A program made the position numbers and the translations under genes. The notes below the pieces were generated by a model that was not told the origin of the DNA, searched no databases, and saw nothing but the letters and a program-made list of their open reading frames with translations. From positions 1,302,001 to 1,366,000 of the forward strand of contig NZ_CP031598.1 of the NCBI RefSeq assembly GCF_008728195.1: a stretch of 64,000 nt of DNA. The letters run 5' to 3'. Shown piece by piece: positions 1 to 64,000 of the stretch (its first letter is position 1; every line of letters starts with the position of its first letter). The stretch is from Roseovarius indicus. Lineage in GTDB: Bacteria > Pseudomonadota > Alphaproteobacteria > Rhodobacterales > Rhodobacteraceae.

Positions 1-1
1 C

Positions 2-637
2 ACCAACTTCATCACCTCGCCGGAATGGCGCGAGGCGATATGGGTCTCGATGCGGGCGGCCGTCTATACCACGCTGCTCGCCACGCCTGTGGGCGTGGCG
101 GCGGCCTGGGGGCTGGCCCGCTCGCGCCTGCCGGCGGCCCGGCTGCTCGTGCTGGCGGTGATCAGCCCGCTGATCGTGCCGGTCATCATCACGGCGATCG
201 GCCTCTTCTACCTCTATGCCCGGCTCAACCTTGTCCACACCATGACCGGCATCGTGCTGGCCCATACCTGCCTGGCCATCCCCTTCGTCTTCGTCACCGT
301 CTCGTCGGCGCTCAGCAATTTCGACATCGGCTACGAACGCGCCGCGCGCAGCCTCGGCGCCTCTCAGCTGCGTGCCTTCATGACGGTCACGCTGCCTCAA
401 ATTGCACCGGCGGTGATGTCCGGCGGGCTCTTTGCCTTCTTCACCTCACTGGACGAAGTCGTGATTTCGTCGATTATCTCGGGCGGAGAGAACACGACTC
501 TCACCAAGAAGATGTTCAGCGGCCTCCGAGACGAGCTCGACCCGACCATCGCCGCGGTCTCGTCGTTCCTGATCGGGGTCTCCCTCGTAATCCTGCTGCT
601 TGCAGTAATGATGTCGAAAGGACGCAATGATGACTAA
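2..637 (+). CDS. ABC transporter permease, PotC type (5' end outside window)
   Basis: This is the last 211 codons of an inner-membrane permease of the spermidine/putrescine (PotC) type. The frame is open at the window edge, so the start is missing. Several hydrophobic segments are visible, and the cytoplasmic coupling loop reads ERAARSLGASQLRAF followed by LPQIAPAV, matching the EAA-G-LP signature that contacts the ATPase. Partner ATPase, binding protein and first permease should lie upstream. The stop overlaps the next gene by 11 bases, so transporter and amidohydrolase are probably co-translated. The polyamine-like substrate is only a family inference. Confidence 0.9.
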   Translation, partial: TNFITSPEWREAIWVSMRAAVYTTLLATPVGVAAAWGLARSRLPAARLLVLAVISPLIVPVIITAIGLFYLYARLNLVHTMTGIVLAHTCLAIPFVFVTVSSALSNFDIGYERAARSLGASQLRAFMTVTLPQIAPAVMSGGLFAFFTSLDEVVISSIISGGENTTLTKKMFSGLRDELDPTIAAVSSFLIGVSLVILLLAVMMSKGRNDD

Positions 638-2264
638 GGCAATGGCCGACACGATCCTCGTGAACGGCGACATCGTCACGATGGATCCGCTCTTGCCGCG
701 CGCCACGGCGCTCGCGGTCCGCGACGGAAAGATCCTCGCCATCGGCGGGGATGACGACATCACCGACCTCAAGGGCCCCCTGACGCAGGTGATCAACGCC
801 GGCGGGCGCATGGTTCTGCCGGGCATGCAGGACACCCATATCCACCTGCAGGACAGCGGCTACCAATACAGCGCCATGGCCGACCTGACCGGCGCGGTGA
901 CCCATGACGCCCTGCTCGACAGGCTGTCGGACTTCGCCGCCGGGCATGACGGCGAATGGGTGCTCGGCGTGGCCTACGACACCGGCGCCTTTTCCGAGGC
1001 CAACCTCAGCCGCGCCGACCTCGACCGCGCCGTGCCCGACCGGCCCTGCCATATCCTGTCGGCCGATCTCCATTCCTCCTGCCTCAACACCGCCGGCTGC
1101 ACCGCCCTCGGCCTCACCCGCGACACGCCCGACCCCGACAACGGCCTCTTCGCCCGCGACGCCACGGGCGAACCCACCGGCATGCTGCACGAAAGCGCGA
1201 TGGATTGGGCCCACAACCGCATGCCCCCGGTCACCGACGACGACTACGTCAACGGCATCGCCGAGGCCCAGGCGCTGTGCCACCGCAACGGCCTCACCGG
1301 CGTGATCGACCCCCGCGTCACCGAACGCCACGCCCGCGTCTACCAGCGCATGGCCGCCGACGGCAGCCTCCGGCTCCGGGTCGGCGGGGCCGGCCTCGTC
1401 CTCCCCGAGCTCAGCGTCGAGGACAACGTCGCCGGTCTCGTCTCCATGCGCGAAACCTATTCCGGCGGCCTCTTCCACCTCCATTCCGCCAAGTTCTTCC
1501 TCGACGGCGTGTTCGAGAACCGCACCGCCGCCATGATCGACGGCTACCAGGACGCCGCCGGCGGCAACTACCCCCTGATGTTCGACCCCGATCACCTCAA
1601 CGCACTCTGCGTCGCCTTCGACGCGCTGCGCTTCCAGATCCACATGCACGTGATCGGCGATTACGCGGCCCGCGCCGGGCTCGACGGGGTCGAGGCGGCG
1701 CTCCGGGCCAACGGCGCATGGCCCTCGCTGCATCAGCTCACCCATGTCGAATGCGTCCACCCCGCCGATATCGGGCGCTTCGCCGAGCTGGGCGCCGTCG
1801 CCAACATGCAATGCCTCTGGGCCCGCAACGCTCCCACCGTCACCAAGGTCGCGGTGCCGATGACCGGCGCCGACCGCTCGGCCGACATCTACCCGTTCGG
1901 CGCCCTGATCGACGCCGGCGCCACCACCACGCTCAGCAGCGATTGGGGCGTCTCCAGCCTCAACCCGTTCGAAATCATGGAAGTGGCGATGACCCGCCAG
2001 AAGGTCGGCCAGCCCGACGATCCGCCCTTCCACCCCGAACATCGCCTCACCCGCGAGGATGCGCTGAAAGGCTATACCGTCAACGCCGCCGCCGCGGCGT
2101 GGCGGCCCGAAACCGGCAGGCTCTCCCGCCACACCGCCGCCGACCTCATCGTCATCGACCGCGATATCCTGACCTGCGACACCTACGAGATCGGCGCGAC
2201 CGAGGTGCTGCTGACCCTCTTCGCGGGCACCGAGGTTCACCGCTCCGAGCGGTTCAACGGTTAG
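627..2264 (+). CDS. amidohydrolase family protein (YtcJ/NfdA-like, amidohydrolase 3)
   Basis: A 545-residue metal-dependent hydrolase expected to act on C-N bonds of amides, N-formyl groups or cyclic amides in the cytoplasm. Metal-site residues of the TIM-barrel superfamily are in place: H71 and H73 in QDTHIHL, K289 in HSAKFFLDG, H341 in HMHVIGD, H373 in LTHVEC and D439 in SSDWG. The long insertion pattern and FENRTAAM segment are typical of the YtcJ/NfdA group. The start at 627 has GAAAGGA just upstream and overlaps the permease stop; a second ATG at 642 is possible. The substrate probably enters by the upstream ABC importer. It converges on a LysR gene, whose stop it overlaps by 4 bases. 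Confidence 0.88.
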   Translation: MMTKAMADTILVNGDIVTMDPLLPRATALAVRDGKILAIGGDDDITDLKGPLTQVINAGGRMVLPGMQDTHIHLQDSGYQYSAMADLTGAVTHDALLDRLSDFAAGHDGEWVLGVAYDTGAFSEANLSRADLDRAVPDRPCHILSADLHSSCLNTAGCTALGLTRDTPDPDNGLFARDATGEPTGMLHESAMDWAHNRMPPVTDDDYVNGIAEAQALCHRNGLTGVIDPRVTERHARVYQRMAADGSLRLRVGGAGLVLPELSVEDNVAGLVSMRETYSGGLFHLHSAKFFLDGVFENRTAAMIDGYQDAAGGNYPLMFDPDHLNALCVAFDALRFQIHMHVIGDYAARAGLDGVEAALRANGAWPSLHQLTHVECVHPADIGRFAELGAVANMQCLWARNAPTVTKVAVPMTGADRSADIYPFGALIDAGATTTLSSDWGVSSLNPFEIMEVAMTRQKVGQPDDPPFHPEHRLTREDALKGYTVNAAAAAWRPETGRLSRHTAADLIVIDRDILTCDTYEIGATEVLLTLFAGTEVHRSERFNG

Positions 2265-3187
2265 CCGGCCTGCTCCCGGGCCGGCGCCTCGCCACTGCGC
2301 AGCTCTGCAATGAGCCAGTCACGCACCTGCGCAGTGGTCTCCCGCATCGGGCTGTCCGCCGCGGCCACCACGTGATAGTCGAGCCCGGTCAGGTAATCCC
2401 GGTCGCACAGCGTCACCAGCCCGCCCTGTTCCAGCTCGTGCTCGACGATATACCGCCACCCCAGCCCGATGCACTGCCCCTTGATCACCGCCTGCATCAG
2501 CAGCGCGTAATCCGAGAACCGGATCTCGGCCGCCCCGCCCGGCGGCGGAAACCCCATTTCGGAAAGGTACTTGGCCCACGGCACGCGAAGCTGCTGGTTG
2601 AGATGCCCCAGCGTGTGCCCGGCGAGGGTCTCGCCATCGAGGGTGCCATGCGCCGCCACATAGGCGGGGCTCGCCACCGGCACGATCCGCTCCTGTTGCA
2701 GAAACCACGCCTCGAACCCGTGATCGGCCTCCTCGGTCCGCCGCACCCCAAGGTTCGCGCCGTCCAGCGGCCCGACCGCCTCGTCATGCAGGATCTGGAA
2801 CCGGATGGGGATATCGGCGAAGGTGCTGCGAAACAGGTCCATCCGCGGCATGAACCAGTGCATCGCAAAGGCCGACGTGACCGACAGCGTCACCGTGTCC
2901 GGGTCGGATTTCAGCCGCTCGATCTCCAGAAACGCATCCTCGATCCGGCGGAACCCGCCCTCGACCGCATCCGCCAGGATCTGCCCGGCACGCGTCAGCG
3001 TCACCCCGCCCGAGCGCCGCTCGAACAACCGCACGCCCAGGTCATCCTCGAGCTGCCGGATGGTCTTGCTGACGGCCGGCTGGGTGACGTTGAACTCCCG
3101 GCTCGCCTCGGAAAAGCTCAGCTTCCGCGCGGCGCTCTCGAACACGAACAACGCGCCGGTCGACGGCAATCTCGAACGCAGGGTCAT
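2261..3187 (-). CDS. LysR-family transcriptional regulator (GcvA-like)
   Basis: A 308-residue LTTR with an N-terminal winged HTH (about residues 18-60, including EASREFNVTQPAVSKTIRQL) and a periplasmic-binding-protein-like effector domain. The N-terminus resembles the GcvA/AmpR branch (LRSRLPSTGALFVFESAARKL). It is divergent from the CoA-ligase operon starting at 3410 and convergent with the amidohydrolase. A perfect palindrome at 3215-3229 lies in the shared promoter region, so it likely controls the CoA-ligase operon and itself. The effector is unknown. Confidence 0.9.
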   Translation of the reverse strand: MTLRSRLPSTGALFVFESAARKLSFSEASREFNVTQPAVSKTIRQLEDDLGVRLFERRSGGVTLTRAGQILADAVEGGFRRIEDAFLEIERLKSDPDTVTLSVTSAFAMHWFMPRMDLFRSTFADIPIRFQILHDEAVGPLDGANLGVRRTEEADHGFEAWFLQQERIVPVASPAYVAAHGTLDGETLAGHTLGHLNQQLRVPWAKYLSEMGFPPPGGAAEIRFSDYALLMQAVIKGQCIGLGWRYIVEHELEQGGLVTLCDRDYLTGLDYHVVAAADSPMRETTAQVRDWLIAELRSGEAPAREQAG

Positions 3188-3214
3188 CGGCAGGCATCCT
3201 CGGTGACTCGCACC

Positions 3215-3229
3215 AGGTTATCATAACCT
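3215..3229. promoter_or_regulatory. palindromic candidate operator in the LysR / CoA-ligase divergent region
   Basis: AGGTTAT-C-ATAACCT is a perfect inverted repeat of 7-bp arms around one base. It lies 28 bp upstream of the LysR start and about 180 bp upstream of the CoA-ligase start. It is a plausible binding site for the adjacent LysR protein; no other regulator gene is close. Confidence 0.45.
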
Positions 3230-3409
3230 CAAGTAATGAAGTAGTGAGAAATCGCGGCATGGTGCGAGGCGCGCGATTTAAATACCTTTCCGACCAGAAA
3301 CACCGCGCCCGTCCGCCCAAGCGATCCCTGGTCACCCATGCACTCACGCCCTCGCTCCCACCCCCAAGCCCTCGCACCGACCCGGGCCGACCCGGCCCGT
3401 GGCTCGGGC

Positions 3410-5494
3410 ATGGATGCGCTCCTGCGTCCCTCGGGCATCGCCCTCGTCGGCGCATCGAACCGGCCGGGCTCGCCGGGACGGGTCATGGTGGAACAGGCCC
3501 TGGGCGGCGGTTATGGCGGCGGAATTTTCCCGATAAACCCAAGGGAAACCGAGATTTCGGGCCTTCCCTGCCATCCCGATCTCGCCGCGCTGCCGGCCCC
3601 CGTCGACCTCGCCGTCATCGCCCTGGGCGAGGCGCGCACCGAGGCCGCGCTGGCCGATGCCATCGCCCGGGGCATTCCCGCCGCGGTGATCTTCGCCGGC
3701 TGCGACGGCACCGACGCCACCGGTGACGGCGTACTGGCCCGCCTCACCGCCATGGCGCGCGAGGCCGGAATGGCGCTTTGCGGGCCCAACAGCATGGGGC
3801 TCGTCAACCCGTCCTTCGGGCTCAACGTGATGGCCTACGCGCCCCGCGTCGCTCTAAGGCCTGGTAATATCGCCCTGATCGCGCAATCGGGCTCCGCCTT
3901 CAGCGCCCTGACCTACAATCACGACCGTCTGGGCTTCTCGCTGGCCGTCTCCACGGGCCGCGAAATCGCCACCCGCAGCGAAGATTACCTGCACTGGGCG
4001 CTCGACCGGCCCGAGACCGGCGTCATCGGCCTCTTCCAGGAAACCGCCCGCGACCCCGACCGCTTCCGCGACGCGCTCGACCGGGCCGAGGCCCGTGGCA
4101 TCCCCGTCGTCATCCTCAAGGTCGGCCGCAGCGAGGTGGCGGCCCAATTCGCCGCCAGCCACAGCGGCGCCATCGCCGGCAACGCCGCCGCCTACGAGGC
4201 CGTCTTCCGCGCCCATAACGTCATCGAGACCCACACGCTCGACGACTTCGCCGCCTGCCTGCAGCTTTTCTCCCATGTCGACCCGCTTGCGCTGCCCGAC
4301 GGGCGGCTTTCCGGCGTCCACGATTCCGGCGGCGAACGCGAGATGGTCGTCGACCGCGCCGAAGACCTCAACGTGCCCTACGCCGTCCTCTCGGAACACA
4401 CGAAAGCCCGCCTCAGCGAAAACCTCGACGCCGGCCTGCACCCGGAAAACCCGCTCGACGCCTGGGGCTCGGGGCAGGATTTCGAACCGAAAATCAACAA
4501 CATGATGAACGCCCTCATCACCGACCCCGATGTCGGCGTGCTCGGCCTCTTCGTCGATATCCGCGACGGCTCGTGGACCTCGGGAACCTGCGTCGCGGCC
4601 CTCGCCAACGCCTCCGCCGCCAGCGGCAAGCCGGGCGTCGTGGTCAGCAACTTTTCCGGCGTGAACCACGCGGTGATGGCCAGCGACGCCATCGCGGCGG
4701 GCCTGCCCGTCATCGAAGGCACCGACGAGGGCCTCAGCGCCATCCGTGCGCTCTTCGACTGGCGCGACGCCCGCCGCCACGCGGCAACCGCCGACCCCCT
4801 CCCGCATGTCGCCCCCGGCATCGCCGCCAAGTGGCGCCTCCGCCTCACGAAACCGGCCCCCCTCGACGAGGCCGAAGCCCTCTCGCTCCTGGCCGACTAC
4901 GGCATCCCCACCCCCCGGCTCGCCCGCATCTCCGGCCCGGCCGACATCGACGCGGCCGTCGCAACCGCCGGCCTGCCGCTCGTCCTCAAGACAGCCGCCC
5001 CCGGCGTGGCCCATAAAAGCGACGTGAACGGCGTCATCGTCGGCCTGCACACCACCGACGAGGTCCGCGCCGCCTATGCCGACCTCTCCGCCCGGCTCGG
5101 GCCTCAGGCGATCGTGGCCGAGATGGCCCCGAAAGGCGCCGAACTGGCCTTCGGCATCCTCCACGATGACAGCTTCGGCCCCCTCGTCATGCTGGCCACC
5201 GGCGGGATCTGGATCGAACTCCTCAAGGATCGCACCGTCGCCCTGCCGCCCTTCGGCCCCGCCGCCGCCCGCCGCATGATCGACCGCCTGCGCCTGGCCG
5301 CCATGCTCACCGGCGCCCGCGGCCGCCCCCCGGCCGATCTCGATGCCGTGGCCGACGCCCTCGCGCGCCTCTCCCGCCTCGCCGCCGATCTCGGCGACCT
5401 GATCGCCGAGATGGATGTGAACCCGGTGCTGGCAGGCCCCGGCGGATGCTGCGCCGTCGATGCCCTGCTGACGCCCCGGACCCCCAGCACATAA
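3410..5494 (+). CDS. acetate--CoA ligase (ADP-forming) family protein / acyl-CoA synthetase
   Basis: A 694-residue fused alpha-beta acyl-CoA synthetase that activates a carboxylic acid with CoA and ATP. The N-terminal CoA-binding Rossmann domain begins GIALVGASNRPGSPG (about residues 9-23). The ligase domain carries the expected phospho-histidine region ASHSGAIAGN (H251). A C-terminal ATP-grasp domain (roughly 480-694) includes LVLKTAAPGVAHKSDVNGV and ATGGIWIELLKD. An in-frame ATG at 3338 would add 24 Arg/Pro-rich residues unlike the family, so 3410 was chosen. It is followed by acyl-CoA dehydrogenase and aldehyde dehydrogenase genes, so it probably makes the CoA ester of the pathway's acid. 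The acid is not identifiable. Confidence 0.88.
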   Translation: MDALLRPSGIALVGASNRPGSPGRVMVEQALGGGYGGGIFPINPRETEISGLPCHPDLAALPAPVDLAVIALGEARTEAALADAIARGIPAAVIFAGCDGTDATGDGVLARLTAMAREAGMALCGPNSMGLVNPSFGLNVMAYAPRVALRPGNIALIAQSGSAFSALTYNHDRLGFSLAVSTGREIATRSEDYLHWALDRPETGVIGLFQETARDPDRFRDALDRAEARGIPVVILKVGRSEVAAQFAASHSGAIAGNAAAYEAVFRAHNVIETHTLDDFAACLQLFSHVDPLALPDGRLSGVHDSGGEREMVVDRAEDLNVPYAVLSEHTKARLSENLDAGLHPENPLDAWGSGQDFEPKINNMMNALITDPDVGVLGLFVDIRDGSWTSGTCVAALANASAASGKPGVVVSNFSGVNHAVMASDAIAAGLPVIEGTDEGLSAIRALFDWRDARRHAATADPLPHVAPGIAAKWRLRLTKPAPLDEAEALSLLADYGIPTPRLARISGPADIDAAVATAGLPLVLKTAAPGVAHKSDVNGVIVGLHTTDEVRAAYADLSARLGPQAIVAEMAPKGAELAFGILHDDSFGPLVMLATGGIWIELLKDRTVALPPFGPAAARRMIDRLRLAAMLTGARGRPPADLDAVADALARLSRLAADLGDLIAEMDVNPVLAGPGGCCAVDALLTPRTPST

Positions 5495-5508
5495 CCGAAG
5501 GACAGACG

Positions 5509-6693
5509 ATGGATTTCACCTTCACCGACCACGAACGCGCCCTCTCGAAACGCGGCCGCGACTTCTTCGAGCAGGTCCTCGAACCCCTCGAAGTCGTCAC
5601 CGACGAGCACGGCGAACTCCCCGACGCCGAACGCGCCCCCCTGCGCCAGAAGGTGCGCGACTGGGGCCTCGCCGGCATCAACCTCGACAAGGATCACGGC
5701 GGCATGGGCCTGTCCATGGTCGAACAGACCCTGATCGAGGAACAGCTCGGCCGGGTGACCAACGGCCTCTGGTCCGCCGTCTGGCGCGCGCCCGTCAGCC
5801 TGAAATTCGGCACCGACCGGCAGATCGAGGAGTATCTCATCCCCTCCGCCGGCGGCGAACGCCGCGGCTGCTTCGCCATCACCGAGCCCGGCGCCGGCTC
5901 CGACCCGCGACAGGTCCAGACCCGCGCCGATTTCCGCGACGGGCACTGGCGGCTCAATGGCGAGAAGTGGTTCGTCACCTCCTACAACGCCAGCGATTTC
6001 ATCATCGTTCACGCCCATGTCGACGGCGACCCAGACAAGCCCACGCTGTTCCTCGTCGACAAGCCCGATTACTACACCGCGCCCCCCAACACGACGCACA
6101 GCCGCTCGCCCAAGTTTATGCACAACTTCGCCTACGACCACGCCGAGCTGGTCTTCAACGACACCCCCGTGCCCGCCGACAAGATGCTGGGCGAGGTGGG
6201 GCAGGGCTTCGAGCTGACCAAGGACTGGTTCGTCGAGGCCCGTCTCCAGATTGCCTCGCACGCGCTGGGCGCCGCCACCCGCGCCGCCGAAATCGCCAAC
6301 GCCTACGCCACCGAGCGCCGCCAGTTCGGCCGCGCCATTCGCGATTTCCAGGCGATCGAGTTCATGCTCGCCGACATGGCGGTCGAGCTTTACGCCGCCA
6401 AGTCCATGCTCTTCCGCGTCGCCGCCGAGATCGACAGCGGCGCCGACCGCTCGTTGATCCACTCCCACGCCAGCGCCCTCAAGCTGCACAGCTCCGAGGT
6501 GGCGGGCCGTGTCGTCGACAAGGCGCTGCAGATCCTCGGCGGGCGCGGTTACATGCGCGAAAACCCCGTCGAACGCCTCTACCGCGACATCCGGGTCGAC
6601 CGCATCTGGGAAGGCACCTCCGAGATCCAGCGCAACGTCGTCGGCGGCCGCCTGCGCAAGATGGGCATGTCGCTTTACAGCGACGTGGCCTGA
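5509..6693 (+). CDS. acyl-CoA dehydrogenase
   Basis: A 394-residue FAD flavoenzyme that introduces an alpha,beta double bond into an acyl-CoA and passes electrons to ETF. The middle beta domain shows CFAITEPGAGSDP and the C-terminal helical domain shows YRDIRVDRIWEGTSEIQR, with E368 at the catalytic-base position used by medium/short-chain members. The start at 5509 has GAAGGA upstream; 14 bp separate it from the CoA ligase. The stop TGA shares its A with the ATG of the next gene, so the operon is translationally coupled. Substrate chain type cannot be read from the sequence. Confidence 0.92.
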   Translation: MDFTFTDHERALSKRGRDFFEQVLEPLEVVTDEHGELPDAERAPLRQKVRDWGLAGINLDKDHGGMGLSMVEQTLIEEQLGRVTNGLWSAVWRAPVSLKFGTDRQIEEYLIPSAGGERRGCFAITEPGAGSDPRQVQTRADFRDGHWRLNGEKWFVTSYNASDFIIVHAHVDGDPDKPTLFLVDKPDYYTAPPNTTHSRSPKFMHNFAYDHAELVFNDTPVPADKMLGEVGQGFELTKDWFVEARLQIASHALGAATRAAEIANAYATERRQFGRAIRDFQAIEFMLADMAVELYAAKSMLFRVAAEIDSGADRSLIHSHASALKLHSSEVAGRVVDKALQILGGRGYMRENPVERLYRDIRVDRIWEGTSEIQRNVVGGRLRKMGMSLYSDVA

Positions 6694-8132
6694 TGGCGGC
6701 CCCTATGCATAGCCCGCACACAGGCGACATCTTCACCGGCGGGGCCTGGCACCCGCCGCTCGGCCGGGCGGTACAGCGCGTCATCAACCCCGCCACCGAA
6801 GAGGTGATCGCCGAGGTCGCCCTGGGCGACACCCGCGACCTCGACCGCGCCGTCGCGGCGGCCCGCGCAGCCTTCCCCGACTGGTCCGAAACCAGCCGCC
6901 AGACCCGCCTCGACCTGCTCCGGTCGGTGCTCGACATCTATACCCGCCGGATCGGCGATTTCGCCGCCGCCATCACCGCCGAACTCGGCGCGCCCCGCTC
7001 CCTCTCCGAAGACGCACAGGCGCCCGCCGGCGTGGGCCACCTCCGCGCGGTGATCGAGGCGCTCGAAGCATTCCCCTTCGAGACCCGCCTGCCCAATGGA
7101 GACCTGATGCTGCGCGACCCTGTCGGCGTCTGCGGGCTCATCACGCCGTGGAACTGGCCGATCAACCAGATCGCGCTCAAGGTCGCCCCGGCGCTGGCGG
7201 CGGGCTGCACCATGGTGCTCAAACCCAGCGAGTTGACACCGCTTTCCGGCCTGCTCTACGCCGAGGTGCTGGAAGAGGCGGGCGTGCCGCCCGGCGTCTT
7301 CAACCTCGTCAACGGCACCGGCCCCGAGATCGGGGCGGCCATGGCCGCGCACCCGGATATCGACATGATCTCCTTCACCGGCTCGACACGGGCCGGCAAG
7401 GCGGTGCTGCGCGGCGGCGCCGAAACCGTCAAGCGCGTGACGCTCGAACTGGGCGGCAAGTCGGCCAACATCATCTTCGCCGACGCCGACCTCGAAACCG
7501 CCGTTGCCAGCGGTGTGAAAACCTGCTTCCAGAACACCGGCCAATCCTGCGACGCACCGACCCGCATGCTGGTCGAGCGCTCCGCCTATGACCGTGTCGT
7601 CGCCCTGGCCGCGAAAGCGGGGTCAGAGGCCACGGTCGGAGACCCCGAACAGCCCGGCCCCCATATCGGCCCGCTGGTCAGCGACCTGCAATTCACCCGC
7701 GTGCAGGAGCTGATCTCGGTCGGCATCGCCGAAGGCGCGCGGCTGGTCACCGGCGGCCCGGGCAAGCCCGAAACCTGCCAGCGCGGCTATTTCGTCCGCC
7801 CCACCATCTTCGCCGACGTCACCCCCGACATGCGCATCGCCCGGGAAGAGATCTTCGGCCCGGTCCTCGTCATCCTGCCCTTCGACACCGAGGCCGAGGC
7901 GATCGCCCTGGCCAACGACACGCCCTACGGCCTGGCCTCCTACCTCTCCACGGGCGACCCCGACCGGGCCATGCGCGTGGCCCGCGCCATGCGGGCCGGC
8001 ACCTGCAACGTCAACGGCGCCTATTTCGGCGCGGGCAGCCCTTTCGGCGGCTTCAAGCAATCCGGCCTCGGCCGCGAGGGCGGCGCGCTCGGCATCGAGG
8101 ATTTCACCGAGGTGAAGGTGCTCGCCATCTGA
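6693..8132 (+). CDS. aldehyde dehydrogenase family protein
   Basis: A 479-residue NAD(P)-dependent aldehyde dehydrogenase. The catalytic cysteine is C286 in NTGQSCDAPT and the general base E252 in VTLELGGKS; the cofactor-binding SFTGSTRAGKAV segment is present. It starts on the TGATG junction with the acyl-CoA dehydrogenase. In this operon it would supply a carboxylic acid for the CoA ligase. The motif CDAPT instead of the common CxAxx is a mild variant seen in this family. Confidence 0.92.
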   Translation: MAAPMHSPHTGDIFTGGAWHPPLGRAVQRVINPATEEVIAEVALGDTRDLDRAVAAARAAFPDWSETSRQTRLDLLRSVLDIYTRRIGDFAAAITAELGAPRSLSEDAQAPAGVGHLRAVIEALEAFPFETRLPNGDLMLRDPVGVCGLITPWNWPINQIALKVAPALAAGCTMVLKPSELTPLSGLLYAEVLEEAGVPPGVFNLVNGTGPEIGAAMAAHPDIDMISFTGSTRAGKAVLRGGAETVKRVTLELGGKSANIIFADADLETAVASGVKTCFQNTGQSCDAPTRMLVERSAYDRVVALAAKAGSEATVGDPEQPGPHIGPLVSDLQFTRVQELISVGIAEGARLVTGGPGKPETCQRGYFVRPTIFADVTPDMRIAREEIFGPVLVILPFDTEAEAIALANDTPYGLASYLSTGDPDRAMRVARAMRAGTCNVNGAYFGAGSPFGGFKQSGLGREGGALGIEDFTEVKVLAI

Positions 8133-8204
8133 CCGCTCTTGCTGGCATACTGGCCGCCGGGGCACCTGGCCCCGGCAGGCAGATGGCAGGCGGAAGGATA
8201 CACC

Positions 8205-8891
8205 ATGAGCCTTTGCAGCGACGCGCTGATGGTTCTCTTCTACGACATCGAGGGCGACAGCCGCGATCACGACGCATGGCACAGCCACGAGCATTTTCGC
8301 GAACGTCTCTCGGTGCCCGGCTTCCTTCGCGCCACGCGCTGGGTTGCGGCGGGCCCGGGCCCCGAATTCATGGTGACCTACGAGGTCGACAGCGTCGATG
8401 TCGCCACCTCCGGCGCCTATCTCGACCGCCTGAACGACCCCTCCGACTGGACGAAATCCATGATGCCGCGCTTCCGCGGCATGGTGCGGGGCTTCTGCCA
8501 CGTCGTCGCGGGCGCGGGGCTGGGCCTTGGCCATGTCGCCGCCGTCGTCCGCTTCGCGCCCGAAGCGGGGCAGGGCGGGGCGCTGTTCGACCGGCTGCGC
8601 GATGACGTGCTGCCCGGCCTCGCCGCGCGCCGCGGCATGGCGGGCGCGCACCTGCTCCGGCCCGCACCGCCCCCGCCCATGACCCGCGAACAGGCCCTGC
8701 GCGGCACCGACCGGCCCTTGCCCGCGCTGCTGATCGCCACCGCCTATGATGCCGCGGCCCTCGATCAGGCCGTCCGTGCCCTCCTGCCGCCCGAGGCGCT
8801 CCAGGCGACGCGGGCAGAGCCCCCGGCCGAAATCCTGACCTACACCATCGCCCACACCGCCACCGCCGCCGAGGCGCGCCCCGGCGGCTGA
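8205..8891 (+). CDS. conserved hypothetical protein, EthD-like alpha+beta barrel repeats
   Basis: A 228-residue protein without a confident function. The N-terminal part (DALMVLFYDIEGDSRDHDAW, then HSHEHFRERLSVPGFLRATRW) has the W-H-x-E-H-F pattern of EthD-like or dimeric ferredoxin-like barrels. The C-terminal half (LLIATAYDAAALDQAVRAL) looks like a second, diverged copy. It has GGAAGGA ahead of ATG 8205 and is the last gene of the CoA-ligase operon, 72 bp after the aldehyde dehydrogenase. A small-molecule binding or isomerase/oxygenase-helper role is possible but not shown. Confidence 0.6.
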   Translation: MSLCSDALMVLFYDIEGDSRDHDAWHSHEHFRERLSVPGFLRATRWVAAGPGPEFMVTYEVDSVDVATSGAYLDRLNDPSDWTKSMMPRFRGMVRGFCHVVAGAGLGLGHVAAVVRFAPEAGQGGALFDRLRDDVLPGLAARRGMAGAHLLRPAPPPPMTREQALRGTDRPLPALLIATAYDAAALDQAVRALLPPEALQATRAEPPAEILTYTIAHTATAAEARPGG

Positions 8892-8966
8892 CCCCGCGCC
8901 ACCGAACGCCGTTGCGCCGCCCGCGCCCTGGCCGCGCGCCGCGTTAACCCCGCGACATCGGACAAA

Positions 8967-9010
8967 AATACCGACGTAATACCGACGTAATACCGACGCG
9001 ATACCGACCC
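8967..9010. repeat. four tandem 11-bp repeats
   Basis: Four head-to-tail copies of an 11-bp unit: AATACCGACGT at 8967-8977 and 8978-8988, AATACCGACGC at 8989-8999, and GATACCGACCC at 9000-9010. The array is flanked by GTTAACC at 8943-8949 and 9023-9029. It lies in the 374-bp gap between the unknown gene ending at 8891 and the TRAP small permease, about 110 bp upstream of the T-N11-A box. The period is near one DNA turn, which suits cooperative protein binding, but replication slippage would look the same. Confidence 0.85.
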
Positions 9011-9119
9011 GGCTTTTCCGTTGTTAACCAGCCATTTGACCCCGATTCGGGCCCCGATCCCGGGACTCCGCCCGCACCCCTCGCCGAACCCCCGTCAACA
9101 GACAGGCCCGGCGGTCAAA

Positions 9120-9188
9120 ATCATAACCCAAATCGATATTCAGACAGATTTTTTTAATTTGAATTTATGATCCGCGCCCATGCAATAT
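9120..9188 (+). promoter_or_regulatory. promoter and LysR box of the TRAP QM / enolase operon
   Basis: An AT-rich stretch with ATCATAA at 9120-9126, a T-N11-A pair (T9124, A9136), AATTTGAATTT at 9156-9166, and a candidate promoter TTGAAT (9159-9164), 18-bp spacer, CAATAT (9183-9188). The same elements with the same internal spacing recur at 13378-13446 before the TRAP binding-protein gene. The remaining part of the 374-bp intergenic region holds only the 11-bp repeat array. Confidence 0.6.
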
Positions 9189-9265
9189 CCCGCCACGGCG
9201 AAACGGCCCCGGAAAGCCGGGCCGATACCGGGCGATCACGTCGCCGACAGTACAGGAGACACCGA

Positions 9266-9847
9266 ATGAACAGCGCGGGTGCAGGTTGGGCAAAGGCGGG
9301 CCACGTCCTCTGGAACGGCCTTCTCAGGCTGCAGCGCCTGATCATGCTCGCCGCCATCGTCTTCACCACCACCGCCATCATGATCGAGGTGGTGATGCGC
9401 TACATCTTCTCCTCCTCGATCATCGGCGTGCAGGAACTCGCGGCCTATTCCGCCCTCTGGCTCTACTTCTCCGGCGCCGCCTACGGCACCTACACCCGCG
9501 TCCACATCACCGCAGAGCTGACCCACCTGGTCTTCCGCTCGCCCCGCCAGATGCTGGCGCTCAAATTCCTGACGAACCTGATTTCCTTCGGCCTCCTGGC
9601 CTATATCGTCCCCTGGGGATGGCGCTATCTCGAATGGGGCCTCACCCGGCACGAGCAATCCTCCTCCACCTTCCTGGGCAGCACCTACGACATCGTCTTC
9701 TTCCAGTCCGCGATCTTCTACGGGATCGTCCTGATGACCTTCTATTTCTTCGTCGAGACGCTCCAGTGCCTGCGCGCACTCCTGTCGGGCGACGACACCC
9801 GCACCGACCTCCTGACCGACCGCCCCGAGGCCGACACATGGATATGA
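9266..9847 (+). CDS. TRAP transporter small permease (DctQ type)
   Basis: A 193-residue four-helix membrane protein, the small subunit of a TRAP secondary importer that takes up organic acids or related anions/zwitterions with Na+ or H+. Hydrophobic helices include LIMLAAIVFTTTAIMIEVVM and the last around FFQSAIFYGIVLMTFYFFVE. ATG 9266 has CAGGAG at good spacing; an upstream in-frame ATG at 9167 would add a basic tail and is unlikely. It overlaps the large-permease start by 10 bp. Confidence 0.88.
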   Translation: MNSAGAGWAKAGHVLWNGLLRLQRLIMLAAIVFTTTAIMIEVVMRYIFSSSIIGVQELAAYSALWLYFSGAAYGTYTRVHITAELTHLVFRSPRQMLALKFLTNLISFGLLAYIVPWGWRYLEWGLTRHEQSSSTFLGSTYDIVFFQSAIFYGIVLMTFYFFVETLQCLRALLSGDDTRTDLLTDRPEADTWI

Positions 9848-11145
9848 TCATCCTCGCCTCGCTCCTGATCTTCACGCTGCTGATCTTCTCGGGCGTCCCC
9901 ATCGCGCTGGGCTTCCTCGGCGCCACCGTCTTCGTCGCCGTCACCAAGGATTACGACCCCGATTTCCTGCTCCCGGCCGGCTTCGCCGCCTTCAACTCCG
10001 TCACCCTGCTGACGCTCCCCTTCTTCATCGCGGTGGGCTACCTCGTCACCGCGGGCTCCGTCGCCAGCCGCCTGATAAACCTCGCCGACGCCGTCTTCGG
10101 CCGCGTCCGCGGCGGGCTCGGCATCGTCGCCATCGTCGTCTCCTGCGTCTTCGGCGCCATCTCCGGCGCGGCGGCCTCCTCGGTCATCGCCATCGGCACC
10201 ACGATGATCCCGCAGATGGAAAAACAGGGCTACCCCCGCGGCTACTCGGCGGCCCTCATCAGCTCGGCTGCCGTGCTCGCCACCATGATCCCGCCCAGCC
10301 TCGCGATGATCATGTTCGCCTTCGTCACCGGCCAGTCCGTCGCCGCCTGCTTCCTCGCCACCGTCGGCCCGGCCATCGTTCTGGCCACGCTCTTCAGCCT
10401 CCTCAACGTCATCATGGTACGCCGCATGCCCGGCGTCGTCTCGCCCAAGCCCATGTCCTTCAAGGGCATCGCCACCGACCTGCGCGACCGCACGAAACCC
10501 GCCATCGGGGCGATCATGCTGCCCGTCGTCATCCTCGGCGGCATCTACGGCGGCATCATGACCCCCACAGAGGCCGCCGCCGTCGCCGTCTTCTACGTCA
10601 TCTTCCTCAGCCTCGTCGTCTACCGCGACATGAGCCTAAAGCAGATGGTCATCGCCCTGCGCGCCTCCGTGGCCAGCACCGGCACGATGATCGTGATGAC
10701 CTTCTTCGCCGCCCTCCTCGGCCGCCTCTACACGATGGAGCAGGTGCCCAACCAGGTCAGCGACGTGCTGCTCTCCCTCTCCTCCGACCCGCTCGTCCTG
10801 CTGCTGCTCATCAACCTCCTGCTCATCATCACCGGCATGGTGATGGACGAGCTCAGCGCCATCCTCCTCGTCACCCCGCTGCTCTTCCCCGTGGTCCTGC
10901 AACTGGGCGTCCACCCGATCCAGTTCGCCGCGATCATCGGCACCAATCTCGGCATGGGCATGATGACCCCGCCCATGGCCGGCATCATGTACGTCGGCGC
11001 CCGCGTCGGAAGGGTCACGATCGACAAGATGATCGGCACCTCGATGATCCTGATCCTCTTCGGCTCGATCCCCGTGATCCTGCTGGTGACCTTCTGGCCG
11101 CCGCTCTCGCTGGCCCTGCCGCAACTCCTCGGCGTCGTGCGCTGA
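9838..11145 (+). CDS. TRAP transporter large permease (DctM type)
   Basis: A 435-residue membrane protein forming the transport core of the TRAP importer. Family features include SGVPIALGFLGATVFVA near the N-terminus, the conserved SGAAASSVIAIGTTMIPQME segment, and ATMIPPSLAMIMFAFVTGQS. A second symmetrical half includes MMTPPMAGIMYVG near the C-terminus. It is coupled to the small permease, and 35 bp later the enolase-superfamily gene follows. The cognate binding protein is probably the one at 13527, on the other side of a LysR gene. Confidence 0.92.
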   Translation: MDMIILASLLIFTLLIFSGVPIALGFLGATVFVAVTKDYDPDFLLPAGFAAFNSVTLLTLPFFIAVGYLVTAGSVASRLINLADAVFGRVRGGLGIVAIVVSCVFGAISGAAASSVIAIGTTMIPQMEKQGYPRGYSAALISSAAVLATMIPPSLAMIMFAFVTGQSVAACFLATVGPAIVLATLFSLLNVIMVRRMPGVVSPKPMSFKGIATDLRDRTKPAIGAIMLPVVILGGIYGGIMTPTEAAAVAVFYVIFLSLVVYRDMSLKQMVIALRASVASTGTMIVMTFFAALLGRLYTMEQVPNQVSDVLLSLSSDPLVLLLLINLLLIITGMVMDELSAILLVTPLLFPVVLQLGVHPIQFAAIIGTNLGMGMMTPPMAGIMYVGARVGRVTIDKMIGTSMILILFGSIPVILLVTFWPPLSLALPQLLGVVR

Positions 11146-11180
11146 ACCCTCCACCCAACCCGTTCGCTTCCAACACAAGA

Positions 11181-12299
11181 ATGAGGCCCAAGTTGAAAAT
11201 CACCGAGATCGAAATCTTCCCGGTCAGCATCCCCACGATCACGCCCTACTTCGTCTCCTCCGGCACCCTGACCGCCGCCAACTCCATCGTGATCCGGCTT
11301 CACACCGACACCGGGCTGTACGGCATCGGCGATACCTCCCCCTCGCCGCTCTTCTCGGAAGAGTCGCCCCAATCCGTCATCAGCACGATCCGCGATTTCC
11401 TGGCCCCCGCCATCCACGGCATGAACCCGCTCGAACTGGAAAGGGTCCATCAGCGCATGGATGCGGCGATCAAGGCCAACTCCTTCGCCAAGGCCGCCAT
11501 CGGCATCGCCCTCTACGACCTGCTCGGCAAGCATTTCGACGTGCCCGCCTACCAGCTCATGGGCGGCCTCGTGCGCGATGAATTCCCGCTGCTCTGGCCC
11601 CTCATGGGCGGCGACGCGGAAACCAATGTCCGCGAAGCGCAGGACGCCATGAAGCGCGGCTACCGTTCGGTCATGATCAAGGTCGGCCACAACGAACCCG
11701 ACATCGAGGTCGAGCGCGTCGCCGCCGTGCGCAAGACCATTGGCGACAAATGCGTGCTCATCCCCGATGCCAACCAGGGCTGGTCGCCGCAGGTGGCCAT
11801 CCAGTGCATCCGCCGGATGGAGCCCTACAACGTCGCCTGGGTCGAACAGCCCGTGCCCCGATGGGATCTCGACGGCATGGTCAAGGTGCGCGAGGCCACC
11901 GGCGCCCTGATCTCGGCCGATGAAAGCCTGTGCTCGACCTACGATGCCATGGCACTGGTGAAATCCGGCGCGGTCGACGTGGTCAGCGTCAAGCTTCAGA
12001 AAAGCGAAGGCCTGCTCAAGGCCAAGAAGATCGCCGCCATCACCGAGGCCGCCAACATCCCGATCTTCATCAACAGCATGATCGAAACCGGCGGCAGCGT
12101 CGCTGCCAGCCTGCAATTCGCGGCCTCCACCCCCAACGTGGTGCCATACACCGCCGCGCTCATGTCCACCCAGCGCCTGCAAGACGACATCCTCACGCCC
12201 GGCAGCCTCGCCATCGACGGGCCCACCATCCGCGTGACCGACCGCCCGGGGCTGGGCATCGAGCTCGACGAGGCGAAACTCTCGAAATACGCCGCCTGA
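11181..12299 (+). CDS. enolase-superfamily enzyme, muconate-lactonizing-enzyme subgroup (probable racemase/epimerase or cycloisomerase)
   Basis: A 372-residue enzyme expected to abstract a proton alpha to a carboxylate using Mg2+. Metal ligands are D196 (PDANQGW), E222 (WVEQP) and D247 (ISADES). Acid/base lysines are K167 (VMIKVGH) and K271 (VSVKLQKS), facing each other across the barrel as in 1,1-proton-transfer racemases; the first Lys of the usual KxK is M165. Co-transcribed with TRAP permeases and sharing a promoter type with a D-amino-acid-dehydrogenase-like trimer, it could epimerise an imported amino or imino acid (for example a proline derivative). Exact substrate unknown; cycloisomerase or dipeptide epimerase are alternatives. 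Confidence 0.88.
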   Translation: MRPKLKITEIEIFPVSIPTITPYFVSSGTLTAANSIVIRLHTDTGLYGIGDTSPSPLFSEESPQSVISTIRDFLAPAIHGMNPLELERVHQRMDAAIKANSFAKAAIGIALYDLLGKHFDVPAYQLMGGLVRDEFPLLWPLMGGDAETNVREAQDAMKRGYRSVMIKVGHNEPDIEVERVAAVRKTIGDKCVLIPDANQGWSPQVAIQCIRRMEPYNVAWVEQPVPRWDLDGMVKVREATGALISADESLCSTYDAMALVKSGAVDVVSVKLQKSEGLLKAKKIAAITEAANIPIFINSMIETGGSVAASLQFAASTPNVVPYTAALMSTQRLQDDILTPGSLAIDGPTIRVTDRPGLGIELDEAKLSKYAA

Positions 12300-12307
12300 C
12301 CCGGCCT

Positions 12308-12333
12308 GCCATCCCCCCGCCCGGGGGGATGGC
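12308..12333. terminator. bidirectional stem-loop terminator
   Basis: A perfect 11-bp stem, GCCATCCCCCC (12308-12318) pairing with GGGGGGATGGC (12323-12333), closes a 4-base loop. It fills the 36-bp gap between the convergent enolase and LysR genes. There is no clear U-run, but position and stability fit a two-way terminator. Confidence 0.75.
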
Positions 12334-12335
12334 GC

Positions 12336-13259
12336 CTAGCCCTTGTACGACGCATACGCCTCCAGCTTGCGCGCCAGCAGGTCCACCAGTTCCTCGGCCA
12401 GCTTCGACATCGGCCGGTGCGCCGGCGACATCAGCGACAGCTCGAGATGAATGGCCGGCTCGAACGGCCGGAACACGATCCCGCTGTATTCCTTGTACCC
12501 GCGCTGGTGGCTCAGTGCCGAAAAGCTGTCGCAGATCAGGTAACACATCCCCTCCGACACCAGCCTCAGCGCCGGCAGGACCGACTCGAACTCGAAGCGG
12601 TGGGTCAGCGGCACATCCGCTTCCTCGAAGGCCCGGCGCACCTTGGGGCCCAGCACGTTCTTCTGATGGATCAGTGCCAGCGGCCGGTTCGCCAGGTCGC
12701 GCGACGTGATCACCGGCTTGTCCGCCAGGTCGCTGGTCTCGGGAATGGCGCACAGGCAAGGCAGCGCGAACCGCCTCGCATTGATCGTGCTGCGCTCTTC
12801 CGAGGATTCCCCCACGCCGATGTCGTATTGCTGCGACGCGATCCAGTCGGTCACCACCGCCGACGACCGCATCATCAGCGAAACCTTAACGTTTGGCTTG
12901 TCTGCTAGGAACTCGGCCAGCGCATGGGGCATGAAATAGGAGGATGCGGTCGGGTTGCACGCAATGCGCAGCGTGCCCTTCTCCAGGTTGGCCACCTGCT
13001 GAATGGTCCGGCCCGCCTTGGTCAGCCTTTTGAGAACGGCCTCGGCTTCCTCTAGGAAGTAATGCGCCTCCGGCTTCGGCACCAGCCGCTTCTTCTCCCG
13101 CTCGAACAGGGCAAAGCCGATTTCCCGCTCCAGCCCCGATATGGTCGAGCTGACAGCGGGCTGCGTCCGCCCCAGGCTGCGCGCGGCCTCCGAGATCGAG
13201 CCGACGCGCATCACCTCGGCAAAGGTCTGAAGCTGGCGGATGGACAGATTCGTGCGCAT
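12336..13259 (-). CDS. LysR-family transcriptional regulator of the split TRAP system
   Basis: A 307-residue LTTR with an N-terminal HTH (SISEAARSLGRTQPAVSSTI, residues about 20-40) and a ligand domain. ATG 13259 gives the standard MRTNLSIRQLQTFAEV start; an earlier ATG at 13382 adds a non-homologous 41-residue tail across the promoter and was rejected. It divides the TRAP QM/enolase unit from the TRAP P/dehydrogenase unit and is divergent from the latter. The T-N11-A boxes at 9120 and 13378 are probably its targets, making it the activator of both halves. Confidence 0.9.
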   Translation of the reverse strand: MRTNLSIRQLQTFAEVMRVGSISEAARSLGRTQPAVSSTISGLEREIGFALFEREKKRLVPKPEAHYFLEEAEAVLKRLTKAGRTIQQVANLEKGTLRIACNPTASSYFMPHALAEFLADKPNVKVSLMMRSSAVVTDWIASQQYDIGVGESSEERSTINARRFALPCLCAIPETSDLADKPVITSRDLANRPLALIHQKNVLGPKVRRAFEEADVPLTHRFEFESVLPALRLVSEGMCYLICDSFSALSHQRGYKEYSGIVFRPFEPAIHLELSLMSPAHRPMSKLAEELVDLLARKLEAYASYKG

Positions 13260-13377
13260 CTTTACATATAAGCAGGAATTCTGTTTTCGGCGAAATAGAA
13301 AGATTAACCGGATGTTAACCTCTGGCGGGCCCGGCCATGGCCCCGTCTGACCGCTGGTCGAGGCCGGTCGCCCGGAT

Positions 13378-13446
13378 ATCATAAAGCTGATTTATGAATT
13401 TAGCGAAATTATCAATTTGGATTTCTGTATGCCCTTGCCCGATAGT
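13378..13446 (+). promoter_or_regulatory. promoter and LysR box of the TRAP P / dehydrogenase operon
   Basis: A perfect inverted repeat TCATAAA-GCTGA-TTTATGA (13379-13397) contains a T-N11-A pair (T13382, A13394). AATTTGGATTT follows at 13414-13424, and a candidate promoter TTGGAT (13417-13422), 18-bp spacer, GATAGT (13441-13446). Aligned without gaps to 9120-9171, about 30 of 52 positions match, with ATCATAA and AATTTGRATTT at the same 36-bp offset. The distance to the start codon (81 bp from the -10) also matches (78 bp at the other site). Confidence 0.65.
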
Positions 13447-13526
13447 GCCACCTGAGAAGCCCGCGCGCCCATCCGCAACCTGGCGCCGCTGGCTGTGAAC
13501 GCACAAGGATAGCCAAGGAGGTTGGT

Positions 13527-14558
13527 ATGACGGTTTCAGCATTGAAAGGCGCCACCCGCGCACTCGCATCGGTGGCCGTGGCGGCGGGCGTCATCGCGGG
13601 GGCGGGCCTCGCCCACGCCCAGGAGCACACGTTCAAGTGGTCGCACATGTCCCCGGTCGACTCCATCGTCGACCAGGCCACAAAGGCGATGATCGCGGAA
13701 ATCGAGGAAAAGACCGAAGGCCGCGTCGCCTTCAAGCTCTTCCCCTCCGGCCAGCTCGGCGACTGGACCGAGGTCAACGAACAGGTCGTGCGCGGCGTCG
13801 TCGATTTCGCCACCCAACCCGTCTCACCTTCCTACGACCCCCGCCTTCAGATCCGGGTGCTGCCCTATTCGGTGATGAACTTCGCCGAGGTGGAAGAGGC
13901 CTATTTCGGCGAAGACGCCTACCTCTTCGACCTCATGAGCGAGATGATGGCCGAGAACGACATGACCGCGCTGGGCGTGGTGGCCCAGGGCTTCGGCGGC
14001 GGCGGCTTCCGCGAATGCCCCGAGGATGTCTTCGACACCGAGGCCAACAGCGGCCTGAAAATGCGCTTCCCGCCGGGCAACCAGGCCTGGCAGAACATGG
14101 TCGCGGCCCTCGGCTTCGAGCCCACCCCGGTGCCCTGGGGCGAGCTCTACCTCGCCCTGCAGACCGGCCTCGTCGACGCCCAGGTCGGCGGCCAGCCTTA
14201 CAACACCTGGACAACCCACCGCGACGTCACCGAGTGCTGGGTGCAGTACAACACCCACTTCCAGAACTCCTTCGTCTTCGCCAACTCCGAGTCCTTCCAG
14301 GAACTCTCCGAAGCCGACCGGCAAATCGTCCGCGACGCGGTCATGACCCACGGCATGGCCAGCCTCGACATGGCCCGCGGCGAGGATCAGAAATACATGG
14401 ATCTGATGGCCGAAGACGGCATCGAGGTCATCGTCCCGACCGAAGAACAGCTGGCCAGGATCGCCAAGCTCGCCCGCGAACAGGTCTGGCCCGTCATGGA
14501 TGACGTCATCGGCAAGGACCTGATGGACATGATGCGCGAAAAAGCCGGCCTGATGTAA
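13527..14558 (+). CDS. TRAP transporter substrate-binding protein (DctP type)
   Basis: A 343-residue periplasmic binding protein. A 31-residue signal peptide ends LAHA before QEHTFKW. The DctP-family arginine that salt-bridges a substrate carboxylate is in SGLKMRFPPG. GGAGG precedes ATG 13527. Its permeases are probably those at 9266-11145, although separated by the enolase and a LysR gene. A strong stem-loop follows the gene, then the dehydrogenase trimer, so ligand and dehydrogenase substrate are likely linked. Confidence 0.92.
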   Translation: MTVSALKGATRALASVAVAAGVIAGAGLAHAQEHTFKWSHMSPVDSIVDQATKAMIAEIEEKTEGRVAFKLFPSGQLGDWTEVNEQVVRGVVDFATQPVSPSYDPRLQIRVLPYSVMNFAEVEEAYFGEDAYLFDLMSEMMAENDMTALGVVAQGFGGGGFRECPEDVFDTEANSGLKMRFPPGNQAWQNMVAALGFEPTPVPWGELYLALQTGLVDAQVGGQPYNTWTTHRDVTECWVQYNTHFQNSFVFANSESFQELSEADRQIVRDAVMTHGMASLDMARGEDQKYMDLMAEDGIEVIVPTEEQLARIAKLAREQVWPVMDDVIGKDLMDMMREKAGLM

Positions 14559-14579
14559 GCCGCGCGCCCTTGCGAAACC

Positions 14580-14614
14580 GAACCGGGCCGCCCCGAAACA
14601 CGGGCGCCCGGTTC
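14580..14614. terminator. stem-loop after the TRAP binding-protein gene
   Basis: GAACCGGGC (14580-14588) pairs with GCCCGGTTC (14606-14614), extended inward by GCCC/GGGC after a one-base bulge. It sits between the binding-protein gene and the oxidoreductase operon with no U-run. It probably acts as a partial terminator or a 3'-end stabiliser that raises binding-protein mRNA over downstream genes. Confidence 0.6.
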
Positions 14615-14643
14615 ATCACGACAGGATACGACCGGATAGCGGA

Positions 14644-15753
14644 ATGGGCTTTGACTACGCGATCATAGGCGGCGGCGTCGTCGGCCTCTCGGTGGCCTGG
14701 GGCCTGCTCAGGCGCGGCCACAAGGTCGTCGTGCTCGACGGAAGCGACGGCAGCTTCCGCGCCAGCCGCGGCAATTTCGGCCTCGTCTGGGTGCAATCCA
14801 AGGGCCTCGACCGCCCCGAATACGCCCGCTGGTCGCAACGCTCCACGGCCCTCTGGCGCAGCCTCGCCGACGAGCTACTCGCCAACACCGGCATCGACGT
14901 GGCCCTCAGGCAGACCGGCGGCTACTGGTTTTTCAAATCCGATACCGACCTCGCCGCCATGGTCGCGAAATACGAGGGCCTCAAGGCCCAGCTCGGCGGC
15001 GACTACCCCTACGAGATTCTCGACCAGGACCAGCTGCGCAAGGAAGAACCCCAGATCGGCCCCAAGATCACCGGCGCCATCCTTCACCACCAGGACGGCC
15101 ACGCCAACCCGCTCAAGCTGCTCCGCGCGCTGGCCGCCGACACCCGCCGCCTCGGCGGCGAGGTGCTGACCGGCAAGACCGTCACCGCCATCACCCGCAA
15201 CGGCCAGTTCCGCGTGACATGCGAGGATGGCACCGTGGTCGAGGCCGCCAAGACCGTCATGACCGCTGGCCTCGGCGCCGCGGGGATCGGCCCGCAAATG
15301 GGCTTCCGCGCCCCCGTCCGGCCCCAGCGCGGGCAGGTGCTCATCACCGAGAAACTGCCGAAGATCATCAACCGCCCCTCCCTGGTCGCCCGTCAGGTCG
15401 ACGAAGGCGGCATCCAGATCGGCGCCACCAACGAAGAGGTCGGCTTCGACGACAGCGTCACCCTCGACGGCATCGCCGGGCTCGCACGCGAAGCCATCGA
15501 GGCCTACCCGATCCTCGGCCGCGCCCAGCTCATCCGCAGCTGGGGCGCCCTGCGCGTCCTCACGCCCGACGGCCTGCCGATCTACCAGCAAAGCCCCGAG
15601 ATGCCGGGCGCCTACATGGTCACCTGCCACAGCGCCATCACCCTCGCAGCCGCCCATGCCCTGCTGCTGCCCGACTGGCTCGACGGCACCCAAGGCGCCC
15701 CCGATCTCGAGGTGTTCAGTGAAAGACGGTTCGACAATGCAAAGACTGGATGA
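14644..15753 (+). CDS. FAD-dependent oxidoreductase, DadA/HcnC-like (catalytic subunit)
   Basis: A 369-residue member of the DAO family with an N-terminal FAD-binding motif YAIIGGGVVGLSVAWGLLRR. It probably oxidises the C-N bond of a D-amino or imino acid, glycine, or an opine. In HcnABC, opine oxidase and D-hydroxyproline dehydrogenase systems this subunit works with a small [2Fe-2S] protein and a second flavoprotein, which are exactly the next two overlapping genes. The gene's 3' end overlaps the ferredoxin-like gene by 17 bases. Confidence 0.88.
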   Translation: MGFDYAIIGGGVVGLSVAWGLLRRGHKVVVLDGSDGSFRASRGNFGLVWVQSKGLDRPEYARWSQRSTALWRSLADELLANTGIDVALRQTGGYWFFKSDTDLAAMVAKYEGLKAQLGGDYPYEILDQDQLRKEEPQIGPKITGAILHHQDGHANPLKLLRALAADTRRLGGEVLTGKTVTAITRNGQFRVTCEDGTVVEAAKTVMTAGLGAAGIGPQMGFRAPVRPQRGQVLITEKLPKIINRPSLVARQVDEGGIQIGATNEEVGFDDSVTLDGIAGLAREAIEAYPILGRAQLIRSWGALRVLTPDGLPIYQQSPEMPGAYMVTCHSAITLAAAHALLLPDWLDGTQGAPDLEVFSERRFDNAKTG

Positions 15754-16027
15754 CCCCGCCGCCCTCGTGCAGGTGCGGTTCGACGGCACCACGCTCGAAC
15801 TGGCCGAGGGCGGCAACCTCGCCGCCGAACTGCTCGCTGTCGGTGTCGCCGCCTTCCGCCGCACCCCGGTCTCCGGCGCCCCGCGCGGCCCGTTCTGCAT
15901 GATGGGAGCCTGCTTCGACTGCCTGGTCGAGATCGACGGCGTCGTGCGTCAGGCCTGCATGACCGAGGTGCGCGACGGCATAGAAATCAGCCGCCCGTCG
16001 GCCGGCGCGGAGGTCTCGAATGACTGA
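15737..16027 (+). CDS. (2Fe-2S)-binding subunit, HcnA-like
   Basis: A 96-residue small ferredoxin-type protein, the electron-transfer gamma subunit of an HcnABC/LhpBEF-like dehydrogenase. The cluster ligands are C54, C59, C62 and C74 in PFCMMGACFDCLVEIDG and RQACM. ATG 15737 lies inside the end of the preceding gene, and its stop lies inside the start of the next, so the three subunits are translationally coupled. The upstream in-frame sequence from 15656 lies in the preceding gene's 3' end and was rejected as the start. Confidence 0.88.
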   Translation: MQRLDDPAALVQVRFDGTTLELAEGGNLAAELLAVGVAAFRRTPVSGAPRGPFCMMGACFDCLVEIDGVVRQACMTEVRDGIEISRPSAGAEVSND

Positions 16028-17414
16028 GACCGATCTCGTCATCATCGGCGCCGGGCCGGCCGGCATGGCCGCCGCACGCCAGGCCGCCGACGCCGGGCTG
16101 TCGGTCGTCCTGCTCGACGAACAGCCAGGGCCCGGCGGCCAGATCTATCGCGATATCACCCGTGCATCCCCCACGCGCCGCGCGCTGCTGGGCAAGGAGT
16201 ACGACAAGGGCACGTCACTGGCCGAGGGCCTGCAACACCCCGATATCACGCATATTTCCGGCGCGGTCGTCTGGCAGATCGAAGGCGACGCGCAGGTCGC
16301 CTACACTGCCAACGGGGTCGGCGCGCTGGTCACGGGCAAACGCCTGCTCATCGCCACGGGCGCACTGGAACGCCCCATGCCGGTGCCGGGCTGGACCCTT
16401 CCGGGCGTGATGACCGCCGGCGCCGCCCAGATCCTCCTCAAGCAATCCGGACTCGTCGTCGAAAACGCCGTCCTGGCCGGCGCCGGCCCGCTCCTCTACC
16501 TCGTGGCCGCCCAGATGTGCCGGGCCGGCACGCCGCCGCTGGCGCTTGTCGAGACCCAGGCCGCGTCAGACCGGCTTTCCGCCCTCCGTCACGGGGCAGG
16601 GGCGCTGCGGGGCTGGCGATACCTGCTCAAGGGCCTCGGCCTTCTGCGCGAACTCAGGCGGGCCGGCGTCAAACGCTACACCGGGGCCGACGACATCGCC
16701 ATCGAGGGCTCGACCCACGCCGAGGCACTTCGCTTCTCCGTCAAGGGCAGGACGCACCGCTTGCCCTGCGACACCGTGCTGCTCCACCACGGCGTGGTGC
16801 CCAACACCCAGGTCGCGCGCGGCCTCGGCGTCCCGCACCGCTGGCATGCGGGGCAGGGGGCCTTTTGTCCCGAAAGGAACGACTGGGGCGGAACGCCGGT
16901 CGACGGCGTCTTCATCGCCGGCGATGGCGCCGGCATCGGCGGCGCCGAGGCTGCGGCGAACGCGGGCAGGCTCTCGGCACTCGAAATCGCCCGCCAGCTT
17001 GCGACCCTCACGCTGGCCGAGCGCGATGCCGCGGCGAAACCGCTGCGCCGCCGATTGCGGCGCGACCTTGCCGCCCGCCCCTTCCTCGACAGGGCCTATC
17101 CCCCCTATGCCGGCGCCCTGTCACCGGCCGACGACACGATCGTCTGCCGCTGCGAAGAGGTGACCGCCGGCGATATCCGCGGAATGGCCAGGCTCGGCTG
17201 CCGCGGCCCGAGCCAGGCCAAGGCCTTCGGCCGACAGGGCATGGGCCCCTGCCAGGGCCGCTATTGCGGCCTCACGGTCACGGGCCTGCTCGCGGCCGAG
17301 ACAGGGCAGTCCCCGGACCAGACCGGCTATTACCGCATCCGGCCCCCGTTCAAGCCCGTGACGCTTCAGGAACTGGCGGATATCGCCCCGGATCAGCTCA
17401 CCCGTGGTGATTGA
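16020..17414 (+). CDS. NAD(P)/FAD-dependent oxidoreductase, HcnB/OoxA-like, with C-terminal BFD-type [2Fe-2S] domain
   Basis: A 464-residue flavoprotein subunit. The N-terminal dinucleotide-binding motif is LVIIGAGPAGMAAARQAADA; a second nucleotide-binding region includes LVVENAVLAGAGPLLYLVA. The C-terminal domain has C376 and C378 (CRCEEVT) and C411 and C416 (GPCQGRYCG), ligands of a BFD-type iron-sulfur cluster. It completes the three-subunit dehydrogenase, probably passing electrons to quinone. It converges on the aldehyde dehydrogenase gene and overlaps its 3' end by 17 bases. Confidence 0.9.
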   Translation: MTETDLVIIGAGPAGMAAARQAADAGLSVVLLDEQPGPGGQIYRDITRASPTRRALLGKEYDKGTSLAEGLQHPDITHISGAVVWQIEGDAQVAYTANGVGALVTGKRLLIATGALERPMPVPGWTLPGVMTAGAAQILLKQSGLVVENAVLAGAGPLLYLVAAQMCRAGTPPLALVETQAASDRLSALRHGAGALRGWRYLLKGLGLLRELRRAGVKRYTGADDIAIEGSTHAEALRFSVKGRTHRLPCDTVLLHHGVVPNTQVARGLGVPHRWHAGQGAFCPERNDWGGTPVDGVFIAGDGAGIGGAEAAANAGRLSALEIARQLATLTLAERDAAAKPLRRRLRRDLAARPFLDRAYPPYAGALSPADDTIVCRCEEVTAGDIRGMARLGCRGPSQAKAFGRQGMGPCQGRYCGLTVTGLLAAETGQSPDQTGYYRIRPPFKPVTLQELADIAPDQLTRGD

Positions 17415-18852
17415 TGATCGTCTTGACCCGCGAAAACTCGAGCAGCGCCATCAGCCCCTTTTCCCGCCCGTGGCCCGATTTGCGTACCCCGCCAAACGGC
17501 AATTCGATCCCGCCGCCCGCCCCGTAGCCGTTGATGAACACCTGTCCACAGCGCAGGGCCTTGGCCACCCGGTATTGCCGCCCGCCATCCCGGGTCCAGA
17601 TGCCCGCGGCAAGCCCGAACTCCGTGCCGTTGGCAATACGTACCGCGTCGGCTTCGTCCTCGAACGGGATGGCGGCCAGCACCGGGCCAAAGACCTCCTG
17701 CTGCGCCAGCCGGTCGGCCGGGTCCACCGGCCCGTAAAGCCGCGGGGCGACATAGTATCCCTCTTTCGGCGCCTCAGGGTCGACCTGGCCCTCGGCCATA
17801 AGGGGCGCGCCCGCCGTGCGCAGGAACTCCTCGACCCGGCCCTTCTGTTTCAGGGAGATCAGTGCGCCAAGGTCCCTGTCGGCGCCATGAGACGAGGCGA
17901 CCAGCGTGCCGAACCGCTCGACAAGCCGCGCGGTCAGGGTCTCCCAGATGTCCCGATGCACCAGCACCCGCGAGCCGGCCGAACAGGTCTGCCCGCCGTT
18001 CTGAACGATCGCCCCGGTCAGCACCGGCAGCGCCTTCTCCAAATCGGCATCCTCGAACAGGATCTGGGGCGACTTGCCACCCAGTTCCAGCGTGCAGCCG
18101 ATGAAGTTCTTCGCCGCCTCGGTCTGGATCATCACGCCAACTTCCGGCGACCCGGTGAAGGAGATGAAATCAATGCCCGGATGCGACGAAAGCGCAGCCC
18201 CGGCCACGTGGCCCCGCCCGGTGACCACGTTCAGCGCCCCGTCGGGAAACCCCGCCTCCTGCGCCAGCGCGGCAAGGGCCAGCACGGTCAGGCAGGCATC
18301 TTCGGCCGGTTTGACGACGGTGGCATTGCCCATGGCAAGCGCCGGCGCGACAGTGCGGCCGAACATCTGCGCCGGGTAGTTCCACGGGATGATATGCGCG
18401 GTGACCCCATGGGGCTCATGCTCGGCGGTGACCGCGTAGCCGTTGAGAAACGGAATGACCTCGCCATGCAGCTTGTCTGCGGCGCCGCCGTAGAATTCGA
18501 AGTAGCGGGCGGTCGCCACCATGTCGGCGCGCGCCTGCTTCATGGGCTTGCCACAGTCCAGCGCCTCGATCCGGGCCAACCGGTCGGCGTGGTCGTCGAT
18601 CAGGCGGGCCAGCGCCATGAGCAGCCGGCCACGTTCGGTCGCCGTCAGCGCCGACCATGCCCCGCCGTCGAACGCCTCGCGTGCCGCCGCGACCGCCGCG
18701 TCGATATCTGTCGCGTCACTGTCGGCAATGGTCGCGAAGGGGGCGCCGTCGCTTGGGCAGATCATGTCGAGCGTCTTGCCCGACGCCGCGGGCTGCCAGC
18801 GCCCGCCGATCAGGTTGAGCGGGTCGGGAAGGGCAATGTCGAGGTCTTTCAT
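17398..18852 (-). CDS. aldehyde dehydrogenase family protein
   Basis: A 484-residue NAD(P)-dependent aldehyde dehydrogenase with catalytic C290 (NGGQTCSAG), general base E256 (TLELGGKSP) and the cofactor segment SFTGSPEVG. ATG 18852 has AAAGGAG upstream. It is divergent from the quinone oxidoreductase; the TTCGAA palindrome at 18899-18914 lies between them, so both are likely under the GntR protein at 23176. In the proposed pathway it oxidises the aldehyde made by the GMC enzyme to an acid. It could instead serve the dehydrogenase trimer with which it converges. Confidence 0.92.
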   Translation of the reverse strand: MKDLDIALPDPLNLIGGRWQPAASGKTLDMICPSDGAPFATIADSDATDIDAAVAAAREAFDGGAWSALTATERGRLLMALARLIDDHADRLARIEALDCGKPMKQARADMVATARYFEFYGGAADKLHGEVIPFLNGYAVTAEHEPHGVTAHIIPWNYPAQMFGRTVAPALAMGNATVVKPAEDACLTVLALAALAQEAGFPDGALNVVTGRGHVAGAALSSHPGIDFISFTGSPEVGVMIQTEAAKNFIGCTLELGGKSPQILFEDADLEKALPVLTGAIVQNGGQTCSAGSRVLVHRDIWETLTARLVERFGTLVASSHGADRDLGALISLKQKGRVEEFLRTAGAPLMAEGQVDPEAPKEGYYVAPRLYGPVDPADRLAQQEVFGPVLAAIPFEDEADAVRIANGTEFGLAAGIWTRDGGRQYRVAKALRCGQVFINGYGAGGGIELPFGGVRKSGHGREKGLMALLEFSRVKTIINHHG

Positions 18853-18888
18853 CAGGGGCTCCTTTGCGGTTGCGTGGCGGGTCGCAGC

Positions 18889-18917
18889 TTGACCCGATTT
18901 ATGTTCGAACATAATAA
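18889..18917 (+). promoter_or_regulatory. promoter with embedded TTCGAA operator (ALDH / quinone oxidoreductase divergent region)
   Basis: TTATGTTC-GAACATAA at 18899-18914 is a perfect 16-bp palindrome. It occupies the spacer of a good sigma-70-like promoter toward the right: TTGACC (18889-18894), 17 bp, TAATAA (18912-18917). A repressor bound here would block the quinone oxidoreductase promoter. Related sites are at 23053, 31108 and 31162. Confidence 0.75.
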
Positions 18918-18967
18918 GGACGGCGAGGCCCGGTAGCGGCCAGACACCTATTATACGGGAGCGCGAC

Positions 18968-19942
18968 ATGCCGAACGCCATCGTCCTGCGGGAATTCGGA
19001 CCGGCCGAAAACCTTGTCTTCGAAGAGGTCGCGCGCCCCGAGCCCGGGCCGGGCCAGCTGCGCCTTCGCGTCTCCGCGATCGGCGCGAATTACCATGATG
19101 TCTACGTGCGCACCGGTCTTTACCGCACGCTCGACCTGCCGGGCGTTCCGGGGATCGAACTGGTCGGCGTGGTCGAAGCGCTGGGCGAGGGGGTGACCGG
19201 CCCGGCCCCCGGCACGCGCGTCGCCTGCGTGACCGGCCGTTATGGCTGCTATACCGAGGAAGCGGTGGTGCCGGCAGAGCTGGTGCTGCCGATGCCCGAT
19301 GCCGTCAGTGACGAGGCCGCGGCCGCCGGCATGCTGAAAGGGCTGACAGCCGCCATGTTGCTGACCGAAGCCTACCGGGTGGGGGCCGAAACGACCCTGC
19401 TGATCCACGCCGGCGCGGGTGGCGTCGGCCAGATCGTGACACGGTGGGCCAAGGCGCTCGGCGCGACCGTGATTTCCACCGTCGGGTCCGAAGCGAAGGC
19501 CCGCGTTGCCCAGGCGTGCGGCGCAGATCACGTCATCCTTTACCGCGAGGAGGATTTCGTCGCACGCGTGAAGGAAATAACCGGCGGCCGCGGTGTCGAT
19601 GTCGCCTACGACTCGGTCGGGAAGGACACCTTCGCAGGCTCGCTCGATTGCCTTGCCCCGTTGGGGCATCTCGTGAATTTCGGCCAGGCGTCCGGCCCGG
19701 TGCCGCCGTTCGAGGTGTCGCGCCTCGCCGCCGGGTCGCATACGCTTCTGCGGCCGATCATCTTTCACTACCTGGCCGATCCCGCGCGGCGCGGACCTCT
19801 CTTCGAAATGTTGCTCGGGGCGATGGAGGCGGGCCTCGTCACACCCGACGTCGCCCTGAGCCTGCCCCTCTCCGAAGCGGCCGAGGCGCATCGGGCGCTG
19901 GAAAGCCGCGCGCTGGCAGGGGCGGTGATCCTGCGCCCGTGA
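18968..19942 (+). CDS. zinc-independent quinone oxidoreductase (MDR superfamily)
   Basis: A 324-residue NADPH-dependent oxidoreductase of the QOR/crotonyl-CoA-reductase-like branch. It lacks zinc ligands and shows IGANYHDVYVRTGLY and the nucleotide-binding LIHAGAGGVGQIVTRWAK. It could reduce a quinone or an enone/enoyl thioester. It is preceded by a promoter with the TTCGAA palindrome, linking it to the GntR-controlled catabolic genes. It converges on the TRAP small-permease gene with 14 bp between stops. Confidence 0.88.
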   Translation: MPNAIVLREFGPAENLVFEEVARPEPGPGQLRLRVSAIGANYHDVYVRTGLYRTLDLPGVPGIELVGVVEALGEGVTGPAPGTRVACVTGRYGCYTEEAVVPAELVLPMPDAVSDEAAAAGMLKGLTAAMLLTEAYRVGAETTLLIHAGAGGVGQIVTRWAKALGATVISTVGSEAKARVAQACGADHVILYREEDFVARVKEITGGRGVDVAYDSVGKDTFAGSLDCLAPLGHLVNFGQASGPVPPFEVSRLAAGSHTLLRPIIFHYLADPARRGPLFEMLLGAMEAGLVTPDVALSLPLSEAAEAHRALESRALAGAVILRP

Positions 19943-19956
19943 TCGCGCCGCGGTGG

Positions 19957-20457
19957 TCATCCCCTGAAGATCGCCACCGCGTCGACCCAGAACAGCCGCA
20001 GCATTTCCAGCAGCATGAGCAGGAAGGCAAGCGGCATCATCACGGCAATCGGCCAGAGCAGCCAGGTATCCGTGCCGATCTGCATCGTCCGGCCCGTGTC
20101 GACCGCCTTCATCACGAAGGTCGAGCTGAAATAGAGAATGGCGAGGTAGACCGCGATCTCGACCGCCAGCACGGCCGCCCCGAGGGCACGCGCGGCAAGA
20201 CGCGGCAGATGCTCGGAGAGAAGCTCGAAGCGGGGAAACAACCCCTCGCGATGAGCCAGCGGCATCGCCCAGAACACGATCAGCGGGAACAGCACCCGCT
20301 CGATCAGGTTATAGCCGCCGGGAATGAGGTCGGTATGCAGGACATAGCGGCCGAAAACCCCGGCGACCGTGATCAGCATCACCGCAAGGATGCACAGCCC
20401 GGCTCCGATCCCGGCCATGTTCTTTTCGATCAGTCCGATTGCAGACCAGAAGCGCAT
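19957..20457 (-). CDS. TRAP transporter small permease (second system)
   Basis: A 166-residue membrane protein with four hydrophobic segments, including GLCILAVMLITVAGVFGRYV and LLWPIAVMMPLAFLLMLLEM. The GRY after the first helix and the overall size fit DctQ. It is the last gene of the binding-protein, large-permease, small-permease operon read leftward from 22947. Nine bases separate it from the large-permease stop. Confidence 0.85.
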   Translation of the reverse strand: MRFWSAIGLIEKNMAGIGAGLCILAVMLITVAGVFGRYVLHTDLIPGGYNLIERVLFPLIVFWAMPLAHREGLFPRFELLSEHLPRLAARALGAAVLAVEIAVYLAILYFSSTFVMKAVDTGRTMQIGTDTWLLWPIAVMMPLAFLLMLLEMLRLFWVDAVAIFRG

Positions 20458-20466
20458 TTCAAGCTC

Positions 20467-21774
20467 CTATCGGATATGGGCGGGCAGCCAGGTCACCAGC
20501 GGCGGCCAGAGCAGCATCGTGGCGGCCACGGTGACCGCGGCGATAAAGGCAAAGAGCGTCGTCGGCCGGAAGACCTTGGCCACCGGCACGTTCGACACGC
20601 TGGCAGCGGCATAGGTCGACAGGCCCACGGGCGGTGTCAGGAGGCCGAGCGTGATCATGAAGCTCGCAAGAATACCGAACCAAAGCATGTCGACCTGCGC
20701 GGCTTCCAGCATGGGCTGCACGATCGGGATGAGCAGGATGATCACCGCGATGGATTCCAGGATCATGCCGGCAATGAAGATGACAAGCATCAGAACGGCC
20801 ACCAGCATCAGCGGCTGATCAATCATCGGCTCGGCAGCAGACAGGATCGTGCGCGGCAGTTGCGAAAAGCTCAGGAACCGCGAGAACACCTGGGCGGCGA
20901 TCACCAGAAGCACCAGCATCGCCGTGACCTTGGCCGACTCGGTAAGGGCGGCGTAGATGTCGCGCAACCCGATCCGGCGCATGGCCAGCATGCCGGTCAG
21001 CGCGGCAAAGGCGCCCATGGCGCCGGCTTCGCCGACCGTGACGATGCCGCCGTAGATGCTGCCGAAGACGACGAACATCAGGAAGAGCACGAACAGGAAC
21101 GAGATGATCGTGCCGGGCCCGATGGGTTCGTCCTCGATCACCGTGGCATCGCTGCCGCGGGCCTCGGGCCGGATGTCGGAAAAGGCCCAGAGGCAGAAGA
21201 TGAAAACCAGGATGCAAAGGATCGCAGGCCCGATGGAGGCGATGAAGAGCGCCCCGATCGGCACCAGGGTCATGGAGCCGTAGATGATGACGATGATGCT
21301 GGGGGGGATGATGGCCGAAAGCGACCCACCAATGGCGGCCAGACCCACGGCGAAAACCTTGGTATAACCCGATTTTTCAAGCTCGGGCCCGGTAAGGACC
21401 GCAAGAGAGGCGGCGCTCGCGCTGCCTGACCCCGAAACCGCGCCGAGCATTCCGCCCGTGAGGATCGTGGCCACACCGAGCGGCAGCCGCCTTGGGCCCG
21501 CAAGACGCCGCCCGATACGGAAAAGATCGACGATCACGTTGCCCTTGAGCAGGGCCTGCGCCATCAGCAGATAGAGCGGCACAATGGAAAGCGAATAGGT
21601 CGAGGCGGTGAAGAAGATGTCCTGTCCGACCAGCCCGTGCAGCACGCGCGGCCCGGCCCACAGATAGACCCCGACCAGCCCGGCCCCGAAAAGGCAGGTT
21701 GCCACGGCCTGTCCGAGGAAAAGGGCGATGGCGAACCAGGCTCCGACGAACCAAAGCGTGAATTCATGGGACAT
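20467..21774 (-). CDS. TRAP transporter large permease (second system)
   Basis: A 435-residue DctM-type permease core. Family segments include GAVSGSGSASAASLAVLTGP, SLSAIIPPSIIVIIYGSMT and, in the second half, GLLTPPVGLSTYAAASVSN. It follows the binding-protein gene across a 69-bp gap with a stem-loop. The operon start has a promoter overlapped by a TTCGAA operator, so uptake is likely induced together with the catabolic operon at 23892-31059. Confidence 0.9.
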   Translation of the reverse strand: MSHEFTLWFVGAWFAIALFLGQAVATCLFGAGLVGVYLWAGPRVLHGLVGQDIFFTASTYSLSIVPLYLLMAQALLKGNVIVDLFRIGRRLAGPRRLPLGVATILTGGMLGAVSGSGSASAASLAVLTGPELEKSGYTKVFAVGLAAIGGSLSAIIPPSIIVIIYGSMTLVPIGALFIASIGPAILCILVFIFCLWAFSDIRPEARGSDATVIEDEPIGPGTIISFLFVLFLMFVVFGSIYGGIVTVGEAGAMGAFAALTGMLAMRRIGLRDIYAALTESAKVTAMLVLLVIAAQVFSRFLSFSQLPRTILSAAEPMIDQPLMLVAVLMLVIFIAGMILESIAVIILLIPIVQPMLEAAQVDMLWFGILASFMITLGLLTPPVGLSTYAAASVSNVPVAKVFRPTTLFAFIAAVTVAATMLLWPPLVTWLPAHIR

Positions 21775-21808
21775 GGCACTCTCCCCCCTGCCGATCCGGT
21801 CGGATACC

Positions 21809-21837
21809 GGCGGCGGCGCACCAGACGCGCCGCTGCC
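21809..21837. terminator. stem-loop after the second TRAP binding-protein gene
   Basis: GGCGGCGGCGC (21809-21819) and GCGCCGCTGCC (21827-21837) form an 11-bp stem with one mismatch around a 7-base loop. It lies between the binding-protein stop and the large-permease start on the minus-strand transcript, with no U-run. A role in favouring binding-protein mRNA is likely. Confidence 0.55.
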
Positions 21838-21843
21838 GTCGAC

Positions 21844-22947
21844 TCAGAGTCCGAGATACTCGGAAATGCCGGTCGGAAGCACACCGCCTTCGGCAACGAT
21901 GTACTCACCATAGAGCTTTGCCGCGGCCTTGGCAGGATGGCCCTGCGCTTCGAGCTTCTCGATCCACTCGACCCAGGTGTCCTCGGCCGCCTTGGCGATA
22001 TGGGCCTGCATCTCGGGTGAAAGATCGTCGATCGCAACGAATTCCGACCCGGCATCGACGGCGACCTGGCGCACCGCGCCCACACCTTCTTCCCACTGCT
22101 GTGCCGCGTCGATCGACACCTGGCGGGCCGTCTCGTCGAAGATCTTCTGTTCTTCCGGCGACATCCGGTTCCATGCGTCCTGGGTGATCGCCAGATAGCT
22201 TTCCCACTGGCCGATCGACACGCCTTCGATCGTGTATTTCAGAAGCTGCTCCATGGAGTAACTCTTCCAGTCGACCACGGCGAGCACGATCCCCTCGATC
22301 GTGCCGCGCGACAGCGCCTCGTAGGCTTGAGAGGCGGGCATCGTGACCGGCGTGGCGCCGAGTTTCTCGAGCACGATGGTCTGAAGACCCGAGCCCGCAC
22401 GCATGGGGACGCCCTGGAAATCGCCGGGCGCTTCAAGTTTCTTGCCGGTGGTCGAGATGGAATAGGCCGCGGTGGCGCCGATGCCCCAGCCGATGATGCC
22501 CTTGTCGCCGATCTCGTAGTCGTAGAACGTCTTGCCGTCGACCAGCTCGACGTCGCTGTCCATCAAGTTCTGGAACGCCCGGGTGACCATGACCGAGTCG
22601 GTCTCGTATGTCGGCAATTGCGTGACTTCGCTCAGCGGGAAGGCGCCTTCGTGGTAGGGCGCAACCAGCGGGTCGATGATGTCGACAACGCCGTTCTGCA
22701 GCGCATCGAGCTCACGGCCAAGGCCGGTCAACTCGCCCGCGAAGAACGGCGTGAAGGTCATCTCGCCACTGGTCTTCTCCTCGAGCCGTTCCATCAGCAC
22801 CTCCTTGTGGGCCGAAACCCAGAGATGCGCGCGCGGCAGCGAAGAGGCGATTGAGAAATTGTCGGCGTGAGCGGCGCTTGCCAGCCCGATTGCGGTGGCG
22901 ACAGCGGCCGCCCGTGTGCCGATACGGCGCACGACGTTGATGTTCAT
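21844..22947 (-). CDS. TRAP transporter substrate-binding protein (second system)
   Basis: A 367-residue periplasmic protein with a 28-residue signal peptide ending SAAHA before DNFSIAS. The DctP-family arginine is in FQGVPMRAGSG, which argues for a carboxylate-bearing ligand. First gene of its operon, it lies divergent from the GntR regulator with two TTCGAA-type sites between. The ligand is presumably the substrate, or acid product, handled by the neighbouring CoA pathway. Confidence 0.92.
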   Translation of the reverse strand: MNINVVRRIGTRAAAVATAIGLASAAHADNFSIASSLPRAHLWVSAHKEVLMERLEEKTSGEMTFTPFFAGELTGLGRELDALQNGVVDIIDPLVAPYHEGAFPLSEVTQLPTYETDSVMVTRAFQNLMDSDVELVDGKTFYDYEIGDKGIIGWGIGATAAYSISTTGKKLEAPGDFQGVPMRAGSGLQTIVLEKLGATPVTMPASQAYEALSRGTIEGIVLAVVDWKSYSMEQLLKYTIEGVSIGQWESYLAITQDAWNRMSPEEQKIFDETARQVSIDAAQQWEEGVGAVRQVAVDAGSEFVAIDDLSPEMQAHIAKAAEDTWVEWIEKLEAQGHPAKAAAKLYGEYIVAEGGVLPTGISEYLGL

Positions 22948-23051
22948 AATGGTAGTCCTCCCTAACCATCCCGACCCCTCGATCGGAACATTCGTCGGGT
23001 AACGCCGGCCCCGTCTGCGCGGTGTATTTTGGCATGATTACCCTAGGTATT

Positions 23052-23080
23052 ATTATATTCGAACAAAATACCTCGCACAA
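23052..23080 (-). promoter_or_regulatory. promoter of the second TRAP operon with overlapping TTCGAA operator
   Basis: On the minus strand TTGTGC (23080-23075), 17 bp, then a consensus TATAAT (23057-23052). The operator TTATATTCGAACAAAA (23053-23068) overlaps the -10 and the spacer, the classic position for repression. Confidence 0.75.
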
Positions 23081-23093
23081 GACATGTTGGCAA

Positions 23094-23109
23094 ATTTATT
23101 CGGACTAAA
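23094..23109. promoter_or_regulatory. second, weaker TTCGAA-type site
   Basis: ATTTATTCGGACTAAA keeps the core spacing of the palindrome with 10 of 16 consensus matches. It lies 41 bp (about four DNA turns) from the site at 23053 and 67 bp upstream of the GntR start, so it may serve autoregulation or looping. Confidence 0.4.
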
Positions 23110-23175
23110 TATCATGGTCTGGACAAGTCCGCGACGCGCCGTGGATGGTGGAAGCCCCGATTCAGGAGACCATTA

Positions 23176-23895
23176 ATGACCGACGGCAGGACTGCAACGA
23201 TCCATCACTCGGTGCTGGCCGACGAATTGCAGCAGGAGATCGTCAGCGGCGCCTACAATGTCGGTGAACGGTTCCCGACCGAGGCCGATCTGCAGGAGCG
23301 TTTCGGCGTGGGCCGGTACACCGTGCGCAAGGCTTTGAAAGTGCTGACAGAGCGGGGCATGATCGCGCGGAAGCGCAAGAGCGGGTCTGTCGTCACCTCG
23401 ACAAAGCCGCTCTCGCAATACATCCACAGCCTTCGCGACATCCGCGGCCTGACGGAATTCGGCCGCTCTACCGACCTTGCGATCAAGCAACAGGGGTTCG
23501 TCGTTCTCGAAAAGACCGATCAGGATACGGGCGGTCGGTATTACCGCCTGGCCGGGCTTCGCAGGCGCAAGGCTGACAACATGCCGCTTTGCTGGTCGGA
23601 GATCCTGATCGCCGAGGCCTATGCGGATATCCGTAACCAGGGCACGGGCGACGATTCTCCGATCTACGAGAAGATCCTCGAAAAGTACGAGCTGAAGCTG
23701 GGATATGTCGAGCAGAGCGTGTCGGCCATCCCTCTCAACCCCGCGATGCGCGACCTGCTGGAAGCCGGCGAGGAGGTTGCAGCGCTCATGGTCGAGCGAA
23801 AGTACTTCGAGGCGGGCGGCACCGTGTTCGAGCGGTCGCGCAACATCTACCCCGGCATGCGCTACGTCATGACCAACGTCTTCCGCGAACGCTAG
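23176..23895 (+). CDS. GntR-family regulator, HutC subfamily (UTRA domain)
   Basis: A 239-residue regulator. The winged HTH occupies about residues 10-75 (PTEADLQERFGVGRYTVRKAL), and the rest is a UTRA ligand-binding domain ending in RNIYPGMRYVMTNVF. AGGAG precedes ATG 23176. It is divergent from the TRAP operon and convergent with the GMC gene, overlapping its stop by 4 bases. Its central position makes it the best candidate to bind the TTCGAA palindromes at 18899, 23053, 31108 and 31162, most likely as a substrate-released repressor. Confidence 0.92.
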   Translation: MTDGRTATIHHSVLADELQQEIVSGAYNVGERFPTEADLQERFGVGRYTVRKALKVLTERGMIARKRKSGSVVTSTKPLSQYIHSLRDIRGLTEFGRSTDLAIKQQGFVVLEKTDQDTGGRYYRLAGLRRRKADNMPLCWSEILIAEAYADIRNQGTGDDSPIYEKILEKYELKLGYVEQSVSAIPLNPAMRDLLEAGEEVAALMVERKYFEAGGTVFERSRNIYPGMRYVMTNVFRER

Positions 23896-25508
23896 GTCGC
23901 GCCGATGATCGTGTCGGCGGCTTTCTCGGCGATCACGTAGGTCGCGGCCATCGTGTTGGCCGATGGCATCGAGGGCATGATCGACGCATCGACCACGCGC
24001 AGGCCGTCGATGCCATGCACCTTCAAGTCGGGGCCGACCACGGCCATCGGATCGGTCTCGGGCCCCATGCGGCAGGTGCTGATGAAATGGAACACGGTCG
24101 AGCCGAGGGTGCGGGCATAATCGAGGATCTCGTCATCGGTCGTGACCTCTGCACCGGGGCTTTCGAGCGCGACGAGATATGGCGCCATGGCCTTGGAGTC
24201 CATCAGCTTACGGGTCCAGCGGACCGCCGAGACGATGACACGGCGGTCGGTCTCGGCAGACAGGTAATTGGGCTGGATCTCTGGTGTTTCGCGCGGGTCC
24301 AGGCTGCGGGCCCGCACGTGCCCCTTGCTTTCCGGGCGTTGTTGCCATGCGCCACAGGTCATGCCGTCATAGCTGTCGAGCAGGCCGACGATGCCTCCGG
24401 CAAAGCTGGCGGGGGCGAAGGTGAACTGGATGTCCGGCTGATCGAGCGCGGGATCGGATTTCCAGAAGGCATAGGCGAGCGATGGGCTCAGCGACAGGAC
24501 GCTTGGCCGGCGCAGGGCGTATTTGACCGCTTCCATCATGAGGGGAAGGCCGCGCGTCATCCGGTTGATCGTGCGCACGCCCTTGACCCGCGCGGTCGCG
24601 CGGATGGCCCAATGATCCTGAAGGTTGGCGCCCACGCCGGGCAAGTCATGCACGACAGGCGCGCCAAGATCGTTCAGCAGGTCGGACGGTCCGACACCCG
24701 AGATTTGCAGAAGCCGTGGCGAGTTGAGTGCGCCGCCACACAGGATGACCTCTCGTTCCGCCCTTATCGTGTGTTCGGTTCCGTCTGCGCGCATCAGCAC
24801 GACGCCGGTCGCACGTCGGCCGTCAAACTGGATGCGTTTCACCACAGCTTCGGAGATAAGGCGCAGGTTGCCGCGGCGGCGGGCGGGGCCGAGGAAACTG
24901 CGCGCGGCGCTGCGGCGACGCCCCCCCTCGATGACCCGCTGATAGAACCCAGCCCCGGCCTGATCGGGGCCGTTGTAATCGGTGTTGCGCGGGATGCCGT
25001 TCTCGACGGCGGCCTCGACGAAAGCGTCGCACAGAGTATGCGGCCAGTCGAGATCGGAAACCGGCAGCCCCCCCGATCGCCCGCGATAGGCGTCGTCCCC
25101 GCCCGTGCCGAGGCGCCGCTCGGTTCGGCGGAACAGTGGCAGCAGGTCGTCGTAACTCCAGCCCGGGTTGCCGCGCTGCGCCCAGCTATCGTAATCGGTC
25201 CGCTGGCCGCGGTTGTAGCACATCCCGTTGATCGAGCTCGAGCCTCCGAGGGTTCGGCCCTGGGTCGCCGGAATGGGGCGGTTCGCCGTGCCCTCACTCG
25301 GTTCTGAGGTGAATTGCCAGGTGTATCTGGGGTTCACGAGGGTCTTGATGTAGCCCGCCGGCATGTGAATGAACGGGTGGCTGTCCCGCGGGCCGGCCTC
25401 GATCACGCAGACATTGCGGGTGCCGTCTTCGGTCAGCCGGTCGGCCAGCAGGCATCCGGCGGTGCCTGCTCCGATGACGATGTAATCATGTGTCTCGCTC
25501 GCGGTCAT
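23892..25508 (-). CDS. GMC-family oxidoreductase (choline/alcohol dehydrogenase-like)
   Basis: A 538-residue FAD flavoenzyme that oxidises a primary alcohol to an aldehyde. The FAD motif is YIVIGAGTAGCLLADRL. The active-site pair is the His in VFHFISTCRMG and the Asn in DASIMPSMPSANTMAATYV, as in choline oxidase-type members. ATG 25508 has AGAGGAA upstream; an ATG at 25547 is less likely. It is the last gene of the six-gene operon read leftward from 31059. With the aldehyde dehydrogenase at 17398 it could turn an alcohol into the acid that enters the CoA branch. Confidence 0.9.
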   Translation of the reverse strand: MTASETHDYIVIGAGTAGCLLADRLTEDGTRNVCVIEAGPRDSHPFIHMPAGYIKTLVNPRYTWQFTSEPSEGTANRPIPATQGRTLGGSSSINGMCYNRGQRTDYDSWAQRGNPGWSYDDLLPLFRRTERRLGTGGDDAYRGRSGGLPVSDLDWPHTLCDAFVEAAVENGIPRNTDYNGPDQAGAGFYQRVIEGGRRRSAARSFLGPARRRGNLRLISEAVVKRIQFDGRRATGVVLMRADGTEHTIRAEREVILCGGALNSPRLLQISGVGPSDLLNDLGAPVVHDLPGVGANLQDHWAIRATARVKGVRTINRMTRGLPLMMEAVKYALRRPSVLSLSPSLAYAFWKSDPALDQPDIQFTFAPASFAGGIVGLLDSYDGMTCGAWQQRPESKGHVRARSLDPRETPEIQPNYLSAETDRRVIVSAVRWTRKLMDSKAMAPYLVALESPGAEVTTDDEILDYARTLGSTVFHFISTCRMGPETDPMAVVGPDLKVHGIDGLRVVDASIMPSMPSANTMAATYVIAEKAADTIIGAT

Positions 25509-25527
25509 GTCGTTCCTCTTGCGCGTA

Positions 25528-26475
25528 TCAAGCCATGGCGGTGGCAAGCGATGGATAGCTTTCGGCCAAGCCTGGAATGCCCGCCTTTTGCACCGCGCCG
25601 CCCAGTGTTTCGTTCGGCAGCCAAGCCGACAGCCGGCTGCGAAGATCCAACAGCGCCCTCATGTCTATACCGGTGGAAAGCCCCTGCGTTTCCAGCAGGT
25701 AGACGGTATCTTCCGTGTCGATATTGCCCGTGGCGCCGGGCGCGAATGGGCAGCCGCCCAACCCTCCCAGCGAGGCGTCAAAGCGGCGGATGCCGGTCTC
25801 GACAGCCGCCATGACGTTTGCAAGGCCAAGACCGCGCGTGTCGTGAAAATGGGCGGCGACCGGGGTGCTTCCCGTTTCGGCCAGGACTGCGGCGAATAGC
25901 CGGCGTACCCTCAGCGGGTCGGCATAGCCCACGGTATCGGCGATCATGATCTCGTCGGCCCCGGCCTCGACTGCTTCCGCAACCAGCCGCAAAACATCGG
26001 CTTCCGCGACCTCACCCTGCAGGGTGCAGCCAAAGGCCGTGGCGATGCCACAGCTCAGGGCCACCTTCCCCTCGAGCCCACGGCTCCGGCGCTCGGCGGC
26101 CACTGCGCGAAAGGCCTCTACGGCTTCCTGGCGGGTGCGACGCACATTGGCGCGGCTGTGCATCTCGCTGGCCGAAATGACGTAGTTGATCTTGCCAATC
26201 CCGAGGTCATAGGCGCGCTCGGCCCCCTTCAGGTTGACGGCGAGGGCAGAGGCGAGCGTGCCCGGTACCTCGAGCGCGGCCGCAGTCACGGCGTCGGCAT
26301 CGGCAAACTGGGGAATGACATGCGGGGGGACGTAACTTGTGACTTCGATTTCCGGCAGGCCCGCGCCGGCCGCGGCTTCGATCCATTCCAGCTTGAGCTC
26401 AGTCGGCAGGACATCTTTCACCAGCTGCAATCCGTCGCGCAGCCCCACTTCCCTGATACGAACGAGATCGGCCAT
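25528..26475 (-). CDS. hydroxymethylglutaryl-CoA lyase-like enzyme
   Basis: A 315-residue DRE-TIM metallolyase that cleaves a 3-hydroxy-3-methylacyl-CoA (HMG-CoA or an analogue) into acetyl-CoA and a keto product. Catalytic residues are visible: R13-D14 in REVGLRDGLQ, metal ligands H209 and H211 in AAHFHDTRG, and C242 in the lyase signature GGLGGCPFAPGATGN. It lies between the enoyl-CoA hydratase (4-bp gap) and the GMC gene (19-bp gap). In the proposed pathway it is the final C-C cleavage step. Canonical HMG-CoA is possible, but a homologue acting on another branched hydroxyacyl-CoA fits equally. Confidence 0.92.
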   Translation of the reverse strand: MADLVRIREVGLRDGLQLVKDVLPTELKLEWIEAAAGAGLPEIEVTSYVPPHVIPQFADADAVTAAALEVPGTLASALAVNLKGAERAYDLGIGKINYVISASEMHSRANVRRTRQEAVEAFRAVAAERRSRGLEGKVALSCGIATAFGCTLQGEVAEADVLRLVAEAVEAGADEIMIADTVGYADPLRVRRLFAAVLAETGSTPVAAHFHDTRGLGLANVMAAVETGIRRFDASLGGLGGCPFAPGATGNIDTEDTVYLLETQGLSTGIDMRALLDLRSRLSAWLPNETLGGAVQKAGIPGLAESYPSLATAMA

Positions 26476-26479
26476 GCGC

Positions 26480-27271
26480 CTATTTCCCCTCGAATTTAGG
26501 TGGGCGTTTCTCGTTGAATGCGGCGGTTCCCTCGTGCCTGTCCTGCGTATGGATCAGCCGGTAATAGGCCTCGATCTCGAAGCTGAGACCGTCCGACAAG
26601 GACATGTTCACCCCCTTCCGGATAGATTGCTTCGCCTGGTTGACGGCAAGCGGGGCATTGGCCGCGATCCGGTGGGCCACATCAAGCGCCGCTTGCATCA
26701 GTTCGGCGCCGGGCAGCACACGGTTCACCAGCCCCCATTCATGGGCCTGCGCGGCGTCGAAGGTGCCGCCGGTGAGGATCACCTCGGTGGCCCGCCGGGT
26801 ACCCATGGCGCGGGGCAGGTTCTGCGTCCCCCCCGCTCCTGGAATGATGCCGAGCTTGACCTCGGTCTGGGCAAAGCGGGCGGTGTCGGCCGCGTAGATG
26901 AAGTCGCAACAGGCGGCAATCTCGCAGCCCCCGCCGAACGCCGCGCCGTTGACCGCGGCGATGATCGGTATGGGGCAGGCGATGATCGCCCGCGCCATGC
27001 GTTCGAAAACGAGGTGTTGCGCCGTCCATTCCTCGTCGGTCATGCCAAGCCGCTGCTTGAGGTCCCCGCCTGCGCAAAAGGCCTTGTCACCATCGCCCGT
27101 CAGCACGATGCAGCGCGCGCCGCAATGGTCGAGCTGATACCCCTCGAACAGGGAACACAGGTCCAGACCCATCTGCGTGTTGAGGGCGTTCCGCGCCTCT
27201 GGCCGGGTGAGGGTCACGACATCGACATGGTCACCATGCCGCGCAAGGGTGAGGGTTTCGTAGCTGGTCAT
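26480..27271 (-). CDS. enoyl-CoA hydratase/isomerase (crotonase family)
   Basis: A 263-residue crotonase-fold enzyme. Both hydratase glutamates are present: E117 in GGGCEIAACCD and E137 in QTEVKLGIIPGAGG, and the oxyanion-hole region AFCAGGDL is intact. This favours true hydratase activity over a decarboxylase or isomerase. The start overlaps the MmgE/PrpD stop by 4 bases. It would hydrate the enoyl-CoA made by the acyl-CoA dehydrogenase at 29902 to the 3-hydroxyacyl-CoA cleaved by the lyase. Confidence 0.92.
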   Translation of the reverse strand: MTSYETLTLARHGDHVDVVTLTRPEARNALNTQMGLDLCSLFEGYQLDHCGARCIVLTGDGDKAFCAGGDLKQRLGMTDEEWTAQHLVFERMARAIIACPIPIIAAVNGAAFGGGCEIAACCDFIYAADTARFAQTEVKLGIIPGAGGTQNLPRAMGTRRATEVILTGGTFDAAQAHEWGLVNRVLPGAELMQAALDVAHRIAANAPLAVNQAKQSIRKGVNMSLSDGLSFEIEAYYRLIHTQDRHEGTAAFNEKRPPKFEGK

Positions 27272-28686
27272 ATGTCATCCCGTTTCAAAGCGGCGAGGTC
27301 GGCCAGCCAGGCGTCGACCGGCATGTCGCTGTCCAGAGCAAGCCCGGCCTCGAAAGTGGCCCGCGCCGCAGAGCGCGATGTTCCGGGACGAAACCGTGAC
27401 AGGCAATCGTGCCACTTGTCCAGATGGTCGTCGGGCAGGATGGGGTCTTCGGGCGAGCCCGGCGAGGTCGTGCAGGTGGCCTCGGCGGTCGATCCGTCGC
27501 GCAAGGTCAGGGTAACGGTTACAGGGGCTGAGCCGACGTCTCCGCCTCGCTGTGACCGGCCCTGTCGTTCAACCAGTTCCACATCGCCGAAACGGGCGCG
27601 CAGGGCAGGGCGGTCGACGGCGGCCTGGGTGAAGCTGGCCAGGTTGACCCGCCCGTCCGCCAGGCTGGCCACAACGGCATATGGGCCACTGAAAAGGGCC
27701 TCCAGCGCTGTCGTCGGGCGAGGGTGAATGAGCGGGCGGGTTCCGCCCGCTGGCATGTCCACACGGGCCGAAACCATGTCGTCCAGCGTAATGCCCTGTG
27801 CCTGTAACGACAGGGAAGCATGGATCATCCGGTGCAGCATGTAGCAGCAGGGATAGCGCTTCAGCTCGAAGCCGGGCGTTTCGATGACGAAGGGCGTGCC
27901 GAGGGTGACGTCGCCCGGCCAGGTATCGGTATGGCCGCCGGAAAAGGCATTCAGGAAGCCGTTGGTTTCGAAAGGCTCCCGCGATGCTTCAACCCCGGCC
28001 GCGGCCAGTGCTACGGCGCGAAGGCCGCTTTCCGCGGCAAGCCCCACGTGCAGTGACTTGACCGGCGTTCCGAAGTTTCGCCGCAGTCCCGACGACATAC
28101 TGGCGGCAATGGCCAGAGATGCGGTGGTGCACGCGTGATCCTGGCCAGTCAGCCGGGCGACGGCCGCCGCCGCGCCAAGCGTTCCAAGGGTTCCGGTGGC
28201 ATGAAAGCCCAGGTCATAGTGCCGGAAGCCAAGCGCCTCGCCCGTCCGGATCAGGACCTCTGTGCCGACGCAGACCGCGTCGATCAGGTCGCGCCCGGTC
28301 GTGTCGTGGGGCATTGCCGCGAGACAGGCGGCGAGGACCGGAGCCGTGGGATGGCAGATCGCGAGCATGGACACGTCGTCGTAGTCCAGAACATGGGATG
28401 CCATCCCATAGAGGCGCGCGGCGTCGTCGCGCCGCAGCATCCCGCCGGACCAGAAGTCACGAACGGCGTCCGCGTTCTCTGAGCGTTGCAGGGTTGCAGC
28501 CAGCCGGCCTACGGCGGGCTCGGTTCCGCCGGCGAGCATCACGGCCATGGTGTCGATGATCGAGGAAACGGCCCGTGTCCGGGCAATGCCGGACGGCTTG
28601 GCCGAAACCACGAAATGCGCCATTCGGCCGGTGGCTCCGGCTGTGGCCGGGCTCTCGGGGCGCTGGGCTGTCGATTGCACTGTCAT
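27268..28686 (-). CDS. MmgE/PrpD family protein
   Basis: A 472-residue member of the family that includes 2-methylcitrate dehydratase and cis-aconitate decarboxylase. The N-terminal part shows VSSIIDTMAVMLAGGTEPAV and a central HVLDYDDVSM segment, the usual active-site region in this family. ATG 28686 has AGGAG upstream; the reading frame stays open into the CoA-transferase gene but without family similarity. Its role among CoA-ester enzymes is unclear: dehydration, decarboxylation or isomerisation of a free hydroxy- or unsaturated polycarboxylic acid before CoA transfer is possible. Confidence 0.85.
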   Translation of the reverse strand: MTVQSTAQRPESPATAGATGRMAHFVVSAKPSGIARTRAVSSIIDTMAVMLAGGTEPAVGRLAATLQRSENADAVRDFWSGGMLRRDDAARLYGMASHVLDYDDVSMLAICHPTAPVLAACLAAMPHDTTGRDLIDAVCVGTEVLIRTGEALGFRHYDLGFHATGTLGTLGAAAAVARLTGQDHACTTASLAIAASMSSGLRRNFGTPVKSLHVGLAAESGLRAVALAAAGVEASREPFETNGFLNAFSGGHTDTWPGDVTLGTPFVIETPGFELKRYPCCYMLHRMIHASLSLQAQGITLDDMVSARVDMPAGGTRPLIHPRPTTALEALFSGPYAVVASLADGRVNLASFTQAAVDRPALRARFGDVELVERQGRSQRGGDVGSAPVTVTLTLRDGSTAEATCTTSPGSPEDPILPDDHLDKWHDCLSRFRPGTSRSAARATFEAGLALDSDMPVDAWLADLAALKRDDI

Positions 28687-28706
28687 GTCCTGGTCTCCTG
28701 TTCGTG

Positions 28707-29891
28707 CTACCCGATGATCCCGCTGTCGCGCAGCCGGGACACCTGGACCTCGTCGAGGCCCAGGCCGGAGATGATCCGGTTGGTATCGGCACCAAGGTCT
28801 GGCGGGGCAGACCGGGCGTGGGGCCGTTGCCCGTCGGCCCGTATCGGCAACCCGACGACCTGGCCGCCGGTGCCGGGCAGTGTTTCCAGAAGCCCGACCG
28901 CATCGACCTGCGGGTCGTTCACGATCTGCGAGACATCGTTGATGAGGGAGCAGGGCGCCCCCTCGGCCCGCAATCGGCTGACGATCTCTTCGCCATTCAT
29001 GGCAAGCGTGCTTTGCTGCAACGCCTCTTTCAGCGCAGCGCGATTGGCCACGCGCGACGGGTTGTCTGCAAAGCGCGGATCCTCGGTCAGGTGCATGCAG
29101 CCGAGTCCGCGGCACACGCAACCGAAGAGCCGATCGTTGCCGGCCGCGATGAAGACATAACCATCCTTGCAGTGATAGACTTCGTAAGGCGCCGCCATCG
29201 CGACACCGGAGCCGAGACGTTTCTGTACCTGACCGGATACGAGGTAGCTCGAGATGACTATCGACATCCAGCCGATGCCCGTGTCGAGAAGGCTGGCCTC
29301 GACGGTGCAACCCTCTCCGGTACGGGTGCGGTTCAGCATCGCCGCCAGTACCCCGAGAGCGGCCCAGATGCCGGTGCCCAGGTCGACGATCGAGACGCCG
29401 GCCCGAACGGGTTCGTCGCCATCGTGACCGGTCACGCTCATGATGCCGCCAAAGGCCTGGATCAGGGGGTCATACCCCGGGAGCGACCGCAGCGGGCCGT
29501 TCTGGCCGAAGGCGCTAATCGCGCAATAGACAAGCTTCGGGTTGGCCGCGCGCAACTCGTCCGCTCCAAGACCCGCCTTCTCGGCGCTTCCAGGCTTGAG
29601 CGAATGGACCAGGATATCGCAGTCGGCCGCGAGGCGCCGCAATAGATCCTGACCCTCGGGGGTGGACGTGTCGACGCAGATGCTCTGCTTGTTGCGGTTG
29701 AGCGCGGAAAACGTGGCCGAGCGCCCGTCGTCTCCGATCGGGCTCCAGGCGCGGGTGTCGTCGCCCTTGCCGACACGTTCGACCTTGATGACCTCCGCGC
29801 CGAAATCGGCCAGGATCTGGGTCGCGAACGGACCGGCCACGTTTTGCGTGAGGTCGAGCACGGTGCAGCCCTTGAGAACGGTATCCAGCAT
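28707..29891 (-). CDS. class III CoA-transferase (CaiB/BaiF family)
   Basis: A 394-residue CoA-transferase that moves CoA between a donor thioester and a carboxylic acid. The N-terminal LDLTQNVAGPFATQILADFG is characteristic, and the catalytic aspartate lies in GVSIVDLGTGIWAALGVLAA. ATG 29891 has AAAGG upstream. It is second in the operon, 10 bp after the acyl-CoA dehydrogenase. It would activate the acid produced from the alcohol or imported by the TRAP system, without ATP. Confidence 0.9.
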   Translation of the reverse strand: MLDTVLKGCTVLDLTQNVAGPFATQILADFGAEVIKVERVGKGDDTRAWSPIGDDGRSATFSALNRNKQSICVDTSTPEGQDLLRRLAADCDILVHSLKPGSAEKAGLGADELRAANPKLVYCAISAFGQNGPLRSLPGYDPLIQAFGGIMSVTGHDGDEPVRAGVSIVDLGTGIWAALGVLAAMLNRTRTGEGCTVEASLLDTGIGWMSIVISSYLVSGQVQKRLGSGVAMAAPYEVYHCKDGYVFIAAGNDRLFGCVCRGLGCMHLTEDPRFADNPSRVANRAALKEALQQSTLAMNGEEIVSRLRAEGAPCSLINDVSQIVNDPQVDAVGLLETLPGTGGQVVGLPIRADGQRPHARSAPPDLGADTNRIISGLGLDEVQVSRLRDSGIIG

Positions 29892-29901
29892 CAGGGGCCT
29901 T

Positions 29902-31059
29902 TCAGTATGACCGCGGCAGGCCAAGCACATGCTCGGCGAGGTAACTGAGGATCAGGTTGGTCGATATCGGCGCGACCTGGTAAAGCCGGGCCTCGCGAAA
30001 CTTGCGTTCGATGTCGTACTCTTCGGCAAAGCCAAAGCCGCCGTGGAACTGTACGCAGGCTTCGGCGGCCGCCCACGAGGCTTCGGACGCGAGCATCTTG
30101 GCGAGGTTCGCCTCCTCGCCGCAGGGTTCGTTTGCCTCGAACAGGTCCGAGGCGCGTTCGACCATCAGTGCGGCGGCCTGGGTTTGGGCATAGGCCCGCG
30201 CGATCGGGAACTGCACGCCCTGGTTCTGGCCAATCGGGCGGCCGAAGACCTCACGCTCCTGCGCATAGGCAATGACCTTGTCGAGAAACCAGCGGGCATC
30301 GCCGATACATTCGGCGGCAACGAGGATGCGCTCGGCATTCATGCCCGACAGGATGTAGCGGAAGCCTTTGCCTTCCTCCCCGATCAGGTTTTCGGCGGGA
30401 ACGGGGACATTGTCGAAGAACACCTCGGTCGTGGAGTGGTTCATCATCGTGCGGATCGGCCGGATCGACATTCCCGCGTCGCGCGCGGCCTGCATGTCAA
30501 GCAGGAAGATCGACAGACCATCTGTTTTCCGGCCAACGTCCGAGAGGGGCGTCGTGCGCGCCAGCAACAGCATCAGGTCTGAGTGCTCCGCACGCGAGGT
30601 CCAGATTTTCTGGCCGTTCACCACGTAATCGTCTCCGTCCCGAACGGCGGTGGTGCGCAGGGCGCCGGTGTCGGTCCCGCTGGTCGGCTCGGTCACGCCG
30701 AACGCCTGCAAGCGCAACTCGCCCGACGCGATCCGGGGCAGGTAGGTTTGCCGCTGCTCGTCGCTTCCGTGTCTGAGCAATGCTCCCATGATGTACATCT
30801 GCGCATGGCATGCGGCGCCGTTGCAGCCGGTTCGCTGGATTTCTTCCATGATGGCGGATGCGGCGGGCAGGGGCAGGCCGGCCCCCCCGAATTCCTCGGG
30901 AATGAGGGCTGCAAGGTATCCGGCGTCCGTCAGCGCCTGAACGAACTCGGACGGATAGGCCATGTCACGGTCCTTGTCCCTCCAGTAGCTGCCGGGGAAG
31001 CGCTCGCAGACTTTCCTGACGCCCTCCCTGATCTCAGGAAAGGTTTCTGCAATGGGCAT
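29902..31059 (-). CDS. acyl-CoA dehydrogenase with isovaleryl-CoA-type catalytic glutamate
   Basis: A 385-residue FAD acyl-CoA dehydrogenase, first gene of the six-gene operon. The beta domain shows FGVTEPTSGTDTGAL and the C-terminal domain shows GGFGFAEEYDIERKFREARL. The usual C-terminal YEGTSEI catalytic glutamate is absent (here YQVAPISTNL); instead E243 in GMNAERILVAAE aligns with the base of isovaleryl-CoA dehydrogenase, suggesting a branched substrate. Two ATGs are adjacent; the second (31059) has better spacing from GGGAGGA. The operon promoter region carries TTCGAA operators at 31108 and 31162. Confidence 0.9.
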   Translation of the reverse strand: MPIAETFPEIREGVRKVCERFPGSYWRDKDRDMAYPSEFVQALTDAGYLAALIPEEFGGAGLPLPAASAIMEEIQRTGCNGAACHAQMYIMGALLRHGSDEQRQTYLPRIASGELRLQAFGVTEPTSGTDTGALRTTAVRDGDDYVVNGQKIWTSRAEHSDLMLLLARTTPLSDVGRKTDGLSIFLLDMQAARDAGMSIRPIRTMMNHSTTEVFFDNVPVPAENLIGEEGKGFRYILSGMNAERILVAAECIGDARWFLDKVIAYAQEREVFGRPIGQNQGVQFPIARAYAQTQAAALMVERASDLFEANEPCGEEANLAKMLASEASWAAAEACVQFHGGFGFAEEYDIERKFREARLYQVAPISTNLILSYLAEHVLGLPRSY

Positions 31060-31107
31060 CATGTCCTCCCTTGTGCCGCTGTATCGGCGGCACATCTCGC
31101 TGTTTAT

Positions 31108-31123
31108 ATTTATTCGAACATAA
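31108..31123. promoter_or_regulatory. TTCGAA operator upstream of the CoA-pathway operon
   Basis: ATTTATTC-GAACATAA: the right half is identical to the 18899-18914 palindrome and the left half matches at 5 of 8 positions. It lies 49 bp upstream of the acyl-CoA dehydrogenase start, where it would overlap the promoter. Confidence 0.7.
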
Positions 31124-31161
31124 AAATTCTGCCGAGTCGAGATTGATTGCCGGTAAAAAAT

Positions 31162-31177
31162 TTATATTCGAACAAAT
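31162..31177. promoter_or_regulatory. TTCGAA operator between the CoA-pathway operon and the exporter
   Basis: TTATATTC-GAACAAAT closely matches the sites at 18899 and 23053. Its core is 54 bp from the site at 31113. It is about 125 bp upstream of the ABC exporter ATPase start, so it may affect both divergent operons. Confidence 0.68.
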
Positions 31178-31302
31178 ATGGTGAAAGCCGGTCATGTCGC
31201 GCCGCGCGGAGGCAGGATTCTTCCCGAACAAAGCTGAGCTTGACATGCATCAATGCTGAGCGGCCTCGCACCCGTACACTGCACCTCGAAAGGGGTTTCG
31301 TC

Positions 31303-32007
<705 letters not shown>

Positions 32008-32016
32008 GGTCAGGGT

Positions 32017-34380
32017 ATGCACGCGCTTGACCGCAAGCTGTTGCGCGACTTCCGCCGCCTCTGGGCCCAGGCTCTGGCCATTGCGCTGGTGCTGGCCTGC
32101 GGCGTCGCGATCCTGCTGACCACGTTTGGCACCTATATCTCGCTAGAGGAGACGCGAACCGCCTATTACGAGCGCAACCGTTTCGCCGACGTCTTTGCAG
32201 ATGCCACGCGCGCGCCACGATGGCTGTTGCGCGACATTCGCGAGATCGAGGGCGTTCGCGCGGCCGACGCCCGGATTGCGGAATTTGCCGTGCTTGACGT
32301 GCCGGGGCGCGAGGAGACTGTGACCGCGCGCATCTTGTCGCTGCCGGCGGGCGGCCCCGGGCACCTCAACACTCCGATCCTGCGGCGGGGCCGTTTGCCG
32401 GCGCCCGGCGCTGTCGACGAGGTCGCCGTGAACGAACCCTTCGCGGAGGCGAACCACCTGGGCCCCGGCGATACCTTCCTTGCCAATCTCAACGGGCATC
32501 AGCGCGAGCTGACACTGACCGGTACGCTTTTGTCGCCCGAGTTCATCTACACCATAGGCCCGGGCGCGCTGATGCCGGATAACGAAACCTTCGGCATTCT
32601 TTGGATGCCGGAAACCGCGGTCGCCGCCGCCTTCGACATGGAAGGAGCGTTCAATAACGTGACGCTCAAACTCAACCGCGGCGCCAGCATCGATGACGTG
32701 ATTGATCGCCTCGACGATCTGCTCGATCCCTATGGCGGGTTTGGTGCCTACGGCCGTGATGTACAGATCTCCAACAGTTTCATCGAGTCCGAGCTTGAGC
32801 AGCAGAAAACCGCGGCGATGATCCTCCCGCCGATTTTCTACGTGATCTCGGCTTTTCTCGTCAGCATGGTGATTGGCCGGATCATCGCCCTTGAACGCAG
32901 CGAGATCGGCTTGCTCAAGGCGATCGGCTATTCCGACGTGGAAATCTGCGTGCACTACCTCCTTCTGGCGGTTCTGATTGCCATGGCGGGCACGCTTATC
33001 GGCTGGGGCGCGGGAACGTGGCTGTCGCGGGCGCTGGCCCGGCTTTACGCCAGGTTCTTCGATTTCCCCTACCTGATCTACAATCTAAGCTATTCCGCCT
33101 ATGCGCTTTCGGGGCTTCTGGCGGTGGCCAGCGCGGCGCTGGGGGCGGCGCGCAGTGCACTGCGGGCGGCCCGCCTGCCGCCTGCCGTTGCCATGGCGCC
33201 GCCCGCGCCGCCAAGGTTCAAACGCACGCTCTTCGATCGGATGGTGGCGGCGCTGCACCCGACACAGCCGGTGGTGATGATCCTGCGCAGCCTGATGCGC
33301 TGGCCCGTCAGGTCGGCCTTTACCGCGCTGGGGCTGGCGCTTGCCGTTGCCGTACTGGTGGCGACAAGCTTTTTCCCCGCAGCGCTGAACGAGATGATAG
33401 CCACCACCTTTGACCGATCGAACCGGCAGGACGCCATGCTGATGTTCGAACCCGACGTGCCGGAAACCGCGCTTGCCGCCGTCGCGGGCCTGCCGGGCGT
33501 GCTGCGGGCCGAGGGGCAGTATTACCAGTCGGCTGTGTTGCGCCATGCCCATCGCGAAAAGGATGTCGCCATCGAGGCCCGCCGCCCCGGAGCTGACCTT
33601 GCCCGCATCATCGGCGCAGATGGGGAGGTGGTTGATCCGCCGCCGCATGGTTTGTTGCTGTCGCGGCGGCTTGCCGGTCAGCTTGTCGTCGGGCCAGGCG
33701 ATGTCATCGAGATCGAGCTTCTCGGCGGCGTCAACGAAACCCATGAGGTGCCCGTGGCCGGAATCGTCACGCAATATGTTGGCCTGGGGGCCTATATGGA
33801 CGTTGAAACACTCAGCCGCCTGTTGAGGCAGGCACCGCGCATTTCGGTGGCCAACCTCGAGGTGGACACCGGCGCACTTCCGGAGTTGCACAAGGTGCTC
33901 AAGGATACCCCGGAACTGAGCGGGCTGATCATGCTCAACAAGATGCAACGCTCTTTCGAGGCGACGATCCGTGAAAACGTCACCATCATGACTACGATCT
34001 ACATGACCGTGGCCGTGATGATCACAATCGGCGTGGCCTATAACGGCGCCCGCATTCAGCTGTCGGAGCGCGCAAGGGAGTTGGCCAGCCTGCGCATATT
34101 GGGATTCTCGCGGGCTGAGGTGTCGTTCATTCTCGTCGGGGAAACCATGCTTCTGGCGCTGGTGGCGCAACCCGTAGGCTGGCTTCTGGGAGCCGGCATA
34201 GCCGGTGCGCTGGCGCATGGGTCCGCGAGCGATCTTTATGAAATTCCCCTGATCCTGAAGCCGGCGGGCTTCGCGCAGGCCAGTCTGGTGGTGTTGGGGG
34301 CTGCGCTGGTATCGGCGCTTGTCGTGCGCCGCAGGCTCGACCGGCTCGATCTCGTGCAGGTGATGAAAACACGTGAGTGA
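32017..34380 (+). CDS. ABC transporter permease with two FtsX-like domains
   Basis: A 787-residue inner-membrane protein. One long periplasmic domain follows the first helix (LWAQALAIALVLACGVAILL); FtsX-like three-helix blocks are centred near residues 270-390 and 660-780, with a second periplasmic domain between. The length resembles YbbP-type double permeases rather than the ~400-residue LolC/MacB halves. With the LolD-like ATPase and HlyD-like adaptor it likely exports or extracts a lipid, peptide or hydrophobic small molecule. No outer-membrane TolC-like gene is adjacent. Confidence 0.88.
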   Translation: MHALDRKLLRDFRRLWAQALAIALVLACGVAILLTTFGTYISLEETRTAYYERNRFADVFADATRAPRWLLRDIREIEGVRAADARIAEFAVLDVPGREETVTARILSLPAGGPGHLNTPILRRGRLPAPGAVDEVAVNEPFAEANHLGPGDTFLANLNGHQRELTLTGTLLSPEFIYTIGPGALMPDNETFGILWMPETAVAAAFDMEGAFNNVTLKLNRGASIDDVIDRLDDLLDPYGGFGAYGRDVQISNSFIESELEQQKTAAMILPPIFYVISAFLVSMVIGRIIALERSEIGLLKAIGYSDVEICVHYLLLAVLIAMAGTLIGWGAGTWLSRALARLYARFFDFPYLIYNLSYSAYALSGLLAVASAALGAARSALRAARLPPAVAMAPPAPPRFKRTLFDRMVAALHPTQPVVMILRSLMRWPVRSAFTALGLALAVAVLVATSFFPAALNEMIATTFDRSNRQDAMLMFEPDVPETALAAVAGLPGVLRAEGQYYQSAVLRHAHREKDVAIEARRPGADLARIIGADGEVVDPPPHGLLLSRRLAGQLVVGPGDVIEIELLGGVNETHEVPVAGIVTQYVGLGAYMDVETLSRLLRQAPRISVANLEVDTGALPELHKVLKDTPELSGLIMLNKMQRSFEATIRENVTIMTTIYMTVAVMITIGVAYNGARIQLSERARELASLRILGFSRAEVSFILVGETMLLALVAQPVGWLLGAGIAGALAHGSASDLYEIPLILKPAGFAQASLVVLGAALVSALVVRRRLDRLDLVQVMKTRE

Positions 34381-34389
34381 GGATGAGTC

Positions 34390-35595
34390 ATGAAAACAAG
34401 AACTGTTGTACTCACGGCATTCGGTATCCTGACGGCAGGCATGCTTGGCGTTGTGGCGTTTCGGACAGATCCGGTTCCGGTGGACCTTGTAGAGGTCACT
34501 CGTGGGCCGATGCAGGTGACTGTCGATGTCGAGGGCAAGACGCGTATCACCGAGATCTACGAAGTGGCGGCGCCCATCCGGGGCGTGGCGCGACGCTCGC
34601 CGGTTCGGGTGGGCGACGATGTCAGGGCGGGGCAAACGGTCGTTGCCATCCTCGATCCGGCCGCGTCAGACCCGCTTGACCCGCGCAGCCGGGTTCAGGC
34701 CGAGGCGGCGGTGCGTGAAGCCGAGGCAGGTCTGCACATGGCCCGCAGCAACCTTCGCAAGTCCAGAGAGGAACTGGACCTTTCAGAGAGCGAATTCCGC
34801 CGGGCCAAGGAACTGGTTGACCGTGGTGTGGCCTCGCTGACCCGTTTGGAAAATGCCGAGCAGACCCTGGGGGCCCGGAGGGCGGCGCTGGAAGCGGCGA
34901 TTTCGAACCTGGAAATGGCCAAGGGGGCGCTTGACCGGGCCCGGGCGACGTTGATCGAGCCGAGTAATGCCGTACAGTCTTCCGGCGATTGCTGCCTGAA
35001 GATCACCGCGCCGGTGGACGGTCGCGTTCTCAAGATCGAGGCCGTGAGTGAGCGGCCGGTCGCTGCCGGGGCGCATCTGCTTTCGGTCGGGCAGCCTGAT
35101 GACCTCGAGATCGTGGCGGATGTGCTGTCGACCGATGCCGTCCGCCTAGCGGTCGGAAACCCGGCCCGGGTCGAGCGGTGGGGTGGTGATGGCGCGCTTG
35201 ACGCTGAACTGGTCGAGATCGAGCCCACCGCCTACACGAAGGTTTCGGCGCTTGGCATCGAGGAGCAACGCGTGGACGTGGTGTTCAGCCTGCTCACGCC
35301 CGTAGATCGGCGTTCCTCCCTCGGGCATGGTTTCTCGGTCTTCATGCGGGTGGTGGAGTGGCAAGGGAATGACGTCCTCCAGATCCCGTTGAGTGCGCTG
35401 TTCCGGCAGGACAAGACATGGGCGGTTTTCGTGGCCGAAGGCGGCGTCGCTCGCCTTCGCACGGTCGAGGTTGGCCGGATGAACGATCTTACGGCCGAGA
35501 TCCTTGGTGGCTTGGCGGACGGAGACCGGGTGCTTGTCCATCCCAGCGACAGAGTTGACGACGGTACACGGATCGTGCAGCGGTCGGAGGGTTGA
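34390..35595 (+). CDS. HlyD/MFP-family periplasmic adaptor subunit
   Basis: A 401-residue membrane-fusion protein. An N-terminal anchor (VVLTAFGILTAGMLGVVAF) is followed by a biotinyl-lipoyl-like half, a coiled-coil hairpin (about residues 105-200, rich in Glu/Arg/Ala/Leu) and beta-barrel domains. It bridges the FtsX-like permease to an outer-membrane channel, probably encoded elsewhere. The 9-bp gap to the permease gene indicates one operon, which ends at the stem-loop at 35625. Confidence 0.88.
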   Translation: MKTRTVVLTAFGILTAGMLGVVAFRTDPVPVDLVEVTRGPMQVTVDVEGKTRITEIYEVAAPIRGVARRSPVRVGDDVRAGQTVVAILDPAASDPLDPRSRVQAEAAVREAEAGLHMARSNLRKSREELDLSESEFRRAKELVDRGVASLTRLENAEQTLGARRAALEAAISNLEMAKGALDRARATLIEPSNAVQSSGDCCLKITAPVDGRVLKIEAVSERPVAAGAHLLSVGQPDDLEIVADVLSTDAVRLAVGNPARVERWGGDGALDAELVEIEPTAYTKVSALGIEEQRVDVVFSLLTPVDRRSSLGHGFSVFMRVVEWQGNDVLQIPLSALFRQDKTWAVFVAEGGVARLRTVEVGRMNDLTAEILGGLADGDRVLVHPSDRVDDGTRIVQRSEG

Positions 35596-35624
35596 GCGGC
35601 GAATGGCGCGGATGTCGCTCCGTG

Positions 35625-35651
35625 GGCGTATGGGCGTGGCGCCTATACGCC
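35625..35651. terminator. stem-loop downstream of the exporter operon
   Basis: GGCGTATGGGC (35625-35635) pairs with GCCTATACGCC (35641-35651), 11 bp with one G-T pair around a 5-base loop, 30 bp after the adaptor stop. No strong U-run. The rest of the 323-bp gap up to 35918 shows no gene or recognisable site. Confidence 0.6.
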
Positions 35652-35918
35652 TCCGCAATCAAGTGCCGGGGGCGCGGAACCAAATGCCCGAAGGCGCCGG
35701 CGTTGCCCTGTGAACTGGGTTTTGACTACCAGATGCCCGATGCTCAAGAACCGCTTTTTGAATGAGTGTCTTGTCGCACTCTTCCGAAGCTGGCGGAACG
35801 CGTAGCTTTCTCGAAAAAAGACGCATCAGCCAGTCGGTTCAGCGGTCAGCCGATGCCTCTTGCCAGGCCGGTGAACCACAGATGCAGGCAGTCGGACCTG
35901 TGCAGTCGAGGGGACTTC

Positions 35919-36599
35919 TCACTTGATCAACACTGCTTGAAAGTCGTCAGCGCTCCCGTTGAAGTAGCTCGCGTCGACCTTGCCGGTGACCCCGGAAAGA
36001 TCGAAGGAATCCGTGTACTGCCAAATCGTCCAGTCGTTCCAGCCATCCGGGATTTCTGGGTGGTCCACGTTGTAATCGGCAATCCAGAGCCGCTTGCCGG
36101 GCAAGCTTTCCTTCATCGCATGATCCCAGAAATTGGGACCCGTATAAATGATTGGCGCATGGCCGTAATGGTCCTCGAGCTTGCCGAGGAACGTGTCGAA
36201 ATCCTTCAGCAGGTCATCGTCGATCGGGGCTGCGATATGCTCGATATCAACGATGGGGGGAAGGTCACCCGCTTTCAGAGTGACGTTCGAAATGAACCAT
36301 TCCGCCTGCTTGGCGGGGTCGTCGTCGGTTTCGTAGTAGTGGTAGGCGCCACGCACGATACCTTCATTTCCGGCAGACCGAAACCGATCGACAAAGGTCG
36401 GGTCGAGCCAGTCCAGACCGTCGGTCGCCTTGAGGATCACGAAGAGTGGAGACGCTTTGCCGATCTCCGACCAGTCCGTCACCTCGTTGTGGTGCGACAG
36501 GTCGATGCCGGTCTTGAGCGCCGCATCGTCGGCCCAGGCCGATCCGGACACGAGCAGCAGTGCCAGGGCCGAAACGAGGGCCCGTCTTAAGTCAATCAT
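35919..36599 (-). CDS. secreted glycoside hydrolase family 25 lysozyme
   Basis: A 226-residue protein with a 23-residue signal peptide (ALVSALALLLVSGSAWA before DDAALK). The GH25 fold markers are all present: TGIDLSHHNEV (D33), FVILKATDG, GAYHYYE, the catalytic D118-x-E120 in PPIVDIEHI, PIIYTGPNFW, WIADYNV and WTIWQYTDS. It should cleave the glycan strand of peptidoglycan in the periplasm or outside. It stands alone between the exporter and the M20/ABC cluster; no holin or phage gene is near, so a cell-wall or competition role is more likely than a prophage remnant. Confidence 0.9.
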   Translation of the reverse strand: MIDLRRALVSALALLLVSGSAWADDAALKTGIDLSHHNEVTDWSEIGKASPLFVILKATDGLDWLDPTFVDRFRSAGNEGIVRGAYHYYETDDDPAKQAEWFISNVTLKAGDLPPIVDIEHIAAPIDDDLLKDFDTFLGKLEDHYGHAPIIYTGPNFWDHAMKESLPGKRLWIADYNVDHPEIPDGWNDWTIWQYTDSFDLSGVTGKVDASYFNGSADDFQAVLIK

Positions 36600-36984
36600 T
36601 TCAGGCCTCTTTTCTGGTTCTTGCTCGAAAGTCGAAGACACGCACGGCGCCGCCTGGCGGAGCTTTCGACCCTGGTGACGTTCTACTCGTTTCTTTTGAA
36701 ACCGCCAAGCGGCGGAACGGCGGAGGCGAAATTCACGTCCTCGGCAGTATCACCATCCACGACACTCAGTATAACTAAATGTAAAATAAAACAAAGCAAT
36801 TGACAGAAAATGAAATCTGGAAAAGGGTCGCCCCATCCGAAGTCTGCAGTACGGATTCGGAAAATTGGCTTGGGACAGGTGCGGATCCGTTCTGAGCTCA
36901 AAGACCTAAAAGACCGCTCCGGCACGGCGAAGCCAACGGTTCGGTGCCCACCGAAGGCGAGCGGGAAAGTAACGAAGGATCAAG
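36600..36984. other. 385-bp intergenic region with an AT-rich segment
   Basis: Between the divergent GH25 and M20 genes. Positions about 36770-36830 are markedly AT-rich, unlike the surroundings, and include TTGACA at 36800-36805 without a clear -10 at normal spacing. A small hairpin CCGCC-AAGC-GGCGG lies at 36702-36715. Promoters for both genes are presumably here, but none could be fixed with confidence. Confidence 0.4.
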
Positions 36985-38253
36985 ATGGAGCTCAGCGAAA
37001 ACCGGCTGCTACAAAGGTTGGACAGGCTGTCCGAGTTCACCGAACCCGGGCGCCCCTGGACACGCCGCGCGTTCACCGACCGCTATGCGTCGGCAAGGGA
37101 TTGGCTGCGGAAGGAAATGGAGCAGGCCGGCCTGACCACGCGCATCGATGCCGGTGGCAACCTGATCGGAACGCTTGCCGGTTCAGAACCGGGGGCGGGC
37201 ATTCTTGCCAGCGGCAGCCACATAGATACCGTCGTCGACGGTGGAAGGTATGACGGTATTCTTGGCGTCGTTGCCGCACTGGAAGCTGTGCAAGCCATCC
37301 ATGAAGCCGGTGAGACGCCTCGCCACACTCTCGAGGTGATCGACTTCCTGTCGGAAGAACCCAGCGACTATGGGGTTTCCTGCGTCGGGAGCCGGGCCAT
37401 GGCTGGTAATCTCCCCGCCGACCTTCTGGAGTACACCAACTCCTCTGGCGAGAGGCTTGGGGAGGCCATCAGGCGGGCAGGCGGCTCACCTGAGAAGCTA
37501 GATGGCGCCCTGCGGCGCGAGGGTGAACTGTCAGGTTTCCTGGAACTGCACATTGAACAGGGCCGGGTTCTGGAATCCTCCGGCACGCAAATCGGCGTCG
37601 TGACCAACATCGTCGGGATACGGCGCTACGAGATTATCATCAGCGGGCGTGCTGACCATTCTGGCACGACTCCGATGAACCTCCGGCAGGACGCACTTGT
37701 CGGCGCATCACGGATCGTGGAGCGGGTAAATACGCAAGCGAAGGAACGGCAGTCGTCGAACGGCTACCTTGTGGCAACCGTCGGCAAGATCAGCGTCCGC
37801 CCGGATGCCGCCAACGCCGTTCCGGGTGAAGCCCGGCTTACGGTCGAGGTGCGAAGCGACAGCCAGGATCGGCTGGATAACTTCCTCGAGCCCCTGATCA
37901 AATGGGCCGAGGACGCTGTTTGCCGGAACGACCAGTTGCGGATCGAGGTACGCCCGCTCAGCGCCTCGCATCCGACCGATTGCGCGGAACCCATCGTCAA
38001 CACGGTGGCCGAGGCCGCCACTGAACTCGGTTTCAGTTCGATGAAAATGCCGAGCGGCGCCGGTCACGACGCCGCCCACATGGCGCGGCTCTGCCCGACG
38101 GGGATGCTCTTTGTGCCCTGTCTGGATGGAAGAAGCCATTGCCCGGAAGAGAGCATCACGATGGACGATGCGCTCAACGGTGCCCGGGTTCTGCGCCGGG
38201 CGCTGCTCTCACTGGATTGCACGGCACCGCAAGGGGTCGCGCAAGCGAAATAG
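36985..38253 (+). CDS. M20-family zinc hydrolase (N-carbamoyl-amino-acid / allantoate amidohydrolase-like)
   Basis: A 422-residue binuclear zinc amidase. Metal ligands are visible: H79 and D90 around GSHIDTVVDGGRYDGILG, E124-E125 in FLSEEPSD, H189 in ELHIEQG and H385 in GRSHCPEE. The substrate-closing H225 is in GRADHSGTTPM. This family removes carbamoyl or ureido groups, or hydrolyses related amides. It leads the oligopeptide-ABC operon (27-bp gap), so its substrate may be an imported N-modified amino acid or a peptide product. AAGGAT precedes ATG 36985. Confidence 0.88.
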   Translation: MELSENRLLQRLDRLSEFTEPGRPWTRRAFTDRYASARDWLRKEMEQAGLTTRIDAGGNLIGTLAGSEPGAGILASGSHIDTVVDGGRYDGILGVVAALEAVQAIHEAGETPRHTLEVIDFLSEEPSDYGVSCVGSRAMAGNLPADLLEYTNSSGERLGEAIRRAGGSPEKLDGALRREGELSGFLELHIEQGRVLESSGTQIGVVTNIVGIRRYEIIISGRADHSGTTPMNLRQDALVGASRIVERVNTQAKERQSSNGYLVATVGKISVRPDAANAVPGEARLTVEVRSDSQDRLDNFLEPLIKWAEDAVCRNDQLRIEVRPLSASHPTDCAEPIVNTVAEAATELGFSSMKMPSGAGHDAAHMARLCPTGMLFVPCLDGRSHCPEESITMDDALNGARVLRRALLSLDCTAPQGVAQAK

Positions 38254-38280
38254 TCACGGATCTCAACAGAGGAGAAGACA

Positions 38281-39816
38281 ATGCTGAACAAACTGAAGAC
38301 ATCTGCCGCCATCGTGGCGGTCGCCCTGATGGCGGCCGGCGCGCATGCGCAGGACCGGACGGAAGTACGCATCGCGTACGACACCATTCCTCCGACCATC
38401 GACCCCCACATGTCGACGGCCTACTCCACGATGGATTTTGCCGCCCAGATCTTCGAGCCGCTGGTGACGCTCAATGCCGATTACGAGCCGGAGCTCGTGC
38501 TGGCCGACTCCATCGAAGTGAGTGACGACGGCAAGACCTACACGATCAAGCTGCGCGAAGGCATCACCTTTCATAACGGCGAGCCGCTGACGGCCGATGA
38601 TGCCGTGGCTTCGATGAACCGCTGGAAAGAGAAATCAATCCTCGCGCGCGGAACTCTGTCGGACGCAACCTTCGAAAAGGTCGACGACCTGACGCTCGAA
38701 CTCAAGCTGGCCGAGGCTGCGCCGCTGACCCTGTCGGTCATCGGCAACCCGATGCAATTCGCCGGCATCATGCCGCAGGAAATCATCGAGAACGCCCCTG
38801 CACAGGGCGTGACCGAATACGTCGGCACCGGACCTTACGAGGTCGCCAACTGGGACACGGATCAGGAGATGCACCTCGCCAAGTTCGAGGATTACAGCTC
38901 CGTCGACACGGAGCCGAACGGGCTTGCCGGATCGAAGAACCCGGGCGTCGATGACGTCTACATGGAAATCGTGACGGACGATTCGACCCGCGTGTCGGGC
39001 CTACGGTCGGGTCAGTACGACATTGCCCTGCGCCTGCCGCATGACAATGCCGATCAACTGCTGAATTCGGACGACCTGAAGATCTTTGCAGAGGACTATG
39101 CTTTTCTTGGTATGTTCTTCAACAAGAAGAGCGGCCCGTTCACCGACATCAAGCTGCGCCAGGCTGTCGCCGCCGCGCTCGACATGAACGAAATTCTCTA
39201 TGGCGCGCTGGGTAACGAGAAGTTCTATTCGCTCGAGCACTCGCTCGCCTCGCCGAACCAGGTGCTCTGGTACAACGACGCCGGAGAGGAATACTACAAT
39301 CAGGACGACGCAGAGAAGGCTCGCAAGCTGATCGAGGAATCCTCCTACGACGGCGAAGAGCTGACCTTCCTGGTGACACGCGCCTACCCGCTGCACTTCT
39401 ACGCGGCGGTCATCGTGCAGCAGCAGCTTCAGGAAGTCGGTCTGAACGTGAAACTTGCGGAATATGATTGGGCCACGCTGCTCGAATACCGCTCCGACCC
39501 GGAAGCATGGGACATGTTCGCCTCGGAGTTCACGTTCGAGCCGACGCCGATCAACGCGATCTTCCTGCACTCGCGCAACGAGTATGCCGGCTGGACGAAC
39601 AGCCCGGAGGTCGACGCCCTGATCGAAGAGATCCGCGTGACCGAAGATCAGGACAAGGCGCTTGAACTGTTCACGGAGCTTCAGGCCGAGTTGATGGAGT
39701 ACACGACCTACATTCGCTACGGCAACTACAAGCCGCTGCACGGTCTTTCAGCAAAGATCGAAGGGTTCACTGTCTCAAACAACATCATCCTGTCGAACCT
39801 GTCGGTTGCTGACTAA
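38281..39816 (+). CDS. ABC transporter substrate-binding protein, peptide/opine/nickel family (SBP_bac_5)
   Basis: A 511-residue cluster C binding protein with a 23-residue signal peptide ending MAAGAHA before QDRTEVRI. Family markers are LREGITFHNGEPLTADDAV and the TGPYEV segment. It is the periplasmic receptor for the importer encoded by the following ATPase and permease genes. The operon includes an S9 peptidase and an M20 hydrolase, favouring a peptide-like ligand. A strong stem-loop separates it from the next gene. Confidence 0.93.
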   Translation: MLNKLKTSAAIVAVALMAAGAHAQDRTEVRIAYDTIPPTIDPHMSTAYSTMDFAAQIFEPLVTLNADYEPELVLADSIEVSDDGKTYTIKLREGITFHNGEPLTADDAVASMNRWKEKSILARGTLSDATFEKVDDLTLELKLAEAAPLTLSVIGNPMQFAGIMPQEIIENAPAQGVTEYVGTGPYEVANWDTDQEMHLAKFEDYSSVDTEPNGLAGSKNPGVDDVYMEIVTDDSTRVSGLRSGQYDIALRLPHDNADQLLNSDDLKIFAEDYAFLGMFFNKKSGPFTDIKLRQAVAAALDMNEILYGALGNEKFYSLEHSLASPNQVLWYNDAGEEYYNQDDAEKARKLIEESSYDGEELTFLVTRAYPLHFYAAVIVQQQLQEVGLNVKLAEYDWATLLEYRSDPEAWDMFASEFTFEPTPINAIFLHSRNEYAGWTNSPEVDALIEEIRVTEDQDKALELFTELQAELMEYTTYIRYGNYKPLHGLSAKIEGFTVSNNIILSNLSVAD

Positions 39817-39832
39817 ACAGAAATGACAACCA

Positions 39833-39861
39833 GCGAGGCGATGCGTCCGGCATCGCCTCGC
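39833..39861. terminator. stem-loop after the peptide-binding-protein gene
   Basis: GCGAGGCGATGC (39833-39844) pairs perfectly with GCATCGCCTCGC (39850-39861): a 12-bp stem with a 5-base loop, 17 bp after the stop and 29 bp before the ATPase gene. No U-run follows, so partial termination or 3'-end protection is more likely than full termination. Confidence 0.7.
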
Positions 39862-39890
39862 GTCTGCCACCACTCGCCAAGGAATGCCCC

Positions 39891-40904
39891 ATGTCGCGTC
39901 CCGCCACAGCTGATGTCACCCCGCAACCTGCTGCGGAACCGCTGCTGCGTGCCACGGACATCCGGCAGCATTTCCCGGTCCGCCGGGGATTCTTCAAGCC
40001 CAACGCCTATGTGAAAGCCGTCAACGGTGTTTCGTTCGACCTGATGGAAGGCGAAACATTTGGACTGGTCGGGGAATCCGGCTGCGGCAAGAGTACCCTG
40101 GGACGCACGCTCTTGCGGCTGATCGAACCGACAGACGGCGCGTGCTTTTATCGGAACGAGAACATCTTCGAGAAAACGCAGGCCGAGTTCGGCAAGTATC
40201 GCCGCGAACTCCAAATGGTGTTTCAAGATCCCTATTCGTCGCTCAATCCCAAGATGCGCGTCGGCTCGATCCTCGAAGAGGCCATGACCATCCACGGCAT
40301 TGGCACACGTAAGGAACGCACCGATCGTGTGATCGATCTGCTCGAAACCGTTGGCCTGTCGAGCGAGCACTACTTCCGCTTCCCGCACGAGTTTTCCGGC
40401 GGTCAGCGGCAAAGGATCAACCTCGCCCGTGCGCTATCACTCACCCCCAAGGTGGTGGTCTGCGACGAGACTGTCTCGGCGCTCGACGTGTCGATCCAGG
40501 CGCAGGTCTTGAACCTGATGAAGCGCATTCGGAAGGAGTTCGACCTGTCCTACCTGTTCATTTCGCACGACCTGGGCGTGGTGAAATACATTTCCGACCG
40601 GATTGGCGTCATGTATCTCGGCAACCTGGTGGAGGTCGCCACCTCGAAAGAGCTTTTCGAAGCGCCGAAGCATCCCTACACGCAAGCGTTGATTTCTGCG
40701 CTGCCCAAGACGAATCCCAAGATCGACAAGCAGCGGATCAAGCTGTCGGGCGAGGTGCCCTCGCCCCTCAATCCGCCAAGCGGGTGCTGCTTTCACACGC
40801 GTTGCCCGCACGCGACCGACATATGCCGCAAGGTCGTTCCGACCTCGCGCACCATTTCCGGCACGCACAAGGCGGCCTGCCATCTTTACGAGGACAACGT
40901 GTGA
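39891..40904 (+). CDS. oligopeptide ABC transporter ATP-binding protein (DppF/OppF type)
   Basis: A 337-residue ATPase with Walker [10 protein letters not shown], signature [15 protein letters not shown] and Walker [13 protein letters not shown]. The C-terminal oligopeptide-transporter motif [17 protein letters not shown] is present and may bind an iron-sulfur cluster, as in related ATPases. Its partner ATPase is at 44604. AAGGAA precedes ATG 39891. It is coupled to the peptidase gene, which starts within a few bases of its stop. Confidence 0.92.
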
Positions 40905-40906
40905 GC

Positions 40907-42733
40907 ATGTATCGGCACGTCGTCACTCCACTTGAGCTAAAGGATGGGACGCGCTCCCGGCACACGCGCCTGAATTCGGTGACGTGGGACCCGACATCGC
41001 GTGAGCTCATCTACCTTAGCAACGAAGCCGGGCTCACCGGCCTATGGAGCTGCGACCCGGCCACCGGCAAGCGCAAGGCGCTGACAGATCCTTACTTGAA
41101 CGTCGTGCGGTATTGGCCGGTCGAAGATCCAGTCGTGAGACTGGTCCTTGCCTTAGACCCGGCATTCACCGAGAGAGAGCAACTTTTTCTTCTGCATCAT
41201 GACGGTACACTGCGCGCATGGATCGAAGCGGAAGACGCCTACCACTATTTCGGCGGTCAACTTTTCGACGGCGTGGGGTTTTATGTCTCGAACAGTGCGT
41301 CGGACACCCGCCACCGCATCATGCAGGCGGATAGATCGACCGGCCGAGACCGAGAACTTTTCGCGTCGGATGCGGTGCTGACGACAGTAATGCCGCTCTC
41401 GTCAGAGCGCCTCTTGCTGCTTGAAGAATACACCAATATCGACCGGAGGTTCCGCGTCTTCGACACGCAGACCGGGGTGCTCACCGCGCTTGCCGCCGGA
41501 TATGGCCGGATCGGTCAGATACGCCCCATTTCCGCGGATACTGTCATTTTTGCCGGTGATCTCGGCGGCGAAAGGGTCGGGCTTCACACCCTGAACCTTG
41601 ATAGTGAAGCGGTGTACACCGTCTTGGAAAGGCCCGATCAGGACGTGCTGGCCTTTTGCGTTCATCCGACGACCGGTCGCATCGCCATGACTCTGAGCAA
41701 GGAATGCGCGTCGGAGCTCGTTACGACGACACTTGATGCGCCACACGTCGCGGTGGCGCTGACGCGTGAGCCGATCCACGTGCATTCCATGTGTTTCCTC
41801 GGTGAGGACGACTTGCTTACCGTAACCTCCGGGCCGTTCCAGCCACCCGAAGCACAAGTCCATGCGCTGGCGAAACCGGCCGAAGCGCCGGATGCCTCCT
41901 GCGCAACGACAGAGGCCGGCGCCGAAACGGTGGAGCGGTTCACCTCCTTCGACGGACGGGAAATCGAGTATGTGGTCATGGGCTCGCCCGACAGCGGGCG
42001 GGCGATGATCTATCTGCACGGTGGCCCCGAAAGCATGTTCGAGCGGTCTCATTCCCCGGTCCTCGAGCAACTCGTTGACAACGATGTGCTGGTCATCGCC
42101 CCGAATATCCGTGGCAGCGAGGGGTATGGTCGATGCTTCATCGGCCTCGATGACGGGAACAGGCGCACCGATGCTCTGGCGGATGTGATTGCCCTGCGTG
42201 AACATGTTCAGGCACGCCATGGGCTGGATGACGACAAGATCGGCGTTATGGGGCACAGCTACGGCGGGTTCATGACCCTGATGGCCATATCGCACCATCC
42301 CGGGCTCTGGGCTTGCGCGGTGGACATCGCAGGGATGTCCCATCTCGGTAATTTCCTGAAAACCGCGCCCGCCTGGCGGCGCAGGCTTCGCGCGATGGAA
42401 TATGGCGACGCTGCCACGCATGCCGACTTCTTCGACGACACCGCGCCGCTCAACAAGGCCGGCGAGATCCGTTGCCCCCTGCTTATCCTGCATGGCGACA
42501 GCGACACGCGCGTCCCGACGACCGAGTCTTTGGCCATGGCTGAAGCCATGGCGGCGGAAAACAGGGATGTCGAACTTCGGTGGATCGAAGGAGAAGGGCA
42601 CTTCCTGACCAGGCGCACATCGACCGAATGCGCGGCGTCGACGATCGTCGAATTCGTCAAAGCCAGACTTGCGACACCGAGCGAAACGCCTGGGCGCCCT
42701 GCGCATTCCTACTCCATTCCGGGGGCAACATGA
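40907..42733 (+). CDS. S9-family (prolyl oligopeptidase-like) serine peptidase
   Basis: A 608-residue protein with an N-terminal beta-propeller (about residues 15-330) and a C-terminal alpha/beta hydrolase. The catalytic triad is S451 (GHSYGGF), D533 (LHGDSDTRVP) and H565 (GEGHFL). There is no signal peptide, so it works in the cytoplasm. Start ATG 40907, or GTG 40901 overlapping the ATPase stop. Its position between an importer ATPase and the permease genes, with an ATGA overlap to the permease, argues that it degrades the imported peptide. Family members also include acylaminoacyl peptidases, which would fit N-blocked ligands. Confidence 0.9.
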   Translation: MYRHVVTPLELKDGTRSRHTRLNSVTWDPTSRELIYLSNEAGLTGLWSCDPATGKRKALTDPYLNVVRYWPVEDPVVRLVLALDPAFTEREQLFLLHHDGTLRAWIEAEDAYHYFGGQLFDGVGFYVSNSASDTRHRIMQADRSTGRDRELFASDAVLTTVMPLSSERLLLLEEYTNIDRRFRVFDTQTGVLTALAAGYGRIGQIRPISADTVIFAGDLGGERVGLHTLNLDSEAVYTVLERPDQDVLAFCVHPTTGRIAMTLSKECASELVTTTLDAPHVAVALTREPIHVHSMCFLGEDDLLTVTSGPFQPPEAQVHALAKPAEAPDASCATTEAGAETVERFTSFDGREIEYVVMGSPDSGRAMIYLHGGPESMFERSHSPVLEQLVDNDVLVIAPNIRGSEGYGRCFIGLDDGNRRTDALADVIALREHVQARHGLDDDKIGVMGHSYGGFMTLMAISHHPGLWACAVDIAGMSHLGNFLKTAPAWRRRLRAMEYGDAATHADFFDDTAPLNKAGEIRCPLLILHGDSDTRVPTTESLAMAEAMAAENRDVELRWIEGEGHFLTRRTSTECAASTIVEFVKARLATPSETPGRPAHSYSIPGAT

Positions 42734-43677
42734 TCACCTATATCGTCAAGCGAATCCTGTCACTCATCCCTGTCCTTGGGGTGGTCGCCGTGGTCGTCTT
42801 CGCCCTCGTGCACCTCTCGCCGGGCGACCCCGCCAGCGTCATTCTCGGCCCCGACGCATCGGCTGCCGATATCGACCGCCTGCGCGAGGAACTCGGCCTG
42901 AACCGCCCGGTGCCGCAGCAGTTCTTCATGTGGCTCGGCAATGCGCTGACCGGGGATCTGGGCAATTCCCTCTATAACGGCACGCCGGTCACCGAGGTCT
43001 TCCTCAACTATTTTCGCCCAACGCTCTCGCTTGCCATCTTTGCCCAGATCATAGGCATCGTCGTGGCGTTGCCGATGGGCGTCTTCGCTGCTCTCAACAG
43101 GGGAAAAGGCGTGGACGGCGCGCTGATGAGCTTTGCCCTTGTTGGCATCTCGGTCCCGAGCTTCCTGATGGGTCTTCTGCTCATCCTGTTCTTTGCCGTC
43201 TTCCTCAACTGGCTCCCCGTCGCGGGCTATGCGCCACTGTCCGAAGGCCTTCTGACACATCTCGAATTCCTGTTGCTGCCGGCAATCTCTCTGGGCTTCA
43301 TCCAGGCGGCGCTCATCACCCGCATCACCCGCTCCGCGATGCTCGAGGTGATGAACAACGCCTATGTCAAAACGGCGCGGGCCAAGGGCCTGCCGCGCGC
43401 TGCCATCGTGATCAAGCACACCCTGCGCAACGCCTTCATCCCCATCCTCGAGATCATAGGACAAACCTTCACCACGCTCATCGCCGGCGCCGTTGTGGTC
43501 GAGTTCGTCTTCAACATACCCGGGCTGGGGCAGCTCATCGTCAATTCCGTCGAGCGTCGCGACTTCCCGGTAATCCAGGGCACAGTCCTTCTCGTTGCCT
43601 TCGGCTATGTGCTGATAAATCTCATCATCGACCTGATCTACGGAATCGTCGACCCGCGCGTGAGGCTTGACCAATGA
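42730..43677 (+). CDS. oligopeptide ABC transporter permease (DppB type)
   Basis: A 315-residue inner-membrane permease. The N-terminus MITYIVKRILSLIPVL and the HLSPGDPASVILG segment are typical, and the EAA loop reads YVKTARAKGLPRAAIVIKHT. Around six membrane segments are apparent. The ATG overlaps the peptidase stop (ATGA) and its own stop overlaps the next permease start, so the block is translationally coupled. Confidence 0.93.
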   Translation: MITYIVKRILSLIPVLGVVAVVVFALVHLSPGDPASVILGPDASAADIDRLREELGLNRPVPQQFFMWLGNALTGDLGNSLYNGTPVTEVFLNYFRPTLSLAIFAQIIGIVVALPMGVFAALNRGKGVDGALMSFALVGISVPSFLMGLLLILFFAVFLNWLPVAGYAPLSEGLLTHLEFLLLPAISLGFIQAALITRITRSAMLEVMNNAYVKTARAKGLPRAAIVIKHTLRNAFIPILEIIGQTFTTLIAGAVVVEFVFNIPGLGQLIVNSVERRDFPVIQGTVLLVAFGYVLINLIIDLIYGIVDPRVRLDQ

Positions 43678-44582
43678 CCGATACGCCCCCCACTGCCGAA
43701 GAGCTCAAAGCGGCGAAAAACCGGCTGAAGCAGGAACAGCGCAGCCTGACGATAAAACGATTCATGGCGAACAGGCTGGCGGTTTGCGGCCTTGGTCTTA
43801 CCGTCGTGATCTGCCTCGTTGCCTTTCTCGGGCCGCTGATCTCGCCGCACGGTCCGCTCGACATCAATCCGATCAACCGCCTGAAGCCGCCATCAATGGA
43901 AAACTGGATGGGCACCGACAACTTTGGCCGGGATATCTATGTCAGGGTCATGTACGGGACGCGCGCCTCGCTTCTGATCGGTTTCAGCGTTGCCTTGCTA
44001 TCCTCGGTGATCGGTGTGGCGATCGGCCTGTACTCGGCCTATTTCAAGCCGCTCGATCACTTGCTGATGCGCATCACCGATGGGCTTATGGCCTTTCCGG
44101 CGATCCTGCTGGCGATTTCGGTGATCGCCGTGTTCGGACCTACGACGCAGAACGTGATCCTGACTCTGGTGGTTGTCTACACGCCGTTGATCGCGCGGGT
44201 GGTGCGGTCCAATGCGCTTGTGGTCAAGGAGCAGCCCTATATCGAGGCGCTTCATGCCCTGGGCTCCAGCACGACCCGGATCATCTGGCGGCACATCTTC
44301 CCGAACACCGTTTCCTCGCTGATCGTCCAGGCCAGTTTCGTCTTCGCTGTCTCCATCATCACCGAGGCCATGCTGAGCTTCCTCGGCGTGGGCATTCCCG
44401 CACCGCACCCGAGCCTCGGCAACATCCTCTATGACGGGAAGAACGTCATCACCTCCGCCTGGTGGATGACCGTCTTTCCCGGCGCGATGATCATCGGGAT
44501 CGTGCTGGGACAGAACATCCTCGGCGACGGTCTGCGCGACTTCCTCGATCCGCACACGAACAAGGCCGTGTCCAAACGCTAA
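43674..44582 (+). CDS. oligopeptide ABC transporter permease (DppC type)
   Basis: A 302-residue permease, partner of the preceding DppB-type protein. It has a soluble N-terminal segment (EELKAAKNRLKQEQRSLTIK), the MGTDNFGRDIYVRVMYG segment of the DppC family, and an EAA loop around YIEALHALGSSTTRIIWRHI. It overlaps the upstream stop by 4 bases and precedes the second ATPase by 21 bp. Confidence 0.93.
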   Translation: MTDTPPTAEELKAAKNRLKQEQRSLTIKRFMANRLAVCGLGLTVVICLVAFLGPLISPHGPLDINPINRLKPPSMENWMGTDNFGRDIYVRVMYGTRASLLIGFSVALLSSVIGVAIGLYSAYFKPLDHLLMRITDGLMAFPAILLAISVIAVFGPTTQNVILTLVVVYTPLIARVVRSNALVVKEQPYIEALHALGSSTTRIIWRHIFPNTVSSLIVQASFVFAVSIITEAMLSFLGVGIPAPHPSLGNILYDGKNVITSAWWMTVFPGAMIIGIVLGQNILGDGLRDFLDPHTNKAVSKR

Positions 44583-44603
44583 TCCGAAAGAAAGGGCTTC
44601 GAC

Positions 44604-45626
44604 ATGTCCGCGTCTCACGTCATTGATGTCCAAAACCTGCGAACGCATTTCCACACCGAGAAGGGCCGGGTTACCGCCGTGGACGATGTGTCGTTTCACG
44701 TCGAACGAAACGAAGTTCTCGGTGTCGTCGGGGAATCGGGCTGCGGCAAGAGTGTGACGTCAGAGGCGATCATGCAGCTTCTCAATACCGATATCACCGA
44801 CTTCGAGGGTGAGATCATGTTCGACGGCGAGAACCTTCTCACGCTGGATGAAGACAGGCTTGCCCGGATCCGGGGCAAGGACATCTCGATGATCTTTCAG
44901 GATACGACCAGTTCGTTGAACCCCCTCTACACCGTTGGAGATCAGATTATCGAGGCATTGCAGACCCATGGCCGCCGTAACCGCAAGGCAGCCGCAGAGG
45001 CCGCTCTGAAAGTGGTGTCTGCCACCGGTATACCTTCGCCGGAAAAGAGGCTGCGGGAATACCCTCACGAGCTCTCGGGCGGTATGCGACAGAGGATCAT
45101 GATCGCCATGGCCCTCGTGTGCGAACCCAAGCTTCTGATCGCGGACGAGCCGACCACCGCACTGGATGTCACCACACAAGCCCAGATCCTCGATCTGATC
45201 GTTCAGATGAAAAGCGATCTTGATATGGGGGTGATTTTCATCACCCACGACATGGGCGTTGTCGCCGAGATCTGCGATCGCGTCGCCGTCATGTACCTTG
45301 GCCAGGTGATCGAGGACAGCACGGTGGAAAGCCTGTTCGAAGCGCCGCTGCATCCTTACACCAAGGGTCTGATGCAGGCGATGCCCACAATCGAGAGCGA
45401 TCCCCAGGCCGATCTTTACACGATCAAGGGCAAGGTCCCGTCCCTGTCCGACGTGCCCAAAGGTTGCCGGTTCGCGGCACGCTGCCCCTACGCGACGGAC
45501 AAGTGTGTTTCGGAGGCCCCGTCGCTGGAAGTGGCGACAGAGGGGCACAAGGTTCGCTGCTGGCATTGGAAAGCGATTGCCGAGGGCAATGCGCCGGCAC
45601 ATGAGAAGGCCGCAGAGATGACCTGA
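44604..45626 (+). CDS. oligopeptide ABC transporter ATP-binding protein (DppD type)
   Basis: A 340-residue ATPase with Walker [10 protein letters not shown], signature LSGGMRQRIMIAMAL and Walker B LLIADEPTTALD. The oligopeptide-type C-terminal Cys motif is present in GCRFAARCPYATDKC. The first Walker A position after GK is S-V rather than S-T, common in DppD. It ends the operon and converges on a LysR gene, with a small stem-loop across both stops. Confidence 0.93.
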   Translation: MSASHVIDVQNLRTHFHTEKGRVTAVDDVSFHVERNEVLGVVGESGCGKSVTSEAIMQLLNTDITDFEGEIMFDGENLLTLDEDRLARIRGKDISMIFQDTTSSLNPLYTVGDQIIEALQTHGRRNRKAAAEAALKVVSATGIPSPEKRLREYPHELSGGMRQRIMIAMALVCEPKLLIADEPTTALDVTTQAQILDLIVQMKSDLDMGVIFITHDMGVVAEICDRVAVMYLGQVIEDSTVESLFEAPLHPYTKGLMQAMPTIESDPQADLYTIKGKVPSLSDVPKGCRFAARCPYATDKCVSEAPSLEVATEGHKVRCWHWKAIAEGNAPAHEKAAEMT

Positions 45627-45640
45627 GAGAGGTCATTCTT
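45618..45640. terminator. short stem-loop between convergent ATPase and LysR genes
   Basis: ATGACCT (45618-45624) and AGGTCAT (45630-45636) form a perfect 7-bp stem with a 5-base loop, followed on the plus strand by TCTT. It overlaps the 3' end of both genes and may terminate the rightward transcript. Confidence 0.45.
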
Positions 45641-46544
45641 CCAGAATTCCCATCCCCTTCAACCGGGCGACCTGCAATTGTATCTCGGTGAACATGGATT
45701 CCGAAACCTGACTGACGGGAACGCCGTCGGGTGTCAGGAAGACAAGATCCCACTCGATCCTGGGTACAAGCCTCTTTGATACAACGGATGTGCCCGCGAG
45801 AAGCAGTTCCGCGAACGGGTCGACAATCGCGACACCCACACCTCGATCGACAAGGGCGCAAGCCCCGCGCATGGTGCCCATTTCCACGACGGTGCGGCGG
45901 TCCTTGCTTTCGGTCTGGATCACTTCATCGACGCGTTTCCTCAGCGGGCTGTCAGGCATGAGGTCGATGAAATCCTCGTTGTGCAGCATGTCTTGCGATA
46001 TTTTATCCTGCTTTGCCAACGGGTGGTCCCGGTGCATGATGCAACGCGCCTCGCACCGTGCGAGCTTGCGTACCTGCGCGCTGTAATTCCCGGCCTCGAG
46101 CGTAATTCCCAAGGCAACATCGCAGTATTTCTTGTCGAGCGTCCTGAGCAACTCGCGCATGCCGACGTCGAGAACGCGAATCCCGACATCGGGGTGGGTT
46201 TCATGAAAGCTGCGGATGGCGTCGAGTAGAAACGTATCCACGAAGGTCGGCTGCGAGGCGACAACAATGTTGCCAAGCTGGTTGTTCGCGATGGCCGCGG
46301 CATCCTGAGTGGTTTCCCGCACCTGCGAGATCAGGCGCATGACCGAAGCGTGGTACAGGTGCGCTTCCGGTGTGGGCTTCAGCTGGTTTCGTTTCTTTTC
46401 GAATAGGGCGAAGCCGAGTTTGCCTTCAAGCGTGCCCAGAAGTCTCGAGATCATGGGCTGGCTGACCCCGATTTCTTCTGACGCGGCCTTCATCGTGCCG
46501 TACTTCATATATGCGTCGAACGCTTCGAGTTCCCGGAGTTTCAA
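45633..46544 (-). CDS. LysR-family transcriptional regulator
   Basis: A 303-residue LTTR with the HTH near residues 15-40 (GTMKAASEEIGVSQPMISRL) followed by an effector domain. It is convergent with the peptide-importer operon and divergent from the TonB-receptor gene across 368 bp. Its N-terminus (ALFEKKRNQLKPTPEAHLYH) resembles the LysR at 12336 (ALFEREKKRLVPKPEAHYFL), suggesting a common subfamily often linked to amino-acid or opine catabolism. Regulation of the peptide operon is the best guess; no operator was identified. Confidence 0.9.
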   Translation of the reverse strand: MKLRELEAFDAYMKYGTMKAASEEIGVSQPMISRLLGTLEGKLGFALFEKKRNQLKPTPEAHLYHASVMRLISQVRETTQDAAAIANNQLGNIVVASQPTFVDTFLLDAIRSFHETHPDVGIRVLDVGMRELLRTLDKKYCDVALGITLEAGNYSAQVRKLARCEARCIMHRDHPLAKQDKISQDMLHNEDFIDLMPDSPLRKRVDEVIQTESKDRRTVVEMGTMRGACALVDRGVGVAIVDPFAELLLAGTSVVSKRLVPRIEWDLVFLTPDGVPVSQVSESMFTEIQLQVARLKGMGILEE

Positions 46545-46801
46545 TTGGGCTTTCTCCTGCTTGGTACCGGAGAGATATCCTGCCTTGGACTGTTTGTCTT
46601 TCGATTCCGAGGCCGGGAAAACGTGAAGCCCGGCGAAGGGGAGAGCAGGGCCATGGCGTGAAGAAGGCAGAACTTTCCTCTCTGAAACGAACGCCCTGTG
46701 CTACCGGGCAAAGGCCACGTCCCTCTACCTCAAAGGGTATGGAGGTGCGCAATTCAGCGCGACGCGTGTGTTTCTGAGAGATCGTGGCCGTGGCACTCAG
46801 A

Positions 46802-46815
46802 TTAAGTTGACTTAA
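46802..46815. promoter_or_regulatory. palindromic candidate operator upstream of the TonB receptor
   Basis: TTAAGT-TG-ACTTAA is a perfect inverted repeat with 6-bp arms in an AT-rich stretch, about 100 bp before the receptor start. Its position suits an iron-responsive regulator, but it is not a clear Fur, Irr or RirA box. Nothing else recognisable was found in the 368-bp gap 46545-46912. Confidence 0.4.
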
Positions 46816-46912
46816 ATTATAAGGTTTAGTACGGACCGTATCGGAAGCAAATTCCGAACAAGCCAGCCCCCGTGCGCCCGCTATCAACAATAAACGCGCA
46901 GAGGGATGGAAA

Positions 46913-49159
46913 ATGTCCAAGCCACTGAATGTTGCGGTGCGCCTCATGGCGGGCCTGTTCTTGGGGGTGTGCCCGGCCACGTTGGTGTCGGCGCAGTCTG
47001 GTCACGTAGAACTGGGGACGATAACACTGAAAACGGACCGTGCAGGCGGGCAGGTGCTCGATGTACCAGCCAATGTCACGGTGATCGACGAAGAGGACCT
47101 GGAAGATCGGCACATCACCGATATGGAGGAACTGGTCCGCAACGTGCCAGGCGTGACCGCGCCGCGCCAAACCTCCGGTACCGATCCGTTCAGCACGTTC
47201 GGCGGTTTCACCATCCGCGGGGTCGGCGGGAACCGCGTGGCCATGCAGGTCGACGGCTCGCGTGTCCCCGAGCGGATCATCGACGGCACGCGGGATTACC
47301 TGGATTTCAGCTTCACGAAGCAGGCAGAGATCGTGCGCGGCCCGGCTTCGGTGCTCTGGGGTGCCGATGCCCTCGGCGGCCTGGTGGCACTTGAAACTCT
47401 TGACCCCGAAGATCTGCTCGACGGCCGGGACAGCGGGCTGAACGTCAAGGGTGGTTTCGACAGCTTCGACAGCAGCACCGACGTCTCTCTCACCTTCGGC
47501 CAGCGCTTCACGGACGACCTTTCGATCCTCGTCGGCCTCAAGCGCAGCACGGCGAACGAGCCGGAATTGTCGAACGCCCGGGATGATGGCGGCATTTACG
47601 GCTGTCCCCGGAATATCGGCTTCGGTGCGATCCCCTGTGGCGAATTCGACCCGATGAGCACCGAGTCCACGCGCACTCTGGCCAAGCTGGTCTGGACTCC
47701 CGGCCAGAACCACCGCTTCGAATTCAGCGCCGACATTACCGGCCGCGAAACCGATGTGCGCCAGCTTGCCTCGCTGGGCCCCGTCTTTTCAACCGTCACC
47801 GGCTTGCCTACCGGTGAGGTCATCAACCAGAAAGACCGGTTCCTCGACCTCTACCGCGAGCGCTATGCGGTCGAGCACAGCTATACCCCTGGTGGCGTAA
47901 CGCGAGAGTTGCGTACCACCTTCGCCTATACGCCCAACGGATACTCCCGCACCGGCACCGAAGCCTCTACCTCCGCCGCAGGCGACAGCATCATCACGCG
48001 AGATTTCCTGGGCTATTCCGAGGATTTCTACGAGCTCGACGTTCAAGCCACGTTCGACTTCATGCTGGGCCAGACCGAGCACGAGCTGATCATGGGCTTC
48101 GACGGCGACGTGGCGCGTACCGATTACCAGCGGCGCGATATTGAGACCAATCTGACGACGGGCGTCGTCACCGATACGCGTGCGGGCGGCTTCAACTTTG
48201 CCAACGCCACTACGACCCGGGCTGACGTCTACGTGCAGGACCAGATCACCTTCGCCAACGGCGCGTTCGAACTGACGCCGGGACTGCGCTTCGCCACCTA
48301 CAGGATCGAACCGCGCCCCGACGCCAACTATCTGGCCGTGCCGGGCAAGGAGCCGCGCACGCGCGAAGAAGAGCGCCTGCTCGCCAGCCTCGGGGCGATC
48401 TACAGGTTCGACGATACTTGGTCGGTCTGGGGCAAGTACGGCGAGGGCTTCAAGATGCCCACCGCGCAACAGCTCTACACCTCGTTGCCCGGCGCCTTCT
48501 TCAACCTGATCCCCGCGCCCAATCTGCGCCCGGAAGAGGTCAAAAGCTACGAGCTCGGCCTCCGCTTCGAGAAGCCCCTCGGCTTCTTCGCCATCAACGG
48601 CTTCTACGCCCAGTATGACGACTTCATTCAGGATTTCTACAACCCGCCGGGCACAACCGACTATACCTACCGCAACATCTCGAAGGTCGACATCTGGGGG
48701 ATCGAGGCCTCGGGTGCGTGGCAATTCACCGATCGCACCGGCGTCGATTTCTCGGCCGCGTGGCAGAAGGGTCGTCAGAAGGTTTCGCCCGCGGCGGTCG
48801 AAACGCCGCACACCCTGCCGCCGCTCACCGCGACCGTTGCGCTCAAGCATGAGTTCCCGGCTCAGAAACTCACGCTGGAAGGTGTGGCGACATTCGCCAG
48901 CGACGTGAAGGAGACAGCAAACCCCACCGACTTCAAACCCGACGGCTACGCGCTGCTCGATCTCTACGCCAAATGGGAGGTCGTCGATAATGGCTTCGTG
49001 AAGTTCGGTGTACAGAATGTCTTCGACACGCGTTACTTCGTGCCCAATGCCGCGACCTACAGCACGACCGCATCGTCAAGCGTGGCGCGCACCAACCCGA
49101 TCGAGCTGCAGACCGGGCCTGGCCGGACCTTCATGGTCAGCTTCGACAAGACCTTCTAG
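46913..49159 (+). CDS. TonB-dependent outer-membrane receptor (haem/haemoglobin type)
   Basis: A 748-residue receptor with a signal peptide ending LVSAQ and a possible TonB box around HVELGTITL. The plug domain (about 45-165) includes DMEELVRNVPGVTAP, GFTIRGVGGNRVAMQVDG and IVRGPASVLWGADALGG. The barrel ends in the expected terminal phenylalanine (FDKTF). GFKMPTAQQLY and PAPNLRPEEVKSYELG correspond to the FRAP and NPNL blocks of haem receptors, though both are altered. The three downstream genes are haem-handling homologues, supporting haem or another tetrapyrrole as ligand. GAGGGATGG precedes the ATG. Confidence 0.88.
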   Translation: MSKPLNVAVRLMAGLFLGVCPATLVSAQSGHVELGTITLKTDRAGGQVLDVPANVTVIDEEDLEDRHITDMEELVRNVPGVTAPRQTSGTDPFSTFGGFTIRGVGGNRVAMQVDGSRVPERIIDGTRDYLDFSFTKQAEIVRGPASVLWGADALGGLVALETLDPEDLLDGRDSGLNVKGGFDSFDSSTDVSLTFGQRFTDDLSILVGLKRSTANEPELSNARDDGGIYGCPRNIGFGAIPCGEFDPMSTESTRTLAKLVWTPGQNHRFEFSADITGRETDVRQLASLGPVFSTVTGLPTGEVINQKDRFLDLYRERYAVEHSYTPGGVTRELRTTFAYTPNGYSRTGTEASTSAAGDSIITRDFLGYSEDFYELDVQATFDFMLGQTEHELIMGFDGDVARTDYQRRDIETNLTTGVVTDTRAGGFNFANATTTRADVYVQDQITFANGAFELTPGLRFATYRIEPRPDANYLAVPGKEPRTREEERLLASLGAIYRFDDTWSVWGKYGEGFKMPTAQQLYTSLPGAFFNLIPAPNLRPEEVKSYELGLRFEKPLGFFAINGFYAQYDDFIQDFYNPPGTTDYTYRNISKVDIWGIEASGAWQFTDRTGVDFSAAWQKGRQKVSPAAVETPHTLPPLTATVALKHEFPAQKLTLEGVATFASDVKETANPTDFKPDGYALLDLYAKWEVVDNGFVKFGVQNVFDTRYFVPNAATYSTTASSSVARTNPIELQTGPGRTFMVSFDKTF

Positions 49160-50890
49160 ATGCGCGCCGTATTCCAGCGCATCTATCGCCTGACCCGACT
49201 CGCGGCCTCCGGGCCGCGGGCCTGGGTCGGGCTTACCATGTTCGGCTCGGTGCTCGGCCTGCAATTCGCCGACATCTGGGTCGATGTGCAGATGATCGCC
49301 TGGTACAAGCGGTTCTACGACGCGCTGGAAAACCTCGACGCGTCCGCCGCAATCCGCGAACTCTGGGTCTTCGGCGCCATCGTCCTCCTGTCGTCCATGA
49401 TTTTCCTGCTGGGCGACTACATCCGCAAGCGGCTGCTCCTGCGCTGGCGGGCGCAGCTCACCGACCGCGCCCTCGATGCCTGGACGAACGGGCACGCTTA
49501 CTGGCACCTGCGCCCGGGGCTCTCGCCCAAGTCCGTCGACAACCCCGACCAGCGCATCGCGCAGGATTGCCGCCTCTACATCGAGCTTCTGCTGCAGGAA
49601 ACGCTCGACCTGATCGGCCGCATCGTGGCGCTGGTCTCCTATGTCGTGATCCTCTGGAACCTCTCCGACTTCGTCCTGCACCTGCCGATCTTCGGCCGCG
49701 AATTCGCCATTCCCCATTACCTCGTCTGGCTGGCCTTCCTCTACGTGGCGGTCTCGAGCCTGTTCACCCACCTGATGGGCCGTCCACTGAAATCGCTCGT
49801 CTTCCGGCAGGAACGGCGCGAGGCCGATTTCCGCTACGCGCTGGTTCAACTGCGCGACAACGCGGGCGAGGTTGCCCAGTCCGCGGGCGAGCCGGCCGAA
49901 CGCCGCCGTCTCGCGCAGCGCTTCGATGGCATCCGTCACAACTGGTATCGCCTCATCGGGCGCGAGTTCATCCTCGGCCTCTTCACCCGGCCCTATTACC
50001 AGTCGATCCTGCGCATCCCGCTCTTCTTCTCGCTGCCCGCCTATTTCGCCGGCGCGGTCACGCTGGGCGGGCTGATGCAGCTCTCCAGCGCCTTCGGCCG
50101 CGTGACGCAAACGCTCAGCTGGTTCATCTTCTCCTACCGCGACCTGGCCGAGTTCGCCGCCGTCGCCGAACGGCTCGACGACCTCTTCGCCAGCGCCGAC
50201 CGACCGCCGCCGATGCCCGGCGCGGCCCGCGACATCATCCGCACCACCGCCTCCGACGACGCGCTGCACGTGCGCGGCCTGCGCCTGGTCACGCCGCAGG
50301 GCAGGGCGCTTTTCCCGGTGCCCGACCGCACCATCTACCCCGGCGAGCGGGTCTGGATCGCCGGCGCCTCGGGGCAGGGGAAAAGCACGCTGCTCGCGGC
50401 TGTCTCGGGCGTCTGGCCCTATGGCGAGGGCCAGATCGACCGCCCGGCGAACCGCATCCTTTACCTGCCGCAGAAACCGCACCTCTTCGGCGAGGGGCTC
50501 GCCGCCGCCGCCTGCTACCCGGAAGATCCCGCGGATTTCGCACCCGAGCGCATCCGCCAAGTGCTGTCCCAGTTGGGCCTCGACCACCGCCTGCCGGCGC
50601 TGGACGATGACGGCCCCGGCGCGCTCGAAGGGCTGTCGATGGGCGAACGCCAGCGCCTCGCGCTGGCCCGCGTGCTGCTGCTCCGCCCCGACTGGGTGGC
50701 CCTCGACGAGGCCACCAGTAGCCTCGACGCCACCGCCGAGGCCGAGATCCTGTCGCTGATCAACCGCTCGCTTCCCGACACCGCGATCCTCTGCGTCTCG
50801 CACCGGGATCCGTTCCCGCTCGCCCCCTATTCGATCTGGCAGATCGGCCTGCCGCAACAGGACCAGACCCAACAAAGGAACACCGCATGA
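49160..50890 (+). CDS. ABC transporter with fused membrane and ATPase domains, SbmA/BacA-YddA family
   Basis: A 576-residue half-transporter. The membrane domain (residues 1-about 330) carries the family segment YWHLRPGLSPKSVDNPDQRI. The C-terminal ATPase has Walker A GASGQGKST at 402-410, a variant signature LSMGERQRL from residue 492, and Walker B PDWVALDEATSSLD. Family members import peptides or cobalamin-like molecules rather than export. The ATG directly follows the receptor stop (TAGATG), so it is likely the inner-membrane step for whatever the receptor brings in. No periplasmic binding protein or BtuCD-type permease is encoded here. Confidence 0.87.
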   Translation: MRAVFQRIYRLTRLAASGPRAWVGLTMFGSVLGLQFADIWVDVQMIAWYKRFYDALENLDASAAIRELWVFGAIVLLSSMIFLLGDYIRKRLLLRWRAQLTDRALDAWTNGHAYWHLRPGLSPKSVDNPDQRIAQDCRLYIELLLQETLDLIGRIVALVSYVVILWNLSDFVLHLPIFGREFAIPHYLVWLAFLYVAVSSLFTHLMGRPLKSLVFRQERREADFRYALVQLRDNAGEVAQSAGEPAERRRLAQRFDGIRHNWYRLIGREFILGLFTRPYYQSILRIPLFFSLPAYFAGAVTLGGLMQLSSAFGRVTQTLSWFIFSYRDLAEFAAVAERLDDLFASADRPPPMPGAARDIIRTTASDDALHVRGLRLVTPQGRALFPVPDRTIYPGERVWIAGASGQGKSTLLAAVSGVWPYGEGQIDRPANRILYLPQKPHLFGEGLAAAACYPEDPADFAPERIRQVLSQLGLDHRLPALDDDGPGALEGLSMGERQRLALARVLLLRPDWVALDEATSSLDATAEAEILSLINRSLPDTAILCVSHRDPFPLAPYSIWQIGLPQQDQTQQRNTA

Positions 50891-51606
50891 CCCAAGCTGC
50901 GCAAGACACCGTTGAAACCGCCATGGGCCGCTGGCGCCTCGACGGGGCCGACCCCGCCGCCATCCTGCAACACCTGCCGAAGATGGATCGGGTGATGCTC
51001 GCCATCCGTCTCGAAAATTTCATGCATGAACGGCTCGGCACGGTCGACAGCGTCACCGTCGAAGGCGGCCGCATCCAGATCACCGGCCCCGAACAGGCCG
51101 CCAACCTGCCGGCCGACGCCTTCGCCTCTGTCGTGCTCGACATCAGCACGATCATGCGCGACAAGCTCTACCCCCGGCTCGAATTCCTCGACGCCGCGGG
51201 CGAGCGCATCTTTTCCGTGACCGGGCTCGAGGGCGCCGCACCCATGGAAACCGCGCTCGACGGCCTCGCTCGCACCACGCTGCCCGCCAATCCGCCCGCC
51301 CCCCGTGACGAGACCGCCGAACCGGCCGAGATCGACCCCGCAGACCCCGGCCTCGCCCTTCTCGAAAAGCTGCAGGAAAGCGCCCAGCCGGTCACCATCA
51401 CCGCAGAGTTTTCGGGCCTCACGCAAAGCTGGCAGGGTACGATCGAGAAAATCGTGCCGATGGGCGGATATATCAACGTCATGACCAAGGGCTTCCACCT
51501 TCACCTCGCCGGCGGCAGCGTTGCGGGCTGGGAAACCGATGCCAACGGCCACCGTGCGCTCGACGCGGATGGCGCGCCCACCGGCCTTCTCGTGGTGCCG
51601 TCATGA
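50887..51606 (+). CDS. HemS/ChuX-like haem-utilisation fold protein (diverged)
   Basis: A 239-residue cytoplasmic protein without a standard name. Residues 98-109 (LEFLDAAGERIF) and 184-207 (starting GTIEKIVPMGGYINV and ending FHLHL) match the pattern of HemS/HmuS/ChuX proteins, where an F-N-L-H-L strand follows W-x-N-V-x-D-P. The pattern then continues with an Asp/Gly hairpin (ALDADGAPTG). A Pro/Glu-rich linker (about 133-153) separates two parts. It overlaps the transporter stop by 4 bases and the ChaN-like start by 4. Haem binding or trafficking is inferred from the fold pattern and neighbours; the family assignment is tentative. Confidence 0.6.
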   Translation: MTQAAQDTVETAMGRWRLDGADPAAILQHLPKMDRVMLAIRLENFMHERLGTVDSVTVEGGRIQITGPEQAANLPADAFASVVLDISTIMRDKLYPRLEFLDAAGERIFSVTGLEGAAPMETALDGLARTTLPANPPAPRDETAEPAEIDPADPGLALLEKLQESAQPVTITAEFSGLTQSWQGTIEKIVPMGGYINVMTKGFHLHLAGGSVAGWETDANGHRALDADGAPTGLLVVPS

Positions 51607-52448
51607 GGGCGGGTGAGTGGTTCGAGCCCGGCACCGGGACGTCGCTCGCTTACTCTGACGTGCTGGCACGTGCCGCACGTGCCCCGGCAGTCCTGCTGGG
51701 CGAGACCCACGACCGCGCCGACATCCATCGCTGGCAGTTGCATGTTTCCGCAGGGTTATTGGGGTGCGGTCGCCCCCTTGTCATGGGCTTCGAAATGTTC
51801 CCGGCGCGCCTCAATCCAGTGCTGGCCGAATGGGTGGCTGGCGGGTTGAGCGAGACGGCGTTCCTCGAGCGCGCCGAGTGGGTGGAAGTCTGGAATTTCC
51901 CTCCGGACCTGTACCTGCCTCTCTTCCGGTTCTGCCGCGACACCGGAACGGAGATGATCGGCCTCAATTGCCGAAGGGCGCTTGTCAGCGAAGTTGGCAA
52001 GCTTGGATGGGACAACATCGAAGAAGAGGCGCCGGAAGGCCTGACGCCTGCGCGATCAGCTACGCCGGAATACCGCCAGTATCTTTTCGAAGTGACAGGC
52101 GGCGCGCGGCCCGATCGGCAGGCTAAATCCGCTGAAGACCCGGCTTTCGACCGGTTCGTCAGGGCCCAGCAGACCTGGGACCGATCCTTTGCCTGCCGGA
52201 TAGCGACGCGGGCGAAACAGGACGATGAACCGCTGGTGATCGGCATCATCGGGCGTGGACACCTGGAATTCCGCGGCGGCACCCCGTTCCAGCTGGATGA
52301 TCTCGGGTTAAACGGTGCTGCCGTGTTGCTCCCGTGGGACAAGGACATGCCGCATATGAAAGGGCAGGGCGACGCTCTCTGCTGCATGCCCGATGGCAAG
52401 GAGAGGATCTCGCGCTCAGACCCGAAAGGTGATGTCAGTGCAGCCTGA
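51603..52448 (+). CDS. ChaN-family haem-associated protein without lipobox
   Basis: A 281-residue protein with the ChaN/TIKI-like core motifs VLLGETHDRADIHRW, VMGFEMFPA and IGIIGRGHLEF. Characterised ChaN is an iron-regulated outer-membrane lipoprotein that binds stacked haems. This protein begins directly with the domain, with neither signal peptide nor lipobox, so it should be cytoplasmic. It ends the four-gene haem cluster by a 4-base overlap. The C-terminal tail beyond residue 255 is polar and probably disordered. Confidence 0.82.
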   Translation: MRAGEWFEPGTGTSLAYSDVLARAARAPAVLLGETHDRADIHRWQLHVSAGLLGCGRPLVMGFEMFPARLNPVLAEWVAGGLSETAFLERAEWVEVWNFPPDLYLPLFRFCRDTGTEMIGLNCRRALVSEVGKLGWDNIEEEAPEGLTPARSATPEYRQYLFEVTGGARPDRQAKSAEDPAFDRFVRAQQTWDRSFACRIATRAKQDDEPLVIGIIGRGHLEFRGGTPFQLDDLGLNGAAVLLPWDKDMPHMKGQGDALCCMPDGKERISRSDPKGDVSAA

Positions 52449-52479
52449 CTACCTGTCCAAGCGGGAGTGACGCTTCCCG

Positions 52480-53193
52480 TTATCCATCAAGCAGGCTCGC
52501 CCGAAGGTCGAGCTTGCTGTCTTCCTTGGAAGAGAAATCCAATCGGCTTTCGATCCCGCGCAAGTGGCTGTCCATAAGGGTCGAGGCCTCGCCTCCTTTG
52601 CCCTCGAGGATCAGCTCGGTCAGCCTGGTGTGTTCTTCCAGTTCCGCCTCGTCCGGGTTCTTTGCCTCGTAAACCGCGATGATCAGCGAGGAACGGGCGA
52701 TCAGTTCGCGAACGAAATGCGCCATGATCGGGCTGTCGGCCTGGTCGGCAAGCACCTGGTGATATTTGCCGCAGCGCTTGATGACCTGCACCACGTCGCC
52801 GGCTGCCCGGGCGATGTTCTCGTGCTGCAGGTGAGCATGCATGGCCTCGCGAATCGTGTCACTTGCAGTCTCGGCTGCGCGGGCGGCCAGGTGGCACTCG
52901 ATCACCCGGCGGGCACGGAAAACCTCGCGTGCTTCCTCGACAGAGGGCTGGGCCACGAAGGCCCCGCGATTGGCTACGAGGGTGACCACATGGTCGGCCG
53001 CGAGACGCGAGAGAACTGCCCGCATGCGGGTGCGTCCGATGCCGAAGATGTCGCATAGCTCATCTTCCTTCAGGTGCGTTCCCGGTGCGAGATTGTGGTC
53101 GACGATCGCGTCGAAAATTCGGTTGTAAATCTGGTCACTATCTACGGTTTCGGCGCCTCCGGACGCTGTGGCAAGAGTCGATGTCTTGTTCAT
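52480..53193 (-). CDS. GntR-family regulator, FadR/FCD subfamily
   Basis: A 237-residue regulator with an N-terminal winged HTH (about 20-85, including DELCDIFGIGRTRMRAVLSR) and a C-terminal all-helical FCD domain. Metal-binding FCD residues are probably in the HxxxH-type helices around VIECHLAAR and EHTRLTELI. ATG 53193 has GAGAGAGG upstream; an earlier in-frame ATG at 53316 adds a tail without similarity. It is divergent from the oligopeptide-type ABC operon, and TTGTAT/TACACAA-type inverted repeats lie between, so it most likely controls that operon. Confidence 0.9.
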   Translation of the reverse strand: MNKTSTLATASGGAETVDSDQIYNRIFDAIVDHNLAPGTHLKEDELCDIFGIGRTRMRAVLSRLAADHVVTLVANRGAFVAQPSVEEAREVFRARRVIECHLAARAAETASDTIREAMHAHLQHENIARAAGDVVQVIKRCGKYHQVLADQADSPIMAHFVRELIARSSLIIAVYEAKNPDEAELEEHTRLTELILEGKGGEASTLMDSHLRGIESRLDFSSKEDSKLDLRASLLDG

Positions 53194-53288
53194 GATGCCT
53201 CTCTCTCCGGCGTCGCGTGATGGCTGCGGCGAACGTGCCGCGTAAGGCCCCGTGCAAACCGCCAAGCCAATACGTGCGATCATACCGT

Positions 53289-53303
53289 ATACAATGGTTG
53301 TAT
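53289..53303. promoter_or_regulatory. inverted repeat ATACAA-TGG-TTGTAT, candidate FCD-GntR operator
   Basis: A perfect 6-bp inverted repeat with a 3-bp spacer, preceded by GT. TTGTATACAA-like sequences are common targets of FadR/FCD regulators. It lies about 100 bp upstream of the regulator gene start. Confidence 0.5.
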
Positions 53304-53318
53304 GAAAGCTGTTCAAAT

Positions 53319-53353
53319 ATTGTGTACGATTTTATTTTACTTTTGTACACAAT
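53319..53353. promoter_or_regulatory. spaced inverted repeat ATTGTGTAC-N17-GTACACAAT
   Basis: Two perfect 9-bp arms at 53319-53327 and 53345-53353 flank a T-rich spacer. Centre-to-centre distance is 26 bp. Each arm resembles half of the ATACAA/TTGTAT site at 53289, so the region may hold several binding sites for the adjacent GntR protein, upstream of the ABC operon start at 53470. Confidence 0.55.
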
Positions 53354-53469
53354 TATGAAAACCTTTGGTCATTGGCCCTGGTGCAAGCACATCACTCAAC
53401 CGGGCCGCCGCCCCAGAAACAGCGCCTTAAGAAGCGCGCGGGGCATTCACAAACCAACGGGAGTTGCAG

Positions 53470-55041
53470 ATGAACTTCAGACTTTTCACCGGAACCGCGG
53501 TCGCGGCCCTGGGCCTCAGCCTCAGCCTTGCATCGGCGAACACGCTGCGCATGGCCGATTCCACCGATATCGCCGCGATGGATCCGCACTCCATGACGGA
53601 GAGCAACACGATCGGCTTTCTCAACCATGTCTACGAGGGGCTGGTGCGCTACAACGAAAACCTGGAGGTCGAGCCGGCGCTCGCCGAGTCGTGGGAATTC
53701 GTCGAGCCGACACGCGTGCGTTTCAAGCTGCGCGAGGGCGTGACATTTCACAATGGCAACCCCTTTACCGCGGATGATGTCGTTGCCTCGCTCGAGCGGG
53801 CAAGCCACGACACGTCACCCGTCAAAAGCAACCTGCCCGGGCTAGAGCGCGCCGAGAAGGTCGATGACTTGACGGTCGATCTCGTCCTGAAAGGGCCGGA
53901 TCCGATCGTGCTCAACTACCTCACCAACATCTACATCCTCGACAAGGAGTGGATGGAAGAGCACGATGCCCTGCTCCCCGCCGACATGCGCCGCGGCAAG
54001 GAGAACTATGCCGTCGCCAATTCCAACGGCACCGGCCCCTTCGTCCTCGAAAGCCGCCAGCCGGATGCGCGCACGGTCCTGACCGTGAACGAGGGCTGGT
54101 GGGACGAGCCCCGGCACAACCTGACGCGGATCGAGTTCAGCCCCATCGGCTCCGATGCCACGCGCATCGCTGCACTGCTCTCAGGCGAATTGGATTTCAT
54201 CACGCCGGCGCCACTTCAGGATATCGAGCGGATCAACCGGGCGAGCGGTGTTTCCGTGATCGAGACCCCCAGCCTGCGGACGATCATGCTGGGCCTGAAT
54301 TATGCGGATACGTTGCACAATTCGAACCTCACCGACGACAACCCTCTGAAAAAGCAGAAGGTGCGCGAGGCTCTGCAACTTGCGATCAACATGGAGCTGA
54401 TCCGCGACAAGATCATGCGTGGCCGGTCACGCAACGCAGGCCTACTCGTGGCGCCGCAGGTTCCGGGCTTTGACGAGGCGCTGGATACGCGCCCCGCTGC
54501 CGATGCGGATGCCGCCCGGGCCCTTCTGGAAGAGGCCGGCTACCCCGACGGGTTCGAGGTGGGGCTCGACTGCCCGAACGACCGCTATGTCAACGACGAG
54601 GAAATCTGCCAGGCGATCACTGCCATGTGGGCCCGCATCGGGGTCGATGCGCAACTGACGGCGCGGACCAAGTCGAAGCACTTCGAGAAGGTGCTCGCCG
54701 GCGGTGGTGACATCTACATGGTGGGCTGGGCGACGCTGCCGATGCTCGACAGCTACAGCGTCCTCTCGGCCCTGCTGCACACGCCCGGCGACCGTATGGG
54801 CGCTTGGAACCCCGGCGGATATTCGAACCCCGAGATCGACGCGCTGACCACCAAGATCGCGACCGAACTCGACGAAGAAAAGCGAACGCAGATGATGAAG
54901 GATGCGTTGAAGATCGCGCGCGACGACGTCGCCATCATCCCGCTGCACCAGCAGCCGCTGGCCTGGGCCGTACGCGACGGGGTCAACCTGAGCGTCACCG
55001 CGGATAACAAACCGCGCCTCTGGTACGCCACCATCGACTAA
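53470..55041 (+). CDS. ABC transporter substrate-binding protein, peptide/opine family (SBP_bac_5)
   Basis: A 523-residue periplasmic receptor with a 23-residue signal peptide ending SLASA before NTLRMADST. Family markers include LREGVTFHNGNPFTADDVV and GTGPFVLES. ATG 53470 has CGGGAG upstream; a TTG two codons earlier is also possible. It is the first gene of an operon with two permeases, two ATPases, a flavin-reductase-like gene and several amidohydrolases. The ligand is probably the cyclic or substituted amide hydrolysed by these, not necessarily a peptide. Confidence 0.93.
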   Translation: MNFRLFTGTAVAALGLSLSLASANTLRMADSTDIAAMDPHSMTESNTIGFLNHVYEGLVRYNENLEVEPALAESWEFVEPTRVRFKLREGVTFHNGNPFTADDVVASLERASHDTSPVKSNLPGLERAEKVDDLTVDLVLKGPDPIVLNYLTNIYILDKEWMEEHDALLPADMRRGKENYAVANSNGTGPFVLESRQPDARTVLTVNEGWWDEPRHNLTRIEFSPIGSDATRIAALLSGELDFITPAPLQDIERINRASGVSVIETPSLRTIMLGLNYADTLHNSNLTDDNPLKKQKVREALQLAINMELIRDKIMRGRSRNAGLLVAPQVPGFDEALDTRPAADADAARALLEEAGYPDGFEVGLDCPNDRYVNDEEICQAITAMWARIGVDAQLTARTKSKHFEKVLAGGGDIYMVGWATLPMLDSYSVLSALLHTPGDRMGAWNPGGYSNPEIDALTTKIATELDEEKRTQMMKDALKIARDDVAIIPLHQQPLAWAVRDGVNLSVTADNKPRLWYATID

Positions 55042-55056
55042 GGTGGGTCATGGCCC

Positions 55057-55090
55057 GGCCCGCGCGGAACCTCTCCCGACCGCGCGGGCC
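55057..55090. terminator. stem-loop after the second ABC binding-protein gene
   Basis: GGCCCGCGCGG (55057-55067) pairs perfectly with CCGCGCGGGCC (55080-55090), an 11-bp stem with a 12-base loop, 15 bp after the stop. No U-run. It separates the binding-protein gene from the permease genes, as in the other three transporter operons of the window. Confidence 0.65.
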
Positions 55091-55143
55091 GACGGCCGAG
55101 ACATACGCGACCACATCAAACCCAACATCCGGAGTCCGTTCCC

Positions 55144-56121
55144 ATGACAGCCTTCATCCTCCGGCGTCTGATCCAATCCATCCTGGTCATGCTGGCCGTG
55201 GCCCTGATCGCCTTCACCATGTTCCGCTTCGTCGGCGACCCGGTGAACAGCATGCTGCCCGAAAACGCCACCGCCGAAGAGCGGCAGGATCTGCGCGAAC
55301 AGCTTGGCCTGAACGCCCCCGTCACGACCCAGTTTGCACGCTTCGTCACTGGCGCGGCGCAGGGCGAATTCGGCATTTCCTACCGCAACAAGCGCCCGGT
55401 CAGCGACCTGATCGCCGAGCGCCTTCCGGCGACACTGGAACTGGTGCTGGCCGCCGCGATCTTCGCGCTGGCGATGGGGGTGCCGATGGGTATCTACACG
55501 GCACTCCACCGAAAGGGTTTTCTCAGCAATTCCATGCAGATCCTGTCGCTGATCGGCATATCGGTGCCCACCTTCGTGACCGGTATCCTGCTGATCCTCG
55601 TCTTCTCGGTCTGGCTGAACTGGCTGCCCTCCTTCGGGCGCGGCGACGTGGTCCAGATCGGCTGGTGGTCGACCGGCCTGCTGACATGGAGTGGCCTGAA
55701 ATCGCTGGTGCTTCCGGCAATCATGCTGGGCCTCTTCCAAGTAACGCTGATCATGCGGCTTGTGCGGGCCGAGATGCTCGAGACCCTGCGTTCCGATTAC
55801 GTGCGCTTTGCCCGGGCCCGGGGCCTGACCAACCGCGCCGTGCATTTCGGACATGCGTTCCGCAACACGCTGATGCCGGTGATCACCATCGTTGGGCTGC
55901 AACTGGGCGCGATGATCGCCTTCGCCATTATCACCGAGACCGTCTTCCAATGGCCCGGCATGGGCCTTCTGTTCATCCAGGCCGTCAGCTTTGGCGACAT
56001 CCCGGTGATGTCGGCCTACCTCGTGTTGGTCGCGCTGGTTTTCGTGGTCATCAACATGATCGTAGACCTGCTCTACTTCGCCATCGATCCGCGCCTGTCG
56101 ATCCGCGCGGGCCGCGCCTGA
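55144..56121 (+). CDS. oligopeptide-type ABC transporter permease (DppB type)
   Basis: A 325-residue permease beginning FILRRLIQSILVMLAVALIA, with the FVGDPVNSMLPENATAEE segment after the first helix and an EAA loop YVRFARARGLTNRAVHFGHA. It is encoded after the binding protein across 102 bp that include a stem-loop, and 18 bp before its partner permease. Confidence 0.93.
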   Translation: MTAFILRRLIQSILVMLAVALIAFTMFRFVGDPVNSMLPENATAEERQDLREQLGLNAPVTTQFARFVTGAAQGEFGISYRNKRPVSDLIAERLPATLELVLAAAIFALAMGVPMGIYTALHRKGFLSNSMQILSLIGISVPTFVTGILLILVFSVWLNWLPSFGRGDVVQIGWWSTGLLTWSGLKSLVLPAIMLGLFQVTLIMRLVRAEMLETLRSDYVRFARARGLTNRAVHFGHAFRNTLMPVITIVGLQLGAMIAFAIITETVFQWPGMGLLFIQAVSFGDIPVMSAYLVLVALVFVVINMIVDLLYFAIDPRLSIRAGRA

Positions 56122-56139
56122 TCCAAGGAGACCAGACCC

Positions 56140-57072
56140 ATGGCAACCCTCATCGGAAAACACTCACGCCTCACCGCCTTTTTCGAAAGCGACCTGTTCT
56201 ACAACTTCCGCACCTCGCGGATCACCGTGATCGCGTTCATCGTGACGATCGGCATGGTCCTCGCCGCCGCGCTGGCGCCGTGGATCGCGCCGCATGACCC
56301 GTTCGACGTCTCGACCCTCAGCCTTCTGGACAGCGAACTGCCCCCGGCCTGGGTCGAGGGAGGGGATGCCCGCTTCCTGCTGGGCACCGACAACCAGGGG
56401 CGCGACGTATTCTCGGCCATCCTCTACGGCTCGCGCATCTCGCTGGCGGTGGGCTTCATCAGTGTTGCACTGGCCATGGTGCTGGGCGTCATCGTCGGCC
56501 TCGTCAGTGGCTATTTCGGCGGCATCGTCGATGCCTTCTTCATGCGCATCGCCGACGTCATGCTGAGCTTCCCCACCATCCTCGTCGCCCTCCTCGTCAG
56601 CGGCATCGCGCGGGGCATCCTGCCACGCGAACTGCATGACAGCGCGGCGCTGGTGGTGCTGATCTTCGCCATCACCATCACCACCTGGGTGCAATATGCC
56701 CGCACCGTGCGCGGCTCGACGCTGGTCGAGAAGAACCGCGAATACGTGCTGGCCGCCCAGCTCGTGGGCCGCCGGCCGCCGGCGATCATCTTCAGCCACA
56801 TCCTGCCCAACGTGATGGGCCCGGTGCTGGTGATCGCGACCATCAACCTCGCCATGGCGATCCTGATCGAAGCGACGCTGTCGTTCCTCGGCGTCGGCAT
56901 GCCGCCGACGAACCCCTCGCTCGGCACGCTGATCCGCGTCGGCAACGAGTACCTGTTCTCGGGCGCCTGGTGGATCGTGATCTTCCCCTCGCTGACGCTT
57001 GTGGTGCTGGTGCTGGCGGTAAATCTGCTGGGCGACTGGCTGCGCGACGCGCTCAACCCGAAACTGCGCTGA
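56140..57072 (+). CDS. oligopeptide-type ABC transporter permease (DppC type)
   Basis: A 310-residue permease with the LLGTDNQGRDVFSAILYGSR segment of DppC proteins and an EAA-type loop around YVLAAQLVGRRPPAIIFSHI. AAGGAG precedes the ATG. It completes the membrane channel with the DppB-type protein and lies 12 bp before the first ATPase gene. Confidence 0.93.
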   Translation: MATLIGKHSRLTAFFESDLFYNFRTSRITVIAFIVTIGMVLAAALAPWIAPHDPFDVSTLSLLDSELPPAWVEGGDARFLLGTDNQGRDVFSAILYGSRISLAVGFISVALAMVLGVIVGLVSGYFGGIVDAFFMRIADVMLSFPTILVALLVSGIARGILPRELHDSAALVVLIFAITITTWVQYARTVRGSTLVEKNREYVLAAQLVGRRPPAIIFSHILPNVMGPVLVIATINLAMAILIEATLSFLGVGMPPTNPSLGTLIRVGNEYLFSGAWWIVIFPSLTLVVLVLAVNLLGDWLRDALNPKLR

Positions 57073-57084
57073 GGAGACGGAGAT

Positions 57085-58074
57085 ATGCAAACCATGACCC
57101 ATTCCGCCGACCCGCTTCTGCAGGTGCGCGACCTGTCGATCGCCTTCGACACCCGCCACGGGCCGCTGCGCGCCGTCGACAACATCACCTTCGATCTCGC
57201 CCCGGGGGAAATCCTCGGCATGGTCGGGGAATCCGGCGCCGGCAAATCGCTGACGGGCACCGCGATCACCGGCCTTCTGGAACGGCCCGGCCATATCAGC
57301 GGCGGCGAGATCCATTTCGAGGGCCGGCGCATCGACACCCTGTCGAAGGATGCGATGCGCCCGCTGCGGGGCCGCAAGATCGGCGCGATCTTCCAGGATC
57401 CGCTGACCAGCCTGAACCCGCTACTGACCGTGGGCAAGCAGCTGGTCGAAACGATCCAGACGCATATGTCCATGTCGAAGGAGGCCGCCCGGAAACGCGC
57501 CATCGACCTTCTGTCCGAGGTCGGTATTCCGGCCCCGGAACAGCGAGTGGATCACTATCCGCACCAGTTCTCGGGCGGGATGCGACAGCGGGTCGTCATC
57601 GCGCTCGCGCTTTGCGCCGATCCAAAGCTGGTGATCGCCGACGAGCCCACCACGGCGCTCGACGTCTCGATCCAGGCGCAGATCCTTGCCCTGCTAAAGA
57701 AGATGTGCCGCGAGCACGGAGCGGCGGTGATCCTCGTCACCCATGACATGGGCGTCATCGCCGAAACCGCAGACCGCGTGGCCGTGATGTATTCCGGCCG
57801 CCTGGTCGAGATCGGGCCGGTCGAACAGGTCGTGAAAAACCCGCGCCACCCCTACACCAAGGGGCTGATGGGCTCGATCCCCGTCGTCGGCGGCGGGCTG
57901 AAGCGGCTAACCCAGATCGACGGTGCCATGCCCCGGCTGACCGACCTGCCGTCGGGCTGCGCCTTCCACCCCAGGTGCCCCAAGGCCACCGAGGCCTGCA
58001 CCCGCGTGAAACCCTCTGCCGTGAAGGTGGAGGACGGGCAGGTTGCCTGCCTGTTGTATGAAGGAGCCCAGTGA
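57085..58074 (+). CDS. oligopeptide-type ABC transporter ATP-binding protein (DppD type)
   Basis: A 329-residue ATPase with Walker A GESGAGKSL, signature FSGGMRQRVVIALAL, Walker B LVIADEPTTALD and the C-terminal motif GCAFHPRCPKATEAC. Its TGA shares the A of the next gene's ATG (TGATG), coupling the two ATPases. Confidence 0.93.
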   Translation: MQTMTHSADPLLQVRDLSIAFDTRHGPLRAVDNITFDLAPGEILGMVGESGAGKSLTGTAITGLLERPGHISGGEIHFEGRRIDTLSKDAMRPLRGRKIGAIFQDPLTSLNPLLTVGKQLVETIQTHMSMSKEAARKRAIDLLSEVGIPAPEQRVDHYPHQFSGGMRQRVVIALALCADPKLVIADEPTTALDVSIQAQILALLKKMCREHGAAVILVTHDMGVIAETADRVAVMYSGRLVEIGPVEQVVKNPRHPYTKGLMGSIPVVGGGLKRLTQIDGAMPRLTDLPSGCAFHPRCPKATEACTRVKPSAVKVEDGQVACLLYEGAQ

Positions 58075-59174
58075 TGCAGACCGTAACGAACCAAGGCGAC
58101 GCACCGCTTCTGTCCATCACCGGAATGAAGAAGCATTTCGACCTCTCGCCGCCGCTTCTGAACCGGGTGATCGAGCGCAAGCCGGTGCAGCATCTGCGCG
58201 CCGTCGATGGGCTGGATATCGCCGTGCCGAAGGGCAAGACCTTCAGCCTCGTGGGCGAGTCTGGTTGCGGTAAGTCGACGGTGGCCAAGCTGGTGGTCGG
58301 GCTCTACGGGCCGACCGAGGGCAAGGTGATCTTCGACGGGGCCGACCTGACCGATCTCGAAGCCTCGCAGCGGGCCGAGTACCGCCGGCGCATCCAGATG
58401 ATCTTTCAGGATCCCTATGCCAGCCTCAACCCGCGCTGGCGGGTGCGGGACATCATCGCCGAGCCGCTGCGCTCGTTCGGGCTGGTGGGCTCGAAGCAGG
58501 AGGAGCGTGACGAGGTCGGGCGTCTGCTCGAACTGGTCGGGCTGAACGCACGCGACGGCGAGAAATTCCCGCACGAGTTCTCGGGCGGCCAGCGTCAGCG
58601 CATCTCGATCGCGCGGGCCATCTCCTCGCGCCCCGATTTCCTTGTCTGTGACGAGCCGACCTCGGCGCTCGACGTGTCGGTGCAGGCGCAGATCCTCAAC
58701 CTGATGCGCGACCTGCAGGAGGAACTGGGGCTGACCTATCTCTTCATCAGCCATGACCTTGCCGTGGTCGATTTCATGTCGGATTACGTGGGCGTGATGT
58801 ACCTCGGCCGGCTGGTCGAGGTGGGCCCGGCGGAGCAGGTCTTCCACAACCCGACGCACCCCTACACCCGCCTTTTGATGGACACGATTCCCGACATGGA
58901 GATGACCCGGCGTGACCGGGCGCCGGTGGCGGGCGAGGTGCCCAACCCGATCAACCCGCCGCCGGGCTGCACCTTCCACCCGCGCTGCCCGCTGGCCAAT
59001 GCCCGCTGCAAGGCGGAGCCGCCGCAATTGCGGGCCATGCCGGGGGATGCGCGGGTGTCGTGCCATGCAGCCGAGGAAGGGCGCATACCGCCGCTGGTCA
59101 AGGGCCCGGCCGGGCTCGCCGCCGACGACGACGCGCCCGTGATGCAACTGCGCGCAAGCGCCGGAGGTGCCTGA
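58074..59174 (+). CDS. oligopeptide-type ABC transporter ATP-binding protein (DppF type)
   Basis: A 366-residue ATPase with Walker [10 protein letters not shown], signature [15 protein letters not shown] and Walker B FLVCDEPTSALD, plus the C-terminal GCTFHPRCPLANARC motif. The tail is about 30 residues longer than in the DppF-type ATPase at 39891. The stop overlaps the start of the flavin-reductase-like gene (TGATG), tying transport to the catabolic genes. Confidence 0.93.
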   Translation: MQTVTNQGDAPLLSITGMKKHFDLSPPLLNRVIERKPVQHLRAVDGLDIAVPKGKTFSLVGESGCGKSTVAKLVVGLYGPTEGKVIFDGADLTDLEASQRAEYRRRIQMIFQDPYASLNPRWRVRDIIAEPLRSFGLVGSKQEERDEVGRLLELVGLNARDGEKFPHEFSGGQRQRISIARAISSRPDFLVCDEPTSALDVSVQAQILNLMRDLQEELGLTYLFISHDLAVVDFMSDYVGVMYLGRLVEVGPAEQVFHNPTHPYTRLLMDTIPDMEMTRRDRAPVAGEVPNPINPPPGCTFHPRCPLANARCKAEPPQLRAMPGDARVSCHAAEEGRIPPLVKGPAGLAADDDAPVMQLRASAGGA

Positions 59175-59797
59175 TGGAAGTCGATTTCACCAAGCTCGAC
59201 CAGCGCGACCGCTACCGCCTGCTGTGCAGCTTCGTCGCCCCGCGCCCGATCGCCCTTGTCACCACGCTGGACAAGGACGGCACGTCGAACGCCGCGCCGA
59301 TGAGCTTCTTCAACGTCTTCTCGCAGGATCCGCCGCTGGTGATCCTGGGGATACAGGTCAAGCCCGACGGCGCGCCGAAGGACACGATCACCAACATCCG
59401 CCGCAGCCGGGAATTCGTGGTGAACATGTGCGACATGGCCATTGCCCAGCAGATGGTGGATTGCGGTATCAACTTTCCGCAGAGCGTCGATGAGCTCGAG
59501 GTGACGGGCCTGTCGCTTGCCCCTTCGCGGCAGATTCAGCCGGGGTGGGTGGCTGAGGCGCCCTGTGCGATGGAGTGCCGGGTAGCGCAGATTCTCGAAT
59601 ATCCCCGGCGGTCGATTGTGCTGGGCGAGGTGGTTCAGATGCACGTGCGCGACGAATGTCTCGACGAGAACGGCCGCTACGTGCGCCCCGACAAGTACCA
59701 GCCCATCGCCCGGCTTCACGCCGACAATTACATCGTCTCGGACGACCAATTCGAGCTGTTGCCCACGGCCGCGCTGCAAAGCGCCCGCACTGCATGA
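59174..59797 (+). CDS. flavin reductase-like domain protein (FMN-binding split barrel)
   Basis: A 207-residue cytoplasmic protein. The segment SFVAPRPIALVTTLDKDG, then NAAPMSFFNVFSQDPPLVIL, is typical of the flavin-reductase-like split-barrel family. Such proteins reduce FMN/FAD for a monooxygenase or act as small flavoproteins. No monooxygenase gene is visible up to the window end, so a partner would lie beyond 64 kb, or this protein acts alone. Start and stop overlap both neighbours' reading frames closely, so it belongs to the operon. Confidence 0.85.
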   Translation: MEVDFTKLDQRDRYRLLCSFVAPRPIALVTTLDKDGTSNAAPMSFFNVFSQDPPLVILGIQVKPDGAPKDTITNIRRSREFVVNMCDMAIAQQMVDCGINFPQSVDELEVTGLSLAPSRQIQPGWVAEAPCAMECRVAQILEYPRRSIVLGEVVQMHVRDECLDENGRYVRPDKYQPIARLHADNYIVSDDQFELLPTAALQSARTA

Positions 59798-59820
59798 TGA
59801 CCGAACAGGAAGATGGTGAA

Positions 59821-61017
59821 ATGAGTAAAGCGCTGTTGTTGCAAAATGTCCGGCCCTGGGGGGCGGAGGCCACCGATATGCTGATCCGCGACGGGCGGAT
59901 CGCCAGGATCGCCCAAGGGCAGGCGGCCGACGGTGCCGACACCGAAGACGGGGCAGGGGCCATCCTCCTGCCCGGGTTGGTCGAGGCGCATACCCATCTC
60001 GACAAGTCCCTCTGGGGCATGGGCTGGCGCCCGCATCAGGCCGGCCCGCGGCTGATCGACAAGATCGATACCGAGCGGCGCCTCAAGACCCAGTGGAACA
60101 TCGACCCCCACCGCCAGTCGATGCGTCAGGCGCTTCTCTCGCTGTCCCATGGCTCGACCGCGATCCGCAGCCACGTGGATATCGACACCGAGATCGGCCT
60201 CGCCGGGTTCGAGGGCGTGGCGCAGACCCGCGATACCCTCAAGGGGCAGGTCGACATCGAGATCGTCGCCTTCCCGCAATCGGGCATGATGAGCCGCCCC
60301 GGCACCGCCGAGCTGATGGAAACCGCGCTCGCGAACGGCGCCGAAGTGGTCGGCGGGCTCGACCCCTGCGGCATCGACCGCGACCCCAAGGGTCAGCTCG
60401 ACGCCGTCTTCGCGCTGGCCGAGAAACACGGCAAGCCGATCGACATCCACCTGCACGAACCCGATGAGCTGGGCGCGTTTTCGATGGAGATGATCCTCGA
60501 CCGGATCCGCGCCCACGGCATGCAGGGGCAGGTCACGATCAGCCACGCCTTCTGTCTCGGCATGGCTGATCGTGCCCGCGCCCACGGGCTGATGGAGCGG
60601 CTGGCCGAGGAGAAGGTTTTCATCGCCACCGTCGCCACGCCATCGCGGCCCGTGCCGCCAGCGGCGGAGTTGCGTGAGCGCGGTATCACCCTCTGCGCGG
60701 GCTCCGACGGCATCCGCGACACGTGGGGGCCCTATGGCAATGCCGACATGCTGGAACGTGCCATGCTGCTGGGATTGCGCAACAATTTCCGCACCGACCC
60801 GGATGTCGAACATGCGCTCTGGTGCTGCTCCTATGGCGGGGCCGAGGTGATGGGGCTCGAGGGTTACGGCCTGACCGAAGGCAGCGCCGCCGATCTCGTG
60901 CTGGTCGATGCCGAGGCCGTGGCGCATGCCGTCGTCGCCCACCCGCCGCGCCGGCTGGTGCTCAAGGGCGGCGCCGTGGTGGCCCGCGACGGCCAGACCC
61001 TGACCGAGGCCCCGTGA
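59821..61017 (+). CDS. amidohydrolase, cytosine-deaminase-like
   Basis: A 398-residue metal-dependent hydrolase. Motifs in order: LPGLVEAHTHLDKSLWG (HxH metal pair), IDIHLHEPDELG (metal His and the proton-shuttling Glu), ISHAFCLGM (third His) and CAGSDGIRDTWGPYG (catalytic Asp). This set matches the cytosine deaminase/isoguanine-type branch, which deaminates N-heterocycles. AGGAAG precedes ATG 59821; ATG 59794, overlapping the upstream stop, is an alternative. First of three amidohydrolases in a row. Confidence 0.9.
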   Translation: MSKALLLQNVRPWGAEATDMLIRDGRIARIAQGQAADGADTEDGAGAILLPGLVEAHTHLDKSLWGMGWRPHQAGPRLIDKIDTERRLKTQWNIDPHRQSMRQALLSLSHGSTAIRSHVDIDTEIGLAGFEGVAQTRDTLKGQVDIEIVAFPQSGMMSRPGTAELMETALANGAEVVGGLDPCGIDRDPKGQLDAVFALAEKHGKPIDIHLHEPDELGAFSMEMILDRIRAHGMQGQVTISHAFCLGMADRARAHGLMERLAEEKVFIATVATPSRPVPPAAELRERGITLCAGSDGIRDTWGPYGNADMLERAMLLGLRNNFRTDPDVEHALWCCSYGGAEVMGLEGYGLTEGSAADLVLVDAEAVAHAVVAHPPRRLVLKGGAVVARDGQTLTEAP

Positions 61018-62504
61018 TGCCGGCACAGGAACAAGGCACCACGCTGATGACGGCCCGCTGGGTCGTCGGCCACGAAGACGGGCGGCACGTGCTGTTCGAG
61101 AACGGCGAAGTGGCGTTCGAGAACGGGCGGATTACCTTTGTCGGGCATGGTTTCCCCGGCGAGGCCGCCCGGCGGATCGACTGCGGCGATGCGGTGCTCG
61201 GCCCCGGCTTCATCGATCTCGACGCGCTGTCCGATCTCGACACCACCGTGCTTGGCTTCGACAATCAGCCGGCTTGGAAGAAAGGCCGGGTCTGGCCCGC
61301 AAGCTATATGCGCGCCGGCCCGCGAGAGATGTACACGCCCGAGGATCTGGCCTGGCAGAAGCGCTATGCTTTTACACGCCTGATCCGAAACGGAATTACC
61401 ACGGCGTTGCCCATCGCCTCCCTATTCTACCGCGAATGGGGAGAGACGCCCGAAGAGTTTGCCGCTGCGGCCGACGCGGCAGAGGAGCTTGGGCTGCGGG
61501 TCTACCTGGGGCCAGCCTATCGGACCGGGAACACTTTCGTCACCGATGATGGAGAGATCGATTTCCATTTCGACGAGGCCCGTGGGCTCGATGGTCTGAA
61601 GGCGGCGGAAGCCTTTTGCCGCGATCATGAAGGCCGGGCCGGCGGGCTGATCCGCACCATGCTTGCCCCTGACCGGATCGAGACCTGCACCGAGGAATTG
61701 CTGCGCCGGACAGCTGCTGCCTCTGCCGACTTGGGCGTGCCCGTGCGGCTGCATTGCTGTCAGTCGGTCTTCGAATATGAAAGCGTGTTGCGTATGCACG
61801 GGAAAAGCCCGCCGGAATGGCTGTTGAGCCTCGGTTTCCTGTCGGAGCGCAGCATCCTGCCGCACCTGACCGTCATCTCGGGGCGCAACGGTATCACCCA
61901 CGACGGGCCTGACCTTCAGATCCTCGCCGACTCGGGGGCCAGTCTGGCCCATTGCCCGCTGGTGATGGCGCGGGGCGGGCTGGCGCTTGATGACTTCGCC
62001 ACCTACCGCGAAGCAGGCCTGACCATCGGTATGGGCACGGATACGCACCCGCCTGACATGATTTTGAACATGCAGGCGGGGCTGCTGATGGGCCGGCTGA
62101 GCGCGGGTCGCCCGCAGGCGGTGCGTTCAGAGGACATGTACGACGCGGCGACGCTTGGCGGGGCCAAGGCGCTGGGCCGGTCCGATCTTGGCCGGCTGGA
62201 GCCGGGCGCCTGTGCCGATATCACCGTGATCGGGCTGGACGACCCGGCGATGGGGCAGGTGATCGACCCGATCCAGACGCTGATGCTCAACGGCTCGGGC
62301 CGCGACGTGCGTACCGTGGTGATTGACGGGCGCGTGGTGATGCGCGACGGGGTGATCCCGGGGGTGGACGAGGCGGCGATGCAGGTGCAGGCGCAGGCCC
62401 AGTTCGACGGGCTTGTCCGGCAATACCCCGACCGGACGCATGGGCATCCGCCGTTATCCGATATTTTCTCGTCAAGTTACCCGCTTCGGAGGGCTGCCTC
62501 ATGA
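61017..62504 (+). CDS. amidohydrolase-superfamily protein lacking the HxH metal motif
   Basis: A 495-residue protein with the overall layout of chlorohydrolase-type amidohydrolases. Where the HxH pair is expected (after GPGF) the sequence is IDLDALSDLDTT, so the two histidines are D69 and L71. Later metal/catalytic residues are kept: H246 in VRLHCCQS, H283 in LPHLTV and D342 in GTDTHPPD. The enzyme may use one differently bound metal, or may have another activity. It starts on a TGATG overlap with the previous gene and ends overlapping the next, so it belongs to the pathway. Confidence 0.85.
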   Translation: MPAQEQGTTLMTARWVVGHEDGRHVLFENGEVAFENGRITFVGHGFPGEAARRIDCGDAVLGPGFIDLDALSDLDTTVLGFDNQPAWKKGRVWPASYMRAGPREMYTPEDLAWQKRYAFTRLIRNGITTALPIASLFYREWGETPEEFAAAADAAEELGLRVYLGPAYRTGNTFVTDDGEIDFHFDEARGLDGLKAAEAFCRDHEGRAGGLIRTMLAPDRIETCTEELLRRTAAASADLGVPVRLHCCQSVFEYESVLRMHGKSPPEWLLSLGFLSERSILPHLTVISGRNGITHDGPDLQILADSGASLAHCPLVMARGGLALDDFATYREAGLTIGMGTDTHPPDMILNMQAGLLMGRLSAGRPQAVRSEDMYDAATLGGAKALGRSDLGRLEPGACADITVIGLDDPAMGQVIDPIQTLMLNGSGRDVRTVVIDGRVVMRDGVIPGVDEAAMQVQAQAQFDGLVRQYPDRTHGHPPLSDIFSSSYPLRRAAS

Positions 62505-63955
62505 CCGACCTGCTGATCCGCAATGTGACCGCCGTGACCGTGGATGCGGGGCGCCGGGTGATCGAGAATGCCGCCATTGCCGTGCGTGGGGACCGGATCG
62601 TTTACGTCGGGTCTGATGCCGATCTTCCGGCTGAGTTTGAGGCGGCGAGGAAGGTGATCGACGGGCACGGAATGGCGGCGATGCCGGGGTTGATCGACAG
62701 CCATTCCCATGCGGGGCACGGGCTTGTCCGCTCGCTCGGGGCGGGCAATACCGAGGTCTGGTTTCAGGCGTGCGAGGAGATTTACGCGCGCGGCTCGACG
62801 GTGGATTTCTGGCGCGCCGAGGCGGAACTGGCGCAGCTGGAACGGCTGATGGCGGGCGTGACGACCAACCTGACCTTGCTGGGGGGCGGGGCCGATATCT
62901 ATCGCACGGACGACCCGGTTTATGGCGATGCGCATTGTGCGGCGACCACGGCTTCGGGGCTTCGTACCGTGCTGGCCGTGGGGCCGGGGCGACCGCCTTT
63001 TCCCAAGCCATACAAGGCGTTGCAGAACGGCGAGGCACAGGATGTACGCCTGAGCTTCGCGCGGCAGATGGAGGTGAGCGAGGACCTGATCCGCCGGCAT
63101 GATGGCGTGCTGGACAAGCGCACCGGCATCGCGCTGATCATGCCGGTTTACCACGCGCATCACATGGAGGACGCCGCTGATGCGAAGGCGATCCGCGAGA
63201 TGTCTGAGGTCGTGGCCGACATGCGGGCGCGGCACGGGGTGCTCTACACGCAGGACGGCCATCGCGACGGGACCATCGCGCTGGCGCAGGGGCTTGGCAC
63301 GCTGGGGCCTTTCGCGCTGTTGTCGCATAGCGTCGACCTGACCGACGCGGATTTCGCGGCGCTGCGGAAGACGGGGGCCAGTATCGTTCACAACCCGACG
63401 GCGATCATGTCGATCTATGGTCGCTGCCCGGCGCCGGAGCTGATCGACGCGGGGGTTCGGGTCGTGCTGGGCTCGGATGCCGGGGCGCCGGACCGGGGGT
63501 TCGACATGTTCCGGCACATGAAGCAGGCGATGCTGTATCACCGCCGTCACTTCGCCGATCCGGCATATATGCCGCCCGGCAAGGTGCTGGAAATGGCGAC
63601 GATCGACGCGGCCGACGCGCTTGGGCTGGGCGACGAGCTGGGCTCGATCGAGACTGGAAAGAAAGCCGACATCATATTGATAGATATGAAAAAACCGCAT
63701 CTCTCCCCGGTCAACATGCCGCTGACCCGGATCACTCATTTCGCCACCGCGGCGGATGTGGATACCGTGCTGGTCGACGGGCGTGTGGTGATGGAGGGGC
63801 GGCAGGTGAGGACGCTGGAGCCGGGGGCGGTGATGGAGGCCGCCGGGGTGGAGCTGGCGAAGGCGCTGGAGCGCACAGGGCTGACGGCGCTGACGGAGGA
63901 GCCTGCGGGCATGTGGGGGGCGACGCGGTTTGCCGGGGGGGAGGCGGGCTCATGA
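62501..63955 (+). CDS. amidohydrolase, ATZ/TRZ-type
   Basis: A 484-residue metal-dependent hydrolase with the HxH pair in MPGLIDSHSHAGHGLV. The later His is in LLSHSVDLTD and the catalytic Asp in VVLGSDAGAPDRGFDMF. The usual mid-barrel H-x-E segment reads YTQDGHRDG, so the proton-shuttling residue may differ. Members deaminate, dechlorinate or hydrolyse N-heterocycles and guanidine-type compounds. It overlaps its upstream neighbour by 4 bases and the racemase start by 4. Confidence 0.88.
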   Translation: MTDLLIRNVTAVTVDAGRRVIENAAIAVRGDRIVYVGSDADLPAEFEAARKVIDGHGMAAMPGLIDSHSHAGHGLVRSLGAGNTEVWFQACEEIYARGSTVDFWRAEAELAQLERLMAGVTTNLTLLGGGADIYRTDDPVYGDAHCAATTASGLRTVLAVGPGRPPFPKPYKALQNGEAQDVRLSFARQMEVSEDLIRRHDGVLDKRTGIALIMPVYHAHHMEDAADAKAIREMSEVVADMRARHGVLYTQDGHRDGTIALAQGLGTLGPFALLSHSVDLTDADFAALRKTGASIVHNPTAIMSIYGRCPAPELIDAGVRVVLGSDAGAPDRGFDMFRHMKQAMLYHRRHFADPAYMPPGKVLEMATIDAADALGLGDELGSIETGKKADIILIDMKKPHLSPVNMPLTRITHFATAADVDTVLVDGRVVMEGRQVRTLEPGAVMEAAGVELAKALERTGLTALTEEPAGMWGATRFAGGEAGS

Positions 63956-64000
63956 AAATCCACGTGGTGAACCCCAATTCGACCGCCGCGATGACCCGCA
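63952..64000 (+). CDS. Asp/Glu/hydantoin racemase family protein (3' end outside window)
   Basis: Only the first 16 codons are visible: MKIHVVNPNSTAAMTR. The V-N-P-N-S/T-x motif at the N-terminus is the hallmark of hydantoin racemase and the related aspartate/glutamate racemase group. The ATG overlaps the amidohydrolase stop (ATGA). A racemase after several amidohydrolases suggests a pathway for a chiral cyclic amide such as a hydantoin or related ureide. Confidence 0.75.
   Translation, partial: MKIHVVNPNSTAAMTR

Follow-up and report, generated by a model that had tools for sequence, protein, structure and literature searches.

The GntR proteins form a very large family of bacterial regulators, for which the code relating helix residues to operators is only partly worked out. 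In the parts of the literature used here, operators of the HutC subfamily typically have a GT-N4-AC frame, with the subfamily consensus NyGTMTAKACNy and a TA centre (PMC4494728), and the box of AraR from B. subtilis, At(T/A)tGTaCGTAcaa(A/T)T, has a CG centre (PMC4218819). Among the structural relatives, NagR has been studied best and acts by blocking transcription (PMC4333415).

The window (the whole 64-kb stretch of DNA that was analysed) contains the following twelve genes, including one for a GntR-family regulator:

17398..18852, minus strand: aldehyde dehydrogenase (ALDH), PF00171
18968..19942, plus strand: zinc-type quinone oxidoreductase / enoyl reductase family (QOR), family profile matches
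19957..20457, minus strand: TRAP transporter small subunit DctQ, family profile match
20467..21774, minus strand: TRAP transporter large subunit DctM, family profile match
21844..22947, minus strand: TRAP solute-binding protein DctP, first in the transport operon, family profile and PDB relatives
23176..23895, plus strand: GntR-family regulator of 239 aa, HutC subfamily (wHTH PF00392 and UTRA PF07702)
23892..25547, minus strand: GMC-family FAD alcohol dehydrogenase, last in the CoA-ester operon, family profile matches
25528..26475, minus strand: HMG-CoA lyase family protein (HMGL), a predicted lyase from its score above the NCBIfam subfamily cut-off and its conserved catalytic motifs
26480..27271, minus strand: enoyl-CoA hydratase (ECH), family profile match
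27268..28686, minus strand: MmgE/PrpD family protein (profile scan made on 27268-28626)
28707..29930, minus strand: CaiB/BaiF type III CoA-transferase, whose PDB relatives include succinate-hydroxymethylglutarate CoA-transferase
29902..31062, minus strand: acyl-CoA dehydrogenase (ACAD), first in the CoA-ester operon, profile match

The window also holds a LysR gene at 12336-13382. The 23176 protein combines an N-terminal GntR winged HTH (PF00392, 61 bits against a cut-off of 27) with a C-terminal UTRA domain (PF07702, 53 bits against 23.8). Its recognition helix is GVGRYTVRKAL, in which Tyr48 occupies HTH position 39. TIGR02018 (HutC) is its best NCBIfam match, yet the score of 86.3 bits is far under the cut-off of 220, and the same genome encodes a separate HutC (C1:4574175) that scores 255 bits. 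The 23176 protein therefore belongs to the HutC subfamily and is not HutC itself.

Five 16-bp sites, all of which had been claimed in a preliminary description of this DNA, lie in three promoter regions (scores in bits refer to the ortholog motif described below):

18899..18914, no strand: operator 1, TTATGTTCGAACATAA, in the ALDH/QOR divergon over a promoter-like element of QOR, 22.4 bits
23053..23068, no strand: operator 2, TTATATTCGAACAAAA, in the dctP/gntR divergon, 23.2 bits
23094..23109, no strand: operator 3, ATTTATTCGGACTAAA, in the dctP/gntR divergon, 41 bp from operator 2, 21.1 bits
31108..31123, no strand: operator 4, ATTTATTCGAACATAA, upstream of the CoA-ester operon, 24.2 bits
31162..31177, no strand: operator 5, TTATATTCGAACAAAT, 54 bp from operator 4, 24.2 bits

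The site at 18899 is the perfect 16-bp palindrome that it was said to be (16/16 positions symmetric); symmetry is 12/16 at 23053, 8/16 at 23094 and 10/16 at both 31108 and 31162. The consensus is ATTTGTTCGAACAAAT (16 bp), with a GT-N4-AC frame. The five sites and the ortholog motif alike have GT and AC four nucleotides apart, as GT-TCGA-AC with the G often being A, and a CG centre; the usual, non-obligatory TA centre of the subfamily is absent. When the window is searched with TTATRTTCGAACAWAA at up to three mismatches, matches appear at 18899, 23053, 31108 and 31162, which amounts to eight strand matches compared with 0.17 expected from 100 shuffles.

Comparison of orthologous upstream regions, which the preliminary description had proposed, recovered the same motif de novo. 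The palindrome ATttgTTCGAAcaaAT was found by EM in the promoters of 12 orthologous loci with the window excluded. The input comprised 17 segments, 12 of them gntR-adjacent and five taken from near cassette genes once sites had been given a first inspection; the search among orthologs began with the previously described sequence known, and the EM itself was blind to the window. The motif reaches an LL of 131.4 (40 starts), whereas 40 shuffled sets never exceeded 41.5 and 20 sets drawn from other segments of these loci never exceeded 50.6 (12 starts per control set). Scanned over the 64 kb, it ranks the five sites first to fifth (21.1–24.2 bits), followed by matches of 16.8 bits (not CG-centred) and 9.8 bits. 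The 23094 site, earlier labelled weak, is one of these five best matches.

A site of at least 17 bits is present in 11 of the 12 gntR-adjacent segments; in the twelfth locus (L053), the site instead precedes, by about 50 bp, an adjacent gene that looks by eye like a zinc-type dehydrogenase. The orthologous GntR/UTRA proteins are 37–50% identical. Enzymes sharing 53–67% identity with those of the window are encoded near gntR in nine of the 12 loci, eight with two to five of CaiB, ACAD, PrpD, ECH and HMGL and one (L055) with PrpD alone, and the enzyme set is absent or diverged in L053, L056 and L058. Two diverged loci left out of the EM (L059 and L162) carry GT-ACGG-AC instead. The transporters vary among the loci, and sites are found upstream of a Peripla_BP_6 protein (L050) and an MFS protein (L161), which are non-homologous transporters, as well as upstream of a TctC-like protein (L052, by eye). 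The loci with the motif beside this GntR subgroup come from differently named alpha- and betaproteobacteria. Of 385 alphaproteobacterial genomes, three, among them that of the window, encode a PrpD ortholog (E≤1e-90), in every case clustered with this gntR; by this criterion, no cassette without gntR was found in the 385 genomes.

The wider form WWWWRTYCGRAYWWWW, which was drawn up after the ortholog sites had been seen, occurs exactly five times in the window, 23094 included, and never in 100 shuffles. A search of the whole 6.17-Mb genome, also proposed earlier, returns only the four strong sites at up to two mismatches to the motif. At up to three mismatches, there are 66 strand matches (32 + 34) versus 24 (13 + 11) for the reversed control. 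WWWWRTYCGRAYWWWW is found at seven places genome-wide, five of which are the window sites (control: 2 forward, 2 reverse). The two off-cluster matches (C1:3242827 and C1:3243716), about 1.9 Mb from the cluster, flank a LysR gene inside tandem TTCGAA arrays and are unlikely to be regulon targets. The genome does possess a family of TTCGAA-centred palindromes, TTTTCTTCGAAGAAAA, with 11 exact copies, so that the operators might be regarded as a product of chance or of such repeats. This origin has a negligible probability: the arms of the family differ (CTTCGAAG with GC caps) and it never matches the operator below three mismatches, for which reason we rejected the operator as a family member, and the operator recurs in other genomes, with the ortholog EM and its controls strongly against an artefact.

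Operators 1–3 overlap promoter-like elements. The good promoters claimed at 18889 and 23052 are present as elements, but one hexamer of each matches at only 3/6 positions: the element at operator 1 reads TTGACC-17-TAATAA (8/12) or, alternatively, TTGACC-18-AATAAG (9/12), and that at 23052 reads TTGTGC-17-TATAAT (9/12). The two best elements of the region, on the plus strand at 23029-23056 and 23087-23115 (10/12 each), point towards gntR, and operator 3 occupies most of the spacer of the latter. Promoter-like matches overall (4 versus 1.8 expected, sd 1.5) are not clearly above chance. Since the three operators lie over such elements, the bound protein would most likely block RNA polymerase. 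Operators 4 and 5 precede the start of ACAD by 46 and 100 bp, and the best minus-strand promoter matches over them reach only 8/12, so that sequence gives no reading of their effect. The protein could accordingly act at its sites as an activator or a dual regulator, as the HutC-type protein NagRBt reportedly does, being styled a dual regulator in a paper's title; we consider this unlikely, given the overlap at operators 1–3 and the blocking mode of NagR (PMC4333415).

We assign a probability of roughly 80% to the reading that the 23176 GntR/UTRA protein is a local regulator that binds the five operators in three promoter regions and represses a carboxylic-acid regulon of about 12 genes. The predicted control of these promoters by one GntR-type regulator through this palindrome, as claimed earlier, is strongly supported by the motif recovery from orthologous promoters, and there is good support for the prediction of a local HutC-subfamily regulator with about 12 genes; we infer repression from site position and family. 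The protein, presumably a dimer, would control the promoter regions of ALDH/QOR, of dctP/gntR (and hence its own gene) and of the operon ACAD-CaiB-PrpD-ECH-HMGL-GMC. About 14 genes had been proposed; the number is likely 12, or 15 if the ABC/FtsX/HlyD genes at 31303 are counted. These genes (31303-35595) share the intergenic region of operators 4 and 5 and start 125 bp past the nearest site. FtsX and HlyD matches are absent from the ortholog loci searched, where ABC matches are weak, and the three genes likely stand outside the regulon.

In the proposed pathway, a carboxylic acid would be taken up by the TRAP transporter and activated by the CaiB transferase, and the CoA ester would be dehydrogenated, hydrated and then cleaved by the HMG-CoA-lyase-like enzyme, with ALDH, GMC and QOR feeding in alcohol or aldehyde precursors. 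By binding to the UTRA domain, the substrate or a CoA-ester intermediate may cause the protein to leave the DNA. A 3-methyl-branched C5-C6 dicarboxylate is one tentative example of a substrate. The PDB relatives of DctP (65 matches, best 78 bits) were judged uninformative on this point. The itaconate (rip) cluster of Pseudomonas aeruginosa likewise unites a TRAP transporter, a CaiB transferase, an acyl-CoA dehydrogenase and MmgE/PrpD, but its regulator is of the LysR type, and its hydratase and lyase belong to families other than ECH and the HMG-CoA-lyase type.

Among HutC relatives in which position 39 is mostly His or Tyr, CG-centred sites lie upstream in 29 of 135 loci (3.25 in shuffles) and TA-centred sites in none; 12 known repeats were dropped from this set, in which a few genes still appear twice (e.g. 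L065/L137, L067/L139), and the genome's own five UTRA paralogs were left out of the position-39 comparison. In a small control of 23 true HutC loci, TA-centred sites occur in 5, CG-centred sites in none and TGTNTANACA sites in 7, and position 39 is Met in 14 of the 18 proteins read. Three of the 23 hold TGTNCGNACA about 490–630 bases upstream of hutC. EM on the wider branch, after removal of near-duplicates (120 to 106), gives a CG-centred motif scoring 167 and a second motif, tcgTCGAtaTCGAcga, scoring 156 (80 starts of 40 rounds for the real set; 15 starts of 25 rounds for each shuffled set). tcgTCGAtaTCGAcga has low information and is assigned to nearly all sequences.

These counts suggest, with somewhat less than an even chance, a large undescribed branch of the HutC subfamily whose position 39 is aromatic (His, Tyr or Phe) and whose operators are CG-centred, of the TGTCCGGACA or TGTTCGAACA type, rather than TA-centred like that of HutC, many members governing CaiB-type CoA-transferase pathways and position 39 alone being the switch that sets the centre. 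The one-residue prediction is that Tyr or His versus Met gives CG versus TA, with true HutC as the natural comparison group. The branch also bears on whether the palindrome is instead bound by another regulator, e.g. one of the LysR or IclR type, the GntR gene being a mere neighbour or target. The LysR gene in the window and the second one flanked by both off-cluster matches are compatible with this, but alpha- and betaproteobacterial loci repeatedly carry the motif next to members of this GntR subgroup, GT-N4-AC is the published HutC frame (PMC4494728), and in the wider branch the gntR genes are preceded by the same CG-centred frame; another regulator is thus very improbable. With the 23176 protein as the probable regulator, sequence alone yields a predicted regulator, five operators and 12 target genes, and the regulon offers a handle on a CoA-ester catabolic pathway.

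Compared with NagR/YvoA and DasR, the 23176 protein has the same wHTH and UTRA architecture and GT-N4-AC frame (PMC4333415, PMC4494728), and has an Arg, as they do, at the recognition-helix position that reads the G of GT (Arg48 in NagR, Arg47 here). NagR differs in having Met49 rather than Tyr at position 39 and Arg38 rather than Ala at position 28 (PMC4333415), the subfamily consensus has a TA centre where the window operators have CG (PMC4494728), and T takes the place of G before GT; similarity to NagR over the chain is about 44 bits. HutC (TIGR02018) shares the subfamily and differs by its TGTNTANACA sites and mostly Met at position 39. The helix of AraR, FGVSRHTIRKA, aligns without gaps with FGVGRYTVRKA of the 23176 protein. 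AraR has a non-Arg residue at position 28, as here (PMC4494728), and its box is a CG-centred GT-N4-AC with A+T arms like the window operators, with inner bases ACGT instead of TCGA (PMC4218819). Unlike AraR, the 23176 protein has UTRA in place of a LacI/GalR-type sensor (PMC4494728), and the AraR sugar pathway is absent from the cluster. The palindrome was rejected as a new frame, as it is an ordinary GT-N4-AC in which only the centre is changed from TA to CG. The earlier statement that it differs from classic operators, with a possibly new specificity, thus holds for the centre and not for the frame, in what these sources describe (PMC4494728, PMC4218819). In the literature listings that were searched, we found no report of an operator of this type. 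The local operator would have its precedent in AraR, and the branch-wide pattern of CG versus TA appears to be the newer point.

All five sites placed by the preliminary description are present where it located them (18899, 23053, 23094, 31108 and 31162, predicted operators 1–5), and the regulon that it drew around the GntR palindrome stands. It likely consists of twelve genes, with the MacB-like ABC set left out.

Gene map of the predicted regulon (window coordinates)
17398–18852, minus strand: ALDH gene
18899: operator 1, between the ALDH gene and the quinone-oxidoreductase-type gene
18968–19942, plus strand: quinone-oxidoreductase-type gene
22947 to 19957, minus strand: TRAP operon dctP-dctM-dctQ
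23053 and 23094: operators 2 and 3, between the TRAP operon and gntR
23176–23895, plus strand: gntR
31062 to 23892, minus strand: CoA-ester operon, in reading order ACAD, CaiB, MmgE/PrpD, enoyl-CoA hydratase (ECH), HMG-CoA-lyase type (HMGL), GMC
31108 and 31162: operators 4 and 5, upstream of the CoA-ester operon
31303: start of the MacB-like ABC set, diverging from the CoA-ester operon

Two gene groups adjoin the regulon. One, at 31303–36641, consists of the MacB-like export set (ABC, FtsX and HlyD genes) together with a gene resembling GH25 lysozymes. A second, separate cluster (12336–17414) carries a LysR gene and a TRAP solute-binding protein, with further FAD oxidoreductase and 2Fe-2S genes identified by eye only; the WWWWRTYCGRAYWWWW scan of the window found no operator copy in it.

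With up to three mismatches, TTATRTTCGAACAWAA gives eight strand matches in the window at four places (18899, 23053, 31108 and 31162; 0.17 expected from 100 shuffles), which are also its only places in the whole 6.17-Mb genome at up to two mismatches (the window is C1:1302001-1366000). The wider form WWWWRTYCGRAYWWWW, adopted only once the ortholog sites had been seen, matches the window exactly five times, 23094 included (0 in 100 shuffles), and the genome at seven places. The same genome (G000:C1) holds a family of GC-capped A+T palindromes, TTTTCTTCGAAGAAAA, with 11 exact and five one-mismatch copies (control 0; for example at 1823183, 1945401, 2424240, 2470958 and 3392552), which are probably intergenic repeats or terminator-like hairpins. 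CCGGAAAATTGGAATTTTCCGG-type palindromes immediately adjoin the copies at three of five inspected loci, and the CG-centred form does so at a fourth. TTCGAA tandem arrays flank another LysR gene on both sides (L171:8818-9740 = G000:C1:3242818-3243740), between ALDH and an OpuAC-type binding-protein gene, and are perhaps that LysR protein's own sites.

To collect relatives, 11 GntR sequences were aligned and the alignment was used to scan the contigs of GTDB; at least 509 were confirmed and the best 80 loci kept. The closest eleven among the matches listed (L050–L059 and L072) are 37–50% identical, and PrpD and CaiB homologs are each found in 10 of them (tblastn, E≤1e-15). A class-wide search of 385 genomes added L161 and L163. 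CaiB/ACAD/PrpD/ECH/HMGL matches are 53–67% identical to those of the window in nine of 12 loci (L050, L051, L052, L054, L055, L057, L072, L161 and L163; PrpD alone in L055), and the enzyme set is absent or diverged in L053, L056 and L058. The transporters vary, with TRAP-like genes in L054, L057 and L163, a TctC-like protein, by eye, in L052, and a Peripla_BP_6 protein (L050) or an MFS protein (L161) immediately downstream of the sites. Regulator and operator, and in most loci the CoA-ester enzymes, are constant while the transporter changes, which is the picture expected of a regulon for one catabolic function. L056, which coincides with L021 (G004:C617), comes from a record named Oceanobacillus sp. 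HTM 045, yet the genome search assigns that contig position to the taxonomic family of the window, and the record is probably mislabelled. L059 and L162 form a sister cassette (ACAD 68–70%, CaiB only 43–44%, PrpD 35–37% identical) whose sites read GT-ACGG-AC, so that nature offers a pair of variants on which changes of the operator can be studied.

Palindromic EM was run on 17 promoter segments from 12 loci (L050–L058, L072, L161 and L163), excluding the window and the likewise diverged L059 and L162. The best eight of 60 starts converge on ATttgTTCGAAcaaAT, whose five top scores over the 64-kb window are the five operators: 31162 and 31108 (24.2 bits each), 23053 (23.2), 18899 (22.4) and 23094 (21.1), followed by a sixth match at 16.8 and a seventh at 9.8 bits. 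The log-likelihood is 131.4; 40 shuffled sets reach at most 41.5, and 20 sets drawn from other segments of these loci at most 50.6. An initial inspection had guided the choice of five of the 17 segments, all close to cassette genes, and this gives some bias in favour of the motif. Among gntR-adjacent segments alone, 11 of 12 carry a site of at least 17 bits.

Among PDB relatives of the CaiB protein, succinate-hydroxymethylglutarate CoA-transferase (E 8.3e-76) ranks second, behind an unnamed CaiB/BaiF protein (9.5e-79). HMGL scores 279.7 against the NCBIfam HMG-CoA lyase subfamily cut-off of 246, with its GGCP and HFHDTRG motifs conserved, and PrpD shows similarity to IDS epimerase and to IRG1/cis-aconitate decarboxylase. 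The best-fitting substrate, a tentative and rather doubtful assignment, would be a 3-methyl-branched C5–C6 dicarboxylate, or else an alcohol or an aldehyde from which such an acid is formed.

The changed operator centre, the middle two bases of the GT-N4-AC frame, recurs upstream of many relatives. In the wider branch of HutC-subfamily relatives, which mostly have an aromatic residue at HTH position 39, the 147 loci with a readable HTH (some fetched twice, as was the window's own) have His in 66, Tyr in 63, Phe in 13 and others in five. After 12 repeats were dropped, 135 were scanned upstream for R-T-N4-A-Y sites, palindromic in 6/8 pairs or with A+T arms: 29 have CG-centred sites (shuffle mean 3.25, maximum 7; 40 shuffles) and none a TA-centred one. 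The same scan of 23 true HutC loci, in which position 39 is Met in 14 of 18 read, gives TA in five and CG in none. Over ~3.7-kb stretches, TGTNTANACA occurs in 7/23 HutC versus 1/80 branch loci, and TGTNCGNACA in 3/23 versus 14/80. EM on the upstream regions of 106 branch loci, from which redundant sequences and close orthologs had been removed, returned AaaTGTcCGgACAttT as the best motif (in ~41%; log-likelihood 167 versus 76–88 for six shuffled sets run with fewer starts) and a second, low-information motif, tcgTCGAtaTCGAcga (156), which is without explanation. A CaiB gene lies within 1.5 kb in 13/69, 10/27 and 7/25 branch loci (three sets with a few genes in common) versus 0/23 HutC loci. 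Phylogeny is a confounder here, since the residue at position 39 and the operator centre might each simply have been inherited, and we treat a one-residue switch of the centre at position 39 as hypothetical.

Judged from sequence, the predicted pairing of a regulator of the HutC subfamily with a variant operator centred on CG is sound and well conserved. The proposal that its specificity is new needs rewording: the centre is changed within an old frame, and many relatives show this change upstream too. Among the papers listed from the open-licence PMC literature (strings TGTTCGAACA, TGTCCGGACA and TCCGGACA with GntR, and words), no title or abstract beginning describes a GntR protein with such an operator, and a report elsewhere is possible. 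Suvorova et al. (PMC4494728) report that GT and AC are separated by 4 nt in most HutC-subfamily sites and that the central base pairs vary with the residue at position 39, where Met, the commonest, leans non-significantly to A/T and Asp goes with G/C. In YtrA and AraR, His at position 39 accompanies G. They also report that Arg at position 28 accompanies G/C at sites 8/17, which we read as the base preceding GT. The window GntR has Ala37, Arg47 and Tyr48 at positions 28, 38 and 39, and most close homologs have His at position 39; its operator, with T before GT and a CG centre, fits what these trends would suggest. NagR differs in having Arg38, Arg48 and Met49 at the corresponding places (PMC4333415). 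The recognition helix of AraR aligns gap-free with that of the window GntR, and the AraR box, At(T/A)tGTaCGTAcaa(A/T)T (PMC4218819), is nearly identical to the window operator.
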